NCBI GenBank assembly: GCA_900104855.1
Contig: FNSS01000001.1
Location: 1,364,001 to 1,428,000 of the forward strand
DNA: 64,000 nucleotides
Source of the DNA: Rhizobiales bacterium GAS188
Lineage (GTDB): Bacteria > Pseudomonadota > Alphaproteobacteria > Rhizobiales > Beijerinckiaceae
Direction: 5' to 3'
Made by a program: the position numbers and the translations under genes. The first letter of the stretch is position 1. Every line of letters starts with the position of its first letter. Of this stretch, positions 1-64,000 are shown in pieces. Below the pieces are notes generated by a model, which saw only the letters and a program-made list of their open reading frames with translations, searched no databases and was not told the DNA's origin.

Positions 1-562
1 GCGCCGCGGCCAGCACCTCGGGCGCGAGAGAAGGCGAGACCGCGACGACGCCGTCCTCATCCCCGATCACGATATCGCCGGGGTTGATGACGAGGCCGCC
101 GATGCTCACCGGCACATGGATCTCGCCCGGCCCGTCCTTATAGGGCCCCTTATGCGTCTCGCCGCGCGCATAGCAGGGGAAGTCCGAGCTGACGAAGGCC
201 GCGACGTCGCGGATCGCCCCGTCGATGACGAAGCCGACCACGCCCTGCGTCTCCGCATAGGTCTTCATCAGCTCCCCGACCAGCGCCTGGCTGACATCGC
301 CGCCGCCATCGACCACCAGCACGTCGCCGGCCTGGGCAAGATCGAGCGCCTTGTGGATCATCAGATTGTCGCCCGCCCTGACCTTCACGGTCAGCGCCAC
401 GCCGACCAGCTTGCCGCGCTGATTGTAGCGGCGCAGCCCGAGAGCCCCGCAGATGCGGCTCATATTGTCGCTCACATGCGCCGTCACGATATCGCGGAAT
501 TGCGCGACGAGGTCCGGGGCTGGCCGCTTCGGGGCCTGGTGGATCTGAAAGCCGATGGGCAT
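1..562 (-). CDS. RraA-family protein (aldolase/RNase-regulator fold), C-terminus off the window
   Basis: The minus-strand frame opens at an ATG at 562 and is still open at base 1, so about 187 residues are visible and the C-terminus is missing. The translation starts MPIGFQIHQAPKRP and contains VVDGGGDVSQALVGELM and VIDGAIRDVAAF, with the conserved Gly-rich and Arg-Asp segments of the RraA / 4-hydroxy-4-methyl-2-oxoglutarate aldolase family. Members are either divalent-metal aldolases of aromatic-acid catabolism or RNase E regulators. The substrate cannot be told from sequence alone. No neighbour on the same strand is visible, so the context does not help. An aldolase-type enzyme is the likelier reading in an alphaproteobacterium, but this is inference. 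Confidence 0.85.
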   Translation of the reverse strand, partial: MPIGFQIHQAPKRPAPDLVAQFRDIVTAHVSDNMSRICGALGLRRYNQRGKLVGVALTVKVRAGDNLMIHKALDLAQAGDVLVVDGGGDVSQALVGELMKTYAETQGVVGFVIDGAIRDVAAFVSSDFPCYARGETHKGPYKDGPGEIHVPVSIGGLVINPGDIVIGDEDGVVAVSPSLAPEVLAAA

Positions 563-960
563 GGGTTTCCTCGTGCGGATGATGGCCGTGGACGCAAAGC
601 GCAGCCGTTGCGGTGAGCAGCGATCGCCGCGGCAGCGACTCCTGCTCGTCAGTATATCGGGCGAGACACTTTCGGAAGCTCTGCGCGCAAGAGCAGGCAA
701 GTGTCCGCTATCCGGGCGCACAGGGCCGGCGCGTTGACAGAGTCTGGGCCTGGCCGATCCCCCTTGCCAGCAAAACTGGAACAGCGCAGTCTTGAACAGA
801 TGAGGCGGGCAACCTCGCCGGGGAAGAAGGACCCGGCTTCGCGCCGCCATGGACGAAGGGTTGCGATGCGCCCGGCGCAGTGTGCCGCTCCCAGGACTGC
901 GCAGAGGGCTTCGCGCTGTATTCCCTGAGGTCACGAGGGGGGCCGGAGAGGTTGACGGCG
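563..960. other. Intergenic region between divergent genes
   Basis: This 398-bp gap separates the RraA-family gene (minus) from the lipoprotein gene (plus). It must hold both promoters. A TTGACA hexamer lies at 734-739 but I see no convincing -10 at proper spacing. Short open frames here have no coding-like composition. Confidence 0.4.
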
Positions 961-1437
961 ATGAAAGATCTTTCAGCGAGGAGGATCGCCGGTGCCGCGA
1001 TCTCTGCGGTGCTGCTATCCGCATTGGCCGGATGCGTATCTCAGAGCTCGGCGCCGTCAGCTGCGGCAGCGCCATCCTTGAGTGCTTCAAGCATTCCGGC
1101 TGACTCGCTCGTCGGCCGCTGGGGCTTGGCATCGTATCACAATGAGGCGGACCGAAAGCGGACCGAAGTGGCCGCGCGCGGCCAGTGCCATCAACCCTAC
1201 GTGATCGGCAAGGGGCAATCGGGTGGCGTGATGATGCGCCTCGCCGATAGTGCCAAGGAAGAGGAGGTGTTCGTCAGGAGCGACGCCAATGGCAAAAGCT
1301 TCATCGGCCCGTCCGGTGCGACCGCCGAGCAGTCCAGCCTCGAGATCGTGTCGCTGGACAAAAAGGAGCTGGTCGCCCGCTGGATCGATCCCGAAATAGC
1401 CGCTCGCTATGGGACGATGGTCTACGTCCGGTGCTGA
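961..1437 (+). CDS. Predicted lipoprotein, Inh/lipocalin-like small protein
   Basis: 158 residues. The ATG at 961 is preferred because a GGAGAGG ribosome site lies just upstream (about 942-951) and it gives a clean type II signal: positively charged start, hydrophobic core, and lipobox LAGC with Cys25 as the lipidation site. The mature part begins with an Ala/Ser-rich linker, followed by a segment SLVGRWGLASYHNEADR that resembles small beta-barrel inhibitor-like (AprI/Inh) lipoproteins. Two further Cys (in GQCHQ and at the C-terminal end) could form a disulfide. It is probably anchored in the outer or inner membrane facing the periplasm. It is followed by an L,D-transpeptidase gene, which suggests an envelope role, but the function is unknown. 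Confidence 0.8.
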   Translation: MKDLSARRIAGAAISAVLLSALAGCVSQSSAPSAAAAPSLSASSIPADSLVGRWGLASYHNEADRKRTEVAARGQCHQPYVIGKGQSGGVMMRLADSAKEEEVFVRSDANGKSFIGPSGATAEQSSLEIVSLDKKELVARWIDPEIAARYGTMVYVRC

Positions 1438-1517
1438 GCGCGGGAAGCGGAGGAGGTCAGGCTTTCATGCGTGCATGGCGCGCCGCTCGTTTTCCCTAAG
1501 GAGGAGAGAACCGTCCG

Positions 1518-2165
1518 ATGAAACTCGCGTTCGCATATTTGGGCAGGCTCGGACAGGCATTGGCGCTCTTGGCTGTCGCAGCTTTGGCAACGAGGCTCGC
1601 GAGCGCCGAGGCCCGCGCCGGCCAGCGCCCCGCCGCCCCGGGCCAGGAGATGCAAATCGACGATCAGCCTGGATATGTGCCCAGCGCCGAAGAGGAGCAG
1701 CTCGATCCGCAATATCAGCGGCAATTCGTTTTCTTTCGCACCAACGAGACCCCCGGCACGATCATTGTCCAGACCGGCGAGCGTTTCCTCTATGTCGTGC
1801 AAGGCAATAACCGCGCGATCCGCTACGGAATCGGGGTCGGGCGGGAAGGCTTTCAATGGGGAGGCCTGTTGAAGATATCGCGCAAGCAGGAATGGCCGGA
1901 TTGGCGCCCGCCCCCCGAGATGATCGAGCGCCAGCCTTATCTGCCGCGCTTCATGGCCGGCGGAAAAGGCAACCCGCTGGGGGCCCGCGCAATGTATCTC
2001 GGCGGCACCGTCTACCGGATCCATGGCACGAACCAGCCCGAAACGATCGGTTCCGCCGTGTCCTCGGGATGCTTCCGTCTGGTCAATCCGGACGTGATCG
2101 ATCTCTTCGATCGCGTCCCGGTCGGCACCAAGGTCATCGTGCGCCAAGCGCCGCCCGTCTCGTGA
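1518..2165 (+). CDS. L,D-transpeptidase (YkuD domain)
   Basis: 215 residues with an N-terminal signal peptide (about residues 1-34, ending near ASAEARA). The YkuD catalytic domain spans about residues 80-210 and shows the signature HGTNQPETIGSAVSSGCFRL, with His169 and the nucleophile Cys185 in the expected HGT...S-x-G-C-x-R spacing. The enzyme makes 3-3 peptidoglycan cross-links or attaches proteins to peptidoglycan in the periplasm. The gene has a strong AAGGAGGAG ribosome site at 1498-1506. It follows the lipoprotein gene by 80 bp, so the two may be co-transcribed. The short length and Pro-rich stretch before the catalytic region are typical of alphaproteobacterial multi-copy LDTs, so the exact role (cross-linking or anchoring) is undetermined. 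Confidence 0.93.
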   Translation: MKLAFAYLGRLGQALALLAVAALATRLASAEARAGQRPAAPGQEMQIDDQPGYVPSAEEEQLDPQYQRQFVFFRTNETPGTIIVQTGERFLYVVQGNNRAIRYGIGVGREGFQWGGLLKISRKQEWPDWRPPPEMIERQPYLPRFMAGGKGNPLGARAMYLGGTVYRIHGTNQPETIGSAVSSGCFRLVNPDVIDLFDRVPVGTKVIVRQAPPVS

Positions 2166-2243
2166 CAGCCTTGGGATCGAGCCGCAACAGGCGCGCTTGA
2201 TCCGATGCTGTCGGGCTGGAGTCACCGCCAACAGGGGACCAAG

Positions 2244-3284
2244 ATGCACAGTCGTGAATCGAACTGGCCGGCGATCTGCTTAGCCTTCGCCCTCATCTCG
2301 AGCAGCGTGATCGTGCGTGCCCAGCCCGCGAACGCCCAGACCCTGAAGATGGTCAAGGAACGCGGCTCGCTCACTTGCGGCGTCAACCAGGGATTGCCGG
2401 GCTTTTCGAGCCCGGACGACAAGGGCGTATGGTCCGGGCTCGACGTCGATCTGTGCCGCGCGATCGCCGCGGCGATCTTCAACGACCCGGGCAAAGTGCG
2501 TTTCGTGCCGCTCTCGACGGCCGAACGCTTCGAGGCGCTTCGCTCAGGCAAGATCGACGTATTGGCGCGCAATTCGACTTGGACGATGTCGCGCGAAATA
2601 GACCTCGGGTTGAGCTTCGCCGGGGTCAACTATTATGACGGCCAGGGATTCCTCGTCCATAAGGTCCCCGAGATGACCTCGGCACTCGAACTCGACGGCG
2701 CCAAGATTTGCGTGCAGACCGATACGACCACCGTCAACAACCTCATCGACTACTTTCAGAGCAACAACCTGAAATACGAGGTGGTGGGCGCGGCATCTCC
2801 CGCTGAAGCCTTGAAGGATTACGATCAGGGACTTTGCTCGGTGCTCTCGAGCGACGTCTCGCAGCTTTATGCCCAACGGCTGCAACTCGCAAAGCCCGGC
2901 GATCACGTCATCCTCCCCGACATCATCTCCAAGGAACCCCTCGGCCCGGCGGTACGGCAGGATGATCCTCAATGGCTGAGCGTCGTCAAATGGGTGCATT
3001 TCGCCATGATCGACGCCGAAGAGCTCGGCATCGGCTCCAACACGGTCGACCAGGCGCTGCTGTCGAAGAAGCCCGACGTCATGAGGCTCGTGGGGACCGA
3101 AGGGGGCTTTGGCGAGCGATTGGGGCTCACTGGGGCTTGGGCAGCCAATGCCATCAGAGCTGTCGGCAACTATGGCGAAGTCTTCGAGCGCAATGTCGGC
3201 TCGAGGTCCAAATTGGGGATTCCCCGCGGGCTGAACCAGCTTTGGAACATGGGCGGCATCCAATACGCGCCGCCAATCCGCTGA
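2244..3284 (+). CDS. Amino-acid ABC transporter periplasmic binding protein (family 3, AapJ/BztA-like)
   Basis: 346 residues from the ATG at 2244. The upstream ATG at 2205 would add 13 residues in front of a good signal peptide (hydrophobic core, then ANA before QTLKMVKERG), so the inner start is preferred. The mature protein begins with the typical KMVKERGSLTCGVNQGLPGFS and contains SGLDVDLCRAIAAAIF and RFEALRSGKIDVLARNSTWT, matching general L-amino-acid binding proteins of the AapJ group. These bind polar amino acids in the periplasm and deliver them to an AapQMP-type permease. No permease or ATPase genes are adjacent, so it is an orphan receptor here. It could serve a transporter encoded elsewhere or a sensing role. 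Confidence 0.92.
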   Translation: MHSRESNWPAICLAFALISSSVIVRAQPANAQTLKMVKERGSLTCGVNQGLPGFSSPDDKGVWSGLDVDLCRAIAAAIFNDPGKVRFVPLSTAERFEALRSGKIDVLARNSTWTMSREIDLGLSFAGVNYYDGQGFLVHKVPEMTSALELDGAKICVQTDTTTVNNLIDYFQSNNLKYEVVGAASPAEALKDYDQGLCSVLSSDVSQLYAQRLQLAKPGDHVILPDIISKEPLGPAVRQDDPQWLSVVKWVHFAMIDAEELGIGSNTVDQALLSKKPDVMRLVGTEGGFGERLGLTGAWAANAIRAVGNYGEVFERNVGSRSKLGIPRGLNQLWNMGGIQYAPPIR

Positions 3285-3434
3285 GAATTGGATCGGCCTT
3301 GCCAGTTCTGCCATCCGCCGCCCAGCGCGAAATGAGCGGCGCGATAGACGGCGATCATCTCGGCCAGGCACGCCGCGAGGGGCCTGAGGGCCGCTCGGGG
3401 TGAAATAGCGCCCGCCGCACGCTATATCGGTGCC

Positions 3435-4613
3435 ATGCCGATTCCGTCCTCCATCCGGCAGAAGGGCTCCGATCGCGGTTCGCGCCCGAGGGAGCGCGAG
3501 CTCGCCATCCTCAATTCGGTCGCGGCCGCGCTCAACGCCTCGGCCGATCTCAAAGCCTCGCTCGGCGCGGCGCTGTCGCAGGTGGCGGCGCTGTTCGATC
3601 TCAAGACCAGCTGGGTGTTCCTCATCGACCGCAGGACAGGCGAGCCCTATCTCGCGGCCGCCGAGAACCTGCCGCCCGGCCTCGCCAACCATCCGTCGCG
3701 GATGACCGGCTCCTGCTATTGCCTCGACACCTTCCGCCAGGGCGACCTGAACGGGGCCGCCAATGTCAACGTGGTGACCTGCAGCCGCCTCAAATGGCTC
3801 GCAGGCGAAGGGACCGAAGGGCTGCGCTTCCACGCCAGCGTCCCGCTCTTCGCCCATGGGCGCGAGCTCGGCGTGATGAATTTCGCGAGCCCCGAATGGC
3901 GCCAGCTCTCGCCGGAGGATCTGCGGCTCCTGCATACGGTGGGTGACATGCTCAGCGTCGCGGTCGAGCGCGCCTGGCTGTTCGCCGATAGTCTCGAGAC
4001 AGGCGCGGTCGAGGAGCGCAGCCGGCTGGCGCGCGAGATCCACGACACGGTGGCGCAGGGGCTGACCGCGACTGCGCTCCATCTCGACACAGCCGATGCC
4101 CTGCTCGAATCGGGCGCCGATCGCGAGCGGATCCGCGCGGTGCTGGGCGAGGCGCTGCGCGTCACCCGCGCCAATCTCGACGAGGTGCGGCGCTCGGTGC
4201 TCGATCTGCGCGCCGCAGCGCTCGAAGGCCGCGGGCTCGAAGACGCTCTCGCGAGCTTGATCGAAGCCTCACGCCGCGAAGACGGCGCTGAGCTGCACTT
4301 CGAATATATCGGCGCGCGTCCGCTCTCGGCGCGCATCGAGACCAATCTCTATCGCATCGCCCAGGAGGCGCTCGCCAACGCGATGACGCATGCGGAGGCC
4401 CGCAGCATCACCTTGCGCCTGACGCTCGAGCCGCACCGCGCCCTGCTGACGATCGAGGATGACGGCAGAGGCTTCTCGCCGAAGGCGCGCAAGCCGGACC
4501 GCTTCGGCCTCGTGGGTCTCGACGAGCGGGTGCGGCTGCTCGGCGGGGAGCTGCGCGTCGAGTCTCGGCCGGGTGGCGGGGCGCGGCTCGAAGCTGCCCT
4601 GCCGCTGTCCTGA
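3435..4613 (+). CDS. GAF-domain sensor histidine kinase (NarX/DegS-type HisKA_3)
   Basis: 392 residues, no membrane segments, so a cytoplasmic sensor. A GAF domain covers about residues 28-180. It holds a Cys cluster, Cys94-x-Cys96 and Cys116, that may bind a metal or redox centre. The HisKA_3 phosphoacceptor helix is EERSRLAREIHDTVAQGL with His203. The ATPase domain has NLYRIAQEALANAMTHAEA and DDGRGF, followed by FGLVGLDERVRLLGG. It phosphorylates the NarL-type regulator encoded 18 bp downstream. The signal is unknown; the Cys arrangement is compatible with oxygen, NO or redox sensing, which is inference. Nothing here links it to a specific target operon. Confidence 0.95.
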   Translation: MPIPSSIRQKGSDRGSRPRERELAILNSVAAALNASADLKASLGAALSQVAALFDLKTSWVFLIDRRTGEPYLAAAENLPPGLANHPSRMTGSCYCLDTFRQGDLNGAANVNVVTCSRLKWLAGEGTEGLRFHASVPLFAHGRELGVMNFASPEWRQLSPEDLRLLHTVGDMLSVAVERAWLFADSLETGAVEERSRLAREIHDTVAQGLTATALHLDTADALLESGADRERIRAVLGEALRVTRANLDEVRRSVLDLRAAALEGRGLEDALASLIEASRREDGAELHFEYIGARPLSARIETNLYRIAQEALANAMTHAEARSITLRLTLEPHRALLTIEDDGRGFSPKARKPDRFGLVGLDERVRLLGGELRVESRPGGGARLEAALPLS

Positions 4614-4631
4614 GCGCGAGCCGGCAAGGCG

Positions 4632-5255
4632 ATGACGAAAACGATCACCATCCTTCTGGCGGACGACCATCCGGTGGTTCGCGACGGCCTTGCGGCAATG
4701 CTGGCGACGGAGCCGGACTTCCATGTGGTCGGCATGGCGGCGACGGGGGCGGAGGCAATGCGGCGCGTCACCGAGCTCAAGCCGGACATCGTGCTCCTCG
4801 ATCTCGAAATGCCCTCGGGCAATGGGGTTGAGGTGATCGAGCATTTGCGAGCCGAAGCTTCGCCAACCAAGGTGATCGTCTTCACCGCCTTCGACCAGGA
4901 CGAGCAGATCATGGCGGCGATCCGGGCCGGCGCGCAAGGCTATCTGCTCAAGGGCGCGCCGCGCCAGGAGCTGTTTCGCGCCATCCGCACCGTCGAGGCC
5001 GGAGGCTCGCTGCTGGAGCCCGCGATCACCACCAAGCTCTTGCGCCGCATCCGCGACGATGGCGAGCTCTTGACGGCGCGCGAGCGCGAGGTGCTGGCGC
5101 TTCTCGTGCCCGGCCACCCCAACAAGGTCATTGCGCGCGAGCTTTCGGTCAGCGAGCGGACCGTCAAATTCCATGTCGGCTCCATTCTCGCCAAGCTCGG
5201 CTGCGGCAACCGCACCCAGGCCGTGGCGGCGGCGCGCCAGCGCGGCTTGATCTAA
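4632..5255 (+). CDS. NarL/FixJ-type response regulator
   Basis: 207 residues. The receiver domain (about 5-120) has the acidic pair Asp11/Asp12, phosphoacceptor Asp57 in LLDLEMPSG, Thr85 and Lys107. The C-terminal LuxR-type helix-turn-helix (about 145-205) reads LTAREREVLALLVPGHPNKV then IARELSVSERTVKFHVGSIL. It is the cognate partner of the GAF histidine kinase just upstream (18 bp gap, same strand). Phosphorylation should promote dimerisation and DNA binding. Targets are not evident; the small secreted protein directly downstream could be co-transcribed. Confidence 0.96.
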   Translation: MTKTITILLADDHPVVRDGLAAMLATEPDFHVVGMAATGAEAMRRVTELKPDIVLLDLEMPSGNGVEVIEHLRAEASPTKVIVFTAFDQDEQIMAAIRAGAQGYLLKGAPRQELFRAIRTVEAGGSLLEPAITTKLLRRIRDDGELLTAREREVLALLVPGHPNKVIARELSVSERTVKFHVGSILAKLGCGNRTQAVAAARQRGLI

Positions 5256-5274
5256 CGGGTCAGATCGGACGCTC

Positions 5275-5658
5275 ATGCGCAGGCGGTTCGCGATTTTCAC
5301 ACTCATGATCAGCGCCTTGGCCTCCACTCCGGCGTGTGCCCTCAACAACGACGATTTCGCCGCGATGATGGGCATGCTTTGGCGCCTCCGAGACCCCATT
5401 TGCCCGTCAATGTCATTTGATCCCGCGGTGTTTGTGAAAGCGATGAAGCTGCCGGGCGGGAGCCCAGCTGCGGTGCGGCGTGACCACCGTGCAGCCTTCG
5501 AGCGAGGCTACGCGGTCGCCACAGACTGGATGAGCCAAGGCACGACGGCCGAATTCTGCAAGGCGATGGAAACCTTTTTCGACGGCAAGCACGACTTCTT
5601 TGGGGGTCTGAAGGAAGTGCCGGAACCACCGATTCCCGGCTTGATCATCCGCGACTGA
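5275..5658 (+). CDS. Small exported protein of unknown function
   Basis: 127 residues. The N-terminus is a probable Sec signal peptide (MRRRFAIFTLMISALASTPACA, cleavage near ACA-LNN). The mature part is about 100 residues with two Cys and a central helical region. I do not recognise a family. It starts 19 bp after the response regulator stop, on the same strand, so it may be the last gene of the two-component operon. It could instead be an independent gene. Codon use looks like the neighbours. Confidence 0.65.
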   Translation: MRRRFAIFTLMISALASTPACALNNDDFAAMMGMLWRLRDPICPSMSFDPAVFVKAMKLPGGSPAAVRRDHRAAFERGYAVATDWMSQGTTAEFCKAMETFFDGKHDFFGGLKEVPEPPIPGLIIRD

Positions 5659-5835
5659 CTTTCGCCGCCGGCAAGTTCGAGCGGCACCTGTCCGAACGGG
5701 CAGGCACCACCTGTCCCTTGGTCCGGTCCGCCAACCGCCCCGCTGTACGATGCGGCGAGCCGCCATTCGACGCCACATAGCTCCCGAGGAGGACCAGCCT
5801 TGCCGGCTGGATCCTCGAGCAAGCGGAGCACTCAC

Positions 5836-6555
5836 ATGCGTCATGTGGCATTGATCACCGGCGGCAGTCGCGGCCTGGGCGCGACGCTCGCCGCTTTCCT
5901 GGCGGCCCAGGATTATGATCTCGTCCTCACATCGCGCCACTCAGACGAGCTCGACGCCGCGGCGCGCGCGCTCTCCCATTATGGCGGCCGCGTCTTGCCG
6001 ATCGCAGGCGACGTCGCCGAGGAGGACCACCGGCAAAAGCTCATCGCCGCCGCCTGGGATCTCGGCGGGCTCGATCTTCTCGTCAACAACGCGTCCGATC
6101 TCGGCCCAACCCCCTTGCCGGCGCTCGCCGACTATCCCCTCGACCAGCTCACGCGCGTGCTCGCCGTCAACGTGGTGGCGCCGCTCGGCCTGGTGCAGAC
6201 GGCGTTGCCGCTGTTGCAGAAACGGCAGGGCCTCGTCGTCAACCTTTCGAGCGATGCGGCGCTCGGCGGCTATCCGGGCTGGGGCGGATACGGCGCCAGC
6301 AAGGCGGCGCTCGACCTGATCTCGCTCACCCTCGCCAATGAGCTCAAGGAGCATGGCGTCGCGGTCGTCAGCGTCGATCCCGGCGACATGCGCACCGCGA
6401 TGCATCAGGCGGCCTTCCCCGGCGCCGACATCTCCGACCGCCCGTTGCCGGAAGCGACGATCCCGTTCTTCGCCTGGCTCTTCGGCCAGGAGCACGGCGT
6501 GGTCTCGTCTCGCCGCTACCGCGCCCAGGCCGCTCAATGGGAGATCGCCGCGTGA
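5836..6555 (+). CDS. Short-chain dehydrogenase/reductase
   Basis: 239 residues from the ATG at 5836; an upstream in-frame ATG at 5800 would add 12 non-homologous residues. Classic SDR: NAD(P)-binding TGGSRGLG near the N-terminus, NNAS, catalytic Ser in NLSSDAAL and Tyr-x3-Lys in YGASKAALDL. The end of the gene overlaps the next start by a GTGA junction, so it is translationally coupled to the QueA-like gene. The substrate is unknown. The pairing with a QueA-like paralogue is notable, because it hints at a nucleoside-related or small-molecule modification step rather than fatty-acid metabolism. That is inference only. Confidence 0.9.
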   Translation: MRHVALITGGSRGLGATLAAFLAAQDYDLVLTSRHSDELDAAARALSHYGGRVLPIAGDVAEEDHRQKLIAAAWDLGGLDLLVNNASDLGPTPLPALADYPLDQLTRVLAVNVVAPLGLVQTALPLLQKRQGLVVNLSSDAALGGYPGWGGYGASKAALDLISLTLANELKEHGVAVVSVDPGDMRTAMHQAAFPGADISDRPLPEATIPFFAWLFGQEHGVVSSRRYRAQAAQWEIAA

Positions 6556-7619
6556 GACGCACGGATTTCCTGTTCGAGCGGCCTTCCGACCAGGTCGCGA
6601 CCATGCCGCCCGAGATGCGCGGCCTCGCCCGCGACGAAGTGCGCCTCCTGGTGAGCACGCCCCGCCGCCATGAGCATGCGCGATTCAAGGACCTGTCGTC
6701 CTTCCTGGCGCCCGGATCGGTGCTCGTCGTCAACCGCAGCGCGACCTTGCCGGCGAGCCTGCCCGCCAAGGGCCGCGTCGGCCCCTTCATGCTCAACCTG
6801 TCGACCCGCTACCATGACGGGCTGTGGCTCGCCGAGCCGCGCTGGGACAGGTCCCGGCCGGGCCCACTGCCGCTGGTTCCCGGAGAGACGATCGAGGTTG
6901 CCGGCCTGCGAGCGCGACTGATCACGCCCTATCCCGGCCTGAAGCGGCTCTGGTTCACCCATGTCCAGGGCGGCACGCAAGACGACTTGGAGGCTGCCAT
7001 GGCGCGCGCCGGCGAGCCGATCCGCTACGGCTATCTCGAGCCGCCCCTGCCGCCGCTCGCGGCCTATCAGACGATCTTCTCGACGGTGCCGGGAAGTGCC
7101 GAGATGCCCTCGGCCGGCCGACCCTTCACGCAAAGGCTCCTCGAGGACCTCGACGCCCATGGCATCGCCGTCATGCCGATCGAGCTGCATGCCGGCGTCT
7201 CGAGCCTCGAGCACGACCTCGACGCGATCGACGAGCCGGTGCTCTATCCCGAACCGTTCCGCGTGCCCGTAGCGACGGCCGCCGCGATCAACCATGCGCG
7301 CCGCGCCGGTGCGCCGGTGATCGCGGTCGGCACCACGGTGGTGCGCGCCCTCGAATCAGCCTTCGCGGATGGGCGGATCCGGGCAGTCGAAGGTTTCACA
7401 CGCCTCTATGTGCATCCGCGCCGCAGGGTCGAGGCGGTCGACGGCCTCGTGACCGGCTTCCACGATCCGCTGGCGAGCCATCTCGCCATGCTGCACGCGC
7501 TCGCCGGCGATGACTGCATTCGCACCGCCTATGCGCAGGCGACCCGCGAAGGCTATCTCTGGCACGAATTCGGCGACAGCCATCTCATCTTGCGCGACAG
7601 CATCCGCAACGGCCGTTGA
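6552..7619 (+). CDS. QueA-like S-adenosylmethionine:tRNA ribosyltransferase-isomerase paralogue
   Basis: 355 residues if it starts at the GTG at 6552, which overlaps the SDR stop (GTGA) and gives VRRTDFLFERP. An ATG at 6537 in the same frame is an alternative. QueA-family features: VLVVNRSATLPASL near residue 60 and AYQTIFSTVPGSAEMPSAG (canonical RYQTVY...GSVAAPTAG), then PFTQRLLEDL and VGTTVVRALES. QueA transfers the ribosyl moiety of AdoMet to preQ1 in tRNA. This protein is clearly diverged, and no other queuosine gene is nearby, so it may be a paralogue with a different substrate. The coupled SDR and the B3/B4-domain gene downstream form its context. Confidence 0.85.
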   Translation: MRRTDFLFERPSDQVATMPPEMRGLARDEVRLLVSTPRRHEHARFKDLSSFLAPGSVLVVNRSATLPASLPAKGRVGPFMLNLSTRYHDGLWLAEPRWDRSRPGPLPLVPGETIEVAGLRARLITPYPGLKRLWFTHVQGGTQDDLEAAMARAGEPIRYGYLEPPLPPLAAYQTIFSTVPGSAEMPSAGRPFTQRLLEDLDAHGIAVMPIELHAGVSSLEHDLDAIDEPVLYPEPFRVPVATAAAINHARRAGAPVIAVGTTVVRALESAFADGRIRAVEGFTRLYVHPRRRVEAVDGLVTGFHDPLASHLAMLHALAGDDCIRTAYAQATREGYLWHEFGDSHLILRDSIRNGR

Positions 7620-7703
7620 GGCCCGAACGCCGCCCGCAATTTTGTGCAAGACGTCAGCCTGGCGCCGTTGTTACGTGCGCGCTCGCGCCAGCCAGGTGAA
7701 CGC

Positions 7704-8396
7704 ATGTATTTCCGGCATTCCGACGATATATGGAGAGACTATCCCGAGCTCGTCCCCGGCCTGCTGCTTGCCGACGGCATCTCGCGGAATGCGGCCGTCG
7801 AACCTTCGATCTCCCGGTTCAATGCGATCGCCGAGGCGCGGCTCGCGATGAGCTCGGAAGGAGAGCTGCCCGAAATTCAAGCCTGGCGGCGGGCCTTCTC
7901 GCGGATGGGGCTGAAGCCAACCCAGTATCGCTGCGCCTCGGAGCAGCTCCTGCGGCGCTTCAAGAAGGAGAGATCGCTGCCGCGTATCCATCCGCTGATC
8001 GATCTCTGCAATGCGATCTCGCTCGCTTTCGCCATTCCGGTCGCGGTCTTCGACCTGTTCAAAGTCACGGACCATCTCGAAGTCCGCTACGCGGCAGGTG
8101 ACGAAACCTATGCGGCCTTCTCCGGCGATGTCGAGACCCCTGAAATCCACGAGGTGATATTCGCGGACGCCGCCGGCAGAGCCCATGCAAGGCGCTGGAC
8201 CCACCGGCAGAGCGGTCATTCGGCGATCCGGGACGAGACCAAGGCCGTGCTGATTGTTGCCGAGGCGATGCATGCATCGGCCGATGCCGACATCCGGAAA
8301 TTGACGGCGGCGATCGCAGCAGAACTCAGCGCCATCTGGTCGGTCACGGCGAAGGTCGCAATGCCGAACCGATCCCTACCGCGCCTCACCTTTTGA
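7704..8396 (+). CDS. B3/B4 tRNA-binding-domain protein (PheRS beta-like)
   Basis: 230 residues from ATG 7704, which has AGGTGA upstream; an in-frame ATG at 7644 would add 20 residues. The central part, SRMGLKPTQYRCASEQLLRR then LPRIHPLIDLCNAISLAFAIPVAVFD, is typical of the stand-alone B3/B4 domain shared with phenylalanyl-tRNA synthetase beta subunits. Such free-standing proteins are proposed to edit or bind mischarged aminoacyl-tRNA, but most are uncharacterised. It follows the QueA-like gene by 84 bp on the same strand and ends convergently, overlapping the coxF 3' end by 11 bp. Confidence 0.85.
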   Translation: MYFRHSDDIWRDYPELVPGLLLADGISRNAAVEPSISRFNAIAEARLAMSSEGELPEIQAWRRAFSRMGLKPTQYRCASEQLLRRFKKERSLPRIHPLIDLCNAISLAFAIPVAVFDLFKVTDHLEVRYAAGDETYAAFSGDVETPEIHEVIFADAAGRAHARRWTHRQSGHSAIRDETKAVLIVAEAMHASADADIRKLTAAIAAELSAIWSVTAKVAMPNRSLPRLTF

Positions 8397-9246
8397 GAAG
8401 AGGCGCGCAGGGATCGCCGCGCGGATGATCGGCGCGGCGGACCGCTATGATCTCGGCGAGAATCGAGATGGCGATCTCCTCGGGCGTGATGGCGCCGATA
8501 TCCAGCCCGGCCGGCGCCTTGAATTCCGCGAGGCGTGAGGCGATTGCGGCGTCCTTGGCCAGCGGGTCCTTGGCCAGCATTTGGCGCAGCGCCTCCGCCT
8601 TCCTGCGGCTGCCGACGAAGGCGACGTAGTCGGCGTCGGCAGCGAGCGCCGCCCGCAAGGCGGCTTCGTCGCCGCGCCCTTGCGTCGAGACGACGACGAA
8701 GCGCCGGCCGGACTCGGCAACCGGCAAAGCGTAGCCCTCGATGCGCCGGTCGGCCTCGGCGTATGCGCCCTGCTCGGCCGCGGATGCGCAGACCGTCACC
8801 GCATAGCCGAGCTGCCGGGCAAGGCCCGCCAGCGCCACGGCCACCGGGCTCGCGCCGCAGACGATGAGTTGCGGTCGCGGCAGGACCGGCTCGACGAACA
8901 CGTCCATCGTGCCATGGCTCGGGCACATATTCCTGGCGAAGCGCACCCCTTGCCGCTCCTCGTCGGGACGGACGCCCTGTTCCTGCAGCACGTCGGGCGG
9001 CTGCACCGAGATGAAGCGCGGCTTGCCATCGCCCAGTGCTTCCCTCGCCGCCTCGAGAACCGCTGCGCGGGCACAGCCGCCGCCCACCCAGCCTTCCGAG
9101 ATGGTGCCGTCGGCCAGGATCACGGCCTTGGCGCCCGCCTTGGCGGCGGTCGCCGCCACGGTGCGGATCACTGTCGCGAGCGCGAAGGGCTCACCCTTGG
9201 CCTTCATGGCCGAGACGAGATCGAGGATGTCGCTTGCCGGGAGCAT
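8386..9246 (-). CDS. coxF: CoxF/XdhC-family molybdenum cofactor insertion protein
   Basis: 286 residues. The XdhC/CoxI-type N-terminal region has ATVIRTVAATAAKAGAKAVI and a GWVGGGCARAAV segment. The C-terminal Rossmann-like part has LIVCGASPVAVALAGLARQL and FVGSRRKAEAL. In CO dehydrogenase clusters CoxF works with CoxD and CoxE in building the Mo-Cu active site. It is the last gene of the minus-strand cox operon; its ATG overlaps the coxE stop by one base (TGATG), indicating coupling. No coxG, coxH, coxI or coxK follows, because the next gene is convergent. Confidence 0.9.
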   Translation of the reverse strand: MLPASDILDLVSAMKAKGEPFALATVIRTVAATAAKAGAKAVILADGTISEGWVGGGCARAAVLEAAREALGDGKPRFISVQPPDVLQEQGVRPDEERQGVRFARNMCPSHGTMDVFVEPVLPRPQLIVCGASPVAVALAGLARQLGYAVTVCASAAEQGAYAEADRRIEGYALPVAESGRRFVVVSTQGRGDEAALRAALAADADYVAFVGSRRKAEALRQMLAKDPLAKDAAIASRLAEFKAPAGLDIGAITPEEIAISILAEIIAVRRADHPRGDPCAPLLKR

Positions 9247-10469
9247 CAGATCCTCCGCAGATAGGGCTCGAGGGCGGCGAGGCTTTCGAGGTTATGGGCG
9301 GGCGCGAACAGGTCGATATGCGGCAGGGCCGCCCGCATGCCGCGCGCCTCGGGCGCGTAGCCCTCCCAGCCGATCAGGGGGTTGAGCCAGACAATGCGCC
9401 CGCAGCGTCGGCGCAGGCGGTGCATCTCGCTGCCGAGCGCCTCGGGCTCGCCGGTGTCGTAACCATCGGAGACGATCAGGATGGCGGTGCGCGAATTGAT
9501 GACGCGCGCCGCATGCCAGCGATTGAAGGTCGCGAGGCTCTCGCCGATGCGCGTGCCTCCGCCGATGCCCTGCGCCAACAGCGACAGGCGGTCGACAGCG
9601 CGGCCGATATCGCGATCGCGCAACGAGGCCGAGACATGCACGAGCCTGGTGTGGAAGATGAAGGCCTCGGCCTCGCGGAAGGCATCGACGACGCCATGCA
9701 GGAAACGCACGAAGAAAGCCGTGTACTGGCTCATCGAGCCCGAGGCATCGAGCAACATGACGAGCCGCAAGGGCTTGCGCTTGCGCCGCCGCCAGACGAG
9801 ATCGACCGGCATGCCGCCATGCGAGACATTGCGGTGGATCGTCCGGCGCAGATCGAGGCGCCGCCCGTGGCGACGCGCCTGCTGTCGCCGCACCAGCCTC
9901 GCCCGCATCGAACGCGCGAGGCGCGCCGCCAGCGCATGCGTCAAGGCCACCTCCTCGGGCGAGACGATGTGGCGGATATCGGTCGCGGCGAGCCTCTCTG
10001 CCCGCGAGGCCCCGCCACGCCGGCCGCGCCCATCGGCAAGCTCGTCGGCGTCGACGCCGCGCTCGACCCGGTCGGGCGCCGAGAGGGAGCCGACCGGCTC
10101 GGCTTGCGGCGGGCCGGTCTCGGGAGGCTGCCTTTGCTTCGAGAGGCCGGCCTTGGGCGCAGCGCCTGTCCGCTGCAGCCTATGCATGCCGCGACCGAGC
10201 CAATAGGCATCGAAGATCCCGTCGAAGCGCTGCCAATCCGTGTGCGTGGCGCAGACCAACGCCCGCAGCGCCTGGCGCAGCAGCGCCGGACGCCTGGCGG
10301 CCGGCGAAGCGAGGATGCGCAAGCCGTCGCGCGTCTCGGCGAGGCCGACCCTGAAGCCGTTGGCGCGCAAACTGCGCGCGAAGCCTGCGAGGCGCCGGCG
10401 CAGTGATGCGCCGATCGATGCAGCTTCATCCCCGTCCGCCATTGGGAGCATGCGCGGCTCCATGCCCAT
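9246..10469 (-). CDS. coxE: CoxE, VWA-domain maturation protein
   Basis: 407 residues. The N-terminal part, FARSLRANGFRVGLAETRDG, is typical of CoxE. The C-terminal von Willebrand A domain has the metal-ion site motif LLDASGSMSQY (DxSxS) and VSDGYDTGEPEAL. With the AAA+ ATPase CoxD it forms a MoxR-VWA chaperone pair that matures CO dehydrogenase, introducing Cu and the bridging sulfur into the Mo site. The start at 10469 is chosen for spacing: it lies 9 bp after the coxD stop, with in-frame alternatives a few codons later. Confidence 0.93.
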   Translation of the reverse strand: MGMEPRMLPMADGDEAASIGASLRRRLAGFARSLRANGFRVGLAETRDGLRILASPAARRPALLRQALRALVCATHTDWQRFDGIFDAYWLGRGMHRLQRTGAAPKAGLSKQRQPPETGPPQAEPVGSLSAPDRVERGVDADELADGRGRRGGASRAERLAATDIRHIVSPEEVALTHALAARLARSMRARLVRRQQARRHGRRLDLRRTIHRNVSHGGMPVDLVWRRRKRKPLRLVMLLDASGSMSQYTAFFVRFLHGVVDAFREAEAFIFHTRLVHVSASLRDRDIGRAVDRLSLLAQGIGGGTRIGESLATFNRWHAARVINSRTAILIVSDGYDTGEPEALGSEMHRLRRRCGRIVWLNPLIGWEGYAPEARGMRAALPHIDLFAPAHNLESLAALEPYLRRI

Positions 10470-10478
10470 TCCACCAAC

Positions 10479-11363
10479 CTACGCGACCTTGGAGAGGAGC
10501 CGGTCGGTCACCTCTCGCGTGAGATTGGCGCGATCCTCATGGGTCTTCAGCACGCAGACCAGCGTGTCGTAGACGGCCTGCGGCTCCTGGCGCAGATCAT
10601 GCACGCCGAGCCCTGCGAGCGTCGCTGCCCAGTCGAGCGCCTCGACGACGCCCGGCACCTTGCGCAGGTCCTGGCGCCGGATCGTCGCCATCATACGGGC
10701 GACCTGCAAAGCAAGGCCTGAATCGATGCCCGGCAGCCGGGTCAGCAGGATGCGCGCCTCGCGATCGACGTCGGGAAAGTCGACATAATGGTAGAGGCAG
10801 CGCCGCCGCAGCGCGTCCGACAATTCGCGCGTGCCGTTCGAGGTGAGGACGACGCGCGGAATGGAGCGGGCCGTGATCGTGCCGAGCTCGGGAATGCTGA
10901 CCTGATAGTCGGAGAGCAGCTCGAGCAGGAAGGCCTCGAACTCTTCGTCCGCCCGATCCACCTCGTCGATGAGCAGCACGGGCTTCTCGGCGCGCCTTAT
11001 GGCCGCCAGCAAGGGCCGTTCGAGCAGGTATTTCTCCGAGAAGATCTGCTCCTCGATCGCGTCGGCGGCTTCGCCCGAAGCTTCGCGCGCCTTGATGGCG
11101 AGGAGCTGGCGTTGATAGTTCCATTCATAGAGCGCCGCGTTCTGGTCGAGGCCCTCATAGCATTGCAGGCGGATCAATTCGGCCGCATGCACGGCGGCAA
11201 GCGCCTTGGCGACCTCGGTCTTGCCGACGCCCGCCTCGCCTTCGAGCAGCAGCGGGCGCTGCAGGAAATCCATGAGCCACAGCGACATCACCAGATCGCG
11301 GTCGGCAATATAGCCGGCGCCCGCCAGGCGATCGGAGATCTGGTCCCGATCGAGGCCAGTCAC
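10479..11363 (-). CDS. coxD: CoxD, MoxR-type AAA+ ATPase for CO dehydrogenase maturation
   Basis: 294 residues. Walker A is LLEGEAGVGKTEVAKAL, Walker B is PVLLIDEVDRADEEFEAFLL, and sensor 1 is VVLTSNGTRELSDALRRRCL, all characteristic of MoxR AAA+ proteins. CoxD acts as a chaperone that unfolds or remodels apo-CODH so the Cu-S-Mo centre can be completed. The ATG at 11363 overlaps the coxL stop (ATGA), so it is translationally coupled to the large subunit gene. Its partner coxE follows directly. Confidence 0.95.
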   Translation of the reverse strand: MTGLDRDQISDRLAGAGYIADRDLVMSLWLMDFLQRPLLLEGEAGVGKTEVAKALAAVHAAELIRLQCYEGLDQNAALYEWNYQRQLLAIKAREASGEAADAIEEQIFSEKYLLERPLLAAIRRAEKPVLLIDEVDRADEEFEAFLLELLSDYQVSIPELGTITARSIPRVVLTSNGTRELSDALRRRCLYHYVDFPDVDREARILLTRLPGIDSGLALQVARMMATIRRQDLRKVPGVVEALDWAATLAGLGVHDLRQEPQAVYDTLVCVLKTHEDRANLTREVTDRLLSKVA

Positions 11364-13780
11364 TCATGCAGCCCCAGTTTATCGGCCGCCATCCAGGTGC
11401 GCCAATGATCATGCGGCATGGCGATATGGGTCGAGCCCAGGAACTTGAAGGCATCGTTCACCGCATTGGCGAAACAGGGCACGCCACCGACATTCGGGCT
11501 CTCGCCCACACCCTTCGCGCCGATCGGATGATGCGGCGAGGGCGTCGTCGTCCAGTCGGTCTCCCAATGCGGGGTCTCGACCGCGGTCGGCAGGAAGTAA
11601 TCGAGCAGCGAGGCCGTCACCACATTGCCGTTCTCGTCATAGCGGATCTCCTGGCCCATCGCGATGCCGAAGGCCTCGGTGAGGCCGCCATGGATCTGGC
11701 CTTCGATGATCATCGGGTTGATGCGCGTGCCGCAATCATCCAGCGCGTAGAAGCGCCTGATCTTCGTCGCGCCCGTATCGACGTCGACATCGAGGACGCA
11801 GATATAAGCCCCGAACGGATAGGTCATGTTCGGCGGATCGTAATAGCTCACCGCTTCGAGGCCGGGCTCCATGCCGGCCGGCACGCGGTTATAGGCCGCC
11901 CAGGCGATCTCCTTCATGGTCTTGAAGCGCTCCGGATTGCCCTTGACCTTGAAACGGTCGACCTCCCATTCGAGATCGTCGTCATGCACCTCGAGCTGGT
12001 GCGCCGCGATCATCTGCGCCTTGGCCCTGATCTTGCGCGCCGCCATCGCGGTCGCGGCCCCCGAGACCGGCGTCGAGCGCGAGCCGTAAGTGCCGAGGCC
12101 GTAGGGCGCCGTATCAGTGTTGCCCTCCTCGACCGTGATGTCCGCGGCCGGCAAACCGAGCTCGCTGGCGATGATCTGCGCATAGGTGGTCTCGTGGCCC
12201 TGGCCTTGCGACTTGGTGCCGAGCCGCGCGATCACCGAGCCGGTCGGGTGGATGCGGATCTCGGCGGAATCGAACATGGCGATGCCGAGGATGTCGCAAT
12301 TGCGCGACGGGCCGGCGCCGACGATCTCGGTGAAGAAGGAGACGCCGATGCCCATCAGCTCGCGCGTTTCGCCGCGCCCGAAGGCTGCCTGCCGGGCTTT
12401 CTGCTCCTCGCGCAGCTGGCGATAGCCGGTCGCTTCCATCGCCCTGTTCATCGCCACATGATAGTCGCCGGAATCATATTCCCAGCCGAGCGCCGACTGA
12501 TAGGGGAACTGCTCGCGGCGGATGAAGTTCTTCAGCCGCAGCTCGGCCGGGTCCATGCCGAGCTTCTGCGCCAAGATGTCCATGGCGCGCTCGATGCAGT
12601 AGGCGGCCTCGGTCACCCGGAAGGAGCAGCGATAGGCGACACCGCCCGGCGCCTTGTTGGAATAGACGCCGTCGACCTCGACATGGGCGACCGGGAAATC
12701 ATAGGACCCGGTGACGATGTTGAAGAAGCCGGCAGGCCATTTCGACGGATCGGCGCAGGCATCGAAAGCCCCGTGGTCGGCGAGCACATGCACGCGCAAG
12801 GCCGTCACCTTGCCATCCTGCGTCGCGGCGATCTCGGCCGTCATATGGTAGTCGCGCGCGAATGCAGTGGCCGACAGGTTCTCGATGCGATCCTCGACCC
12901 ATTTCACCGGCTGCCCGGTGACGATCGAGGCGACGATGGCGCAGATATAGCCCGGATAGGCCCCGACCTTGTTGCCGAAGCCGCCGCCGATATCCGGCGC
13001 GATGATGTGGATCTTGTGCTCCGGGATCTTGGAGATGAGCGAAGCCACCGTGCGGATGACATGGGGCGCCTGGAAGGTTCCCCACACGGTCAGCTCGCCT
13101 CTGATCTTGTCGAAGGAAGCGACGCATTGGCAGGTCTCGAGCGGACAGGGATGCACCCGCTGATAGGAGATCAGCTCCTTGATCTGGACCTGTGCCTTCC
13201 GGAAGGCGATGTCGGTCGCTTCCCGATCGCCAACCTCCCAGCTGAAGATGTGGTTTGGATGCTTGCGCTTGCCATGCGCGCCCTCGGTCTTGTCCTTGAT
13301 GTCCTCGCGCAGGATGGGGGCGTCCGGCGCCATCGCCTTGAAGGGATCGATGACGACCGGCAATTCCTCGTATTCCACTTCGACGAGGTCGGCCGCATCG
13401 GCCGCCACATAGCGGTCGTTGGCGATGACGAAAGCGATCTCCTGGTTCTGGAACAGCACCTTGTCCTCGGCCAGCACCGCCTGCACGTCGCCCGCTAGGG
13501 TCGGCATGTAATGCAGGTTGAGCGGCTTCAGCTCGGCCGCGGTCAGCACCGCGACCACGCCCGGCACCGCCTTGGCCTTGGTGGTATCGATCCTGATGAT
13601 GCGCGCATGCGCATGGGGCGAACGGTGGAAGTCTCCGAAGAGGGTTCCGGGCAGCTTGAGGTCGTCGACGTAATTGCCCTTGCCCTGGACGAAGCGGACA
13701 TCCTCGACCCGCTTGCGCTTGCAGCCGATGCCCTCGAGCCGCTGTTCGCGCTCGTCCTTGGTGAGTGTCATGTCGTTCAT
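11360..13780 (-). CDS. coxL: Aerobic carbon monoxide dehydrogenase large (Mo) subunit, form I
   Basis: 806 residues from the ATG at 13780 ([17 protein letters not shown]). The open frame extends upstream into coxS but that part is out-of-frame coxS sequence. The active-site loop reads [14 protein letters not shown], with Cys385. AYxCSFR is the signature of genuine form I CO dehydrogenases, where the Cys binds the Cu of the Cu-S-Mo centre; form II enzymes have AYRGAGR. Other family marks are [12 protein letters not shown] near residue 263 and [13 protein letters not shown] near the C-terminus, with the catalytic Glu. It oxidises CO to CO2 with CoxM and CoxS. The start overlaps the coxS stop (ATGA) and the stop overlaps the coxD start. 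Confidence 0.97.
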
Positions 13781-14292
13781 TCTGCGGCCTCCTGGAGCGG
13801 CCGGCCCTGCAGCTTGGCGGCGGCGTATTGAATGGCCCTGACGATGTTCTGGTAGCCGGTGCAGCGGCAGAGATTCCCTGAGATGCCGAAGCGGATTTCC
13901 TCTTCGGTCGGCGCCGGATTCTCCTGCAGCAGGCGATGGGCGCGGACGATCATCCCTGGGGTGCAATAGCCGCATTGCAGGCCGTGCAGCTCGCGGAACC
14001 CTTCCTGCAGGGCGTGCAGCGTGCCGTCGGCGCCAGCCATGCCCTCGATGGTCAGGATCTGGGCGCCGTCGGCCTGGACGGCGAATACGGTGCAGGACTT
14101 GACCGACTTGCCGTCGAGATCGACCGTGCAGGCACCGCAATGGCTGGTGTCGCAGCCGATATGCGAGCCGGTCAGGTTGAGCTGTTCGCGCAGGAAATGG
14201 ATGAGCAAGGTGCGCGGCTCGACGATGGCTTCGACCGCCTTGCCGTTGACCGTCATGGCGACGTGCATATTGGCTGCATGCATATTGGACAT
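13777..14292 (-). CDS. coxS: CO dehydrogenase small (2x[2Fe-2S]) subunit
   Basis: 171 residues from ATG 14292, preceded by a strong GGGAGGGACC ribosome site; an upstream ATG at 14334 lies in tandem-repeat DNA and is less likely. The N-terminal plant-type [2Fe-2S] domain has [18 protein letters not shown] with a later Cys in SCTVFA. The C-terminal domain has [10 protein letters not shown] and [12 protein letters not shown]. The subunit passes electrons from the Mo-Cu site to FAD in CoxM. The first codons contain an imperfect 15-bp duplication (14264-14293) that gives the repeated NMHAANMH. The gene lies between coxM and coxL in the usual M-S-L order. Confidence 0.96.
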
Positions 14293-14307
14293 GGTCCCTC
14301 CCGAATC

Positions 14308-14371
14308 TGAGCGAGCATTGGTCTCAGCGAGCACTGGTCTCAGCGAGCGTTGGCTTCACCGAGCATTGGCT
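14308..14371. repeat. Tandem array, 4 x 16 bp, across the coxM stop codon
   Basis: Plus-strand units are TGAGCGAGCATTGGTC, TCAGCGAGCACTGGTC, TCAGCGAGCGTTGGCT and TCACCGAGCATTGGCT, at 14308, 14324, 14340 and 14356. The last unit holds the coxM stop (TCA at 14356-14358 is TGA on the minus strand). The array fills most of the coxM-coxS spacer, so copy number sets the distance between the two cistrons. Confidence 0.9.
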
Positions 14372-15219
14372 TTGGCGCGCGCCAGTGCCCTGGCGAGCAT
14401 GACGCCGGCCATCTTGGTGCGGTACCTGGCGGGGCCACGCGCATCGGAGGCCGGTGAGGCGATCGCCTCCGCGGCGGCAACCGCCGCCTTGACGGTCGCG
14501 GCATCGAGCGTCGAGCCGATGACGAGCTTCGCTGCCGCCTCGGCGAAGAGCGGCGTCTCGGCCACATTGGTCAGGCCGATGGCGCAGTTCGTGACCTTGC
14601 CGACAGCGAGGCTCAGCACCACGGCGGCGGCGGCGATCGCATAGTCGCCGACCTTGCGCTTCAGCTTCTCATAGGCATGGCCATGGCCTGAAGCCGGCAC
14701 CGGAATGCGGATCGCGGTCACGATCTCGCCGGGCTCGAGCGCCGTGAAATAGGCCCCCTGATAGAAGTCGCGGGCGGCCACCCGCCGCGCACCGCCCTTG
14801 GCGGCGACCTCATACATCGCATCGAGCGCGATCATGACGGCCGGCATGTCGTTGCCGGGATCACCATTCGCGACATTGCCGCCGAGCGTGCCGACATAGC
14901 GGACTTGCGGGTCGGCGATCTGCAGCGAGGTCTCGCGCAGGATGGGGATCTTGGCGCCGAGCAGCTCCGACTGGATCAACTCGTGATGCGTCGCCATGGC
15001 GCCGATGACGATGTCGCCGCCTTCGGCGCGGATGCTGCTGATGTCGGGGATGCCGTGCAGATCGATCAGATGCGCCGGCGAAGCGAGCCGCAGCTTCATC
15101 ATGGGAATGAGGCTGTGCCCCCCGGCGAGGGGGCGCGCATCCTCACCGAGCCGCGCCAGCAAGGCGACGGCATCGGCGACCGAGCTCGGTCGGTGAAAGG
15201 CGAAGGCGCCTGGGATCAC
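14356..15219 (-). CDS. coxM: CO dehydrogenase medium (FAD) subunit
   Basis: 287 residues from the GTG at 15219, giving [20 protein letters not shown], which aligns with the known CoxM start; a GGAGGT ribosome site lies just before it. Longer in-frame starts (to 15381) add non-homologous sequence. FAD-binding signatures are [12 protein letters not shown] and [18 protein letters not shown]. The subunit takes electrons from CoxS and passes them to the quinone pool or respiratory chain. It is the first structural gene of the coxMSLDEF run. A 16-bp repeat array begins at its stop codon. Confidence 0.95.
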
Positions 15220-15591
15220 GGCGGACCTCCCGGTTGCGGCAGAGCAAGCCTTGATCGGAGCAAGGCTGGATCGGAGAAGAAGGCGGCCTGCCCCATCCGC
15301 ATCGACCCGGTCGCAGCGGCGTGCTTGCGCGTGCCTGTTTGTGTTCGCAGACCTGTTGCGGAGCCGAAATAAGCTGCGCATCGCGGTGCAGCAGCAACGG
15401 TCAATTCACGAAAATGGTCGCGATTGCACCGGATGTGCGATCAGCCGCATCAAATGCGGGCCATCTGCACGAATTGCGTCAGAGATACTGACCTGAATCG
15501 TCCGAGACCCGATCTGCGCCGGCTCCTGCGCGGCACCGCAACAAAAGTGTCGCGCTCGCCTATCGCAGCGCAACTAGGATTTTCAGCGGCA
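15220..15591. promoter_or_regulatory. coxC-coxM intergenic region with a small palindrome
   Basis: 372 bp without a gene between the coxC-like stop and coxM start, long enough for a separate cox promoter. It holds a perfect dyad CCGCAT-CAA-ATGCGG at 15445-15459. I see no clear sigma70 hexamers and no obvious LytTR direct repeat, so the promoter position is unassigned. Confidence 0.4.
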
Positions 15592-16848
15592 TCACGCCCG
15601 AAGGGCGAGAGTCGCCTCACGATTGATCAAGCCGAGGCGCGATTTCAACCTGCCGAAGCGGCTGCGGCTGACGGGGACGGTCTGGTGCTCGGCGCCTGAG
15701 AGCTCGACGAGCCCGTTATCCCCGACCCGCTTGAGCCCGACGACGCAATCGAGATTGACGATATGGCTGCGATGCACCCGCACGAAATGCTCGGCATCGA
15801 GGCGCTGCTCGATCTCGCCGATCGAGAGCGGGCAGAACAGCGTTGCGGCCCCATCGGAAATGAAAGTGTAATGCGCATTGGCATGAATGGCGACGATCGT
15901 GTCGATCGGCACGAAATAGGTCGCGCCGTCGCGCTCGACCGGGAGCTGCCTTGCAAGGCGCCGCGGCGGATTTCCAGCGCCTCCGAGCGGCCCGAAGGTT
16001 CCCCGGCCGAATTCGGGGCCGGCCTCATCGCTCCTATTGCCCGGTACGGCTGCCACGACGGCCACGGGTGCCGCAGGCGGCTCCGCGGGCTGCGCCGGGA
16101 CCGTCACGAGCTGTGCGGCTGGGACGTCCAGGCGCGCCGGGGCCGCTGCTCGATCGGGGACCAGCGCCAGGAGGAAGATCGCCGATCCCAGGAAGGCGAC
16201 GATGGCGACCACGATCGCCAGAAGGTCGGTCGAGAGGGCCGGCGCACCGGAAGTCGGCTGGCCGAACGGATAGATGGTGAGCCCCGCCATCGCGGTGTAA
16301 TGCATCCCGGCGATCGCCAATCCGAGCGCCGTCGCCGAGAGCAGGAGTGGCGGACGGCCGCCTCGATCGCTCGCCAGCCAGAGCGCCAGGCCCGATGCGG
16401 CGATGCCGACGAGGACGCTCGCCACCACGAAAGGCGCCTCGTGCACCATATGGGCGCTCGCATGCAGGGCGCTCATGCCGATATAATGCATGGTGGCGAT
16501 GCCGCCCCCCATGACGCAGGCTGAGGCGGCGAGACGGATCATCGTCAGCGGCCCGGCGCTCGCCGCGAACACCGCCGTCCCGACCACGATCACGCAGACC
16601 AGAAAGGACAACAGCGTCGGAAAGACGAGGTAATCGACCGTGAAGGGCAGCCTCGCGGCGAGCATGCCGACGAAATGCATGGCCCAGATGGCGACTGCGA
16701 GCGAAATCGCGGCTCCAGCCAGAAGCAGCCGCCGCCTGAGGCCTTCGGCCTGCCGGACTTGCACGGCGAGGTTCAGCCCGACATAGGCCCCCTGGATCGC
16801 GACGACGAGCGAGAGAATGACGAGCCAAGGCTCATGCGTCACACGCAT
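15592..16848 (-). CDS. coxC: CoxC/CoxH-like membrane regulator: MHYT sensor with LytTR DNA-binding domain
   Basis: 418 residues from ATG 16848 (MRVTHEPW), with GGAG 6-7 bp upstream; an ATG at 16866 is possible. The N-terminal half has about seven membrane helices and three MHYT-type motifs, WAMHFVGM, TMHYIGMS and GMHYTAM, proposed to bind copper and sense a small gas. A Pro/Ala-rich linker leads to a C-terminal LytTR domain (about residues 310-410) with FVPIDTIVAIHANAHYTF and HFVRVHRSHIVNLD. This architecture is that of CoxC and CoxH in CO-oxidising bacteria. Its place directly upstream of coxM on the same strand suggests it controls cox transcription from the membrane. Whether it is CoxC or CoxH is by position only. 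Confidence 0.88.
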   Translation of the reverse strand: MRVTHEPWLVILSLVVAIQGAYVGLNLAVQVRQAEGLRRRLLLAGAAISLAVAIWAMHFVGMLAARLPFTVDYLVFPTLLSFLVCVIVVGTAVFAASAGPLTMIRLAASACVMGGGIATMHYIGMSALHASAHMVHEAPFVVASVLVGIAASGLALWLASDRGGRPPLLLSATALGLAIAGMHYTAMAGLTIYPFGQPTSGAPALSTDLLAIVVAIVAFLGSAIFLLALVPDRAAAPARLDVPAAQLVTVPAQPAEPPAAPVAVVAAVPGNRSDEAGPEFGRGTFGPLGGAGNPPRRLARQLPVERDGATYFVPIDTIVAIHANAHYTFISDGAATLFCPLSIGEIEQRLDAEHFVRVHRSHIVNLDCVVGLKRVGDNGLVELSGAEHQTVPVSRSRFGRLKSRLGLINREATLALRA

Positions 16849-16984
16849 CGGCGCTCCGCCTCCCATCGGAGTTCGGATAAATTCAAGCTCCCATCGGAGC
16901 TCGGCTCAGCTTAGGCCAAATCGCGCCTCGCAACCAAATGACGAAGTGCGGCGCATCCTCGATGTGCGGTCCGATCTTCCCCGG

Positions 16985-17473
16985 TCAAGCGCGCGGGCAG
17001 TATTCCGGCTTGACGTCGATCAGCGGAGTGCCGTCGACGCAGTCGAGGCCGCGCACCAGCAAGGTCGCCCCCTCGACCCGCTCCAGGGCGACGATCGAGG
17101 ATGCGATCGGATTGGGCCGCACGGGCGAGCGCAGCGCGAAGGTGCCCTGCGTCAGCCCCTCGCCCCGCGGATTCTGCAGCACGAGGTCGCGGCGCGCCAG
17201 ATGCATCCAGTAGAGAAGCTGAAGGCGCTCATGGCGCTCGATGCCGGTCAGCGCCCGCAGCCAGGGCTCGTCGATCTCGACACGGCAGAGCGGCCCCGCG
17301 AGATCGCCGCGGCGCGGACAATCCCGACGCGTCGCAAAGGGCGTCCGGATGCGCCCGATGAAATAGAGCTGCGCCTGCGGTGCTTCCGGGAGGCCGACCG
17401 CCTCCTCGTTCGGGCGCAAGCCTTCGGTAACCCGAGTGCCCGATCGTTGCGCATCTATGAGAGCTGGCGGCAT
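16985..17473 (-). CDS. TrmO/TsaA-like tRNA methyltransferase
   Basis: 162 residues. Family marks: YFIGRIRTPF (start of the beta-barrel), LQLLYWMHLARRDLVLQNPR, then GTFALRSPVRPNPIASSIV and LLVRGLDCVDGTPLIDVKPE. TrmO (YaeB) uses AdoMet to methylate N6 of t6A37 in tRNA-Thr. Members outside gammaproteobacteria are shorter and some may act on other substrates. The gene starts 5 bp after the stop of the DUF1185-like gene, so it is probably its co-transcribed partner. Function is by family only. Confidence 0.85.
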   Translation of the reverse strand: MPPALIDAQRSGTRVTEGLRPNEEAVGLPEAPQAQLYFIGRIRTPFATRRDCPRRGDLAGPLCRVEIDEPWLRALTGIERHERLQLLYWMHLARRDLVLQNPRGEGLTQGTFALRSPVRPNPIASSIVALERVEGATLLVRGLDCVDGTPLIDVKPEYCPRA

Positions 17474-17478
17474 TGGCG

Positions 17479-18063
17479 CTACCTCAACCCGTCTTCGCCT
17501 TTGATCTCATGCTTGGCGAGGCCGCCGATGCGCGCCAGCGGCCGCCCGGAATCGGTGATCGCGATCGCCACCACGATCTCGTCCGCGCGCGGCGCATCCT
17601 GCACCCGTGCCTCGATCGCATCGAAATGCGAGCGCACGAAGGCCGCGTCCTTATGGCCGAGCGGCACGTCGATCGCGGTGCCCGGTCCGCCCCTCTTCTT
17701 GGCCGAGGGGATCAAGGCCGGGCCTTTGCCGAGCGCTGCCCGCACCGGCGCACCCATCTTGGGGTGCAGCAAGGCTGCGGCGTGTTCGAGCTCGCCATTC
17801 TCGCCGACGATCGCCGCCTTGCCGAAGCTCTCGGCCTTGGCCCCCTCGATGCCGAGCGCCGCAAGGCAGTGGCGGGTCAGCAAGTCGCCGAGCTCGGCGC
17901 CGATCTCGATGAGCGGCCCGAGATCTTGAACATGGCGTCCCGCGAAGGGATTGGCGATGACGGCGCAAGCGACGGCCCGCCGCGTCGGCGGCGAGATCTG
18001 CTGGCCGGCCTCGAGATGGGTCTCGTCGAGCATGACGAGGATTTTCCGGATCGCAGTCGCCAT
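17479..18063 (-). CDS. Amino-acid-synthesis family protein (DUF1185-like)
   Basis: 194 residues. The sequence IRKILVMLDETHLEAGQQIS, VACAVIANPFAGRHVQDLGP and LIEIGAELGDLLTRHCLAAL fits the DUF1185 / amino-acid synthesis family, which has no firm biochemical role. Later segments include GAPVRAALGKGPALIPSAKK and VVAIAITDSGRPLARIGGL. It is soluble and cytoplasmic. It lies 57 bp after the SDR stop and 5 bp before the TrmO-like gene, all on the minus strand, forming a likely three-gene operon. Family members often occur in catabolic operons with dehydrogenases. Confidence 0.8.
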   Translation of the reverse strand: MATAIRKILVMLDETHLEAGQQISPPTRRAVACAVIANPFAGRHVQDLGPLIEIGAELGDLLTRHCLAALGIEGAKAESFGKAAIVGENGELEHAAALLHPKMGAPVRAALGKGPALIPSAKKRGGPGTAIDVPLGHKDAAFVRSHFDAIEARVQDAPRADEIVVAIAITDSGRPLARIGGLAKHEIKGEDGLR

Positions 18064-18120
18064 GTCGTCCTCAGGTTTGCCTGTTCTCGTTCGATCACGG
18101 GCCGTGATCCACCTTGCGGC

Positions 18121-18894
18121 TTACACCCAGCCGCCATCCACGACGTAATGCTGGTTGGTGCAGGCGCTCGCCTCCTCGGATGCGAGGAACAGGACGACCT
18201 TGGCCATCTCGGGCGGATAGAGTTTGCGCTTCAGGCATTGGCGCTGCATCAATTCCTTCTCGGCCTCGGGCGTGAGCCACAGGTCGATCTGGCGCTGCGT
18301 CATGATCCAGCCGGGCGCGATGGCGTTGACGCGGATATTGAACGGGCCGAAATCGCGCGCCAGCGACCGCGTCAGCCCCAGGACCGCTGATTTCGCCGCC
18401 GTATAGGCCGCCATGCCGCCTTGGCCGATCATCCATGAGGTCGAGCCGAAATTGACGATCGATCCGCCGCCATTGGCCTTCATGTCCGGCAGCACGGCCT
18501 GGGCTGCGAAGAATTGATGCTTGAGATTGACCGCGATCCGGCCGTCCCAATATTCCGGCGTCACGTCCTCGGTCTTGTGACGCTCGTCATGGGCCGCATT
18601 GTTGACCAGCACGGCGACCGGACCATGCGCCTCCTTGATGCGCGAGATGCTGGCGCGCAAGGCCGCGATATCGGTCAGATCGCAATGCTCGAAATGCACG
18701 GTCGCGCCGGCCGCGCCGAGCTCGCCCGCGAGCTTGTGCGAGGCCTCGGCGTTGATGTCGATGAAGCCGATCTTCGACTTCTGCCGGGCGAAGGCGCGCA
18801 CCACGGCCTCGCCGATGCCGCTGCCGCCGCCAGTGACGAGAACCGAGCGATTCTCGAGATCGGGATAGATCGCGCCTGTCGTCGTTGTGGACAT
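18121..18894 (-). CDS. SDR-family oxidoreductase
   Basis: 257 residues. The cofactor site is VLVTGGGSGIGEAVVRAF, with Asp in FIDINAE favouring NAD(H). The catalytic residues are Ser in VNFGSTSW and the YTAAKSA Tyr-Lys pair. The C-terminus ends YVVDGGWV, the usual SDR ending. Close sequence types include gluconate/3-ketoacyl and sugar-acid dehydrogenases, so the substrate is not assigned. First gene of the probable SDR-DUF1185-TrmO-like operon. Confidence 0.92.
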   Translation of the reverse strand: MSTTTTGAIYPDLENRSVLVTGGGSGIGEAVVRAFARQKSKIGFIDINAEASHKLAGELGAAGATVHFEHCDLTDIAALRASISRIKEAHGPVAVLVNNAAHDERHKTEDVTPEYWDGRIAVNLKHQFFAAQAVLPDMKANGGGSIVNFGSTSWMIGQGGMAAYTAAKSAVLGLTRSLARDFGPFNIRVNAIAPGWIMTQRQIDLWLTPEAEKELMQRQCLKRKLYPPEMAKVVLFLASEEASACTNQHYVVDGGWV

Positions 18895-18965
18895 ATGTGC
18901 CTCTGATCGCGCCGCCGCGAAGAAGAAGCGCGAGGCCGGGCCGCCCTGTCAAGCGCGCCGGCGCT

Positions 18966-18999
18966 TCACCTCTCCCGGCAAAGTGGCGGGGAGAGGGAG
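18966..18999. repeat. Intergenic hairpin of the CCTCTCCC/GGGAGAGG type
   Basis: An imperfect inverted repeat (CCTCTCCC, loop GGCAAAGTGGC, then GGGAGAGG) in the divergent gap between the SDR and the DMT transporter. The same stem sequence recurs at 22081, 39569 and 54425, so it belongs to a dispersed REP-like family. Confidence 0.6.
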
Positions 19000-19096
19000 C
19001 CGCGTCCGGCAAGGCAGACATGCGTCCCACGCCTTGCGCTCGCGCCAAGGACAAGTCCTTTGGCTGGCCGCTCGACCCGAATAGGACGCAGAAGCC

Positions 19097-19972
19097 ATGG
19101 CCGGGCTCTCCGCCGAACGCCTCATCCCGCCTGCCTTCGTCTTCCTGTGGTCGACGGGCTTCGTGACGGCGCGGCTGGTCGCCGGCCATACGGAGCCTTT
19201 CACCTTCCTGATCTGGCGCTTTGCCATAGCGGGCCTTGTGCTCGCTGCGGTGTCAGGCCTTGCCAAGGTCAGCTGGCCGCGCGGCCCGCTCGCCTTCGCA
19301 ACTCCGATGTTCGCCGGCGTGTTGATCCATGGAGCCTATCTCGGAGGCGTGTTCTGGTCGGTCGAGCATGGCTTGCCGGCCGGCGTCTCGGCCTTGATCG
19401 CCAGCCTGCAGCCGATCCTCACGGCGGCGCTGGCACGACCGCTGCTCGGCGAGACGGTCAGTTTGCGGCGCTGGTGCGGCATCGCTGCCGCTTCGGTCGG
19501 CGCGCTTCTCGTCATCTCGCCCAAGCTCGGCCTCGTCGGCGAGGGCGCGATCCCGGTCGCGCCGGCCGCCATCTGCTTCCTCGGCATGGTGGCCCTGACG
19601 CTCGGCACCTTCTTCCAGAAGCGCTTCGGCGGCGCGCTCGACATGCGTGCCGGAATCGCGCTGCAATATGCGGGCGCCTGCGTCCTCCTCCTGCCATTCG
19701 CGCTCGTTTTCGAGCAAGGCCGCATCGAGCCGATCCCGCAGGTCATGTTCGGCCTCGCCTGGTCGATCTTCGGCATGTCGATCGTCGCGATCTTGATGCT
19801 GCTCCACATGATCCGCAAAGGCGCGGTGGCGGCCGTCTCCTCGCTCTTCTTCCTGGTGCCGGCGCTGTCGTCGCTGATGGCCTTCCTGATGTTCGGCGAG
19901 CGGCTCACCCTCGTGCAGATCCTCGGCCTCGCTCTCGCCGTGATCGGCGTCTGCGTGGCGAGCCGCGGATAG
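19097..19972 (+). CDS. EamA/DMT-family transporter
   Basis: 291 residues with about ten hydrophobic membrane helices in two EamA repeats. Typical pieces are FVFLWSTGFVTARLVAGHTE at the N-terminus, GLPAGVSALIASLQPILTAA and the matching SSLFFLVPALSSLMAFLMFG in the second repeat. The protein is an inner-membrane exporter of metabolites or amino acids; the substrate cannot be read from sequence. It has its own position opposite the SDR operon. Confidence 0.92.
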   Translation: MAGLSAERLIPPAFVFLWSTGFVTARLVAGHTEPFTFLIWRFAIAGLVLAAVSGLAKVSWPRGPLAFATPMFAGVLIHGAYLGGVFWSVEHGLPAGVSALIASLQPILTAALARPLLGETVSLRRWCGIAAASVGALLVISPKLGLVGEGAIPVAPAAICFLGMVALTLGTFFQKRFGGALDMRAGIALQYAGACVLLLPFALVFEQGRIEPIPQVMFGLAWSIFGMSIVAILMLLHMIRKGAVAAVSSLFFLVPALSSLMAFLMFGERLTLVQILGLALAVIGVCVASRG

Positions 19973-20075
19973 GCAGATGCGGGTCGCCCTGGCTACGCCT
20001 TCCGTGTCATATGCCTGCGCCGACACTGGCGCTATGATGGCGCTTCGACCCGTTAGTTTGCCCGCGAAAGTCGAG

Positions 20076-20639
20076 ATGTTGACGCCAAATCCCCGTCTGC
20101 GCCGTCGCCGGCTCACCCCTCCCGCGCTCGCCGCCGCTCTGGCCCTGCCCCTCGCCCTGGCCCTCGCTGTCTCACCGGCGCATGCCGACGATTATGTGGG
20201 CTATCGCCGCATTGGCGCCTGGAACCTCGCCAAGAAAACCGCCCCGACCGGCAAGCGGATCGAGATGATGGCGGTCTCGCCCAGGGACAGCGAGGCTGAT
20301 TTCTTCCTGATCATGTGCGCAAGCGCCACGACCTCGCTCTACGTCTCGATCGTGACCAAGGACCCCGCTCTCACGGTCGAGGAGCCGCTGCGGCTCGACG
20401 TCGGCTACAGTTTCGACGGAACACCATCGCATTTCGAAATGCACAAAGTGCTGGTCGACGACCAAGCCGTGTTGCGCGACGACGACAAGGCCCATATCGG
20501 GGCCCTCATCGCAGCTCTCGGCGAGGCGAGCCACATGATCATCACGGCAGGCGCGTTTGCGCGCAGCTACGACCTTGGTGGCTTCAAGCAGGCCTTCGAG
20601 ATCGTCGACACGGCCTGCCGCAAGAGCGGTGCCTCTTGA
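20076..20639 (+). CDS. Exported protein of unknown function
   Basis: 187 residues from ATG 20076. This start gives an Arg-rich n-region and a long Ala/Leu core ending in SPAHA-DDYVGY, a clear Sec signal peptide; the longer frame from 19977 has no such logic. The mature part (about 145 residues) contains GYRRIGAWNLAKKTAP and FFLIMCASATTSLYVSI, with a C-terminal Cys that could pair with the internal one. I do not recognise a characterised family. The stop lies 41 bp before the HAD phosphatase start. Confidence 0.7.
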   Translation: MLTPNPRLRRRRLTPPALAAALALPLALALAVSPAHADDYVGYRRIGAWNLAKKTAPTGKRIEMMAVSPRDSEADFFLIMCASATTSLYVSIVTKDPALTVEEPLRLDVGYSFDGTPSHFEMHKVLVDDQAVLRDDDKAHIGALIAALGEASHMIITAGAFARSYDLGGFKQAFEIVDTACRKSGAS

Positions 20640-20680
20640 GCGAGCGCAGCGCCTCTTCCGGTCCCGCGCGGGAAGACGAG

Positions 20681-21397
20681 ATGCATGTGACGGCACAAGC
20701 GCCCGAAGCCTCGTCAGGCTCGCGGGATTTTGCGCATGTGGAGAGCTGGATCTTCGATCTCGACAACACGCTCTATCCGGCCGGCAGCCCCGTCTGGCCG
20801 CAGATCGATGCACGCATCACGGCTTTCGTGGCCGGCCTGTTCGGCATCGACGGCATGTCGGCCCGAGCGCTGCAGAAATATTATTATCAGCGCTACGGCA
20901 CGACCTTGCGCGGCCTGATGATCGAGCATGACCTCGATCCCAAGCGCTTCCTCGACTTCGCCCATGACATCGATCGCTCGATGCTGAAGGCGGATCTCGA
21001 GCTTGCCGACGCCATATCGGCGCTGCCCGGCCGGCGCTATATCCTGACTTCGGGCTCGCACGGGCACGCGATGAAGACCGCCGCCTGCCTCGAGATCGAT
21101 CACCTGTTCGACGGCATGTTCGACATCGCGGCCGGCGACTTCATTCCCAAGCCCGACGAACGTACTTATTTGCGCTTCATCGAGCGTTTCGGCGTCGATC
21201 CGAAGCGAGCGGCGATGTTCGAGGATATTCCGCGCAATCTCGAAGTGCCGCATCGCCTCGGCATGAAGACCGTGCTGGTCGTGCCGAAGGCGGCGAATGC
21301 CGATCGCGACGCCTGGGAAGGCGAAGGCGGCACGGCGCGCTTCGTCGACCATCGCACCGACGACCTCGCCGCCTTCCTGAAGCGGCTGCTTGCATGA
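20681..21397 (+). CDS. HAD-family pyrimidine 5'-nucleotidase (SDT1/PHM8-like)
   Basis: 238 residues from ATG 20681, which follows GGAAGACGAG; upstream in-frame starts fall in the preceding gene. HAD motif I is WIFDLDNTLYP, motif II YILTSGSHGH, and motif III/IV KPDERTYLRF with MFEDIPRNLEVPHRLGMKTV. The family dephosphorylates pyrimidine nucleoside monophosphates or related phosphoesters in the cytoplasm. It is convergent with apt, another nucleotide salvage gene, 43 bp away. Confidence 0.9.
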   Translation: MHVTAQAPEASSGSRDFAHVESWIFDLDNTLYPAGSPVWPQIDARITAFVAGLFGIDGMSARALQKYYYQRYGTTLRGLMIEHDLDPKRFLDFAHDIDRSMLKADLELADAISALPGRRYILTSGSHGHAMKTAACLEIDHLFDGMFDIAAGDFIPKPDERTYLRFIERFGVDPKRAAMFEDIPRNLEVPHRLGMKTVLVVPKAANADRDAWEGEGGTARFVDHRTDDLAAFLKRLLA

Positions 21398-21440
21398 GGT
21401 AAAGCTTTGCGGCGCGATGTCGTCGCTGGCCGCCCGAGGC

Positions 21441-21986
21441 TCAATGCCCGGCGAATTCCAGCAGGGTGCGCACTGGGACACCGAGATTCCTGATCTTCTC
21501 CGCACCGCCGAGATCGGGCAGGTCGATGATGAAGCAGGCACCGACCACATCGGCGCCGATCTGCTTGAGGAGCCTCACGGCGCCTTCCGCCGTGCCTCCG
21601 GTCGCGATCAAATCGTCGACCAGCAGCACCTTCTCGCCTTGCGCCACGCCGTCCTTGTGGATCTCCATCTCGTCAAGGCCGTATTCGAGCGAATAGGCGA
21701 CCCTGACGGTGTCATGGGGCAGCTTGCCCTTCTTGCGGATCGGCACGAAGCCGGCCGAGAGCTGGTGCGCCACCGCTCCGCCGAGGATGAAGCCGCGCGC
21801 CTCGATACCGGCGACCTTGTCGATCTTGGCGCCGGCGAAGGGATGCACCAGCTCATCGACCGCACGCCGGAAGGCCCGCGCATTGCCGAGCAGCGTGGTG
21901 ATGTCGCGGAACATGATTCCGGGCTTCGGATAATCCGGAATCGTGCGGATCGCCGCCGTCAGATCCATCGCGAGCGTCGCGCTCAT
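21441..21986 (-). CDS. apt: Adenine phosphoribosyltransferase
   Basis: 181 residues from ATG 21986 ([20 protein letters not shown]); the longer frame reading upstream has repeat DNA. The PRPP-binding loop is [18 protein letters not shown], and [14 protein letters not shown] and [20 protein letters not shown] are typical of Apt. It converts adenine and PRPP to AMP for purine salvage. Length and motif spacing match the bacterial enzyme. Confidence 0.97.
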
Positions 21987-22370
21987 GGCCTCGTTCCTTC
22001 CGCCGTCGGTCGTGCTGGGATCGCCGCCCACGCCCTTAGCGGGGGCGGATGCCGAAGTCGAGCGGCCAACTTGGGCCAGCCTCACCTCTCCCCTTGCGGC
22101 GGGGCTGTCCGGGGAAATGAAACTGATTGCATTGGGTTGCTCAACTGCAGATGGTCCGGGATTCGCAGCGGACAGGCGTGGATGGCCGGGCCAAGCCCGG
22201 CCAAGACGTGGATGGGTCCATTCGCCCTGAGCAAAATGACCACCGGATCTTGATTGCGCTCGCCATAGCAGCTGCGTCCTGGCCGGGCTTGGCCCGGCCA
22301 TCCACGCCTATGCTACGATCGATACTTTCCCCGGACGGCTCTACCTTGTGGGAGAGGTGAAGCTCCGCCG
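21987..22370. repeat. Intergenic region with an inverted REP pair
   Basis: 384 bp without a gene. Two arms about 34 bp long, at 22174-22207 and 22275-22309, are inverted copies. Each holds an internal palindrome, GGCCGGGCCAAGCCCGGCC in the left arm, and the arms carry the GCGTGGATGGCCGGGC core common in Hyphomicrobiales genomes. CCTCTCCC/GGGAGAGG half-elements lie at about 22084 and 22350. The layout is that of a REPIN/BIME. Confidence 0.75.
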
Positions 22371-22790
22371 CTACGGCTTTACACCGCCCATCTCGCAGAT
22401 CGTGCGCCATTCCTTGTCGGTCACGGGTTGCACCGACAGGCGCGAAAACTTCACGAGCGACATGTCGGCGAAACGGGGATCGGCCTTGAGGGTCGCGAGC
22501 GACACCGGCTTCGGCACCGGCGCGACGGCCTTGACGTCGACCATGACGAAAATGCCGCTCTTGTCGGTGTGGTCGGGATAGGCCTCGCGGATGACCTCGA
22601 CGATGCCGACGATCTCCTTGCCGACATTCGAATGATAGAAGAAGGCCTTTTCGCCCTTCTTCATCTGCATCAGGTTCTGCCTGGCCGTATGGTTGCGCAC
22701 CCCCGTCCAAGCCTCCCCCGCCGCGCCTTTCTTGACCTGCTGCTCCCAGGACCAGGCGTCCGGCTCCGACTTCATCAGCCAATAGGCCAT
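22371..22790 (-). CDS. EVE-domain (PUA-like) protein
   Basis: 139 residues from ATG 22790, which gives the family-typical MAYWLMKSEPDAWSWE and has AGGAGG upstream; an ATG at 22811 overlaps the mbfA stop (ATGA) and is an alternative that would add seven residues. The EVE fold is related to PUA and YTH domains and binds modified bases in DNA or RNA. Segments GVRNHTARQNLMQMKKGEKA and FYHSNVGKEIVGIVEV are standard. It may read modified nucleic acid, but most stand-alone bacterial members are uncharacterised. It is co-directional with mbfA. Confidence 0.92.
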   Translation of the reverse strand: MAYWLMKSEPDAWSWEQQVKKGAAGEAWTGVRNHTARQNLMQMKKGEKAFFYHSNVGKEIVGIVEVIREAYPDHTDKSGIFVMVDVKAVAPVPKPVSLATLKADPRFADMSLVKFSRLSVQPVTDKEWRTICEMGGVKP

Positions 22791-22807
22791 CTCAAGCGTC
22801 CTCCTGC

Positions 22808-23779
22808 TCATGCGCTCCCGATGAGGATGCCGGCAAGGAACACCAGTATGCCGCCGATGACAACCTGGAAGGCCGCCCGCAACATCGGCGTATCCATGTA
22901 TTTCGCCCGGATCCAGGAAATTGCGACGAGCTCGATGATGACGATCACGGCCGAGATCGAGGTCGCCACCACGAAAGCATTGGGGACGGTCGAAGGCACG
23001 AGATAAGGAATCGTGTGGAAGATGCCGCCGAAGGTGGTCATCAGGCCGCAGACGACGCCTCGGATCAGCGGCGAGCCGCGCCCGGTGAGCTTGCCGTCAT
23101 CGGACAAGGCCTCGGCGAACCCCATGCTGATGCCCGCGCCGATGGCGGCGGCAAGCCCGACCAGGAAGGTCGGCCAATTGTCATGCGTCGCGAAGGCCGC
23201 AGCGAATAGCGGAGCCAGCGTCGAGACCGAACCGTCCATGAGGCCGACCAGGCCCGGCTGCACATATTGCAGGAGGAAGATGCGTTGCCCGACCTCTTCC
23301 TCCTTCTGCAGCGCGCCGGGCGTGAGGTTGCGGTCCTCGGCCTCCTGGGCGCGGTGGCCATGGCCGCGCTCGATCTCGGCGAGATGCACGAAGAGCTGGC
23401 GCACCGCAAGATCCTGGGTCTGCACCGCCGCCTTGTCGTAGAAATTCGCGGCCTGCGCCTCCATGACCTCGGCCTCCTTGAGCATGCGCTCGCGGCCGAG
23501 ATTGTCGAGCATCCAGATGCTGCGGCGCTTCAGGAAGCCGCGCACATCCTCGCGCCGGATCGGGGGCAGATGCTCGCCGAAGCGCTCGCGATAGGCGTCG
23601 TACAAGGTGGAGCGGTGCGACCTCTCCTCGGCCGCCATGTCGTCGAACACGGTCGCGGAAGCCGGGAACTGCACCCGCAGCTTCTCGGCGAAGATCTGAT
23701 AGATGCGCGAATCCTCCTCCTCGTTGGCGATCGCCAAGGCAAGGACTTCGGCTTCGGTCAGCTCGGAAAGGGATTTCAT
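22808..23779 (-). CDS. mbfA: Membrane-bound ferritin MbfA (ferritin-like plus VIT1/CCC1 domains)
   Basis: 323 residues. Residues about 1-155 form a ferritin/rubrerythrin-like four-helix domain with Glu/His ligands in AIANEEEDSRIYQIFAEKL, AAEERSHRSTLYDAYRERFG and LAEIERGHGHRAQEAE. Residues about 165-323 form a VIT1/CCC1 transporter domain (QPGLVGLMDGSVSTLAPLFA, GISMGFAEALSDDG). This fusion is MbfA of rhizobia, which exports iron and protects from iron and peroxide stress. A near-perfect Irr box lies 15 bp before the start codon, so the gene is likely repressed by Irr under low iron. An EVE gene follows with overlap. Confidence 0.95.
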   Translation of the reverse strand: MKSLSELTEAEVLALAIANEEEDSRIYQIFAEKLRVQFPASATVFDDMAAEERSHRSTLYDAYRERFGEHLPPIRREDVRGFLKRRSIWMLDNLGRERMLKEAEVMEAQAANFYDKAAVQTQDLAVRQLFVHLAEIERGHGHRAQEAEDRNLTPGALQKEEEVGQRIFLLQYVQPGLVGLMDGSVSTLAPLFAAAFATHDNWPTFLVGLAAAIGAGISMGFAEALSDDGKLTGRGSPLIRGVVCGLMTTFGGIFHTIPYLVPSTVPNAFVVATSISAVIVIIELVAISWIRAKYMDTPMLRAAFQVVIGGILVFLAGILIGSA

Positions 23780-23793
23780 CGGTGGCCTCCTTA

Positions 23794-23812
23794 CTTTAGA
23801 ATATATCTAAAG
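23794..23812. promoter_or_regulatory. Irr box / iron control element upstream of mbfA
   Basis: Perfect palindrome CTTTAGA-ATATA-TCTAAAG, 19 bp, located 15 bp before the mbfA ATG and next to its AAGGAGG ribosome site. It matches the ICE consensus TTTAGAA-N3-TTCTAAA at all but one inner position. Known mbfA genes of rhizobia carry such an element bound by Irr. Confidence 0.85.
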
Positions 23813-24429
23813 AAGGAGGGGTTGCAAGCGCAACCGAGGTACTCGCGCGAGAAGCGGCAGCTATGCTCCGCCTATCTGATGTGACACGTGAGCGCCGCCG
23901 CGAAACCGCGGGCCGCGCCTGAGCTCAGCAATACCGTCGCGAGGCAGCCGTCCGCGCTGCTCGGCAAGATCGTGCCGAGCAGTCCAGATTGCACGCTGCT
24001 ATAGCCTGGCCTCAATGGCCGCCATCGGCGAACAAAGTGGAGAGCACGAAGCTGTCGCTTACATCGAGATCGGGCTGCCACCGGTAGGAGCGGCCAGCGA
24101 GGAGAGACATGATCAAGGCCAACATGACATTGCTTTCTTGCGGCTCGGTCGCCGCTGTTGTGTAAGCAATGCATATAGGCATGAATTGCGAAGAAATTAT
24201 TTTAAAGCTGCGCGCTCGGCGCATGGCTGGAGATGCGATTATGCCTTGCCGGCAAGGTAACGCGGGCAAGTTACCGCGGCGGCGAATCATCAAGCTTGAT
24301 TCGAGCAGCCGCCCTTCTTCCCTCTCAATTGCGAAAGCGTTGGAGGGTCAGGCGACACATGCTAGTGCTCCGGCCCCTGGCCTGACGCCGAGCCGCCCGC
24401 TCCAGGCCCCGCGACCCCGATACCATGCC
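23813..24429. other. Long intergenic stretch without a supported gene
   Basis: About 617 bp between mbfA and the GNAT gene. Short open frames occur on both strands but none has a ribosome site plus recognisable sequence. An A/T-rich patch lies at about 24160-24215 (containing AAATTATTTTAAAG), lower in GC than its surroundings. It could hold promoters or a small RNA, but no structure is clear enough to call. Confidence 0.4.
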
Positions 24430-24933
24430 ATGACAACCTTGCCCCTGCTCATCCGCCGCGAAGGCCATGCCGACGCCGAAGCCATCGAACGTCTGCATGA
24501 GCGCGCCTTCGGGCCCGGCCGCTTCGCGCGCACCGCCTTCCGGCTGCGCGAAGGAGCAGGCGCACGTCCCGATCTCTGCTTCACGGCGCAGGTCGGGACC
24601 TATCTGGTCGGCTCGATCCGCCTGTCGCCGGTGGTCATGGGCGATGCGCCAGGCCTCATGCTCGGCCCCGTCGCCGTCGAGCCGGCCTTCATGAGCCGCG
24701 GCATCGGCTATCAATTGATCGCTGCCTCCCTCGATGCGGCGCGCGAGGCCGGCGACCGCCGTGTGATCCTGGTTGGCGACGAATCCTATTATGCGCGCTC
24801 CGGCTTCACCAAGGTTCCGCCCGGCCGGCTGGCCCTGCCGGGTCCGGTCGACCCGCAGCGCCTCTTATGGCTCGAGCTCACGCCCGGCGCCTTCGAGGGC
24901 GTGTCCGGCGCCGTCAGGCCATCGAGAGCGTAG
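24430..24933 (+). CDS. GNAT-family N-acetyltransferase
   Basis: 167 residues from ATG 24430 (MTTLPLLIRREGHADAEAIE). Acetyl-CoA binding region: LMLGPVAVEPAFMSRGIGYQ with the R-G-I-G-Y/x loop (motif A), then VILVGDESYYARSGFTKVPP, typical of the YhbS-like subgroup. Substrate unknown; such proteins acetylate small amines or protein N-termini in the cytoplasm. Upstream in-frame starts give no homologous sequence. Confidence 0.9.
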   Translation: MTTLPLLIRREGHADAEAIERLHERAFGPGRFARTAFRLREGAGARPDLCFTAQVGTYLVGSIRLSPVVMGDAPGLMLGPVAVEPAFMSRGIGYQLIAASLDAAREAGDRRVILVGDESYYARSGFTKVPPGRLALPGPVDPQRLLWLELTPGAFEGVSGAVRPSRA

Positions 24934-24944
24934 GATTGGAGCGC

Positions 24945-25050
24945 TGGCTTCCAGCCGGCAACACAACGGGGACTATGTCTCGCCTTGGCCTTAAGAAACG
25001 GCTTGCCTCGGCTGGCGGCACCTTCCCCACGGGATGCCGGCTGGAAGCCG
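24945..25050. repeat. Inverted intergenic repeat, GGCTTCCAGCCGGC type
   Basis: GCTGGCTTCCAGCCGGCA at 24945-24962 is matched in inverted form by TGCCGGCTGGAAGCC near 25034-25048. The element sits between convergent GNAT and decarboxylase genes, and each arm can form its own hairpin. Likely a dispersed REP-type repeat that also serves as a bidirectional terminator. Confidence 0.65.
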
Positions 25051-25064
25051 GCGGTCCGCGCGTG

Positions 25065-27452
25065 CTATTCCCGCACGACATAGGTGTAGAAGCGGATGGA
25101 GCCGTCGGGCTCGATCTCCCGGTAGAGGCCCTGGATCTCAGCCTCGAAGCCCGGGAAGAGGTTGGCGCTGCGCTCGAACATCTTGAGATAGTCGAGCATG
25201 GGCCGGGCCCGGTCATCGAGCCGCTCACCGGGGATGATGGTCGCAATGCCGGGCGGGTAGACGACGAACAGGGTCGTCGCGATCCGGCCGAACACTTGAT
25301 CGATCGGCAGATAGTCGACCTTGTTGCGGACCATCTGGCGAACCGCCTCCTGCGGGCGCATCACCATGGTCGGCAGATGCTCGGGCGCGAATTGGGCCCG
25401 TTGCAGCGCGCTTGTGCGGCTGTCACGGAAGAAGGCGTGCATCTCGGCGCAGAGATCCTTGAGACGCAGCCCCGCATAGCGGGATGGTCTGCGCCGGACG
25501 AATGCCGGGATCGCGGCATCCAGAAGCGCGTTGTCGTCATAGAGACGCTTGAAGGCGACGAGCGTGCTCAACAGCGTGCCGGCCTTGCTCGATTCGACCC
25601 CTGGCGTCAAAAGAAACAGAAGCGAGTTCAGGTCGTTCTTCTCGGGCACGACGCGGTTCTCGCGCAGGAATTGTGCGACCACGGGCGCCGGTATTCCGTG
25701 CAGGTCATATTCGCCCGTGTGCGGATCGAAGCCCGGCGTCAGCAAAGTGAGCTTGTTCGGATCCGTCATGGCGAAACCTGGCACCACGCGCGTGAAGCCA
25801 TGCCATTTTGCGCCAGGATTCAGCTCCCAGTAGCGCGTGTCGGAGGCGAGCTCGTCGGTCGACACATGCTCCCATGCGATATCATGGGCTGCGATCTTCT
25901 GGGGCTCCTCCTCTTGAGGCTCGTCTGCTGCGTTCGCGGCCGGCATGCTGACGCGATCGGGCACGAAGGCATCGAAGAACCATCGCCGCGCCGGATCCCT
26001 TTCCTTCTCCTCGAATTCCCGCCGGATGGCCCGCAGCTTTTTCCTCAACTCGATGCCGAGCCTGACCGTATCGTCCCAAAGGACCTCGCCGGACCGCCCC
26101 TTCATCATCTGCGCGCCGACATCGAGAGAGGCAAACAGCGGATAAAAGGGCGAGGTCGACGCGTGCAGCAGGAAGAACTCGTTGAAGCGGCGATGCTCGA
26201 CCCGCCGGCTCTGCCCGGCTATGTGGCGATCCTTGACGTGGATCTGCGAGGCCTGTGAGAAGCTCGCGAGCTGCTTGTGGGTCGACTGCGTCGCGATGAT
26301 GCCCGGGTGATTGGGGCCGAGCGCCTGTAGCCCCATGGCAAATCGCCCGGAGTACAGGGGATGAAACTTCATGAACCCGGCCCACGCCTCGTCGAAGAGA
26401 ATGTAGTCGCACAGATGCCCGATCCGCTCGACGATCGCGCGCGCATCGTGGATCGTGCCGTCATAGGTGCATTGCTCGATCACCGCGACGCGGAAGGGCC
26501 GCTCGCGTCGCCACGCTTGCGGATCCTTGACGAGCGGATTGTCGCGGATCTTCTGTCGCAGCCGCGTTTCCTCGAGCGCCTCGTGATCGATCGGCCCGAT
26601 GAGCCCATAGGCGCTGCGATCGGTTTCCAGGAAGATCGGGATGCCGCCGCCGATGAACAGGGCGCCGTGATGGGCGGCCTTGTGATTGTTGCGATCGAAG
26701 AGCACGAGGTCGTCTTCGGCGACCAGCGCCGAGAGAACGATCTTGTTCGAAGCGGAGGTTCCGTTCAGGACGAAATAGGTCTTCTCGGCGCCGAAGATCG
26801 CCGCGGCTTCCTGTTGCGCGCGCAGTGCCGGCCCTTCATGGACCAGAAGATCGCCGAGCTCGAGCACCGAATTGTCGAGATCGTCGCGGAACACCGATTC
26901 GCCGAGATGCTCGACGAAGATGCGTCCGATCGGGCTGCGGTTGTAGAAGACGCCGCCATTATGCCCCGGGCAGGTCCAGAGCTGATTGCCTTGCTCCGCA
27001 TAGTCGACGAGGGCGCCGAAGAACGGCGTCTTCAAGGTCTCGGCATATAATCTGAGCCGGCTGATGAGGTTCTTGGCGATGAACTCCGGCGTCTCCTCGG
27101 CAAGGAACACATAGCCGTCGATGTAATCCATCACCTCCACGGGTATGTCTTCGAGCCGCTTGCGGCGCACGAGCATCACGATCGGCATTTCCAGGCCGCG
27201 GCGACGCATGAGGTTGATGAGCGCGGCAGTTTTTCCCTCGAGACCCTTCTTGCCCCAATCGACCACCATGCAGCCGATCGCGGCATCGGTCTGAACGGCG
27301 AGCTCCGCATCCTCTATGCGCCGCGCCCTCACCACCTCGAATCCGAGCTGTTCGACGGCCGCAATGATCTGTTGGAGCCGCAGGCCTTCGAGATCCACGG
27401 CGTCGAAAGCCGGGGCACATACGAGAAAAGTGAAACGCCTGTGGAAGTCCAT
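25065..27452 (-). CDS. Orn/Lys/Arg decarboxylase, fold-type I (PLP)
   Basis: 795 residues from ATG 27452 (MDFHRRFTFLVCAPAF); longer in-frame starts pass through tandem-repeat DNA. The N-terminal wing/receiver-like domain (about 1-130) precedes the PLP domain. Landmarks: TCPGHNGGVFYNRSPIG, YFVLNGTSASNKIVLSALV, FDEAWAGFMKFHPLYSG and the PLP lysine in STHKQLASFSQAS. The C-terminal domain follows. The family makes cadaverine, putrescine or agmatine by decarboxylating Lys, Orn or Arg. It is divergent from homospermidine synthase (253 bp apart), so a putrescine-supplying ornithine or arginine activity is plausible; the substrate is inference. Confidence 0.93.
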   Translation of the reverse strand: MDFHRRFTFLVCAPAFDAVDLEGLRLQQIIAAVEQLGFEVVRARRIEDAELAVQTDAAIGCMVVDWGKKGLEGKTAALINLMRRRGLEMPIVMLVRRKRLEDIPVEVMDYIDGYVFLAEETPEFIAKNLISRLRLYAETLKTPFFGALVDYAEQGNQLWTCPGHNGGVFYNRSPIGRIFVEHLGESVFRDDLDNSVLELGDLLVHEGPALRAQQEAAAIFGAEKTYFVLNGTSASNKIVLSALVAEDDLVLFDRNNHKAAHHGALFIGGGIPIFLETDRSAYGLIGPIDHEALEETRLRQKIRDNPLVKDPQAWRRERPFRVAVIEQCTYDGTIHDARAIVERIGHLCDYILFDEAWAGFMKFHPLYSGRFAMGLQALGPNHPGIIATQSTHKQLASFSQASQIHVKDRHIAGQSRRVEHRRFNEFFLLHASTSPFYPLFASLDVGAQMMKGRSGEVLWDDTVRLGIELRKKLRAIRREFEEKERDPARRWFFDAFVPDRVSMPAANAADEPQEEEPQKIAAHDIAWEHVSTDELASDTRYWELNPGAKWHGFTRVVPGFAMTDPNKLTLLTPGFDPHTGEYDLHGIPAPVVAQFLRENRVVPEKNDLNSLLFLLTPGVESSKAGTLLSTLVAFKRLYDDNALLDAAIPAFVRRRPSRYAGLRLKDLCAEMHAFFRDSRTSALQRAQFAPEHLPTMVMRPQEAVRQMVRNKVDYLPIDQVFGRIATTLFVVYPPGIATIIPGERLDDRARPMLDYLKMFERSANLFPGFEAEIQGLYREIEPDGSIRFYTYVVRE

Positions 27453-27482
27453 TCGTCGACCTCGGCTATGGTGATGCCGCTT

Positions 27483-27527
27483 CGATCCCAGAGGACTGGA
27501 ACCAAGAGGACTCGATCCAAACGGATT
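27483..27527. repeat. Tandem repeat, 3 x 15 bp, in the decarboxylase/homospermidine synthase promoter region
   Basis: Units CGATCCCAGAGGACT, GGAACCAAGAGGACT and CGATCCAAACGGATT at 27483, 27498 and 27513. They lie 31 bp upstream of the decarboxylase ATG, where a promoter or 5' leader is expected. Confidence 0.8.
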
Positions 27528-27705
27528 GGCGCGCCTACGAGCCTGTCCTTCAAAGGAACCAGCGTCGCCGGCCCAGCTGGAAGCAACACCATTGCAGTTG
27601 CATGACAGCCGGGCTCGGCCTCTCAGGAGCGCGGCGGCCGCGGCCCGGAAAAGACCTCGCGCCGTCACAGGCGCGTCGCACGACAAAATTAAGGGATCAG
27701 CCTCC

Positions 27706-29145
27706 ATGTCGCCTCCCATGACGTTGCCCACCACCAAGCATTGCCGGTTCGGCGGCCGCCTTGTCATTGTCGGCTTCGGCTCGATCGGTCAGGGAACCCT
27801 GCCGCTCATCTTGCGCCATATCGACATCGACCCGTCGCGCATCACCATCGTAACGGCCGAGGAGCGCGGGCATGCCGAGGCCGAGGCGCTCGGCGTACGC
27901 TTCGTGATCGAGCCGCTGACGCGCGAAAACCATCGCAGCGTGCTCGAGCCGCTCATCGGCGCAGGCGATTTCCTGCTCAACGTCTCGATCGATGTGTCGT
28001 CCGTGGCGCTGATCGCGTTCTGTGGCGAGCGAGGCGCGCTGTACCTCGACACCTGTATCGAGCCCTGGGCCGGCGGCTATACCGATCCGTCGCTTTCGGC
28101 GTCGCTGCGCTCGAATTACGGCTTGCGCGAGCAGGCCCTCGCGTTGCGCCGGCAAGGCGCCGATCGGGGTCCGACCGCGCTCGTCACCCATGGCGCCAAC
28201 CCGGGCCTCGTCTCCCATTTCGTGAAGCAGGCGCTGACGAACATCGCCGGCGACACTGGCGTGGCACAGCCTGACGCACCGGGAAATCGCGAGGCCTGGG
28301 CAGCCCTTGCTCGCCAGCTTGAGATCAAGGTCATCCACATCGCCGAGCGGGACACGCAGGTGGCGAATGTGCCGAAGCCTGTGGGTCAATTCGTCAACAC
28401 CTGGTCGATCGGCGGCTTCTGCGGCGAGGGCCGGCAGCCCTGCGAGCTCGGTTGGGGGACGCATGAGCGCCATTTTCCCGTCGACGGCGCCCATCACGCA
28501 TTCGGCCGCAAATCGGCGATTTATCTCGATCGGCCGGGCGCTTCGGTGCGGGTGCGCAGTTGGACGCCGCTCGAAGGCCCCTATCACGGCTTCCTGATCA
28601 CCCACGCCGAATCGATCTCGATCTCCGATTACCTGACGCTGCACAAGAATGGTGAAGCGGTGTACAGGCCGACCGTCCATTACGCTTACCACCCTTGCGA
28701 CGACGCAGTGCTGAGCCTGCATGAGTTCGCGGGCAAGGAGTGGCAGATCCAGCCATCGCAACGGCTGATGATGGAGGAGATCGTCTCCGGCATCGACGAG
28801 CTGGGCGTGCTGCTCTGCGGCCACGCCAAGGGCGCCTATTGGTACGGATCGCGCCTTTCGATCGAAGAGGCACGCCGGCTCTGCGCCTACAACAATGCGA
28901 CCAGCCTTCAGGTCTGTGTCACTGTCCTTGCCGGGATGGTCTGGTGCATCGAGCACCCCGAAGAAGGGGTGGTCGAGCCCGACGAAGTCGATTTTCGCCG
29001 CATCCTCGAGATTTGCATGCCCTATCTCGGGCCGGTCGTCGGCGCCTACACCGACTGGACCCCTCTCGATGAGCGCGGCTTGCTGTTCCAGGAGGAAGTC
29101 GACGCGAACGACCCTTGGCAGTTCAAGAACATTCGCGTGGCCTGA
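27706..29145 (+). CDS. Homospermidine synthase
   Basis: 479 residues from ATG 27706 (a second ATG at 27718 is possible). The Rossmann NAD site is LVIVGFGSIGQGTLPLIL. Family segments include LYLDTCIEPWAGGYTD, THGANPGLVSHFVKQAL and GWGTHERHFP, as well as PCDDAVLSLHEFAGKEWQ. The enzyme condenses two putrescines, or putrescine and spermidine, to sym-homospermidine with NAD as hydride carrier. Homospermidine is a major polyamine of many Alphaproteobacteria. The divergent PLP decarboxylase probably supplies its amine substrate. Length is normal for the bacterial enzyme (about 477). Confidence 0.95.
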   Translation: MSPPMTLPTTKHCRFGGRLVIVGFGSIGQGTLPLILRHIDIDPSRITIVTAEERGHAEAEALGVRFVIEPLTRENHRSVLEPLIGAGDFLLNVSIDVSSVALIAFCGERGALYLDTCIEPWAGGYTDPSLSASLRSNYGLREQALALRRQGADRGPTALVTHGANPGLVSHFVKQALTNIAGDTGVAQPDAPGNREAWAALARQLEIKVIHIAERDTQVANVPKPVGQFVNTWSIGGFCGEGRQPCELGWGTHERHFPVDGAHHAFGRKSAIYLDRPGASVRVRSWTPLEGPYHGFLITHAESISISDYLTLHKNGEAVYRPTVHYAYHPCDDAVLSLHEFAGKEWQIQPSQRLMMEEIVSGIDELGVLLCGHAKGAYWYGSRLSIEEARRLCAYNNATSLQVCVTVLAGMVWCIEHPEEGVVEPDEVDFRRILEICMPYLGPVVGAYTDWTPLDERGLLFQEEVDANDPWQFKNIRVA

Positions 29146-29230
29146 CAGGGCGACGGGGGCAAGCCACTCGATCGGGTATTAGCCCCGAACGCTGACCGTC
29201 GAGCGTCTCTCTCGCGCTCTGCGACCCGCC

Positions 29231-29884
29231 TCAGGCCGAAACCTTCGTCCCGATGGGACAAGACACGCCCGTGCCACCATGGCCGCAATAGCCATGCGGG
29301 TTCTTGGCGAGATATTGCTGGTGATAATCCTCGGCGAAGTAGAAGGGGCCGGCCTCGGCGATCTCGGTCGTGATCGCGCCATAGCCGGCCTTCGCGAGGG
29401 ATTTTGCATAGCTGTCGCGCGAGGCTTCGGCGGCGGCAAGCTGGGCCGGTGTCGAACAATAGACAGACGAGCGATATTGCGTGCCGACATCATTGCCCTG
29501 GCGCATGCCCTGCGTCGGATCATGGCCTTCCCAGAAGGTCCGCAAGAGCGTGTCGAAAGGAAGCTTTTCCGGATCATAGACGACGAGCACCACCTCGTTC
29601 TGCCCGGTCAGGCCCGAGCAGACCTCCTCATAGGTCGGGTTGGGTGTCGCTCCCCCGGAATAGCCGACTGCCGTGATCCAGACGCCGGGAAGGCTCCAGA
29701 AGGTTTTCTCGGCTCCCCAGAAGCAGCCGAGGCCGAGAATGACCTGCTCGGTGCCTTCCGGATAAGGGGGCGCGAGCCTGCGTCCGTTGACGAAATGATG
29801 TTCGGCCGTGTGGATCGGCTCTGCCCGTCCAGGCAGCGCCTCGTTCCGGGACGGCATCGCCACACGCTTGCGGAAGGAGAACAT
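29231..29884 (-). CDS. msrA: Peptide methionine-S-sulfoxide reductase
   Basis: 217 residues from ATG 29884, with GGAGG 8-9 bp upstream. The active-site motif is [14 protein letters not shown] with the catalytic Cys, followed by [20 protein letters not shown] and the C-terminal [12 protein letters not shown] resolving Cys region. It reduces methionine-S-sulfoxide in proteins with thioredoxin. The N-terminal 45 residues before the domain are usual for the long alphaproteobacterial form. No msrB is adjacent. Confidence 0.97.
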
Positions 29885-30124
29885 GAGACCTCCGATGGCT
29901 CGACCTCGACATTCGTCCCTCAAGAGATGTGGCGGCTGCCGCCGAAAGGCAAGCCGCAAGGTTAGCCGCGGCCGCTCGAATCGGCTAAGCATCAGCCAGA
30001 AGGGTCGCCTCGCGCTATTCGGCTCAGAATGATGCGATATCAGATCCCGCTTCAGTGAATTTGCCTCGGATGATCCCGGCAGCTTCGTTGAGGCGCTCCG
30101 CACTGCACCGACTTGACGCTGATC

Positions 30125-30667
30125 ATGATTAATCTGCCGAATTTCATCACCATCGGGCGCCTGCTGCTGGTGCCGGTCCTCATCGTCATGATCACGCAAG
30201 GACGCTGGCTTGCGGCCGTCATCTGCTTCCTCGTGGCCGGCGTGTCCGACGCGGTCGATGGCTACATCGCCAAGCGGTTTTCGCTGCGCACCGAGCTTGG
30301 CGCCTATATCGATCCCCTGGCCGACAAGGCACTTCTGATGTCCATCTATGTGACGCTTGCCGTCGTCGGCACGCTGCCCGGATGGCTGGCGATCACGGTC
30401 GTGTCGCGCGACGTGATGATCATGGTCGGTGTCGTCGTCGCCTGGCTGATCGAGCGCCCGCTGGCCATCAAGCCGCTCGCGGTCAGCAAGGTGAACACGG
30501 CGGCCCAGATCGCCTTTGCGGGGCTGGTGCTCGCGGCCAACGCCTTCAGCTTCGATCTCGGCGAGGCGAAGCAGTGGATGATGGCGCTGATCGCCGTCTT
30601 GACGGTGGCTTCGGCCGGCGCCTACCTGCTCACCTGGTTCGCCCATATGAGCGAGCAGGCGAAATGA
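30125..30667 (+). CDS. CDP-alcohol phosphatidyltransferase family protein
   Basis: 180 residues from ATG 30125; a TTG four codons earlier is possible. About four to five membrane helices. The CDP-alcohol signature is [19 protein letters not shown] then AYIDPLADK, matching D-x2-DG-x2-A[RK]-x8-G-x3-D-x3-D, with Lys in place of the usual Arg. The family includes PgsA (phosphatidylglycerophosphate synthase) and cardiolipin synthases; this one resembles PgsA/Cls-type alphaproteobacterial members. The stop overlaps the pgeF start (ATGA), so the two are coupled. The acceptor alcohol is unassigned. Confidence 0.9.
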
Positions 30668-31473
30668 GCCAACGCGTCCCGGATCCCATGATGCTGAATT
30701 CATCGAGCCTTTCGGCGCTGCCCGGCATCGCGCATGGCTTCTTCACCCGACAGGGCGGCGTCTCGCAAGGCGTCTATGCCTCGCTGAATGGCGGGCTCGG
30801 CTCGGGCGATGAGCGTGCGCTCGTGCTCGACAACCGGGCCCGCATGGCCGCGGCGCTCGGGGTGACGCCGGAGCGCTTCGCCACGGTGTACCAGGTCCAC
30901 TCGCCCGATGTGCTCGTGATCGACAAGGCTTGGGTGGAGAATCCTAGGGGGGAGAGCGCAAGGCCGAAGGCCGATGCGCTGGTGACGCGCACCCCCGGGC
31001 TCGCCATTGCGGTGTCGAGCGCCGATTGCGGTCCGATCCTGTTCGCGGATGCGCAAGCCCGCGTAGTCGGCGCCGCGCATGCGGGCTGGAAGGGGGCGCT
31101 CACCGGCGTCATCGAAGCGACGATCGCCACCATGGAGCGCGAAGGCGCCGAGCGAGCCCGCATCCGCACCGCGCTCGGCCCGATGATCTCGCGCGCCGCC
31201 TATGAGGTCGGGCCGGAATTCCAGGCACGCTTCCTCGAGGCCGATCCGGAGAACGGCGCCTACTTCACGCCGTCGCAACGGCCAGGCCATTTCATGTTCG
31301 ACCTGCCGGGCTTTATCGCCAAGCGCCTCGCCGCTTGCGGTGTCGCGGCGATCGATGATCTCGCCCGCTGCACCTATGCGGATGAGGCGCTGTTCTATAG
31401 CTATCGGCGCATGACGCATCGGCGCGAGGCGGATTATGGGCGCCATCTCTCGGCGATCGCGCTCAATGCCTGA
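30664..31473 (+). CDS. pgeF: Polyphenol oxidase/purine nucleoside phosphorylase family (PgeF, YfiH, LACC1-like)
   Basis: 269 residues from ATG 30664, overlapping the previous stop. DUF152/LACC1 landmarks: [20 protein letters not shown] at the N-terminus, metal ligands in [19 protein letters not shown] and AHAGWKGAL, and YSYRR near the C-terminus. Described activities are peptidoglycan-editing (removal of L-Ser-containing muropeptide precursors) and purine nucleoside phosphorylase/adenosine deaminase action. The gene follows a phospholipid gene and precedes truA by 14 bp. Confidence 0.94.
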
Positions 31474-31487
31474 CGAGTTCGCTTGGC

Positions 31488-32255
31488 ATGACGCGCTACA
31501 AGCTCATCATCGAATATGACGGCACGCCCTTTGACGGCTTCCAGGCCCAGGCGGATGGGCGCTCCGTGCAGGATCGCTTGGAGATGGCGCTGACGCGTCT
31601 CACCAGCGAGACGCTGCGCATCCGCGCCGCGGGGCGGACGGATGCCGGCGTGCATGCCTCGCACCAGGTGGTTCATGTCGACCTCGCCAGGGATTGGCGG
31701 ACCGACACCTTGCGCGATGCCCTGAACGCCCATTTGCGGCCGCAGCCGATCTGCGTGCTTGCGGCCTTCCAAGTGCCCGACAGCTTCGATGCGCGCGTCT
31801 CGGCGATCAAGCGGCATTACCGCTACCGGATCTTGAACCGGCGCGCTCCGCCGGCGCTCGAGGCCGGCCGCGTCTGGCACGTGCCGCGCCCGCTCGACGC
31901 GCAGGCAATGCATGCAGCCGCCCAATTGCTCGTCGGACGGCACGATTTCACCACCTTCCGCGCCGCCGATTGCCAGGCGCTGAGCCCCGTCAAGACGCTC
32001 GACCGGCTCGATGTCAGCCGTCAGGGCGATGAAGTCGTCATCTACGCCTCGGCGCGTTCCTTCCTGCATCGCCAGGTGCGCTCCATGGTCGGCACGATCG
32101 AGATGGCCGGCGGCGGACGCTGGACCCTTGCCGATGTCCGCGCCGCGCTCGAAGCACGCGACAGGTCGCGCTGCGGGCGCACCGCGCCGGCCGCCGGTCT
32201 ATGTTTGATCGGCGTCGACTATCTGGCGGATGCGGAGAGCGCCGGCGGCGATTGA
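31488..32255 (+). CDS. truA: tRNA pseudouridine(38-40) synthase
   Basis: 255 residues. The catalytic motif is [18 protein letters not shown] with the essential Asp. The TruA segments [30 protein letters not shown] and [15 protein letters not shown] are all present. It isomerises U38-40 in tRNA anticodon stems. It lies 14 bp after pgeF on the same strand and closes this small operon. Confidence 0.97.
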
Positions 32256-32263
32256 GACGGGCG

Positions 32264-32455
32264 CTGGGACCGCGACGGTCTCGGTCGCCCTTTACTTCCC
32301 GGCGTGGCGGCCTCGTCCTTCGCAAGAACGGCCGGGCGGTCCCAATTGCCGGCACCCTGGGATCGCGACCGTCTCGGTCGCCTTTCCTCCCGGCGGTGTG
32401 CCGGCCCTGCCGGGCAGAAGGGCGGGCGGGACGCCCGCGGTCCCAGGGGTTGCGC
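32264..32455. repeat. Two direct REP-like copies plus a GGCGGGCGGGACGCCCGC element
   Basis: A core CTGGGAYCGCGACSGTCTCGG at 32264 recurs at 32357 with about 88% identity over 39 bp. A third element, GGGCGGGACGCCCGCGGTCC, lies at 32423-32442. All are G+C-rich, palindromic and of a dispersed type. They separate truA from the next gene. Confidence 0.7.
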
Positions 32456-32509
32456 AATGACGCCGCGACGGCGGAGATTGCCACCCAGAAACCCAATAAG
32501 GATGCGCTC

Positions 32510-33286
32510 ATGCCCCGCTTTTCGGCCCATCTGTCCTTCCTGTGGCAGGAACTGCCTTTCCTCGAGCGGCTCGTCGCCGCGAAGACGGCGGGCTTTCCCG
32601 CCGTCGAATGCGCGGTCCCTGAAGCTCCGGCCGCCGAGATGCGGCGGCGTGTGGAAGATCTCGGGCTTGCCTTCATCGGCATCAACACCTCGCCCGGCGA
32701 AGAGCAAGGCGGCCGCACCGGCCTTGCGGCCATGCCGGGGCGCGAATCGGCCTTCGCGGCCAATCTGGACGCGGCGCTCACCTATGCGGCGACTGCCGGC
32801 GTCAAGCATATTCACGTCCTCGCGGGCGTGATCGACGGGATCGCGCGCCCGCAAGCCGAGGCGACCTTCCTGAACAATATGGAGACCGGCATCCGCATGG
32901 CCGAGAAAGCCGGTGTCATGCTGGTCATCGAAGGACTGAATTCACGCGACCGGCCGGGCTATTTCCTGTCACGCTCGCAAGAAGCCTTCGCCATCGCGGC
33001 GCGCTTCGCCTCGCCGCATCTCAAGGTGATGTTCGACACCTATCATTCGCAGATCATGGAAGGCGACATCGTCGCCAGGCTCGAGGCGAACCTTTCACAG
33101 ATCGGCCATATCCAGATCTCGGGCGTACCCAACCGCAGCGAGCCTGATTCCGGGGAGCTGAACCATCGTGAGATCTTCGCGGCAATCGACCGCCTGGCCT
33201 GGGCGGGGTATGTGGGCTGCGAATACAAGCCGCGCACCACGACGCAAGCCGGGCTCGGCTGGATCAAGGCTTTGACGGGGGAGTGA
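32510..33286 (+). CDS. Hydroxypyruvate isomerase-like TIM-barrel protein
   Basis: 258 residues from ATG 32510 (MPRFSAHLSFLWQELPFLER); the open frame extends further upstream through repeat DNA. The xylose-isomerase-like TIM barrel has GFPAVECAVPEAPAAEMRRR, IHVLAGVIDG, VMLVIEGLNSRDRPGYF, LKVMFDTYHSQIMEGD and IGHIQISGVPNRSEPDSGEL, which fits Hyi/OtnI with metal-binding Glu, Asp and His. It interconverts hydroxypyruvate and tartronate semialdehyde, or a related 2-oxo-tetronate. No glyoxylate genes are nearby. Confidence 0.88.
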   Translation: MPRFSAHLSFLWQELPFLERLVAAKTAGFPAVECAVPEAPAAEMRRRVEDLGLAFIGINTSPGEEQGGRTGLAAMPGRESAFAANLDAALTYAATAGVKHIHVLAGVIDGIARPQAEATFLNNMETGIRMAEKAGVMLVIEGLNSRDRPGYFLSRSQEAFAIAARFASPHLKVMFDTYHSQIMEGDIVARLEANLSQIGHIQISGVPNRSEPDSGELNHREIFAAIDRLAWAGYVGCEYKPRTTTQAGLGWIKALTGE

Positions 33287-33336
33287 GGCTACGAGCCTCA
33301 GGAAAGCGTCGCGAGACAGGCTGCAAGCAACGGAAA

Positions 33337-33365
33337 CGGCCCCGCGCCTTTCGGCGGCGGGGCCG
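33337..33365 (-). terminator. Rho-independent terminator for the cold-shock gene
   Basis: Stem CGGCCCCGC at 33337-33345 pairs with GCGGGGCCG at 33357-33365, extended inward by GCC/GGC around a GAAA loop (minus-strand sense). It is followed on the minus strand by GTTTCCGTT. It lies 54 bp beyond the csp stop and faces the hyi-like gene end, so it may act for both. Confidence 0.7.
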
Positions 33366-33418
33366 GAATTCCTGTCATCTCGTCGAGCGCGCCGAGCGAA
33401 CGGCACGCTCCTCGAAAA

Positions 33419-33625
33419 TCAGACGGCCTGCAGATTGACCGCGGAGGTCTTGCCCTGCTTGCCCTTCTCGAGCTCGTAGCTGAGCTTCTGACCTTCGTTG
33501 AGATTGCTCATCCCGGCGCGCTCAACGGCCGAGATATGAACGAATACGTCGGCACCACCAGCCTCAGGTTGGATGAAGCCGAAGCCCTTTTGGGCGTTAA
33601 ACCACTTGACAGTCCCGGTCGGCAT
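33419..33625 (-). CDS. Cold-shock protein, CspA family
   Basis: 68 residues. RNP1 is KGFGFIQPE and RNP2 is VFVHISAVE, in an OB-fold starting TGTVKWFNAQ. It binds single-stranded nucleic acid as an RNA chaperone. The 5' side (33626-33700) could carry a leader. A strong terminator-like hairpin follows at 33337-33365. Many Alphaproteobacteria carry several copies, so the paralogue is not named. Confidence 0.97.
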   Translation of the reverse strand: MPTGTVKWFNAQKGFGFIQPEAGGADVFVHISAVERAGMSNLNEGQKLSYELEKGKQGKTSAVNLQAV

Positions 33626-33924
33626 TGCTGCACTCCATAGCGAAAAACTAGCCGCCCCCGCTCATGCGAAGGACGGATCGAACTACACCCGAAGCGGATA
33701 GCAAGGCCGACCCCCCAAGGGGAAACAAGCGCGCGAACCGACGAGAGTCGAACATGTCAGCAATACCCGTCCCGGCCCGACTTGGCAAATGGATTTGCGA
33801 GCGGGCCCGCTATCGCAGCATGCTGGCTTGCCCGACACTGTGGGCCTAGCCTTACTCGGATCGGGTCTCCTATAGCTACGCTTCACGAAAGGGCTGATGC
33901 TACCAAATACCGGGATGGGATGCC

Positions 33925-34737
33925 ATGACAGATCAGGCGGCGAGCTTCATCGGCAGCATCCCGGACAATTACGATCGATTTTTGGGCCCCGTAATCTTCG
34001 TCGATTTCGCTGCCGACATCGCGCGCCGTGTGGCTGCGTCCGGTCCGGCGCGCGTGCTCGAAACGGCGGCCGGCACCGGCATCGTGACCCGCGCGTTGCG
34101 CGATCTGCTATCGCCCGAAGCGCATTTGACAGCCACTGATCTCAATCCGCCGATGCTCGAAGTGGCGCGGTCGAAGTTTCGTCCAGGCGAGCAGATTGAC
34201 CTTCGACAAGCCGACGCCACAGCCCTTCCGTTCCCGGATGGCGGCTTTGACGCCGTCCTGTGTCAGTTCGGAGTGATGTTCTTTCCCGACAAGGACAAGT
34301 CCTACCGCGAGGTGCAACGCGTGCTGGCCCGGCAGGGCCGCTTCATCTTCAGCGTCTGGGACTCTCACAGCCGCAACCCGTTTGGCCGGCTGGCGCACGA
34401 GATCGTTGGTCGCTTCTTTCCTGACGATCCGCCGCAATTCTACCAAGTGCCGTTCGGCTATCACCGGATCGATCCGATCAAGGAGTCCCTGACCGACGCC
34501 GGGTTCACCGATATCACGGTTGCGGTGCTCAACCTCGAGAAGGAGATCCCGAATGCCGGCGACTTCGCGCGCGGCCTGGTTTACGGCAACCCGCTCGTCG
34601 ACCAGATTCGGGCACGCGGCGGTGTGGATCCCGATCGGGTCGTCGAGTCCCTGACGCAGGCGCTGCAGCGGGAATTCGGTGCCGGTCCCAGCAGGATTCC
34701 GCTTCAGACGATCACCTTCGAGGCGCGAAGCCGCTAG
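33925..34737 (+). CDS. Class I SAM-dependent methyltransferase
   Basis: 270 residues. SAM-binding motif I is VLETAAGTGIVTRALRDLL, followed by LTATDLNPPMLEVARSK and DGGFDAVLCQFGVMFFPDKD, a UbiE/COQ5-like Methyltransf_11/25 pattern. No membrane segments. Substrate is unknown; similar stand-alone genes methylate small molecules. It follows the csp gene divergently at 299 bp and is not in an evident operon. Confidence 0.9.
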   Translation: MTDQAASFIGSIPDNYDRFLGPVIFVDFAADIARRVAASGPARVLETAAGTGIVTRALRDLLSPEAHLTATDLNPPMLEVARSKFRPGEQIDLRQADATALPFPDGGFDAVLCQFGVMFFPDKDKSYREVQRVLARQGRFIFSVWDSHSRNPFGRLAHEIVGRFFPDDPPQFYQVPFGYHRIDPIKESLTDAGFTDITVAVLNLEKEIPNAGDFARGLVYGNPLVDQIRARGGVDPDRVVESLTQALQREFGAGPSRIPLQTITFEARSR

Positions 34738-35147
34738 GCCTTAAACGCTCTCTGACCGGGGGCGAGGACACCTATCGGGGTCCTGATATGACGGATTACC
34801 TCTTCGGCGAGATCCGGGCCGCCCCGAGAGCAGAGCAGGGCTTGCACAGCGTGGCTTGCACAGCGTGCCTTGCGCCGGAAACCACAGCTTCGCTGCCGCA
34901 TGCCAAGCGGCAGCTGTCGCGTGGCTTGGGCTCCACGGCATTGGGGCCCGTCGCAAGCGTACCGGTTTCTTCTGTCGTACCCCCTCTGAAGACCAGCAGA
35001 GGTGCGCGACAATTCGTCGTTTTGCCGCCTATCGACGATCTTGTTTTGTTCCCTTGTGTATAAACGCAGCATTCATATGATGATAACATAATGACAATGT
35101 TTCGATTCTGCTGGTCACGCCCATGGCGTGGAATGGGGCTACTGCCG
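34738..35147. other. Intergenic region with a perfect 14-bp tandem duplication
   Basis: About 400 bp between the methyltransferase and the desaturase. It contains two adjacent perfect copies of GCTTGCACAGCGTG (34840-34867). An A/T-rich section at about 35040-35095 (TTGTTTTG, then ATATGATGATAACATAATG) is a plausible promoter zone for the desaturase. No supported gene. Confidence 0.5.
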
Positions 35148-36101
35148 ATGCCGTCCACCCGCATCAAGCTTCGAGCTGCTCCGGCGCGTCTGACCGAATG
35201 GCCGACCGTCGCACTTGTGGTCGTGATTTATGGCGGCTGGCTCGGCATCACCTATTTCCAGGCGACCCTGCCCTGGTGGATCCTGTGCCCGGTCGGCGCC
35301 TGGCTGGTGGCCTGGCAAAGCTCCTTGCAGCACGAGATCCTGCATGGCCATCCGACGCGCTGGCGGCGTTTCAACCGCCTGCTGGCGCTTCCAGCTCTGT
35401 CGCTCTGGCTGCCTTATGAGAGCTATCGCGTCGCGCATTTGACGCATCATCGCGACGAACGGTTAACCGACCCGCTCGACGACCCGGAATCCTTTTACTG
35501 GACCAAAGGGCTGTGGGCCTCGCTCGACCGCGTCTGGTATCCGTTGCTGCGCCTGCAGACGACGCTGGCCGGGCGGCTGCTCATCGGCCCCGGCTGGACC
35601 GTGCCGCGCTTCCTGATCAAGCAGGTCGACGCGCTGCGCCATGGCAGCCCCGTGGCGCAGCGTGCCTGGCGCTCGCATCTCGTGCCGCTGGCGCTGGTGC
35701 TGCTCTGGCTCGTGCTGGTCTGCAAGATGAACCTCCTCCTCTATATCTTCGGGATCGTCTACCCGGCAGTGGCATTGATGCTGCTGCGATCCTTCGCGGA
35801 GCACCGCGCCGCCTCGGAGGTGTTCGAGCGCACCGCGATCGTCGAAAACGCGCCGGTGCTGGGGCTGCTCTATCTCTACAACAACCTGCACGCCGCCCAT
35901 CACGAGCTCCCGACGCTCGCCTGGTACAAGATCCCCGCCTGGTATCGCGCCAATCGCGACCGGCTGGTCCGCGACAATGGCGGTCTCGTCTATGACGGCT
36001 ATCTCGAGGTGATGCGCCGCTACCTGCTGCGCCCCCATGACGGGCTCCTGCACCCATCCGATCGCGCCCCGGCCGCCCGCGCCGCCTTGGCGACGGATTA
36101 A
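35148..36101 (+). CDS. Fatty acid desaturase family membrane protein
   Basis: 317 residues from ATG 35148 (MPSTRIKLRAAP); an ATG at 35091 would add 19 residues. About four membrane helices. The three His boxes are HEILHGHP, HLTHHRDE and HAAHHELP, binding the di-iron centre. The family introduces double bonds or hydroxyls into acyl chains or related lipids at the membrane. The short length and second-box form (HLTHH) fit the alphaproteobacterial FADS-like group often annotated only as desaturase. Substrate unknown. Confidence 0.9.
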   Translation: MPSTRIKLRAAPARLTEWPTVALVVVIYGGWLGITYFQATLPWWILCPVGAWLVAWQSSLQHEILHGHPTRWRRFNRLLALPALSLWLPYESYRVAHLTHHRDERLTDPLDDPESFYWTKGLWASLDRVWYPLLRLQTTLAGRLLIGPGWTVPRFLIKQVDALRHGSPVAQRAWRSHLVPLALVLLWLVLVCKMNLLLYIFGIVYPAVALMLLRSFAEHRAASEVFERTAIVENAPVLGLLYLYNNLHAAHHELPTLAWYKIPAWYRANRDRLVRDNGGLVYDGYLEVMRRYLLRPHDGLLHPSDRAPAARAALATD

Positions 36102-36241
36102 GGGGCGGGGTCTCGCGTCGGGCGCCGCCGGCACCCTCCCCTTTTGCCGCTGACTCTCGAAGGACTCACCTTCCTTCGCGCATTGTCGCGATGCGGATTT
36201 CGGCGCATCCTCGACCCCGGAGCAGCGTCCGCGACACTCGG

Positions 36242-36268
36242 TTGACAGCGGCCGGCGCCCGATATACT
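36242..36268 (+). promoter_or_regulatory. Candidate promoter of the hpaFED genes
   Basis: TTGACA at 36242-36247 and TATACT at 36263-36268, 15 bp apart, about 56 bp before the hpaF start. The spacing is short for sigma70. The adjoining dyad (36264-36283) overlaps the -10, as expected for repression. Confidence 0.45.
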
Positions 36269-36283
36269 TAACACGTTAATTAT
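36264..36283. promoter_or_regulatory. Candidate HpaR (MarR-type) operator
   Basis: Dyad ATACTTAACACGTTAATTAT: arms ATACTTAAC and GTTAATTAT pair at 8 of 9 positions around a 2-bp centre. It sits on the putative -10 of hpaF. A MarR-family HpaR is encoded 4 kb away, so it is the natural candidate to bind here. Confidence 0.55.
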
Positions 36284-36323
36284 ATCGGACGCGGCATGAA
36301 CCGTCACCGGAAGGGAGCTGGGC

Positions 36324-36734
36324 TTGCCACATATCGTCATCGAATATTCGGCCAATCTCGAGACCCGCATCGAATTGCGCGAGCTCGTGCGCAAGGCGCA
36401 TGAGGCCGCCTTGGCGTCCGGCGTCTTCGAGGTGGGCGGGCTGCGCACGCGCTGCGCAAGGCGCGACATCTACCGGATAGCCGACGGTCATCCCGATAAT
36501 TCCTTCGTCACCGTGAATGTGCGCATCGGCCATGGCCGCGACGAGGCGACAAGGCATCGGGCCGGCAAGATGATCTTCGAAGCGGTCTGCGCCCATCTGT
36601 CTCCCGTTTATGCGACGACGCCGATGGGCATCACGCTCGACGTCGCCGAGATCGACCCGTCGGTGACCTTCAAGCAGAACAACATGCACGCCATCGTCAA
36701 GGCGCGGAAGGAAAAGGCCGCAGCCGTATCGTGA
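36324..36734 (+). CDS. hpaF: 5-carboxymethyl-2-hydroxymuconate delta-isomerase
   Basis: 136 residues starting from a TTG at 36324, with GGAAGGGAG upstream. After Met removal the N-terminal Pro (PHIVIEYSANL) is the catalytic base of the tautomerase superfamily. Central segments are GGLRTRCARRDIYRIADGHP then DNSFVTVNVRIGHGRDE. It isomerises 5-carboxymethyl-2-hydroxymuconate in the homoprotocatechuate meta-cleavage pathway. Downstream hpaE and hpaD form the rest of this forward cluster. Confidence 0.92.
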   Translation: MPHIVIEYSANLETRIELRELVRKAHEAALASGVFEVGGLRTRCARRDIYRIADGHPDNSFVTVNVRIGHGRDEATRHRAGKMIFEAVCAHLSPVYATTPMGITLDVAEIDPSVTFKQNNMHAIVKARKEKAAAVS

Positions 36735-36797
36735 AAGGGCCTCGCCCGAGAGGCGGATCCGCCTCTTGCGGCCGAGCAGAGAGGCAAGGACATCGTC

Positions 36798-38339
<1,542 letters not shown>

Positions 38340-38415
38340 GCTGTCGCTTCGAGCCGCACACGACCGCATCTCGACATCGCAGACCACCGACCCATCACCG
38401 ACGACCGGAGCCGTC

Positions 38416-39396
38416 ATGCCGATCCGCAAGCCCGTCTTGAACCCGCCCTTCACCGTCGTGCGCGCCAGCCATATCGAATATGGCGCGACCGACCTTGCGC
38501 GCACCAAGGCCTATTGGGTCGATGCGCTCGGCTACCTCCTGGCGCATGAGAGCAAGGAGGCGCTGTATCTGCGCGCCCTCGAGGAGCGCAATCATCACTC
38601 GGTGGTGCTGCGCAAATCGCCCGATCCGCATGTCAAGGCGCTCGGCTTCAAGGTCGGCTCGGAGGAAGAGCTCGACAAGGCGGCCCGCTATTTCGCCGAG
38701 AAGCAGCTCCCGCACCGGTTCGTCGAGAAGCCGTTCCAGGGGCGCACCCTCGCCGCCACGGATGGGCTCGGCATGCCGCTCGAATTCTATTTCGCCATGG
38801 ATCAGCTGCCCTGCATGCTGCAGAAATACGGCAGCTATCGCGGTGCCAAGATCCAGCGCATCGACCACATCAACTGCTTCACGCCGGACGTGCAGGCGAG
38901 CCACGATTTCTACAACGAGATCGGCTTCCGCACGACCGAGTATACGGCCGCCGAAGGCTCAGGCGCGCTATGGGCCGTGTGGATGCATCGCAAGGGGGGC
39001 GTGCACGATATCGCCTTCACCAATGGCGTCGGCCCGCGCCTGCACCATATCGGCGTCTGGGTGTCGTCGGTCACCGACATCATCCATATCTGCGACGTCC
39101 TGGCGACCACGGGCTTCCTCAGCACGATGGAGCGGGGTCCTGGCCGCCACGGCATCTCCAACGCCTTCTTCCTGTATCTGCGCGATCCGGACGGGCACCG
39201 CATCGAGCTGTTCAACTCCGATTATCTCACCGTCGATCCCGATCTCGAGCCGATCCATTGGGATCTGCGCGATCCGACGCGCCAGACCTTGTGGGGCGCG
39301 CCCGCCCCGAAGAGCTGGTTCGAGGAGGGGACCCTGTTCTCTGGCCTCTCGACCCGCGAGCCGGTGCTCAAGGCGCAACCCATCGTGGCGCCCTGA
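38416..39396 (+). CDS. hpaD: 3,4-dihydroxyphenylacetate 2,3-dioxygenase (type I extradiol, VOC fold)
   Basis: 326 residues. Two VOC modules; the C-terminal one carries the Fe/Mn ligands His151 (IDHINCFTP), His210/211 (RLHHIGVWV) and Glu264 (GHRIELFNSDY). This is the HPCD-type enzyme (Arthrobacter/Brevibacterium class) that opens the ring of homoprotocatechuate. It is preceded by hpaE (76 bp) and followed by a hairpin repeat region. Assignment is strengthened by the hpa neighbours; other substrates are possible in this family. Confidence 0.92.
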   Translation: MPIRKPVLNPPFTVVRASHIEYGATDLARTKAYWVDALGYLLAHESKEALYLRALEERNHHSVVLRKSPDPHVKALGFKVGSEEELDKAARYFAEKQLPHRFVEKPFQGRTLAATDGLGMPLEFYFAMDQLPCMLQKYGSYRGAKIQRIDHINCFTPDVQASHDFYNEIGFRTTEYTAAEGSGALWAVWMHRKGGVHDIAFTNGVGPRLHHIGVWVSSVTDIIHICDVLATTGFLSTMERGPGRHGISNAFFLYLRDPDGHRIELFNSDYLTVDPDLEPIHWDLRDPTRQTLWGAPAPKSWFEEGTLFSGLSTREPVLKAQPIVAP

Positions 39397-39405
39397 GGGC
39401 CTTTT

Positions 39406-39597
39406 CCTTCTCCCGCCACTTGAGGCGGGAGAAGGTGCCCGAACGCAGTGAGGGCGGATGAGGGACGGTCGAGCTGCATCCACGCGCCCATGCGTGGCGG
39501 AGCGAGGAGCGCTTCTCATCATCCGCCCCTCTAATCCACCCTCACCCGCCTCGACTTCGTCTCGGCACCCTCTCCCGCGCGAAGAGCGCGGGAGAGG
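39406..39597. repeat. Inverted pair of strong hairpins (REPIN-like)
   Basis: Hairpin CCTTCTCCCGCC-ACTTGA-GGCGGGAGAAGG at 39406-39435 and hairpin CCTCTCCCGCGC-GAAGA-GCGCGGGAGAGG at 39569-39597, each with a 12-bp perfect stem. The flanks (GGTGCCCGAACGCAGTGAGG and its diverged inverse) show the two elements are inverted relative to each other. The first may also terminate the hpaFED transcript. The gap 39397-39705 holds no gene. Confidence 0.8.
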
Positions 39598-39705
39598 GAA
39601 GAGCCGCCCCCGGCCACGCTGAACCGGCTATTAACGCGGCTTTCCGCCGCCATTCACCGTCGATCCGGCAATGTCTCCGCATTGGACATTTGGGGAGACG
39701 AGCAC

Positions 39706-39939
39706 ATGTTGACGAGATACCTTGCAGCCTCGGCCATCACGGTCGTGGGCTTGCTCGGTTCGGGCCTCTCGGCCCAGGCACAAGACGCGCGCGAGGCCGA
39801 AATCCTTGGATTTCATCAGCTCTGCGAGCATGGTGACCGGCGGGCTTGCGTCCGCTTCGGGGTGCTGATCCAGCAGAATGCCGACCGTCAGGTCGCCTGG
39901 CGCCACGCCCATCCCGACTGGTTCTGGTGGGAACGCTGA
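39706..39939 (+). CDS. Small exported protein, unknown
   Basis: 77 residues from ATG 39706, preceded by GGGGAGACGAG. Signal peptide MLTRYLAASAITVVGLLGSG ending near SAQAQ-DAR. The mature part is about 50 residues with two Cys (HQLCEHGDRRACVRFGVL), which suggests a disulfide, and a Trp-rich end, DWFWWER. Similar tiny Cys-pair, Trp-ending exported proteins are frequent in Rhizobiales but have no known role. It is isolated between repeat DNA and hpaR. Confidence 0.7.
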   Translation: MLTRYLAASAITVVGLLGSGLSAQAQDAREAEILGFHQLCEHGDRRACVRFGVLIQQNADRQVAWRHAHPDWFWWER

Positions 39940-40032
39940 GCCGCTCCGGGCGGCAAATCTCTCTTGCGGGCAAATCGCTCTTGCGGAATTGCGGGCTCGA
40001 CCCGACCGCTTCCGCGCGAAGCCGTGACCCTC

Positions 40033-40593
40033 TCAGCTCTCCTCCTCGCCTGAAGGCGCGGCGGCGACCGGATCGTCGCCGTCGAGCAGAGCCTTTTCCA
40101 GCTCGTCGAGCTCGGCCTGCAGCCTTGCCAGACGTTCGGGCCCGAAGCGACGGGCGATCTCCGCATAGCCGGCCTCGGAGGCCGGAGCATGGGCCGCGAT
40201 CAGCTCATATCCGGCGGCCGAGATACCGATGACGCTGCGGCGCAGATCGGATTGATCGGCGCGCCTTTCGATCAGCTTTCGCTCGCCGAGATCGCGCAGG
40301 ATGCGCGACAGGCTGGGCGGCAGCAGGAAGGTCGCGCGCGCCAGCGCCATGGCCTCGATCGGTCCGCGCGCCGCCAAGGCCCGCAACACGCGCCATTGCT
40401 GCTCGCTCAGGCCGTGGGCCCGCAGTGATGGGCGGAAATACCGCATCGTCGCCTCGCGCGCCCGCATGAGCGCCATCGGCAAGGAGCGCGAGAAGTCGCG
40501 CAGCGCGATCTGCGGCGGCTTGGGATCAGTGACTTTGGGGTCAGTCACTTTGGGATCGGTCACTTTGCGATCAGTCACTTTGGGGGCAGTCAC
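40033..40593 (-). CDS. hpaR: HpaR, MarR-family regulator of homoprotocatechuate degradation
   Basis: 186 residues if started at the GTG at 40593; the start is uncertain because a 5 x 15-bp repeat encodes the N-terminal VTDPK-type tail. The MarR body begins IALRDFSRSLPMALMRAREA and has the winged helix LSEQQWRVLRALAARGPIEA, with LLPPSLSRILRDLGERKLIE and RRADQSDLRRSVIGISAAG. HpaR represses the hpa genes until an aromatic acid binds. It follows hpaG by 7 bp. Family HpaR proteins are about 140-150 residues, so the repeat tail is extra. Confidence 0.9.
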   Translation of the reverse strand: MTAPKVTDRKVTDPKVTDPKVTDPKPPQIALRDFSRSLPMALMRAREATMRYFRPSLRAHGLSEQQWRVLRALAARGPIEAMALARATFLLPPSLSRILRDLGERKLIERRADQSDLRRSVIGISAAGYELIAAHAPASEAGYAEIARRFGPERLARLQAELDELEKALLDGDDPVAAAPSGEEES

Positions 40594-40597
40594 GAAG
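40523..40597. repeat. In-frame tandem repeat, 5 x 15 bp, at the hpaR N-terminus
   Basis: Units of the form GGATCAGTSACTTTG begin at 40523, 40538, 40553, 40568 and 40583 (the last diverged). On the minus strand they encode repeats of Val-Thr-Asp-Pro-Lys. The array starts just after the hpaG stop and several units carry potential GTG starts. Confidence 0.9.
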
Positions 40598-40600
40598 CCA

Positions 40601-41461
40601 TCATTCCGGTTCGTCCTCGACGGGGTTTTCGAGCCTGCCGACGCCCTCGACCTCGACGGTGACGACATCGCCGGGCTTGAGATAGCGCGGCGGGTTGAAG
40701 CGCGCTCCCGCACCGACCGGCGTGCCCGAGACGATGATGTCGCCGGGCTCCAAGGTACAGAAGCGCGAGATATAAGCGATCAGGGTCGGCATCTTGAAGA
40801 TCATGCGATCGGTCGTGTCGTCCTGCCTCACCTCGCCATTGACCTTGGTCACGATCCGCATCCGCCTGCCGCCGATCTCGTCGGCCGTGACCATGATGGG
40901 GCCGAGCGAGCCGGAGGCCTCGAAATTCTTGCCCTGGGTGACGTTGAACTTGCCGTGGCGGATCCAGTCGCGCACCGTGCCTTCGTTGCACACCGTATAG
41001 CCGGCGACATGGCTCATCGCCTGGGCGACATCGATGCGCCGGCCGCGCTGGCCGATGATGATCGCGACCTCACCTTCATAATCGAGTTGCGGGGAATCGA
41101 TCGGCCTGATCAGGGCCTCGCCATCGGCGACCAGCGAAGCGGGAAAGCGCACGAACAGGCTCGGATAGATGGGCGGCTCCGACCCGTCCTTGTATTCGGC
41201 GTTGCGGTCCGGGTAGTTGACGCCGACGCAGATGATCTTGCCCGGCCGCAGCAGCGGCTTTCGCAGCCTGACTTGATCGAGGGCAAAATCCGGCGCCGTG
41301 TGCGCGCTGAGCTCCGCGAGGCGGCCGAGCGCCCCCGCCGCCAGGACCGCCTCGATATCGGGAAGGCTGCGTCCAAGCCGTCTGCCCGCGTCGATGATGC
41401 CGCCCTCGACGACGATGCCGTAGGAGTTCTCACCGCCGATTTCGAAGGTGACAAGCTGCAT
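40601..41461 (-). CDS. hpaG: Fumarylacetoacetate hydrolase-family protein, HpaG-like
   Basis: 286 residues from ATG 41461 (MQLVTFEIGGENSYGIVVEG), with GGGAGG upstream. FAH-domain marks: CVGVNYPDRNAEYKDG, LDYEGEVAIIIGQRGR (Glu-x-Glu metal ligands), then KNFEASGSLGPIMVTADEIG and GDIIVSGTPVGAGARFNPP. Homologues decarboxylate/isomerise 5-oxopent-3-ene-1,2,5-tricarboxylate (HpaG) or act on other 2-oxo acids. The adjacent hpaR and the nearby hpaFED favour HpaG, but one single domain cannot prove it. Confidence 0.8.
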   Translation of the reverse strand: MQLVTFEIGGENSYGIVVEGGIIDAGRRLGRSLPDIEAVLAAGALGRLAELSAHTAPDFALDQVRLRKPLLRPGKIICVGVNYPDRNAEYKDGSEPPIYPSLFVRFPASLVADGEALIRPIDSPQLDYEGEVAIIIGQRGRRIDVAQAMSHVAGYTVCNEGTVRDWIRHGKFNVTQGKNFEASGSLGPIMVTADEIGGRRMRIVTKVNGEVRQDDTTDRMIFKMPTLIAYISRFCTLEPGDIIVSGTPVGAGARFNPPRYLKPGDVVTVEVEGVGRLENPVEDEPE

Positions 41462-41664
41462 GCGGCCTCCCTTCTGAAATGGCTCGTTCTGAAGCGGCTC
41501 GGCGGTGCGAGCCAACGGCTGTTTAGGCTATGGAACGGTGTCGGGCGGGTCAAGCCGCGCCTGCCCGCTTGTGGATGCCGCGGCCGAGCTATGTTCCAGC
41601 CCCGGCTTCACGTCGTCGCGATTGCAGGGCATGATGCGCGCGACGATCGAACCGAAGGCCGACC

Positions 41665-42219
41665 ATGCTCGTTCGCCGACTGATCCTGGTGCCGACCGGT
41701 CTCATCTTGGCTATCGCTGCCGGATTCATCTTCCTGCTGATCGCCGGGCTCGCGGAGCCCGCAGGCCGCAAGGTGCTCGAAGGCATCGGCTGGATCTTCC
41801 TGCTCGCAGTGCGCGCCGACGCGATGCGCGGCGAGCCCGCGACCTCGTTTCTCGAGCTCGCGACCAGGATCATCTGGGGGGCGACGCTCGCCATCGTGGT
41901 CGTGCCCTCCCTGCTCACGGCCCTGATCGGCGAGGTGGCGCGGCTGCGCTCCTCGATCTGGTATGTCGGCGCCCCGGCGGTGCTCACTGCCGCGATCCCC
42001 TGGCTCGCCCGCGGCGTGCGGGCGGCCGGCAGCTCCGCCATCCGCGATGCAGCGACGCGCAGCGCCGCGACCCAGGCCGACGAGGCGCGCCTCGCCCTCC
42101 TTCTCTTCCTGTCGGGGGCGCTGTCGGGCTTCATCTACTGGGCCGTGGCCGGGCGCGACGCCGGCGGCAAGACCCAGGTCGATATGGGGGTCAGCGCCCC
42201 TCCATCGCCAGGATCTTGA
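41665..42219 (+). CDS. Four-helix membrane protein of unknown function
   Basis: 184 residues. Hydrophobic segments at about 5-30 (LILVPTGLILAIAAGFIFLL), 65-90 (IIWGATLAIVVVPSLLTALI), 95-115 (YVGAPAVLTAAIPWLARGV) and 140-160 (LALLLFLSGALSGFIYWAVA) suggest four membrane helices. I do not recognise a characterised family. It overlaps the 3' end of the LysE gene by 29 bp in convergent orientation. Confidence 0.7.
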   Translation: MLVRRLILVPTGLILAIAAGFIFLLIAGLAEPAGRKVLEGIGWIFLLAVRADAMRGEPATSFLELATRIIWGATLAIVVVPSLLTALIGEVARLRSSIWYVGAPAVLTAAIPWLARGVRAAGSSAIRDAATRSAATQADEARLALLLFLSGALSGFIYWAVAGRDAGGKTQVDMGVSAPPSPGS

Positions 42220-42841
42220 TGGCGAAGGCGCCGAAGACGCCGGCGAACAGATAGTCGATGGCGCGCATGATGCGCGGGCGGAGGCGCAAAGCCGCGATGA
42301 CGCGCTCGGCAACCAGGATCAGCAGCGCGGCGAGCGGCAAGGTGAAGGCCACATAATAGAGGCCGAGGAAGACGAGCTTCGCCGCCGCGTTCGGGTCGTC
42401 GGCCATGACGAATTGCGGCAGGAAGGTCACGAAGAACAGCACGATCTTGGGGTTGGTGAGGTCGACGCCAAGGCCGATGAAGAAGCTCCGGCGCATGGAG
42501 ACGCGGCTTTTCGCGCCCTCCGCCCCGGAGCGGACATTCAGCGCCGAGCCGTGCCGGATGGCGCCGACCGCGAGCCAGAGAAGATAGAGCCCGCCGACAA
42601 GCTTGATGATGGTGAAGGCCGTGGTCGAGGTGGCGAGCAGCGCCGACAGGCCGAGCGCCACGAGCATGGTGTGGACGCAACAGCCGAGCATCGTCCCAAG
42701 CATCGCCGCAAGACCGGCCTCGCGGCCGCCCTCGACGGTCTTTGCAAGGAACAGGCTCATATCGGGTCCCGGCGTGACGAAGACCACGAGACAGGCAACC
42801 GAGAAGGCAAGAAGCACCGATATGTCTGGAAGGAAGGTCAT
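42191..42841 (-). CDS. LysE/RhtB-family amino-acid exporter
   Basis: 216 residues with about six membrane helices. Typical RhtB start: LLAFSVACLVVFVTPGPDMS, then GREAGLAAMLGTMLGCCVHT and GLGVDLTNPKIVLFFVTFLP. It exports amino acids such as homoserine, threonine or lysine across the inner membrane. No regulator is adjacent. Start at 42841 fits family alignment; the 259-bp upstream gap to the serpin gene is divergent. Confidence 0.95.
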   Translation of the reverse strand: MTFLPDISVLLAFSVACLVVFVTPGPDMSLFLAKTVEGGREAGLAAMLGTMLGCCVHTMLVALGLSALLATSTTAFTIIKLVGGLYLLWLAVGAIRHGSALNVRSGAEGAKSRVSMRRSFFIGLGVDLTNPKIVLFFVTFLPQFVMADDPNAAAKLVFLGLYYVAFTLPLAALLILVAERVIAALRLRPRIMRAIDYLFAGVFGAFAIKILAMEGR

Positions 42842-43100
42842 GCTGGAGGGCCTAGGCGATCTTGTGGCGATTTAGCTCCAGGATGCCGCTTTGCCGGTGA
42901 CCGCGCCAGACCGCAGAACGAGGGCCAGGGCTCAGTTCCGCACATTCCTGACAGGCGCGGGGGAGCTATCGGCATAGCCTAACGAGACGTAATCTGCCGC
43001 GTTTGTCGCGGTGCGCCGTTGGGATGACAATATTCAGGGGTGGTTCACGGCAAACCCGATACCGAAATCTCCTGGAAGCCTCCAAAGAACGGGTGCGGCC

Positions 43101-44483
43101 ATGCGCGTGGATCGAACGTTGGGCAGGCTGACCAGGAGTGTCGCGCTCTTCGCGAGGGCATCTTTGGCGACTGCGTTCTTGACGAGTGCATCCCTCGGAA
43201 GCCCCGCCGGGGCTGCACAGGACGCCACAAACGCCCTGGCGGCCGCCTTCAACGGCTTCGGCCAGGACGTGTTCGCGGTGCTCGAGCGCAAGCCGGGCAA
43301 TCTCGTCTTCTCGCCCTATTCGGTCGGCGTGGCGATGGCGATGACCATGTCGGGCGCAGGAGGCGATACGCAAAGCGAGATGCTGAAGGCCATGCGCTTC
43401 ACCCAGACGCCCTCCGCCATCGAGGCCACGAATGGCGAGCTGGCGGCCCTTCTCAAGAGCTATGGCAGGGCGCCGCCGGCAGAGGCGAGCCCCGAGGAAC
43501 AATGCCGCAAGATCAACATGCCGGCCGCCGATTGCGTCAAGAGACTGCGCGCCGCCTTGAAGCCGCCGGCCGCTCCGACCGAGCTCGAGATCGCCAACGC
43601 CTTGATGATCACGCCGAAAGGCGACGACGCCAAGATCGTGTCGCCGCAATATGCATCGCTCCTCCAGAAGGCATATGCCGCCGCGATCTTCCAGGAGGCG
43701 AGCCTGCAGAGCGTCAATCAGTGGGCCGCCGGCGCCACCAGGGACAAGATCGACCCGTTTCTGCGGCGCATCGATCCGGACGCCATCGCTGTCATCCTCG
43801 ACGCCGTCTATTTCAAGGGAACTTGGGAAACGCCATTCGATGCGGTGCGCACCAAGGACGGCGCTTTCACGCTGGCATCCGGGGAGGTCATCCAAATTCC
43901 GACGATGTCGATCACGAAGCCCTTTGCCCTCCTGGCGGGCGCGGGCTTCAAGGCGGTGCGGCTCCCCTATCAGACGCCGGATCTCGGCATGATCATCGTC
44001 CTTCCGGATGACGCGAAAAGGCTCGACGCCGTCAGCGCCAAGCTCGATGCGGCCGGGCTCGCCAAGCTCGTGCCCGAGGTCGAGGCTGCGACGTCCGCCT
44101 TGCTCGAGCTGAAGCTTCCCCGTTTCAAGGCGGAGTTCGGCGCCAACCTCAAAGAGCCGATGCAATTGGCGGGGCTGAAGCTCGCCTTCGACCCCCAAAA
44201 TGCGAATTTCGACGGGATTGCCGGCCGTCCCCTTGGGCCTGGGACAATCTATGTCAGCAGCGTCATCCACAAGGCGACGATCGAGGTGACCGAGGAAGGC
44301 ACGGTGGCGGCCGCCGTCACGGCCGTCACCATCACGCTCAAGGCGGCGCCGATGCAACCTCCGCTGTTCGCCGTCGACCGCCCCTTCCTGTTCTACATCA
44401 CCGATAGGAAATCGGGCGCGATCCTGTTCCAGGGGCGGATCGAGGATCCGCGCCAGAGGGTGAACGACTCCATCAACGACTGA
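43101..44483 (+). CDS. Exported serpin (serine protease inhibitor family)
   Basis: 460 residues from ATG 43101, giving a signal peptide (MRVDRTLGRLTRSVALFARA, cleavage near AGAAQ). The serpin fold shows NLVFSPYSVGVAMAMTMSGA, DAVYFKGTWETPFDAVRTKD and VIHKATIEVTEEGTVAAAVT (hinge, Gly400 onward). Counting from the hinge Gly as P15 places Lys414 at P1, so a trypsin-like target is predicted. The hinge Ala run is consistent with an inhibitory serpin that can insert its loop. An insert with two Cys (QCRKIN...DCVKRL) after residue 130 is unusual. Serpins are sporadic in Alphaproteobacteria. It ends in a 16-bp repeat array. Confidence 0.93.
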   Translation: MRVDRTLGRLTRSVALFARASLATAFLTSASLGSPAGAAQDATNALAAAFNGFGQDVFAVLERKPGNLVFSPYSVGVAMAMTMSGAGGDTQSEMLKAMRFTQTPSAIEATNGELAALLKSYGRAPPAEASPEEQCRKINMPAADCVKRLRAALKPPAAPTELEIANALMITPKGDDAKIVSPQYASLLQKAYAAAIFQEASLQSVNQWAAGATRDKIDPFLRRIDPDAIAVILDAVYFKGTWETPFDAVRTKDGAFTLASGEVIQIPTMSITKPFALLAGAGFKAVRLPYQTPDLGMIIVLPDDAKRLDAVSAKLDAAGLAKLVPEVEAATSALLELKLPRFKAEFGANLKEPMQLAGLKLAFDPQNANFDGIAGRPLGPGTIYVSSVIHKATIEVTEEGTVAAAVTAVTITLKAAPMQPPLFAVDRPFLFYITDRKSGAILFQGRIEDPRQRVNDSIND

Positions 44484-44538
44484 GCCTTCCAACGACTGAG
44501 CCTTCCAACGACTGAGCCTTCCAACGACTGAGCCTTCG
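44475..44538. repeat. Tandem array, 4 x 16 bp, across the serpin stop codon
   Basis: AACGACTGAGCCTTCC begins at 44475, 44491, 44507 and 44523; three copies are identical and the fourth differs only at its last base. The first unit contains the serpin stop TGA (44481-44483). The near-perfect identity suggests recent expansion. Confidence 0.95.
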
Positions 44539-44578
44539 CGCCTGATCGGCTGGAAGCGAGGGCAAGCTTCGTCCGTGC

Positions 44579-44597
44579 AGGTGAATGCCATTCATCT
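44579..44597. promoter_or_regulatory. Dyad shared with the LysR promoter (operator candidate)
   Basis: AGGTGAA-TGCCA-TTCATCT, arms matching at 6 of 7 positions. The same element recurs at 45540-45558. Here it lies 95 bp upstream of the enoyl-CoA hydratase start. Confidence 0.65.
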
Positions 44598-44692
44598 TGC
44601 TTGAGACTTTGTCGTTTGTCCCGGCAGCGTGCCCGGCACATGCTGCCAAGATGACATCCGTCACCGATTTGGCGAGCAGAGGTTCAGCCGGA

Positions 44693-45496
44693 ATGCAAGA
44701 TGATCTCCAAGATGTCGTTCTCCTGGAGCAGACCCAGGCGGTCGCGCTCGTCACCCTCAATCGTCCGGAGAAGCTGAACGCGCTGAATTATGCGCTGATC
44801 GATCGCCTGCAGCAGATCCTGGACACAATAGAGGCCGACCGCGACCTGAGGGCGGTGATCCTCACCGGCGCCGGTGACCGCGCTTTCAGCGCCGGCGCCG
44901 ATATCGCAGGCTTCGCGCCGAGCGTCAGGGCCGGCCCGGATGTGGCGATGCGCGAATTCGTGCGCCGCGGACAAAGGCTGACCAGCAGGATCGAGGCCTT
45001 CCCGAAACCGATCATCATCGCCGTCAACGGCCTGGCGCATGGCGGCGGCTGCGAGATCACTGAAGCCGCCCCGCTGGCGATCGCCAGCGATCGCGCCGAG
45101 TTCTGCAAGGCCGAGATCAAGCTCGGCTTCGCTCCGCCCTTCGGCGGAACCCAAAGGCTGCCGCGCCTCGTCGGACGAAAGCGCGCCTTGCGGATGCTGC
45201 TCACCGCCGAGCGGATCACCGCCGACGAGGCTTGCGCCTACGGCCTCGTCAACCAGGTCGTTGCGCATCACCGCCTGATGGACGAGGCCTTCAGTCTCGC
45301 GACGAAGATCGCCGAGATGTCGCCTCTGGCCGTGGCTTCCTGTCTCGGCAGCGTCACGCGCGGCATCAACGTGCCGATCGATGAAGGCCTCGCGATCGAA
45401 GCGGGTTATTTCGCCCGCATGGCCGCGACAAGCGACATCAAGGAAGGAATTGCGGCCTTCCTCGAGAAGCGCGCTCCGCAATTCAGCGGGGCATGA
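44693..45496 (+). CDS. Enoyl-CoA hydratase/isomerase family protein
   Basis: 267 residues from ATG 44693 (MQDDLQDVVLLEQTQAVALV), which matches the usual start; ATGs at 44585 and 44651 extend it with a non-homologous region, the first lying inside the dyad. Crotonase marks: TLNRPEKLNALNYALI, ILTGAGDRAFSAGADI (first oxyanion half), AVNGLAHGGGCEITEA and AEIKLGFAPPFGGTQRLPRL. It acts on a CoA thioester, probably hydrating or isomerising an enoyl-CoA. The LysR gene downstream is on the same strand, 83 bp away. Confidence 0.93.
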   Translation: MQDDLQDVVLLEQTQAVALVTLNRPEKLNALNYALIDRLQQILDTIEADRDLRAVILTGAGDRAFSAGADIAGFAPSVRAGPDVAMREFVRRGQRLTSRIEAFPKPIIIAVNGLAHGGGCEITEAAPLAIASDRAEFCKAEIKLGFAPPFGGTQRLPRLVGRKRALRMLLTAERITADEACAYGLVNQVVAHHRLMDEAFSLATKIAEMSPLAVASCLGSVTRGINVPIDEGLAIEAGYFARMAATSDIKEGIAAFLEKRAPQFSGA

Positions 45497-45539
45497 ACGT
45501 CGCGTCGATGTGACAATGAGCGTGAGAGTCCTTAGGTTG

Positions 45540-45558
45540 AGGTGAACACCATTCACCT
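45540..45558. promoter_or_regulatory. Perfect 7-bp dyad upstream of the LysR gene (operator candidate)
   Basis: AGGTGAA-CACCA-TTCACCT, perfect inverted arms, ending 21 bp before the LysR ATG at 45580. It matches the dyad at 44579-44597 in 16 of 19 positions. Confidence 0.7.
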
Positions 45559-45579
45559 ATCGGTCGATGAGGACTCTCC

Positions 45580-46476
45580 ATGGCGTTGCGCCTGCCGCCC
45601 CTGACGACCTTGCGGATTTTCGAGGCGGCGGCGCGCCTGCAGAGCTTCAAGCTCGCGGCGGGCGAGCTCGGCCTGACGCCAAGCGCGGTCAGCCACGGCG
45701 TCGTGACGCTGGAGACATGGCTGGCGACCGAGCTGTTTCGACGCGGCGGCCGCCAAATCACCCTGACGCAGACGGGACAGCAATTCCTCCCTTACGTATC
45801 CGAGGGTCTGTCGATGATTGCGGTCGGAGCCCAAAGGATCTCAGCCGGGCTCGCCGAGCACCGCGTCTCGATCAGCGTCGCGCCCACCTTCGCGGCAAGA
45901 TGGCTCCTGCCTCGGCTGAAGCGATTCCGCGAGCTGCATCCGCAGATCAGCGTGGCGGTCGACACCTCGCATCGCCAGGCGCTGTTTCCGCTCGATGGCG
46001 TGGATCTCGCGATCCGCATGGGCAAGGGACCCTGGCCCGGGACGAGATCCGAGCTCCTGATGCGCGAGAGGCTCGTGCCGATCGCCGCGCCCGAATATCT
46101 GCGAGCATTGAAGCGACGTGGCGGCAGCATCGATTGGGCCCGTGCGACGCTTTTGCGCATCAGTTCCGTCGAACATGACTGGGAGACCTGGCTCACCGCT
46201 GCGGGAGTGGCGCCGCCCGAGACAATCGCGAGCCTCTCTTTCGACACCGTGCAGCTCGCGGTCGATGCCGCAGCCGAGGGCTTAGGGATTGCCATCGGCC
46301 GGGAGCCGCTGATTGCCGGCGAGATAGCGTCGCGCCGCGTCGTGCCGGCAAGCGACCTCGCGGTCGAGATCGACACCGGCTACTGGCTCACCGGCGCTGC
46401 CGGCGAGGAGACGCGCCGCGAGATTCGCGCCCTGCACCGTTGGATTTTGTCGGAAGCACGAGGTGAGGGGCGGTAA
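45580..46476 (+). CDS. LysR-family regulator, GcvA-like
   Basis: 298 residues. The N-terminal helix-turn-helix reads LTTLRIFEAAARLQSFKLAA then LGLTPSAVSHGVVTLETWLA, the GcvA/AmpR type (PPLTTLRIFEAAARL). The effector domain follows, with ISVAPTFAARWLLPRL. Such regulators often control a neighbouring operon and themselves. The dyad 21 bp before its start and its copy before the enoyl-CoA hydratase make these two the likely targets. Confidence 0.94.
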   Translation: MALRLPPLTTLRIFEAAARLQSFKLAAGELGLTPSAVSHGVVTLETWLATELFRRGGRQITLTQTGQQFLPYVSEGLSMIAVGAQRISAGLAEHRVSISVAPTFAARWLLPRLKRFRELHPQISVAVDTSHRQALFPLDGVDLAIRMGKGPWPGTRSELLMRERLVPIAAPEYLRALKRRGGSIDWARATLLRISSVEHDWETWLTAAGVAPPETIASLSFDTVQLAVDAAAEGLGIAIGREPLIAGEIASRRVVPASDLAVEIDTGYWLTGAAGEETRREIRALHRWILSEARGEGR

Positions 46477-46788
46477 CCGCCAGCGGACACCTCTCCCATT
46501 GCGGGATATTTGCATAACACCACGCCCGGTCATCTCGGACGCGGCGCAGCATGAAATGATGCGCCGCAGATCCGGGACCCATCACTTGCCTACTGAGTAT
46601 GGATCCCGTGTCTGCACCGCATCACTGCGTGCTGCAGTGCGCACGGGATGACCCCCAATTCTGCAAAGGTCTCACAAGGGGCGAGGTGAAGCGCCGACGC
46701 TCCCGACTCGCAATCACCGCATTCGCGTCGCGATGAGTTCGCATTTCCCTGCCAATCAGCGAAAGGGGTGCCGATAAGGAGCAGCGAT
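46477..46788. other. Intergenic region with REP-like palindromes
   Basis: 312 bp. A palindrome GGCGCAGCAT-GAA-ATGATGCGCC lies at 46542-46564, in a flank TCATCTCGGACGCGG and CCGCAGATCCGGGACCC typical of Bradyrhizobium-type REP elements. A second inverted pair, ATCCCGTG at 46602 and CACGGGAT at 46641, follows. No gene is supported. Confidence 0.65.
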
Positions 46789-47114
46789 ATGGTTTTTCGA
46801 ACGGAAATGACCCTCGAAGACTTGCTCGCCGAGCCGATGGTTGCGGCGCTCATGCGGCGCGACGGCATCTCGATCGGCGAAGCGAGGGCGCTCTATGACA
46901 GCGTTGCGCCGCAGCTCAAGGATCGCGCCAAGCGCGCCAGATCGAGAGCGACGTCACCTGGGCACATGCCGTGGACGAGGTGTTGCTCGGAGCAAATCTC
47001 GCCACCCAAATTCTCGCCACTCATGTGACGATCATTCGTGAGGCGATGCGCCGGCGACGCAGTGCGCGGAGATCGGCAGACGCGATGGCAAGCTCCTCCG
47101 GAGCTACGGCTTGA
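46789..47114 (+). pseudogene. Small gene, probably interrupted by a one-base frameshift
   Basis: ATG 46789 opens MVFRTEMTLEDLLAEPMVAA and remains protein-like until about DRAKRA (46938), after which its frame gives a compositionally different tail stopping at 47028. In the -1 frame from 46938 the sequence continues as QIESDVTWAHAVDEVLLGAN then LATQILATHVTIIREAMRRR, stopping at TGA 47112-47114. The join is at GCGCCAG, where one missing C would restore a single frame of about 108 residues. No family recognised. A sequencing error or a true pseudogene are both possible. It overlaps the convergent winged-helix gene by 11 bp. Confidence 0.4.
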
Positions 47115-47787
47115 TGGGCGTCAGATAGAGGGTGGCCGAGAATTTGGTCAGGTTGCTCGGATCTTCCTGCTCCAGCCCCTTGCGCGTGATCGCCAGGATG
47201 TCATTTCGCAGCTCGATCAATTTGCGGCGGATGCGCGCGATCTCGCGCGGCGTCCCGAGACCCGTGAAATCGAGCCAGAAACCTTCATCCTTGCGCAGAT
47301 CCGCGGGCGCACGCAGGATTCGTTCGCGCGAGACGCTGAGCATCGAGGCCAGGAAATCGGCGACCGCCTTATAGGTGGCCGCTGTGACCGTGCTGCCGTC
47401 GAGGGTTTCCGGGTCCGGCATCAGCCGCTCGAAGCTCAATAGCCTGCCGGCGAGGACGTAATATTTTTGCGTGATGCCCTGCGAATGGTCGAGGCTGTGG
47501 AGCCTGATGAGCTTCGCGCTCTCGAGCACCTTGAGATGATAATGGACCTTGGCGCGCGGCATCTCCAATTGCCGGGCGATCTGTGCCCCGGTCTTGGGTT
47601 TGCCCAGCAGAATCGCGATCCGATAGCGAAGAGGATCGGCGAGCACTTGAAGCTGTTCGATCGTCTCGAGATAATAGTAGTCAGCAGGAGGTTCCGACTG
47701 GGCCGTAGGTGTCTTTGATACCTTGGATGTCTTGGATATCTTGGACGCCTTGGGTGCTCCGGCAGAGCTGCTTCGTCTTGATGTCAT
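47104..47787 (-). CDS. ArsR-like winged-helix regulator, last gene of an oligopeptide ABC operon
   Basis: 227 residues from ATG 47787, which overlaps the stop of the ATPase gene (ATGA). After a Ser/Lys-rich tail built from four 9-bp repeats (ASKISKTSKVSKT), the winged helix is TIEQLQVLADPLRYRIAILL then TGAQIARQLEMPRAKVHYHL. The C-terminal part (about 100-227) is helical and unassigned. Proteins of this HTH_20/ArsR type regulate neighbouring transport or stress genes. Coupling to the ABC operon suggests it controls peptide uptake; inference. Confidence 0.85.
   Translation of the reverse strand: MTSRRSSSAGAPKASKISKTSKVSKTPTAQSEPPADYYYLETIEQLQVLADPLRYRIAILLGKPKTGAQIARQLEMPRAKVHYHLKVLESAKLIRLHSLDHSQGITQKYYVLAGRLLSFERLMPDPETLDGSTVTAATYKAVADFLASMLSVSRERILRAPADLRKDEGFWLDFTGLGTPREIARIRRKLIELRNDILAITRKGLEQEDPSNLTKFSATLYLTPIKP
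47717..47752. repeat. In-frame 4 x 9 bp repeat in the regulator N-terminus
   Basis: GATACCTTG, GATGTCTTG, GATATCTTG and GACGCCTTG at 47717, 47726, 47735 and 47744. On the minus strand they encode a Ser-Lys-x repeat in the disordered tail of the regulator. Confidence 0.8.
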
Positions 47788-48794
47788 TGATCGAGCCAAC
47801 ATGCCGCATGGTGTCTTTCACCCACTTTGGCCATTGCAGGCTCCTCGCGGGAACATCGCTCCATAGCGTAGGAACAACGATTGCGGAAGCGGCAACCGCT
47901 CGGCAAGTTCGCGGGATCCGGCGGATCGCCCGACATTTCGACCTTCATGTTGCGCACCGTCGGGTCGGGCGAAGGCACGGCGCCGAGCAGCGTCCGGGTG
48001 TAAGGGTGACGCGGATTCGAAAAGAGTTCGTTCCGATCCGCCAATTCGACAATCTTGCTGTAGTACATGACGGCGACCCGATCCGCCATATGTTCGACGA
48101 CCGCAAGGTTATGGGAGATGAACAGATAGGTCAGTTCGAATTCCTGCTGCAGATCTTTCAGGAGATTGAGGATCTGTGCCTGGATCGACACATCGAGAGC
48201 GGAGACAGGTTCGTCGCAAACGAGGAATTTGGGCCGCAGCACGAGGGCTCGGGCGATGCCGATGCGCTGGCGCTGCCCGCCTGAGAATTCGTGAGGGAAG
48301 CGGGTCGTGTGAGAACGGCGCAAACCGACGCGCAGGAACATCTCCTCGACCATGGCGGTGCGTTCGGCCGGTGCCCCGATCGCGTGGATGTCGAGCGCGG
48401 CGCGCACCGATCCGCCGACCGTCTGCCGCGGGTTGAGAGAGGCGAAGGGGTCTTGGAAAACCAGCTGCATGTGGCGCCGCAGCGCCTTCAATTCCGAAGG
48501 CTTCAGGGAAAAGACGGAATTGCCGTCGAACAACACGTCACCCGCACTGGCACCTCGCAACGCGAGCAAGGTGCGACCGAGCGTGCTCTTGCCGCAGCCG
48601 GACTCGCCGACGAGGCCCAGCGTCTCGCCCCGCCTGATATCGAAGGAGACCCCGTCGACGGCCCGCAGCCAGGTCCTCGGCGCGCCGAGGCGGATGCGTC
48701 GCAACGGGAAATAAGCCTTGAGCCCGCGCACGCTGACGAGAGGCGCTTCCTCCCGCGGCATCGGACCCGCAGCGCTAGAGGAGACGTCCGGCAT
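47784..48794 (-). CDS. Oligopeptide ABC transporter ATPase, DppF/OppF-type
   Basis: 336 residues from ATG 48794 (MPDVSSSAAGPMPREEAPLV); the longer frame runs back through the upstream ATPase gene. Walker A is [19 protein letters not shown], the signature is [17 protein letters not shown], Walker [16 protein letters not shown]. The C-terminal oligo_HPY region has PSGCRFRNRCSYAMERC, with the Cys cluster seen in Dpp/Opp ATPases. It pairs with the DppD-like ATPase upstream (20-bp overlap) to drive peptide or related import. Confidence 0.94.
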   Translation of the reverse strand: MPDVSSSAAGPMPREEAPLVSVRGLKAYFPLRRIRLGAPRTWLRAVDGVSFDIRRGETLGLVGESGCGKSTLGRTLLALRGASAGDVLFDGNSVFSLKPSELKALRRHMQLVFQDPFASLNPRQTVGGSVRAALDIHAIGAPAERTAMVEEMFLRVGLRRSHTTRFPHEFSGGQRQRIGIARALVLRPKFLVCDEPVSALDVSIQAQILNLLKDLQQEFELTYLFISHNLAVVEHMADRVAVMYYSKIVELADRNELFSNPRHPYTRTLLGAVPSPDPTVRNMKVEMSGDPPDPANLPSGCRFRNRCSYAMERCSREEPAMAKVGERHHAACWLDQ

Positions 48795-49785
48795 GATCCA
48801 TTTCCATGCGTTCACCGGCAAGCCAGCAGCGCACCGCGCGGCCGGCACCTTGTGCGACGAGCGAAGGCGCCTCGATCTCGCAGCGTTCGAGCTTATGCTC
48901 GACCCGTGCCGAGCAGCGGGAGGCGAAACGACACCCGGCGATGGTGCCGGCCATGCTGGGGATGACGCCTGGAATTTCGACAAGGCGCGGCTTGCGCGTT
49001 CCAAGCCTCGGTATCGAGTCGATCAGGCCGCGCGTATAGGGGTGCTTGGGGTGCGCGAACAGCGCGCCCACCGGCGCCTGCTCGACGATCTGTCCCGCAT
49101 ACATCACGGCCACCCGATCAGCGATCTGTGCGATGACGCCCAGATCATGGGTGACGAGAATGAGCGAGGTGCCGATGTCCTTGCAGCGTTCGCGCAGCAA
49201 GGTCAGAATCTGTGCTTGAACCGTCACGTCGAGCGCCGTCGTCGGCTCGTCGGCGATCAGGAGGCGAGGCTGCAGGGCGAGCGCGATCGCGATCATCACG
49301 CGCTGGGCCTGACCTCCCGATAATTCGTGAGGGTAGGCGAGCGCCTTCTGATCGGGCGCCGGAATTCCGACGGTTGCGAGCATCGCGACCGCCTCGCGCC
49401 AGGCGCGCTTCCTGTCCATGCCGCGCCGTCGCCTGAATTGCTCGGCGATCTGCCAGCCGACGCGGATGACCGGGTTGAGACTGCCCTTCGGCTGCTGGAA
49501 GATCATGGCGATCTCGTCGCCACGTATCGCTGCCATCTCGTCCGCCGAAAGGCCGGCGAGATCGCGGCCGTCGAAGCGGATGCTGCCTTCGACGATGCGT
49601 CCGGGCCGATCGATCAGCCGCATGACCGACAAGGCCGTGATGGTCTTGCCGCATCCCGATTCACCGACGAGGCCCAGTATCTCACCAGGCGCAAGCTCGA
49701 ATGCGACACCGTCGACTGCCCGCACCACGCCATCCGGCGTGAAGAAGTGGGTCTTGAGCCCGTCGATGTCCAGGAGGGGTGTCAA
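48775..49785 (-). CDS. Oligopeptide ABC transporter ATPase, DppD/OppD-type
   Basis: 336 residues from a TTG at 49785 (TLTPLLDIDGLKTHFFTPDG); AGGAG lies 8 bp upstream. Extending upstream would translate an 18-bp duplication and the end of the previous gene. Walker A is [19 protein letters not shown], the signature LSGGQAQRVMIAIALAL, Walker [17 protein letters not shown]. The C-terminal GTIAGCRFASRCSARVEHKL holds the oligo_HPY Cys pair. The partner ATPase follows with a 20-bp overlap. Confidence 0.9.
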   Translation of the reverse strand: MTPLLDIDGLKTHFFTPDGVVRAVDGVAFELAPGEILGLVGESGCGKTITALSVMRLIDRPGRIVEGSIRFDGRDLAGLSADEMAAIRGDEIAMIFQQPKGSLNPVIRVGWQIAEQFRRRRGMDRKRAWREAVAMLATVGIPAPDQKALAYPHELSGGQAQRVMIAIALALQPRLLIADEPTTALDVTVQAQILTLLRERCKDIGTSLILVTHDLGVIAQIADRVAVMYAGQIVEQAPVGALFAHPKHPYTRGLIDSIPRLGTRKPRLVEIPGVIPSMAGTIAGCRFASRCSARVEHKLERCEIEAPSLVAQGAGRAVRCWLAGERMEMDHAGRLL

Positions 49786-49786
49786 C

Positions 49787-49822
49787 GTCCAAGCTCCTGC
49801 TTCAGTCCAAGCTCCAGCTTCA
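49787..49822. repeat. 2 x 18 bp duplication holding a stop codon and a ribosome site
   Basis: GTCCAAGCTCCTGCTTCA (49787-49804) and GTCCAAGCTCCAGCTTCA (49805-49822). On the minus strand each unit contains a GGAGCTTGGAC segment; the distal unit ends in the stop TGA (49822-49820) of the beta-lactamase-like gene and the proximal copy supplies AGGAG for the TTG start of the ATPase. Confidence 0.9.
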
Positions 49823-50740
49823 CTTGCCGAGATTCTCCCATAATTCGAAGCCGAGCTCCGCCATCCGCCCCGCAACATGGCTGTTTCTCTCCGCGAGGAA
49901 GCGTGAATTGCCTGCCGCGAGCGGTGTCGGATCGAAGCTGAAGACGGCGTAGGCAATGTCGTCGCCTTCGCCGCGCCGCATGATGCCACTGTCGTTGCGC
50001 ACCCCGCGCATCGTGCCGGTCTTGTTGGCGACCGAACCGAATGGCAGATAGCGCGGCACGCGCTCGGAGTATTGTTGCTCCTTCATGATCGCGACCATGC
50101 TGCCGCAGGCTTCGGCATCGACCACCTCGCCCGCGGCGATCATCGCCATGAGGCGCGCCATGTCAGCCGCGCTAGCGACCGTGTTGTCCCGGTCGCGGCT
50201 GAAGGTCAGTGAGGCGTAGTCCATAGGCTTTGCACGCGCGGTTGCGCGAAGCTCGGCTACTCCGATCGTCCGATCGAGCGGCAACCCCCAGGCGTGCAGA
50301 AACATTTCATGCACGTCGATCGCCACGTGAATATCGTGGAGACCGTAGCCCGCCATCGCGGCATTGACCTTGTCCATGCCGACGAGGTCGAGAAGCAGCT
50401 TCGTCGCCGTGTTGTCGCTCACGATCGTCATCAGCATCACGAGATCGCCGATCGTCGGCCGCAATCCGTCGTCGAGCGTGACCAGAACACCGCTGGTCAA
50501 TGTCTTGTGGCAGGTCGCCAGAGTGAGCCTGTCCGACATCGCGAAGATCCCGGCGCGCGCCTGCCGGAAGACCTCGACCATCACCGGCACCTTGAAGACG
50601 CTGGCGGTCGGGAAGAGGCTCGATGCATTGATTTCGAGGCATTGCCCGGAGGCGAGATGGATCGCCGAAAAGCCGACATCGATGCCGTCCCTGTCCCGCA
50701 GCGCCGCAACGATGTCGGACGCCTTTTGCAATGATGTCAT
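49820..50740 (-). CDS. Class A beta-lactamase-fold serine hydrolase, no signal peptide
   Basis: 306 residues from ATG 50740 (MTSLQKASDIVAALRDRDGI); in-frame upstream starts lie inside the permease gene. Catalytic motifs: TASVFKVPV with Ser47 and Lys50 (SxxK), SDN at 108-110 (TIVSDNTATK), and KTG at 240-242 (ANKTGTMRGV). In the omega loop the expected Glu166-x-x-x-Asn170 (WEPELN) aligns with GVAELR, so the general-base Glu is replaced. No signal peptide is seen, so it is probably cytoplasmic. Its place between the DppC-like permease and the ATPases suggests hydrolysis of an imported peptide, ester or lactam rather than antibiotic resistance; inference. Confidence 0.88.
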   Translation of the reverse strand: MTSLQKASDIVAALRDRDGIDVGFSAIHLASGQCLEINASSLFPTASVFKVPVMVEVFRQARAGIFAMSDRLTLATCHKTLTSGVLVTLDDGLRPTIGDLVMLMTIVSDNTATKLLLDLVGMDKVNAAMAGYGLHDIHVAIDVHEMFLHAWGLPLDRTIGVAELRATARAKPMDYASLTFSRDRDNTVASAADMARLMAMIAAGEVVDAEACGSMVAIMKEQQYSERVPRYLPFGSVANKTGTMRGVRNDSGIMRRGEGDDIAYAVFSFDPTPLAAGNSRFLAERNSHVAGRMAELGFELWENLGK

Positions 50741-50744
50741 CAGA

Positions 50745-51632
50745 TCAGGAGCTCCGAGGGTCGAGCACGTCCCGCAAGGCATTGCCGAGGAGATTGAGGG
50801 CAAAAATCGAGATGAAGATTGCCAGGCCGGGCGCTGCCACGACCCACCAGGCACTGAGAAGAAGGGCGCGCCCGCCGACCAGCATGGCACCCCATTCCGG
50901 CAGCGGCGGCTGGGCTCCAAGGCCAAGGAAACTCAGCGCCGAGGCGGACAGCACCGCGATCGGCATGGCGTAGCTGGTGTAGACGATGATCGGCGACGAC
51001 ACATTCGGCAGGATCGTGCCGAGGATGATACGGGTGTGTCCGGCGCCGAGCGCCCGCATCGCCTCGACATATTCTTCCTGCTTCACGGCCAGCGTCTCGC
51101 CGCGAACGAGGCGCGCATAGCTCGACACGCCGGCGACTCCAACGGCGATCATCGCCGTCCACAGGCTCGGGCCGAGGATCGCCACGATCGCAAGGATGAG
51201 GAGGATGAAGGGAAAGGCGAGCATGATGTCGACGATCCGCATGATCAGCATATCGGCCCAGGCGGGTCCGGCACCGGCGACGAGGCCGAAGGTCACGCCC
51301 ACGCTCGCGGAGATCGACACCGAGATCACGCAGATCAGCACGAAATAGCGTGTGCCGTAGAGCACGCGGCTGAAGAGATCGCGGCCGAGCTCGTCGGTGC
51401 CCAACCAGTGGAGAGAGCTCGGCGTCGACAGACGATGTATGGCATCGACCTTCAACGGATCGAAGGGCGTGAGCAGCGGGGCGGCGATGGCGCAGATGAG
51501 AACGGCGAGGATGATCGTCCCGCCGATCTGGGCGGATCGCTTACGCGCGAGCTGGCGCAGCAGCCAGCGCCAGCCGGTCGGACGCGGCCGGTCGTCGCGA
51601 GCCTCCATCGACGTGGCGGCGATCGCGGTCAT
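50745..51632 (-). CDS. Oligopeptide ABC transporter permease, DppC-type
   Basis: 295 residues with six predicted membrane helices. N-terminal OppC_N region (WRWLLRQLARKRSAQIGGTI) then SLHWLGTDELGRDLFSRVLY. The EAA loop region is ALGAGHTRIILGTILPNVSS, with [19 protein letters not shown] near the C-terminus. The ATG at 51632 overlaps the DppB-type stop (ATGA). Together they form the membrane channel. Confidence 0.96.
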   Translation of the reverse strand: MTAIAATSMEARDDRPRPTGWRWLLRQLARKRSAQIGGTIILAVLICAIAAPLLTPFDPLKVDAIHRLSTPSSLHWLGTDELGRDLFSRVLYGTRYFVLICVISVSISASVGVTFGLVAGAGPAWADMLIMRIVDIMLAFPFILLILAIVAILGPSLWTAMIAVGVAGVSSYARLVRGETLAVKQEEYVEAMRALGAGHTRIILGTILPNVSSPIIVYTSYAMPIAVLSASALSFLGLGAQPPLPEWGAMLVGGRALLLSAWWVVAAPGLAIFISIFALNLLGNALRDVLDPRSS

Positions 51633-52567
51633 GAGCCGGTGCCGTAATCGATGCGCGGATCGATCCAGGTGTAGATCAGATCGATTGCGAGGTTGATCAG
51701 CACATAGGAGCCCGCGCCGATCAGGATGATGCCCTGGGTGAGCGCGAAATCACGCCATTGGATCGCCTTCACGGCCAATTCGCCGATGCCGCGCCAGCCG
51801 AAGATCACCTCGATGATGAAGGCGCCGCCAAGCAGGGAGCCGATCTGCAGGCCGATGATGGTCGCGACCGCCAGGAGCGCATTGGGCAGGGCATGCCGAA
51901 GCAGGACGGCGATTTCGCTCAAGCCCTTGGCGCGCGCCGCGCGGATATAGTCGCGCGACAAAATGTCGAGCATGCTCGAGCGCGTGATGCGCGCGAGTGG
52001 CGCCGCCTCGATCAAGCCGAGCGTGAATGCCGGCAGCATCAATGCGGTCCAGCCTGACGGAATCACCGGCACCCATCGCAGCCACACGGCGAAGACCAGG
52101 ATGACGACCAGGCCGGAAAAGAAGGCGGGCATCGAGATGCCGAACAAACTTATCGTCATGGCAGTGACGTCGAGCCAGCTATCTTTCTTGTAGGCCGCGA
52201 CGATGCCGGAGGTGACGCCGACCGCGACCCCGACCAGTAGGGCCGCGAATGTCAGTTTGAGCGTATTGAGATAGCGATAGCCGATCTCATCGATCACCGG
52301 ATTGCGGGTCCGGATCGACTCGCCGAGATCCCCATGCGCAATGCCCTCGGCGTAGAGCGCAAACTGTTCATACCAGGGCCGGTCGAGATGGTAACGCGCC
52401 CGCATGGTGGCCATGGCAACGGCAGCCTCCTGCTCGGAGAGCTGCCCTTGGTACATCGCGCTGACCGCATCCGTGGGGATCAGCGCCTTCGTGGCGAAAG
52501 TCACGAGAAGGATGCCGATCACCACTGGTATCGTCAGGAGAAGCCGTTTCACGATATAGGCGGCCAT
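51629..52567 (-). CDS. Oligopeptide ABC transporter permease, DppB-type
   Basis: 312 residues with six membrane helices. It begins MAAYIVKRLLLTIPVVIGIL, with DLGESIRTRNPVIDEIGYRY. The EAA-type loop is RAARAKGLSEIAVLLRHALP, followed by EVIFGWRGIGELAVKAIQWR. Standard DppB layout. Second gene of the operon after the binding protein (56-bp gap). Confidence 0.96.
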   Translation of the reverse strand: MAAYIVKRLLLTIPVVIGILLVTFATKALIPTDAVSAMYQGQLSEQEAAVAMATMRARYHLDRPWYEQFALYAEGIAHGDLGESIRTRNPVIDEIGYRYLNTLKLTFAALLVGVAVGVTSGIVAAYKKDSWLDVTAMTISLFGISMPAFFSGLVVILVFAVWLRWVPVIPSGWTALMLPAFTLGLIEAAPLARITRSSMLDILSRDYIRAARAKGLSEIAVLLRHALPNALLAVATIIGLQIGSLLGGAFIIEVIFGWRGIGELAVKAIQWRDFALTQGIILIGAGSYVLINLAIDLIYTWIDPRIDYGTGS

Positions 52568-52623
52568 GGCGTTCCTTCATGCGGCGCCCCTGTCACGAGA
52601 GGCGCTGTGCTGATCGTCGACGC

Positions 52624-54207
52624 TTATTGAGCGAGCTGCATGTCGCCGGGGATGAGCGCGTTGAAGAAATCGAGGTGGTAATCCTTCACATTGGCTTGCG
52701 TGGCGACGACGAACCAGTTCGACAGCACCGGAACGATGGTCGCGCTCTCGAGCAGCGCCTTCTGGTTGCCCGCGACGCAGCCCTTGCGCTTCTCGGGGTC
52801 CATGATCGTGTTGCAGCGGTCGAGTCCCTCATCCTGCGCCGCATTGGCGAGCAGCATCTTGCGATGGCCGGGGGAGCGGAACAGGATCGACAGGATGCCG
52901 GGATCGGTCCAGGTCCAGCGCATCAGGTCCATGTCCCAATCGCCTTTCAAAAGACCCGGAAAGAAGGTGCCCCAATCGGATGTTTCGAGCGTCACCGCGA
53001 TGCCGACATCTGCAAGGTTGCTCTGGATCACCGCCAGGGTTCTCGAGATGGGCTCGAAGCCCGCATAGCTCTTGATCACGAAACGAGCAGGCTTGCCGTC
53101 CTTCTCGAACAGGCCATCCGCATTCTTCTTCCAGCCGCCTTCGGCAAGAATGGCCTTCGCCTTCACAGGGTCGTAGGGCGAGCCGAATTGCTTGGGTATC
53201 TGCGGATCGTATCCGGGAATTCCGCTGGCCATCGAATTGAGCTCCGGAGCGCCGTAGCCGCCATAGGCAGCCTTCACGGCTGCGTCACGGTCGATGGCGT
53301 AGCCGATGGCGCGACGGAAATTCACATCGTTGAAGGGCGCGCGCGTCTCGTTGAATTCCAGGAACAGGAGATTGTTGACGACCTTCTTGATGACGAGATT
53401 GATCTTCGGATTGCTGGCCAGCTTGTCGATGACGTCGGTCGCGACCGGGGCCGCGCTCAATTCCCCGGTTTGGAGCGCATTCAGGACCACGCCCTCTTCC
53501 GACAGGACGGTCAGCGTGAACTTGTCGGCGTAGGGCTCGCCCTTGTTGAGGGCATCGCCTCGCCATTGATGGAAGTTCGGGTTGCGCACCAGCACGATCT
53601 CGGTGCCGGGTTCCCATGATTTCAGCATGTAGGGGCCGCTGCCCACGACGTGGCGACCATATTGATCACCGGATTTCTTGACCGCGCTCGGCGAATTGAA
53701 GCCGAAGGAGGCTTGCGCGATATTCGAGATGAACGGCGCGAAAGGCTTGTCGAAGTTGAAGTTCACCGTCAGCGGATCGACGGCCTCGACCGAAGTGAGC
53801 GGGCCGAGCAACGGCAAGGTTGGTGCCGCGTTCTTCTTGTCCATTACCTGATCGAACTGGAATTTCACCGCCGCGGCGTCGAGATCCGTCCCATCGGAGA
53901 ATTTGAGGCCGCTGCGCAGCTTGAAGGTGATCTGCTGTTGATCTTCGCTGATCGTCCAGGACTCCGCGAGCCAAGGCCGCGGCTGGCCGCTTTCGTCGAA
54001 ATAGACGAGGCGCTCGAGCAGATACGGCCCGAGCACATCGCCCACGGTGAGCGAGAAGCTCTTGACGTTGTAGAGGGTCTCCGGGTCCTCGCCGAGCCGC
54101 AGCCGGAACTCGGGTCCGGCGGCCGCCAATGGATGAGGCAGCATGATCATTGTCGCCAATGCGGTCGCTGCGATCGAAAATCTCGGAGCTCGAAGCCATG
54201 CTCTCAT
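52624..54207 (-). CDS. Oligopeptide-type ABC substrate-binding protein (SBP_bac_5)
   Basis: 527 residues from ATG 54207, which gives a signal peptide (MRAWLRAPRFSIAATALATM, ending near PLAAA). The mature part follows family 5: RLGEDPETLYNVKSFS, YLLERLVYFDESGQPRPWLA, then ESWTISEDQQQITFKLRSGL. It binds a peptide-like substrate in the periplasm and is the first gene of the operon SBP-DppB-DppC-hydrolase-DppD-DppF-regulator. Ligand type not predictable. Confidence 0.95.
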   Translation of the reverse strand: MRAWLRAPRFSIAATALATMIMLPHPLAAAGPEFRLRLGEDPETLYNVKSFSLTVGDVLGPYLLERLVYFDESGQPRPWLAESWTISEDQQQITFKLRSGLKFSDGTDLDAAAVKFQFDQVMDKKNAAPTLPLLGPLTSVEAVDPLTVNFNFDKPFAPFISNIAQASFGFNSPSAVKKSGDQYGRHVVGSGPYMLKSWEPGTEIVLVRNPNFHQWRGDALNKGEPYADKFTLTVLSEEGVVLNALQTGELSAAPVATDVIDKLASNPKINLVIKKVVNNLLFLEFNETRAPFNDVNFRRAIGYAIDRDAAVKAAYGGYGAPELNSMASGIPGYDPQIPKQFGSPYDPVKAKAILAEGGWKKNADGLFEKDGKPARFVIKSYAGFEPISRTLAVIQSNLADVGIAVTLETSDWGTFFPGLLKGDWDMDLMRWTWTDPGILSILFRSPGHRKMLLANAAQDEGLDRCNTIMDPEKRKGCVAGNQKALLESATIVPVLSNWFVVATQANVKDYHLDFFNALIPGDMQLAQ

Positions 54208-54648
54208 CTTCACTCTCCCCTGGGACGATCCGCCCGCGGACATCGTCGAAGCGCTGCTGCGTAAAATTCACCTGCCGCGTCAGTTTAATTTGACAGCACG
54301 GCATCATACCGAGCTTCAAGCCCGATGCAAGACGCTTGCCGGGCCGGTGGTGGAACGAACCGAGGGCGGTGCTCGAATGCCCGACGGACCGCCTCGAGCT
54401 TGCGGGGGAAATCGAGCGCCAGCGCCCACCTCTCCCCTTGTGGGAGAGGTCGGAACACGAGCGCAGCGAGGGTTCCGGGTGAGGGGGCAGCGCCGGCTTC
54501 CTCGCCGAGGCCGCTCATCTCGGGGCCGGAATTGGCCGCACCGACGAGGCTTCCGAAGCAGAAGCTGCCCCCTCACCCGATCCTCGCCTGGGGGCTCGGA
54601 TCGACCTCTCCCGCAAGGGGAGAGGTGAGGTCGGCGCTTTTTCTCGGA
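54208..54648. repeat. Intergenic region with an inverted REP pair
   Basis: 441 bp between the two ABC operons. CCTCTCCCCTTGTGGGAGAGG at about 54429 and CCTCTCCCGCAAGGGGAGAG at about 54606 are hairpins whose inner flanks (GGGTGAGGGGGCAGC and CCCCCTCACCCGATC) are inverted copies. It is the same REPIN-like family as at 39406. It may also terminate the upstream operon. Confidence 0.75.
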
Positions 54649-55506
54649 CTATGCTGTCTGCACCTGCTTGGCGTGCTTCGCACCCGGCACCGAGGACAAG
54701 AGCAGCCGCGTATAGTCGTGCCGCGGGTTTGCGAAGATCTCGGCTCGTGATCCGCGCTCGACGACGCGCCCGAGATACATGACGACGACCTCGTCCGAGA
54801 TGGTCTCGACGACCGCGAGATCATGCGAGATGAACACATAGGTCAGGTCCAATCGCGCCTGCAGCTCGGCGAGGAGGCTGAGCACCTGGGCCTGGATGGA
54901 GACGTCGAGCGCGGAGACCGGCTCGTCGAGGATGATGAGCTCGGGCTCGGCCGCCAGTGCCCGGGCGATGCCGATGCGCTGAGCCTGGCCGCCGGAGAAT
55001 TCATGCGGGTAGCGCTCGGTGAATTCGGCGCGCAGGCTGACCAGGCCCATGAGCTCGGCGACACGCTCATTCCTGGCCTTGGCGCCCATGCCATGCAGCG
55101 CCTTCAGGGGAGCCTCGAGAATGGCGCGAACCGTCTTGCGCGGATTGAGCGAGCCGAGCGGGTCCTGAAACACCATCTGCACCTTGCGGTGCAGCGCCTT
55201 GCGGTCCTCGCGCGCCAGCTCCGCCACCGATTGGCCGTCGAGCTCGATGCTGCCGGAAGTGGGCTCGAGCAACCCCACCATCATGCGCGCCATGGTCGAC
55301 TTGCCGCAGCCCGATTCGCCGACGATGCCGAGCGTGCGGCCGCGCCGAACCTCGATCGAAACGCCGTCGACGGCGCGCAATGCCTTCCGGCGCGTGCCGA
55401 ACAGAGCTTTGCCGAACAGTTTTTGGCCGAACAGTTTTTGGCCGAACAGACCCGGTCCACCATATTCGCGCACCACATCGCGCGTCGTGAGCATCATCTC
55501 GCTCAT
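54649..55506 (-). CDS. Oligopeptide ABC transporter ATPase, DppF-type (second operon)
   Basis: 285 residues from ATG 55506 ([19 protein letters not shown]), overlapping the fusion-gene stop (ATGA). Walker A is [19 protein letters not shown], the signature [17 protein letters not shown], Walker [18 protein letters not shown]. Residues about 18-38 are expanded by a 4 x 15-bp repeat (LFGQK copies). The C-terminus stops soon after [20 protein letters not shown] and lacks the usual Cys-rich oligo_HPY tail. It pairs with the fused ATPase domain upstream. Confidence 0.93.
55396..55455. repeat. In-frame tandem repeat, 4 x 15 bp, in the DppF-type ATPase
   Basis: Units GCCGAACAGAGCTTT, GCCGAACAGTTTTTG (twice, identical) and GCCGAACAGACCCGG at 55396, 55411, 55426 and 55441. 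On the minus strand they encode LFGQK-type repeats between the N-terminal strand and the AVDGVSIEV strand of the ATPase. Confidence 0.92.
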
Positions 55507-57449
55507 GCGGGAGCCTCTGCATGGATGCAGCGCACCCAATGGCTGTCGCCGACCGGGGCGATGGCGATCTCGCCTGCGCTGCATCGCGCATCGGCGAGAT
55601 GGCAGCGCGGCGCAAAGGCGCAACCCGGCGGCAAGGCGTTGGTGGGCGGCGGCAGGCCCGGAATGGGATCGATGCGTCGCTCGGAACGTCCGAGCTCCGG
55701 CACGCAGGCGAGCAGGCGCTGCGTATAGGGATGGCGCGGCCCGCGCAGCACCGCGTCGACGGGGCCGCTCTCGACGACGCGCCCGCCATACATGACGTGG
55801 ACCGTGTCGCAGAGCTCGGCGATGACGCCCACATCATGGCTGATGAAGACGAGAGCCGAGCCGCGCTCGCGGCGCAGCTCGTTGAGCAGCTTCAGGATCT
55901 GCGCCTGCGTCGTGACGTCGAGCGCCGTCGTCGGCTCGTCGGCGATGATGAGCTCGGGATCGTTGGCGAGCGCCATGGCGATGCCGATGCGCTGACGCTG
56001 GCCGCCGGAGAGCTCATGGGGGTAGGCATCGGCGCGCCCCGCGGCATCCGGGATGCGCACCGCCTCAAGGAAGGCGATGGCGCGCTCCATCGCCTCGGCG
56101 CGCCCGAGCCCCTGATGCCGCCTGATCGCCTCGGCGATCTGCTCGCCGACCGGCAGGAGCGGGTTGAGCGTCGTCTGCGGGTCCTGGAACACATAGGCGA
56201 TGCGATTGCCGCGGATCGCCTGCAGGCGGCGCAAGGGCGCGCCGGCGAGATCCTCGCCATGATGGAAGATGCCGCCATGCACGATGCGGCCGGGCGGTGT
56301 CGCGACGAGGCCGAGCACCGAGAGCGCCGTCACCGTCTTGCCGGATCCGGATTCGCCCACGAGGCCGACCGCCTGTCCCGGCCGCACCTCGAGGTCGACG
56401 CCCCCGACCGCGCGATAGATCTCGTCGCCGACCAGGAAATGCGTCTCGAGGCCCCGCACCACGAGCGGCAGCTCCGCCGCCGCGGGATCGGTCGAGAGAC
56501 CCTGCATCCGCTCGCCTGCCGGCGCCGCGTCGGTCTTGGCGCGGGCGCGGGCGAGGCCGCCCGATTTCAGCTTCGGATCGAGCACGTCGCGCAAGCCGTC
56601 GCCGACGAGGTTGATGCCGATCGCCAGGAGCAGGATGACGATGCCGGGGATGGTCGCCACATGCGGCGCCACCTGGATGAGGTTGCGCCCGTCGCCGAGC
56701 ATGCCGCCGAGATCGGCCTGCGGCGGCTGGGCGCCGAGCCCGAGGAAGCTCAGCCCCGCCGTCTCGAGGATCATCCAGCCGACCGTGGTCGAGAGCGTGA
56801 TGACGATCACCGGCAGCACGTTGGGGAAGAGCTCGCTCGCGACGATCTCGAGGTCGCTCAATCCCGACAGGCGCGCCGCCGCCATGAAGTCGGCGCGCAC
56901 CACGGTGAGTGTTGCGCCGCGCACCGCGCGTGCGAAAAACGGGATGTTGACGACGATGATGGCCATCATCGCATTGATGAGGCCGGGCCCGAGCGCCGCG
57001 ACGATGGCGAGCGCCAAGAGCAGATAGGGAAAGGCCATGAGCATGTCGATGCCGCGCATCAACAGCATGTCGACAACCTTGCCGTAGAAGGCGGCGAAGA
57101 GCCCGATGGCGGAGCCGATCAGGGCCGCCATGGTCGCCGCCGCGAGGCCTACCGCGAAGCTGACGCGCGTGCCGAAGATGAGGCGCGAGAGAATATCGCG
57201 GCCGACCTGGTCTGTGCCGAGCATATGGCCCGGGCTGAGCGGCGGCAGTAGGCGATGAGCGACATCCGTAATATTGGGATCGGCGAGCGGCAGGATCGGG
57301 GCCGCGAAAGCGATCGCGACGATGACGGCGAGAAGCGCCAGGCCGAAGCTCGCGACCGAGTTCTGCGTCAGGCGCCGCCAGGCGCTCGGGCGCCCGCTCT
57401 TGACGACCCTGACCGGGACGGTCGCGATGCCTTCGGTCGAGACGGTCAT
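55503..57449 (-). CDS. Fused DppC-type permease and DppD-type ATPase
   Basis: 648 residues from ATG 57449 ([20 protein letters not shown]), overlapping the DppB-type stop (ATGA). Residues about 1-300 form a DppC permease ([50 protein letters not shown]). A linker of about 25 residues ([20 protein letters not shown]) leads to a DppD ATPase with Walker [20 protein letters not shown], signature [17 protein letters not shown], Walker [17 protein letters not shown], and a Cys-containing oligo_HPY end. These are normally separate genes; the fusion is in one frame with no stop. Confidence 0.94.
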
Positions 57450-58396
57450 GAGCGACGCATCCGTGGATCGAGGAGGCTTTGCGCGATATCGGTCATGAGG
57501 TTGATGACCACATAGGCCGCCGCGACCACCAACACGCCGCCCTGGACCAGCAGGATGTCGCGGGTCGAGATGGCGCTGACCAGCATGCGCCCGATGCCCG
57601 GCCACTGGAACACGGTCTCGATGTAGACGGCGCCCCCGAGCACGAACCCGGCCTCGAGGCCGATGATGGGGATGACGCTGACGAGCGCGTTGCGGAAGGC
57701 ATGCTTGAAGATGACGCTCGTCTCGCCGAGGCCCTTGGCGCGCGCCGTGCGCACATAGTCCTGGCGCATCACCTCGAGCATGCTGCCGCGCGTCAGGCGC
57801 ACCAGGACGGCGCCGGCGACGGCCGCCAATGCGATCGACGGCAGCACGAGGTGGCGCGCGATATCGACGATGCCGCCGCCGCCGAACATCTCGACCATGC
57901 CGCCGACCGGCAGGACCGAAAACCGCACGGCGAACCAGAAGATCAGGAGGATGCCGAGCCAGAAGGACGGCGTCGAGATGCCGACCAGGACGCCGACAGT
58001 GATGAGCTTGTCCTGCCAGGCATTCTGCTTGATCGCCGCGATGATGCCAAGGAGCAGGCCGACAGCGCTCGAGAGCAGCAGGGCGGCGCCGGCGAGCAGC
58101 AAGGTCGGGAACAGCCGGTCGAGAACTTCGTCGATGACGGGGCGATGCAGGATGTAGGAACGCCCGAAATCGCCATGCAGCAGATTGCCGAGCCAGATGA
58201 CATACTGGACCGGGAGCGGGCGATCGAGGCCGAGATCGTGATTGACCTTGGCGACATTTTCAGGCGTCGCGAAAGTCCCGAGGATCGCCTTGGCGGGATC
58301 GCCCGGGATCAAGGAGATCACCAGGAAAACGATGACGGTGACGCCGAACAGCACCGGCACCATGAGCAGTATTCGACGCAGGATGTAAGAGTGCAA
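57446..58396 (-). CDS. Oligopeptide ABC transporter permease, DppB-type (second operon)
   Basis: 316 residues with six membrane helices. Starts MHSYILRRILLMVPVLFGVT, with HGDFGRSYILHRPVIDEVLD. The EAA loop region is RTARAKGLGETSVIFKHAFR, with VYIETVFQWPGIGRMLVSAI. Stop overlaps the fused gene start. Gap of 29 bp from the binding-protein gene. Confidence 0.96.
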   Translation of the reverse strand: MHSYILRRILLMVPVLFGVTVIVFLVISLIPGDPAKAILGTFATPENVAKVNHDLGLDRPLPVQYVIWLGNLLHGDFGRSYILHRPVIDEVLDRLFPTLLLAGAALLLSSAVGLLLGIIAAIKQNAWQDKLITVGVLVGISTPSFWLGILLIFWFAVRFSVLPVGGMVEMFGGGGIVDIARHLVLPSIALAAVAGAVLVRLTRGSMLEVMRQDYVRTARAKGLGETSVIFKHAFRNALVSVIPIIGLEAGFVLGGAVYIETVFQWPGIGRMLVSAISTRDILLVQGGVLVVAAAYVVINLMTDIAQSLLDPRMRRS

Positions 58397-58425
58397 GGGA
58401 ACCTCGGCGCCCGAGCTCTATCTGC

Positions 58426-60024
58426 CTATTCCTTGTAGACCTTCCAGAAGCGTGTCGTGAAGGAGGGGTGCGGCTCGAAACCCTTCACCGACGCCGACGA
58501 CACGGCATTTTGCTTCCAATTGGCGATGAACACCCAAGGGGCGTCATCGGCGACGATCTCCTGCAGCTGCTTGTAGATCGCGGCCCGCTTGGCGGGATCG
58601 GATTCGGTGCGCCCGGCGTCGATCAACTCGTCGACCTTCGGGTTCGAGTAGCGGCCGGAATTGACCGCGCCGCCGGTGCGCAGCGCCAACGCCGGATGCA
58701 TGTCGGGATCCTGCGTCATGAATGACAATTCGGCGATCTGCGCCTTGCCCTCCATGCCGGGGATGAGCTTGCCGAGAAAGGTGTTCCACTCATAGGTCTC
58801 GATCTTCGGCCTGATGCCCACGGCCTGAAGATCGGCCTGGATCGCGGTCCCCATCAGGATCGGCGAGAGCATGCCCGAACCGCTCTCGGTGACGTAGAAG
58901 GTGACGTCGACGCCATTCGGGTAGCCGGCCTCGGCGAGCAGCGCCTTGGCCTTCGCCGGATCATAGGGATAGGGCTTCAGATCATTGTCATGCGCCCAGG
59001 TGAAGGCGGACGGAGTTGGTCCAGCGGCGACCGTGGCGGTGCCCTTCAGGATCTGGTTGACCATGGCCTCCTTGTTGATCGCGTAATTCGCGGCTTGGCG
59101 AACGCGCTTGTCGTCGAAGGGTTTCTCCTTGGTGTTGAGCAGCAAATACCACAGATGCGGGCCTGCCTGCTCGTAATAGGTGAATTTCGCGGTGTCCTTG
59201 AAGCTCGCGACATTGTCGGGTGGCACCTCGATGGTGATGTCCGTGCCGCCCGACAGCATTTCGCTGACGCGCGCATTCTCATCGATGATCGGGCGGAAGA
59301 CGAGGCCTTCGAGCTTCGGCGCTCCGCCCCAATACTCCTTATTGGCCTCGAGCACGAAACGCTGGCTGCTCTCCCAGAGCTTGAACTTGAAGGGTCCGGT
59401 GCCGCCTCCATGACGGCTGAACTCCTTGCCGTATTGCTTGACCGCGGCCGGCGAGATGCCGACCAGCCCGCCGACGGCTGAGCCCATCATGGTCAGCATC
59501 GGTGCGTAGGGGGCGCTCAGATGGATCGAGACCGTCATCGGATCGACGACCTCGGTGCTTTGAATCGGCCCGAGCAGGAAGACGAAAGGAAAGGGCCCGG
59601 TGTTGTAATAGGGGTGGGTCTTGTCGGTGATGCGGTCGAGGTTGAACTTCACCGCTTCGGCATTGAAGGGCGTCCCGTCATGGAATTTCACGCCCTCGCG
59701 CAGCTTGAACGTATAGGTCTTGCCGTCCGGGCTCATCGTCCATGAGGTGGCAAGGCCAGGCTCGAGCTCGAGGCTGCCATCCTTGTAGTGGAGCAGGCCC
59801 TCGTACATGTTCGCCAGGATGCGGAAATCGCTGATGGTCACCGATTGCGCCGGATCGAGCGTCTGCAGCTCCGCCACATGCCCGATGACGAGGACGTTCT
59901 TGGGCGTCTGCGCCTGCGCGCCGCTGCCGAGCGCGCCGACCGCCAAGATGCCGACCGAAGCGAGGCTGAGCGCCAGGGAAGCGTAGAATCCGGCAGCGTA
60001 GAATCCGGCCAGTAATTTGCGCAT
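58426..60024 (-). CDS. Oligopeptide-type ABC substrate-binding protein (second operon)
   Basis: 532 residues. Signal peptide with a duplicated AGFYA pentapeptide (2 x 15 bp at 59981-60010) before LALSLASVGILAVGALGSGA and a site near AQAQ. The mature part follows SBP family 5: VLVIGHVAELQTLDPAQSVT, NMYEGLLHYKDGSLELEPGL, then ATSWTMSPDGKTYTFKLREG. It binds the transported peptide-like ligand in the periplasm. It lies 30 bp after the amidase gene. Confidence 0.95.
   Translation of the reverse strand: MRKLLAGFYAAGFYASLALSLASVGILAVGALGSGAQAQTPKNVLVIGHVAELQTLDPAQSVTISDFRILANMYEGLLHYKDGSLELEPGLATSWTMSPDGKTYTFKLREGVKFHDGTPFNAEAVKFNLDRITDKTHPYYNTGPFPFVFLLGPIQSTEVVDPMTVSIHLSAPYAPMLTMMGSAVGGLVGISPAAVKQYGKEFSRHGGGTGPFKFKLWESSQRFVLEANKEYWGGAPKLEGLVFRPIIDENARVSEMLSGGTDITIEVPPDNVASFKDTAKFTYYEQAGPHLWYLLLNTKEKPFDDKRVRQAANYAINKEAMVNQILKGTATVAAGPTPSAFTWAHDNDLKPYPYDPAKAKALLAEAGYPNGVDVTFYVTESGSGMLSPILMGTAIQADLQAVGIRPKIETYEWNTFLGKLIPGMEGKAQIAELSFMTQDPDMHPALALRTGGAVNSGRYSNPKVDELIDAGRTESDPAKRAAIYKQLQEIVADDAPWVFIANWKQNAVSSASVKGFEPHPSFTTRFWKVYKE
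59981..60010. repeat. 2 x 15 bp duplication in a signal peptide
   Basis: GCGTAGAATCCGGCA (59981-59995) and GCGTAGAATCCGGCC (59996-60010), differing only at the last base. The duplication adds five residues to the hydrophobic start of the binding protein. Confidence 0.9.
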
Positions 60025-60054
60025 GACGTCGCTCCCTCACATTGCGGTTTCTGC

Positions 60055-61722
60055 TTATTCCAGCGGCGGCCGGCGATCCCAGACCGCGAATTCCTGCTCC
60101 AGCGCGCGCCCGATCCGCAGGATCGTGCCCTCGTCGAAGAGCCGGCCGTGAAGGCAAAGCGCGTGCGGCACCGTGAAGCTCGGGCCGGAGGTCGCAGCGC
60201 CTTGATCGAGGCGCGCCCGCGACAGGGACAAGGGCCCGCGCGTCTGCGCCTGGCGCAAGCCGCTGCGCATCACGAGGCAGGGATGGCCGGTGAAGTTGCC
60301 GATGATCAGCATGGGGCCGACGAGGCATGGCCCGATCATGGCGTCGACCCCTTTGAAGGCGTCGTCCATGTCCTGCATCACGCGCCGGCGCAGGCGATCG
60401 AGCTGAATATGGTCCACGGCGGAGAGGAAGCGCGCCTTGCGGAAGGTGTTGGGCCAGGCGCCGGGCTCCTGCCAGCTGAGCTCGTCATCGCGATTGTCGA
60501 GGGTGAGCGCCTCGAAGGCGGCCGCGGCCTCGGCGAACAGGATGTTCATCAGCGCCTCATAGGGCAGGTCCGGTCGCTCGAGCGGCACGAGCTCGAGGCC
60601 GATGCGCCGCGCCGCCTCGATCGCATCGCGATCGAGGTCATGGGCTTCGGGCAAGGCGAGATCGGCCGGGAAATAGCCGACCCGCAACCCTTTGACCGGC
60701 GCCGCAGCGTCATAGCCGAAAGGCGCTTCGATCGAGCCCGGATCGGCCCGGTCGAAGCCGTTGATCGCCGCGACGACGAGCGCCGTATCCTCGACCGTGC
60801 GGCACATGGCGCCGATCTTGTCGAGGCTCCAGCACAGCGCCATGGCGCCGACCCGCGAGACACGGCCGAAGGTTGGGCGCAGCCCGGTGGTGCCGCAACG
60901 GATCGAGGGCGCGACGATCGAACCGAGCGTCTCGGTGCCGATGCTGAAGCCGACGAGCCCCGCCGCGGTCGCCGATCCCGATCCCGCGCTCGAGCCGCTC
61001 GAGCCTTCCTCGAGATTCCAGGGATTGCGGGTGCGTCCATCATACCAGATATCGCCATAGGCGAGCGCGCCGAGCGTCGTCTTGGCGACCAGCACCGCGC
61101 CGGCCTCGGTGAGCTTCCTGACGATCGCGGCATCGCTGGTGGGAAGGCGCTCACGATAAGGCTCGGCGCCCCAGCCGGTGGCAATGCCGGCGGTATCGAG
61201 CAGATCCTTCGCGCCCCAGGGGATGCCGTGCAGCTTCCCGAGATAAGTGCCCTCGGCGAGGAGGCGATCGGCGCGCCTCGCCTGTTCGCGCGCGAGATCG
61301 GGAGTGGCGACCGCGATGCAGGCGAGCTTCCTGCCCAAACGCTCGATCCGCTCGAGATAGATTTCGGTCAAGCGCAGCGAGGTCAGCTGTCCGCCGCGGA
61401 TCCAGCTCGCCAAATGGGTAACGGGCGCAAAGGCGATATCCACATCGTTGGCGGGCAAATTCGGAGGCGGATCCTCGCTCGGCCTGAATGGGCCCGGATC
61501 GATCGGTGTCCAATCGGGGAGTCTCGGGTCGAAGCGCATCGCCGGCGCCAGCGTCTCCGGCAGGCGCACGGCCCGGCGCTTGATCGCAAGCTCGATCTGG
61601 CCCGCGATATTGTCGAGCATTTGCAGGCGCTCGGCGTCGGAATAGTCGACGCCGAGAAGCCTTTCCGCCTCGGCGATGGTTGCCACGCTTATCGGAGCGG
61701 CTTCGTTCACGGACGGGCTCAC
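60055..61722 (-). CDS. Amidase-signature family hydrolase
   Basis: 555 residues. Ser-cisSer-Lys triad: Lys in IPWGAKDLLDTAG, the Gly/Ser-rich segment EEGSSGSSAGSGSATAAGLV with the cis-Ser, and nucleophile Ser in GTETLGSIVAPSIRCG (canonical GTDTGGSIRxPA). The N-terminal 100 residues carry an extra helical region. The enzyme cleaves a C-N amide. First gene of the second ABC operon, 30 bp before the binding protein, so it probably acts on the imported compound after uptake. It has no signal peptide, so it is cytoplasmic. Confidence 0.92.
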   Translation of the reverse strand: MSPSVNEAAPISVATIAEAERLLGVDYSDAERLQMLDNIAGQIELAIKRRAVRLPETLAPAMRFDPRLPDWTPIDPGPFRPSEDPPPNLPANDVDIAFAPVTHLASWIRGGQLTSLRLTEIYLERIERLGRKLACIAVATPDLAREQARRADRLLAEGTYLGKLHGIPWGAKDLLDTAGIATGWGAEPYRERLPTSDAAIVRKLTEAGAVLVAKTTLGALAYGDIWYDGRTRNPWNLEEGSSGSSAGSGSATAAGLVGFSIGTETLGSIVAPSIRCGTTGLRPTFGRVSRVGAMALCWSLDKIGAMCRTVEDTALVVAAINGFDRADPGSIEAPFGYDAAAPVKGLRVGYFPADLALPEAHDLDRDAIEAARRIGLELVPLERPDLPYEALMNILFAEAAAAFEALTLDNRDDELSWQEPGAWPNTFRKARFLSAVDHIQLDRLRRRVMQDMDDAFKGVDAMIGPCLVGPMLIIGNFTGHPCLVMRSGLRQAQTRGPLSLSRARLDQGAATSGPSFTVPHALCLHGRLFDEGTILRIGRALEQEFAVWDRRPPLE

Positions 61723-62063
61723 GCGGTTGCCAGCAGCAGCGCCGCGAAGGCTAGAGTGGAGCGACCTGCCGCGCCAGCGAGATTGCGCAGACGACTGATC
61801 AAGAAATCGGGAGATCGCGGCTTATGGCGCCTCCTGCACCCTCAATGCGATCGGCATGACCGCTCTTCGGACATCAAGATCGGCATTCTTCGGTCCGGGC
61901 AAACAGCCTATTCGAACTCTCCGGCGTTATTCCTACGCTCCGCGCCCACCAACTAACGGATACCCAGCGCGGTGCCCGAGGAAGTCGGCGCCATTCCCTT
62001 CGAGATAGTTGAAAGACGCAACATCACCGGGGACGCTGGCACCATCGGCACCCGGAGAACGCC
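61723..62063. other. Divergent intergenic region
   Basis: 341 bp upstream of both the amidase operon (minus) and the small exported protein (plus). Only very short open frames; no clear promoter hexamers or dyads recognised. Confidence 0.4.
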
Positions 62064-62543
62064 ATGAAACGGATCATCATCGTGGGTGTGACAGCGGTCG
62101 CGGCCATCCTGTTGGTCACCGGATCGATTTGCGCCCAATTCGGCACCGGCGGCGCACCAACCACCTCGAACCAAATCGTTGCCAGCATGGCTCCCGGCGA
62201 GCGTGACTTGATCCGGCGAATCGACGTCGCCGATTGTCGCGAGAGGGTTGTGGCGGGTCAGGAATCGAGCCTCGACGCCAGCGACTCGCAGGAAGGGCGC
62301 AGCGGGCTCAAGCAGCAGCTCGGCCTCGTGGTGAAGTTTTGCGACTGCAAGTTCGAGGCGACGTCGAGCCTCCTGACGAAGGGCGATGTCGTGACCCGCT
62401 GGCTCTCGCCCGAAACCTCGGCGAACGAACTGTTTTCGGCCAGAGGACGAGAGGAGCTCGATGGGGCGGTGAGGGATTGCGCGGAACAATTCGGGCTGCG
62501 CACGCTGCCCGTGCTCGAAAGGCATCGACACGGCGATTGGTGA
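62064..62543 (+). CDS. Small exported or membrane-anchored protein, unknown
   Basis: 159 residues, with CGGAGAACGCC before the ATG. A hydrophobic N-terminus (MKRIIIVGVTAVAAILLVTG then SICA) is a signal peptide or anchor. The mature part contains GLVVKFCDCKFEATSSLLTK and WLSPETSANELF, with four Cys in all after the signal. Similar proteins are found as hypothetical exports in Rhizobiales. It is convergent with a LysR gene 26 bp away. Function unknown. Confidence 0.75.
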   Translation: MKRIIIVGVTAVAAILLVTGSICAQFGTGGAPTTSNQIVASMAPGERDLIRRIDVADCRERVVAGQESSLDASDSQEGRSGLKQQLGLVVKFCDCKFEATSSLLTKGDVVTRWLSPETSANELFSARGREELDGAVRDCAEQFGLRTLPVLERHRHGDW

Positions 62544-62569
62544 GGCGGAACTCGCAGCTCGGTCTGCGC

Positions 62570-63508
62570 CTACACGCCCAGTGTCAGCACATGGGACACC
62601 GCATACAATTCCGGCTTGCGCTCCCTTCGCATGAAGGCAACGAAGGCGCGCAGCGGTGCGGGGATTTGGCGGCGGCTCGGATAGTAGAGGAACAGGCCGG
62701 AACGACGGACGGACCAGTCTTCGAGCAGGGGGACAAGGCGGCCGGCCGCGAAATGCGGCCCAAGGCAACCTTCCGGCAGATAGGCGATGCCGACCCCATC
62801 GAGCGTCGCGCTCAGCACGAGCTGCGTGTCGTTGACGATGAGAGAGCCCTCGACGGCGACCTCGATACGCTCGCCAGCCTGCTCGAATTCCCAAGGATGA
62901 ACTCCGCCGTCCCATCCCATGCGCTGGCGGATGCAATTATGGGTTTGCAGCTCGCGTGGAAGCATGGGAGGCGGATTGTCGCCGATATAGGAGGGCGCCG
63001 CGACCGCGACCATCCGGTATTCCTCGACGATGCGCAGCGCGATCATGTCCTGGTCGATCAGCTCGCCGATCCGGATGCCGGCATCGAAGCGCCCCTGGAC
63101 GATGTCGCCATGGCCGTCATCTGCCGCGATCTCGAGCTCGATCTCTGGATATTGCGCCAAGAAGCGGGGAATGAGCGGTGCGATCATCGCGATCGCCGCA
63201 TGCCGAATGACCGTGAGGCGAAGCCTTCCGGTCGGCGTGTCGCGGAACGAGTTGACGGCTTCGACGGCCTGATCGAGGCCCAATAGCACCGGCTGCAGAT
63301 GACTGAGCAGCCGCTCGCCTGCTTCCGTGACGGCGACGCTGCGCGTGGTGCGGTTGAGCAAGCGCACGCCGAGACGCTCCTCGAGCGAGCGAATGGTCTG
63401 GCTGAGCGTGGGCGGCGCGATCGCGAGTTGCGCCGCGGCCTTGGCAAAATTCCGAAGCTCGGCGACGGCGGCGAAAGCAGTCAATTCGGCAAATTGGCTT
63501 CCGCGCAT
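62570..63508 (-). CDS. LysR-family transcriptional regulator
   Basis: 312 residues. HTH: LTAFAAVAELRNFAKAAAQL then AIAPPTLSQTIRSLEERLGV. The effector domain follows, with LRLTVIRHAAIAMIAPLIPR and IELEIAADDGHGDIVQGRFD, the CrgA/AaeR-like subgroup that contains many aromatic or efflux regulators. A perfect dyad TTGGTC-CA-GACCAA lies 2 bp before its start, overlapping the expected ribosome site. No co-regulated gene is evident. Confidence 0.93.
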   Translation of the reverse strand: MRGSQFAELTAFAAVAELRNFAKAAAQLAIAPPTLSQTIRSLEERLGVRLLNRTTRSVAVTEAGERLLSHLQPVLLGLDQAVEAVNSFRDTPTGRLRLTVIRHAAIAMIAPLIPRFLAQYPEIELEIAADDGHGDIVQGRFDAGIRIGELIDQDMIALRIVEEYRMVAVAAPSYIGDNPPPMLPRELQTHNCIRQRMGWDGGVHPWEFEQAGERIEVAVEGSLIVNDTQLVLSATLDGVGIAYLPEGCLGPHFAAGRLVPLLEDWSVRRSGLFLYYPSRRQIPAPLRAFVAFMRRERKPELYAVSHVLTLGV

Positions 63509-63510
63509 TC

Positions 63511-63524
63511 TTGGTCCAGACCAA
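63511..63524. promoter_or_regulatory. Perfect dyad at the LysR start
   Basis: TTGGTC-CA-GACCAA, perfect 6-bp arms, ending 2 bp upstream of the ATG. It overlaps the ribosome-binding region and is a candidate autoregulatory site. Confidence 0.45.
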
Positions 63525-63862
63525 ACAAAGGCATCTCAGTGCACCCGGATATCGCGATGGCGGGCGCGCCGCACATTGCCCAATCGCGCATATCAGGGCC
63601 GGTCGATCTGCATGCACAAAATATGGGCAGAGCCGGATTTGTCATCGGCATCATTATTAGGCCGCAGCAAACAGCCCATTCGGTTTCGCCACATTACCAA
63701 ATGCCTCGCGAGTGACCATCTCGGGGCGATCGACGTAACGGAGGCGGGACGTCGTTCAGATGACGCACGTCGGCGAATTTGGCGGCGCCGAATTCTTTGC
63801 GCACGGCTTTTTCAGTGGGGCTGAAGCAGGCTCGTTTTCTTGGCGGAATAGGATTGAGGTCG
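63525..63862. other. Intergenic region, nothing recognised
   Basis: About 338 bp between the LysR gene (minus) and the XRE gene (plus). No supported gene; a GAGGT ribosome site precedes the ATG at 63863. Confidence 0.4.
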
Positions 63863-64000
63863 ATGGAACATAGAGATGCGCTCACTGCTCTTTTGAGTGA
63901 TCGATTGCGGAGAGCTCGGGAGTCGCGCGGTTGGAGCCAGCCCGAACTCGCCGAGCGAGCAGGCACGCATGAGAGCTCGATCGCACATTATGAAAACGGT
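63863..64000 (+). CDS. XRE-family regulator, N-terminal part only
   Basis: ATG at 63863 after GATTGAGGTCG. The visible 46 residues run MEHRDALTALLSDRLRRARE then SRGWSQPELAERAGTHESSI, an HTH_3/XRE domain, and the window ends inside it (AHYENG). Any sensor domain or partner is off the window. Confidence 0.85.
   Translation, partial: MEHRDALTALLSDRLRRARESRGWSQPELAERAGTHESSIAHYENG

What the first reader, a model, noticed from the sequence alone, without database searches (positions are those of the whole stretch)
14308..60010. Recurrent short tandem duplications at gene ends and starts
At least nine arrays of unrelated units occur in about 46 kb: 16 bp x4 (14308), 15 x3 (27483), 14 x2 (34840), 15 x5 (40523), 16 x4 (44475), 9 x4 (47717), 18 x2 (49787), 15 x4 (55396) and 15 x2 (59981), plus an imperfect one at 14264. 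Most units are 14-18 bp, although the sequences differ, and nearly all sit within 100 bp of a gene boundary. Three straddle stop codons. A unit length that repeats without a shared sequence points to a mechanism (slippage or end-joining duplication with a fixed offset) rather than a mobile element. Seen directly; the mechanism is inference.
Basis: partly seen in the sequence, partly recalled or inferred. Interest (0 to 1): 0.72.

Follow-up and report, generated by a model that had tools for sequence, protein, structure and literature searches.

The report
Lineage-specific 15-base tandem duplications
This alphaproteobacterial genome is dotted with short head-to-tail duplications whose units are mostly 14-18 bases long and quite often start or end at the letters CAAG, which points to a DNA nicking or repair process whose traces are much rarer in the related genera examined.

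Summary
TRF finds all nine arrays. In 1.664 Mb sampled from the 9.09 Mb genome, a fixed-threshold detector finds 122 arrays with 14-18 bp units; codon-order shuffles give 1.5 and synonymous shuffles 14.0. Outside genes, 58 of 73 non-heptad arrays have 13-20 bp units: 24 per 100 kb non-coding, against 12 in three congeners (small sample), 0.7 in four other genera of the family and 3.2 in an alphaproteobacterial panel; E. coli K-12 has none in 250 kb. In genes, 53 of 56 units are 15 or 18 bp, keeping the frame.

"Without a shared sequence" is wrong. Units are enriched for CCAAG, also in DNA fetched afterwards, and 27 of 136 arrays have an edge at CAAG; simulated duplications average 4.0 and longer-unit arrays of the same genome give 3 of 112. 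13 of 25 clean duplications have no junction homology.

Inferred: nick at CAAG, displacement of about 15 nt, rejoining without homology, survival where tolerated. The enzyme is unknown. Archaeal Borg repeats are the nearest published analogue I found.

The parts
14306..14369 (.). 16 bp x4 array covering the TGA stop (14356-14358, minus strand) of a CoxM-like gene, upstream of a [2Fe-2S] subunit gene
   Evidence: TRF; sequence; Pfam; gene calls
27482..27520 (.). 15 bp x2.6 imperfect array between genes, 49 bp from the nearest gene boundary; contains CCAAG
34839..34873 (.). 14 bp x2.5 array between genes, 119 bp from the nearest gene boundary
40520..40593 (-). 15 bp x4.9 array in frame at the N-terminus of a MarR-family gene (repeat VTDPK)
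44474..44537 (.). 16 bp x4 perfect array; the stop codon of a serpin gene (44481-44483, plus strand) is in the first copy
47710..47753 (.). 9/18 bp imperfect array holding CTTGG in several copies, between two called genes or in an N-terminal extension of an HTH regulator (the start is uncertain)
49787..49822 (.). 18 bp x2 array over the stop of a Beta-lactamase2-family gene (49820-49822, minus strand); its right edge directly follows CAAG on the minus strand. The only one of the nine window arrays in the edge set with a CAAG edge
55396..55450 (-). 15 bp x3.7 array in frame near the N-terminus of an ABC transporter ATPase (LFGQK repeats); absent from syntenic contig L176
59980..60009 (-). 15 bp x2 perfect array in frame near the start (signal-peptide-like stretch) of a solute-binding protein (AGFYA repeats); absent from L176 and L177
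39952..39986 (.).
8551..8578 (-).

Best explanation
Shown: this genome holds very many short tandem duplications with units of 13-20 bp (mostly 14-18). About half of the clean ones have no homology at the junction, and in about a fifth of all of them one edge lies at the word CAAG. Shown by comparison: the class is much rarer in the four other genera of the family sampled and in a wider alphaproteobacterial panel; a small sample of congeners resembles the own genome. Inferred: the duplications arise by a mutational process that starts at a nick in or beside CAAG on one strand; a polymerase displaces about 14-18 nt; the displaced flap is rejoined to the newly made strand, which copies the unit once. 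Because the word often stays inside the unit the event can recur and build 3-8 copies. Selection then removes events that break genes, which leaves arrays between genes, over stop codons, and in frame (15 or 18 bp) within genes. The nicking enzyme is not identified.
For: Unit-length peak at one fixed threshold; at a lower threshold on 864 kb still almost nothing at 10, 11 and 13 bp. Excess over two kinds of shuffle. Lineage contrast outside genes: own 58 arrays in 240 kb, congeners 5 in 40 kb, four other genera 1 in 140 kb, panel 5 in 156 kb (tests). CCAAG enrichment found on one set (strict recount 14 of 60 against 2.1) and seen again in DNA fetched afterwards (9 of 46 against 1.8). Among 2876 word-by-offset tests the four best are CAAG at 0, CCAA at -5, CCAA at -1 and CAAG at -4, i.e. 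edges at C|CAAG and CCAAG|. CAAG edge in 27 of 136 arrays of 13-20 bp against mean 4.0 and maximum 12 in 300 simulations, and 3 of 112, 0 of 18 and 0 of 19 in the other array classes of the same genome. No junction homology in 13 of 25 clean duplications.
Against: 109 of 136 arrays have no CAAG edge, and only 1 of 9 window arrays has one. CAAG is also raised inside units, so part of the edge signal reflects unit content. The edge offsets were first read on the pooled set. Congeners show a CAAG edge in 1 of 8 arrays only, and own and congener densities do not differ (P = 0.20). Ku and LigD, if needed, are also in G012, which has no peak. The 5'-3' exonuclease domain of Pol I, which should remove flaps, is present and uninterrupted. 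No strain comparison was possible, so no event was seen to happen. Some in-gene arrays may be ordinary protein repeats: the synonymous shuffle gives 14.0.
Confidence: 0.4

Rival explanations
1. Staggered double break: two nicks on opposite strands 14-18 bp apart, overhangs filled in and the ends joined by Ku and LigD, giving a tandem copy. It shares the lineage-specific process of the best explanation and differs in the step.
For: Ku and LigD are present in the own genome, close together (C1:6.18 Mb), and in three congeners. Homology-free junctions fit. In mammalian cells paired nicks give tandem duplications by end joining (PMC8355091, passages read). Edges at C|CAAG and CCAAG| are 4 bp apart, as a 4-nt stagger would give.
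Against: No array has CAAG at both edges (0 of 136), though about 1.3 would be expected if edges were independent, so this says little. Ku and LigD are also in G012 without the peak.
Confidence: 0.2
2. Ordinary replication slippage, as in all bacteria, whose products persist here because this lineage deletes them slowly; the unit length reflects the size of a polymerase-bound loop and CAAG is a pause site.
For: The few arrays of the wider panel also sit mostly at 14-16 bp (15 arrays of 14-18 bp units in 1.59 Mb), so a weak form may be general. Many arrays are imperfect, hence old. The genome is large (9.09 Mb against 4.7-4.9 Mb in congeners), though assembly quality differs.
Against: Slippage is expected to use homology at the ends, and 13 of 25 clean duplications have none. 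Arrays of 21-60 bp units in the same genome do not show the CAAG edge (3 of 112), and their lengths are not enriched outside genes. Two secondary contigs have 1 array where 7.3 were expected, which could equally reflect recent arrival.
Confidence: 0.2
3. Selected elements: the arrays are kept because they act as protein-binding sites, transcript ends or flexible protein segments.
For: Position near gene boundaries (68% within 100 bp against 27%) and a recurring core word.
Against: Units share only a short core; both in-gene and non-genic arrays carry it. Units show no extra hairpin potential. The two arrays comparable with relatives are absent there, in segments that do not align well. Density along C1 is close to Poisson.
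Confidence: 0.1
4. Footprints of a mobile element that makes 14-18 bp target-site duplications and then leaves.
For: Such an element would give homology-free duplications of near-fixed length at a weak target word.
Against: None of the array junctions printed shows a remnant between copies, and arrays of 3-8 copies would need repeated visits. I did not search systematically for filled sites. Only one reverse transcriptase gene is in the genome, on C2.
Confidence: 0.05

Closest known systems
Tandem repeats of archaeal Borg elements (PMC9879509; passages, section 9 and part 1 of section 21 read)
   Same: Units differ from place to place and arise independently; formation is specific to certain genomes and rare in others; units inside genes keep the frame and give amino-acid repeats; some arrays start in gene ends; the authors suggest that a short composition feature may localise the machinery.
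   Different: Borg repeats are on archaeal extrachromosomal elements, are perfect, have A-rich units and partial repeats at the flanks. Here the host is a bacterial chromosome, copies are often imperfect, unit length is narrowly peaked and the edge word is CAAG.
Paired-nick tandem duplications in mammalian cells (PMC8355091; passages read)
   Same: Short tandem duplications without repeats or homology, explained by nicked or broken DNA, fill-in and end joining.
   Different: Eukaryotic factors (CST, Pol alpha-primase, Ku), experimentally made nicks, overhangs of 43-50 nt; here nothing but the sequence footprint is known.
Bacterial satellites and VNTRs (PMC6749651; passages read)
   Same: Short tandem arrays; in bacteria unit lengths that are multiples of three predominate, as in genes here. 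Burkholderia satellites of 12, 14 and 16 nt are described there.
   Different: The Burkholderia ones derive from 6-8 nt units and form sequence families; here heptad arrays were set aside, units form no family, and a length peak with an edge word remains.
Heptamer direct repeats such as TAACTGA in Beggiatoaceae and cyanobacteria (PMC4679880; passages read)
   Same: Short direct repeats in intergenic regions near start codons; this genome also has heptad arrays of its own (17).
   Different: One fixed 7-bp word there; the arrays of this finding have 13-20 bp units of different sequence, and heptad arrays show no CAAG edge (0 of 19).

Membership tests
Borg-type tandem repeats | Units different at each place, in-gene units divisible by three, formation restricted to certain genomes | tested here: met
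   53 of 56 in-gene arrays of 14-18 bp have 15 or 18 bp units; lineage contrast; no dispersed family found by word counts
Borg-type tandem repeats | Perfect copies on an archaeal extrachromosomal element with A-rich units | tested here: not met
   Bacterial chromosome; many imperfect copies; A content of units as such was not tabulated
Replication-slippage VNTR | Homology between unit ends before duplication | tested here: inconclusive
   13 of 25 clean duplications have none, 12 have 2-13 bases, some of them part of a third copy; two of the 25 are copies of one sequence
Replication-slippage VNTR | Copy number varies between strains | not testable with these tools
   One genome per species is held
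Ku/LigD end-joining duplications | Ku and LigD present | tested here: met
   Own genome and three congeners; but also in G012, which has no peak
Ku/LigD end-joining duplications | Duplications disappear without Ku or LigD | not testable with these tools
   Needs mutants
Vsr short-patch repair accidents at CTWGG | Vsr nickase present, and both CTTGG and CTAGG affected | tested here: not met
   No Vsr in the own genome or three congeners; CCTAG in 1 of 136 arrays against 0.3 expected
Dispersed mobile repeat (MITE or REP type) | Copies share a sequence over their length | tested here: not met
   Units share only a short core; CCAAG outside arrays is at observed/expected 0.98; no excess stem potential
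Heptamer direct repeats | Unit of 7 bp | tested here: not met
   Heptad-like arrays were recognised and removed

The most novel reading that the evidence does not exclude
A bacterial genus carries an active, sequence-directed duplication machinery: an enzyme nicks at CAAG and a repair step copies about 15 nt in place, again and again, so that new 5- and 6-residue protein repeats and new spacers appear throughout the chromosome at a rate far above that of related genera.
Probability: 0.3. Interest if true: 0.85.

Novelty: new variant of a known kind. Interest (0 to 1): 0.62.

Why it matters
How short tandem duplications start without homology is not settled, least of all in bacteria (my judgement; the searches named in Tried and rejected listed no bacterial case). 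A lineage with roughly 7 to 30 times the non-genic density of the comparison sets, a narrow unit length and an edge word offers a natural system in which the starting lesion could be found. It would also show a route by which a genome gains in-frame 5- and 6-residue repeats.

Tried and rejected
Chance: rejected by two kinds of shuffle. Coding periodicity: explains 15 and 18 bp in genes, not the non-genic peak. One dispersed repeat family: not found. Hairpins in units: same as background. Inverted pairing of CAAG and CTTG near one unit: 9 arrays against 1.0 expected; left unexplained. Transcription strand: in-gene arrays carry CCAAG on the sense strand 24 to 4, but the coding background is already 2205 to 1063 (P = 0.04), and non-genic arrays lean the other way, 9 to 16; not pursued. 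Replication strand: GC skew too weak to place the origin. Loss of the Pol I 5'-3' exonuclease domain: domain present without a stop in a 1024-aa frame; catalytic residues not checked. Vsr: absent from own genome and three congeners. Reverse transcriptase: one, on C2. Ku and LigD alone do not predict the peak.

Literature: searches returned no paper. Searches returned lists (some capped); by titles and abstract starts none describes this pattern in a bacterium. Only the four papers named under Closest known systems were opened, and only in part. The library holds open-licence papers only, so absence there is weak.

Limits: 18% of the genome was sampled (1.664 of 9.09 Mb). The gene caller is my own script, without a benchmark. 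The 73-locus panel (L183-L255) is centred on one transporter gene, so it is not a random sample. Congeners: 222 kb, partly from short contigs. With threshold 13 a two-copy unit under 13 bp cannot be seen; threshold 11 on the first 864 kb still shows 10:0, 11:0, 12:7, 13:1 against 14:14, 15:41. P values for words are Poisson and uncorrected.
Full report
What was checked. The window is C1:1364001-1428000 of a 9.09 Mb, three-contig genome. The closest records to one of its proteins (532 aa) are MAG contigs of unnamed Hyphomicrobiales (91% identity), then other MAG contigs, Methylocapsa (74%) and Lichenibacterium (72%) (records very near the window may be left out there). By my gene calls, 8 of 9 are centred within 100 bp of a gene boundary. 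Three cover stop codons: of a CoxM-like gene, a serpin and a Beta-lactamase2-family gene. Three are inside genes and in frame.

Is it more than chance? I took 80 further stretches of 20 kb, which makes 1.664 Mb with the window, and scored matches at every lag with one threshold. This treats unit lengths of 13 bp and more alike. The spectrum is sharply peaked: 14:26, 15:54, 16:5, 17:9, 18:28, against 12:5, 13:3, 19:5, 20:1, 21:8. Codon-order shuffles give 1.5 arrays of 14-18 bp and synonymous shuffles 14.0 (two replicates each), against 122. Seventeen heptad-like arrays (TAGTGAA and CTCACTA types) are a separate class and are left out of the counts called non-heptad.

Where. In genes, 53 of 56 arrays of 14-18 bp have 15 or 18 bp units; translations show 5- and 6-residue repeats. 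45% of these 56 lie within 100 bp of a gene end against 21% of random in-gene positions. Outside genes, non-heptad arrays number 58 with 13-20 bp units, 4 with 8-12 and 11 with 21-60. Of 66 arrays of 14-18 bp not inside genes, 40 are nearer a 3' end. I read this as tolerance, not targeting. Density along C1 is close to Poisson (mean 1.40, variance 1.54 per 20 kb), and five stretches of the two small contigs have 1 array in 100 kb where 7.3 were expected.

Is it special to this lineage? Non-genic non-heptad arrays of 13-20 bp, per 100 kb of non-coding DNA: own 24.1 (58 in 240 kb); three congeners together 12.2 (5 in 40 kb); four other genera of the family (G012, G016, G018, G023) 1 in 140 kb; a 73-locus alphaproteobacterial panel 3.2 (5 in 156 kb). 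Own against the four genera P = 8e-11, against the panel 3e-8; congeners against the four genera 0.003, against the panel 0.04; own against congeners 0.20. E. coli K-12: one array in 250 kb, with a 54 bp unit. Two syntenic contigs, L176 and L177 (24 kb together), hold no array of 8-40 bp units (at the own genome's rate only about two would be expected). The window's array at 55396 is absent from L176 and that at 59980 from L176 and L177, in segments that have otherwise diverged.

A hidden shared word. On the first 60 non-heptad arrays the strongest 5-mer was CCAAG/CTTGG (14 of 60 units against 2.1 by the strict count). On 46 arrays in DNA fetched afterwards it was enriched again (9 against 1.8, P = 9e-5). 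With class-matched and local backgrounds the total is 23 of 106 against 4.2 and 4.1; in-gene (11 of 56 against 1.8) and non-genic arrays (12 of 50 against 1.9) show it separately. In genes, 12 of 24 sense CCAAG lie in the reading frame that gives a CAA codon, a frame that holds 343 of 2205 in the gene background, so it is not a codon effect. Outside arrays the word is not over-represented (observed/expected 0.98). One array of G018 and two of a congener also contain it.

The edge. All 4-mers at offsets -12 to +7 around 272 edges of 136 arrays (13-20 bp units, threshold 12) make 2876 tests. The four best are CAAG at 0 (12 against 1.28), CCAA at -5 (9 against 0.81), CCAA at -1 (9 against 0.81) and CAAG at -4 (9 against 1.28) (instances). 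The edge thus lies at C|CAAG or at CCAAG|, 4 bp apart. Both halves of the data show it: 6 and 6 at offset 0, 5 and 4 at -4, each against 0.64. Thirteen low-score non-genic arrays outside that set have 4 of 26 edges at 0, -3 or -4, against about 0.4 by the rates. Counting these three offsets, 27 of 136 arrays have a CAAG edge (in-gene 10 of 69, non-genic 17 of 67); 300 simulations of duplications in the same DNA give a mean of 4.0 and a maximum of 12. Congeners show 1 of 8, the four genera 0 of 15 and the panel 0 of 24. In the same genome the other classes do not show it: 3 of 112 (21-60 bp), 0 of 18 (8-12 bp), 0 of 19 (heptad). Against: CAAG is also raised inside units, 109 of 136 arrays have no such edge, and in the window only the array at 49787 does (1 of 9).

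How it may work. Of 25 clean duplications, 13 have no extra matching base at the junction and 12 have 2-13, some of which belong to a third copy; two of the 25 are copies of one sequence. Together with a narrow unit length and a word at one edge, this fits a nick at CAAG, displacement of about 15 nt and rejoining of the flap (my choice), or two staggered nicks filled in and joined by Ku and LigD. Ku and LigD are present in the own genome and three congeners, but also in G012, which has no peak. The 5'-3' exonuclease domain of Pol I is present, Vsr is absent, and one reverse transcriptase lies on C2. The enzyme is open. That no array has both edges marked says little, since about 1.3 would be expected. 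No gain of a copy was observed: one genome per species is held, so strains could not be compared.

Known comparators. Borg tandem repeats (PMC9879509; passages, section 9 and part 1 of section 21) are the closest in kind: independent, specific to certain genomes, frame-keeping in genes, perhaps seeded by a composition feature. They differ in host, perfection, unit composition and seed. Paired-nick duplications in mammalian cells (PMC8355091, passages) are the closest in mechanism. Bacterial satellites (PMC6749651, passages) and heptamer repeats (PMC4679880, passages) differ in unit length and in forming sequence families or one word. I therefore call this a new variant of a known kind.

Noticed in passing
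L040:12459-12576, L143:12088-12157, L136:13765-13842; also L230: Heptad arrays (TAGTGAA, CTCACTA types) in or beside intergenic regions of this genome; a similar heptad array occurs in a Chelativorans contig (L230), so they are more widespread than the 13-20 bp class.
   Followed up: partly
G000:C3:96204, G000:C1:2281531, G000:C1:4443219: Three DnaA-domain hits of nearly equal strength in open frames of 560-594 aa in one genome, one of them on a small contig.
   Followed up: no
G000 as a whole: The genome is 9.09 Mb while three congeners are listed at 4.7-4.9 Mb; those are draft assemblies.
   Followed up: no
L050, L051, L150, L151, L171: The two small contigs carry 1 array in 100 kb where 7.3 were expected from C1.
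   Followed up: partly
window 43164-44483: A serpin-family gene (Pfam PF00079, 1.9e-83) in an alphaproteobacterium.
   Followed up: no
intergenic DNA of the own-genome sample: The 8-mers GCGGGAGA (174), CCTCTCCC (151) and CCTTCTCC (126) top the intergenic word count, which suggests a dispersed intergenic repeat family.
   Followed up: no
G001:C39, G002:C123, G010:C355: A second, stand-alone 5'-3' exonuclease-domain protein of about 300 aa in two congeners and G010, not found in G000.
   Followed up: no
own-genome arrays: CAAG and CTTG occur together near one unit in 9 arrays against 1.0 expected, without a general excess of stems.
   Followed up: no
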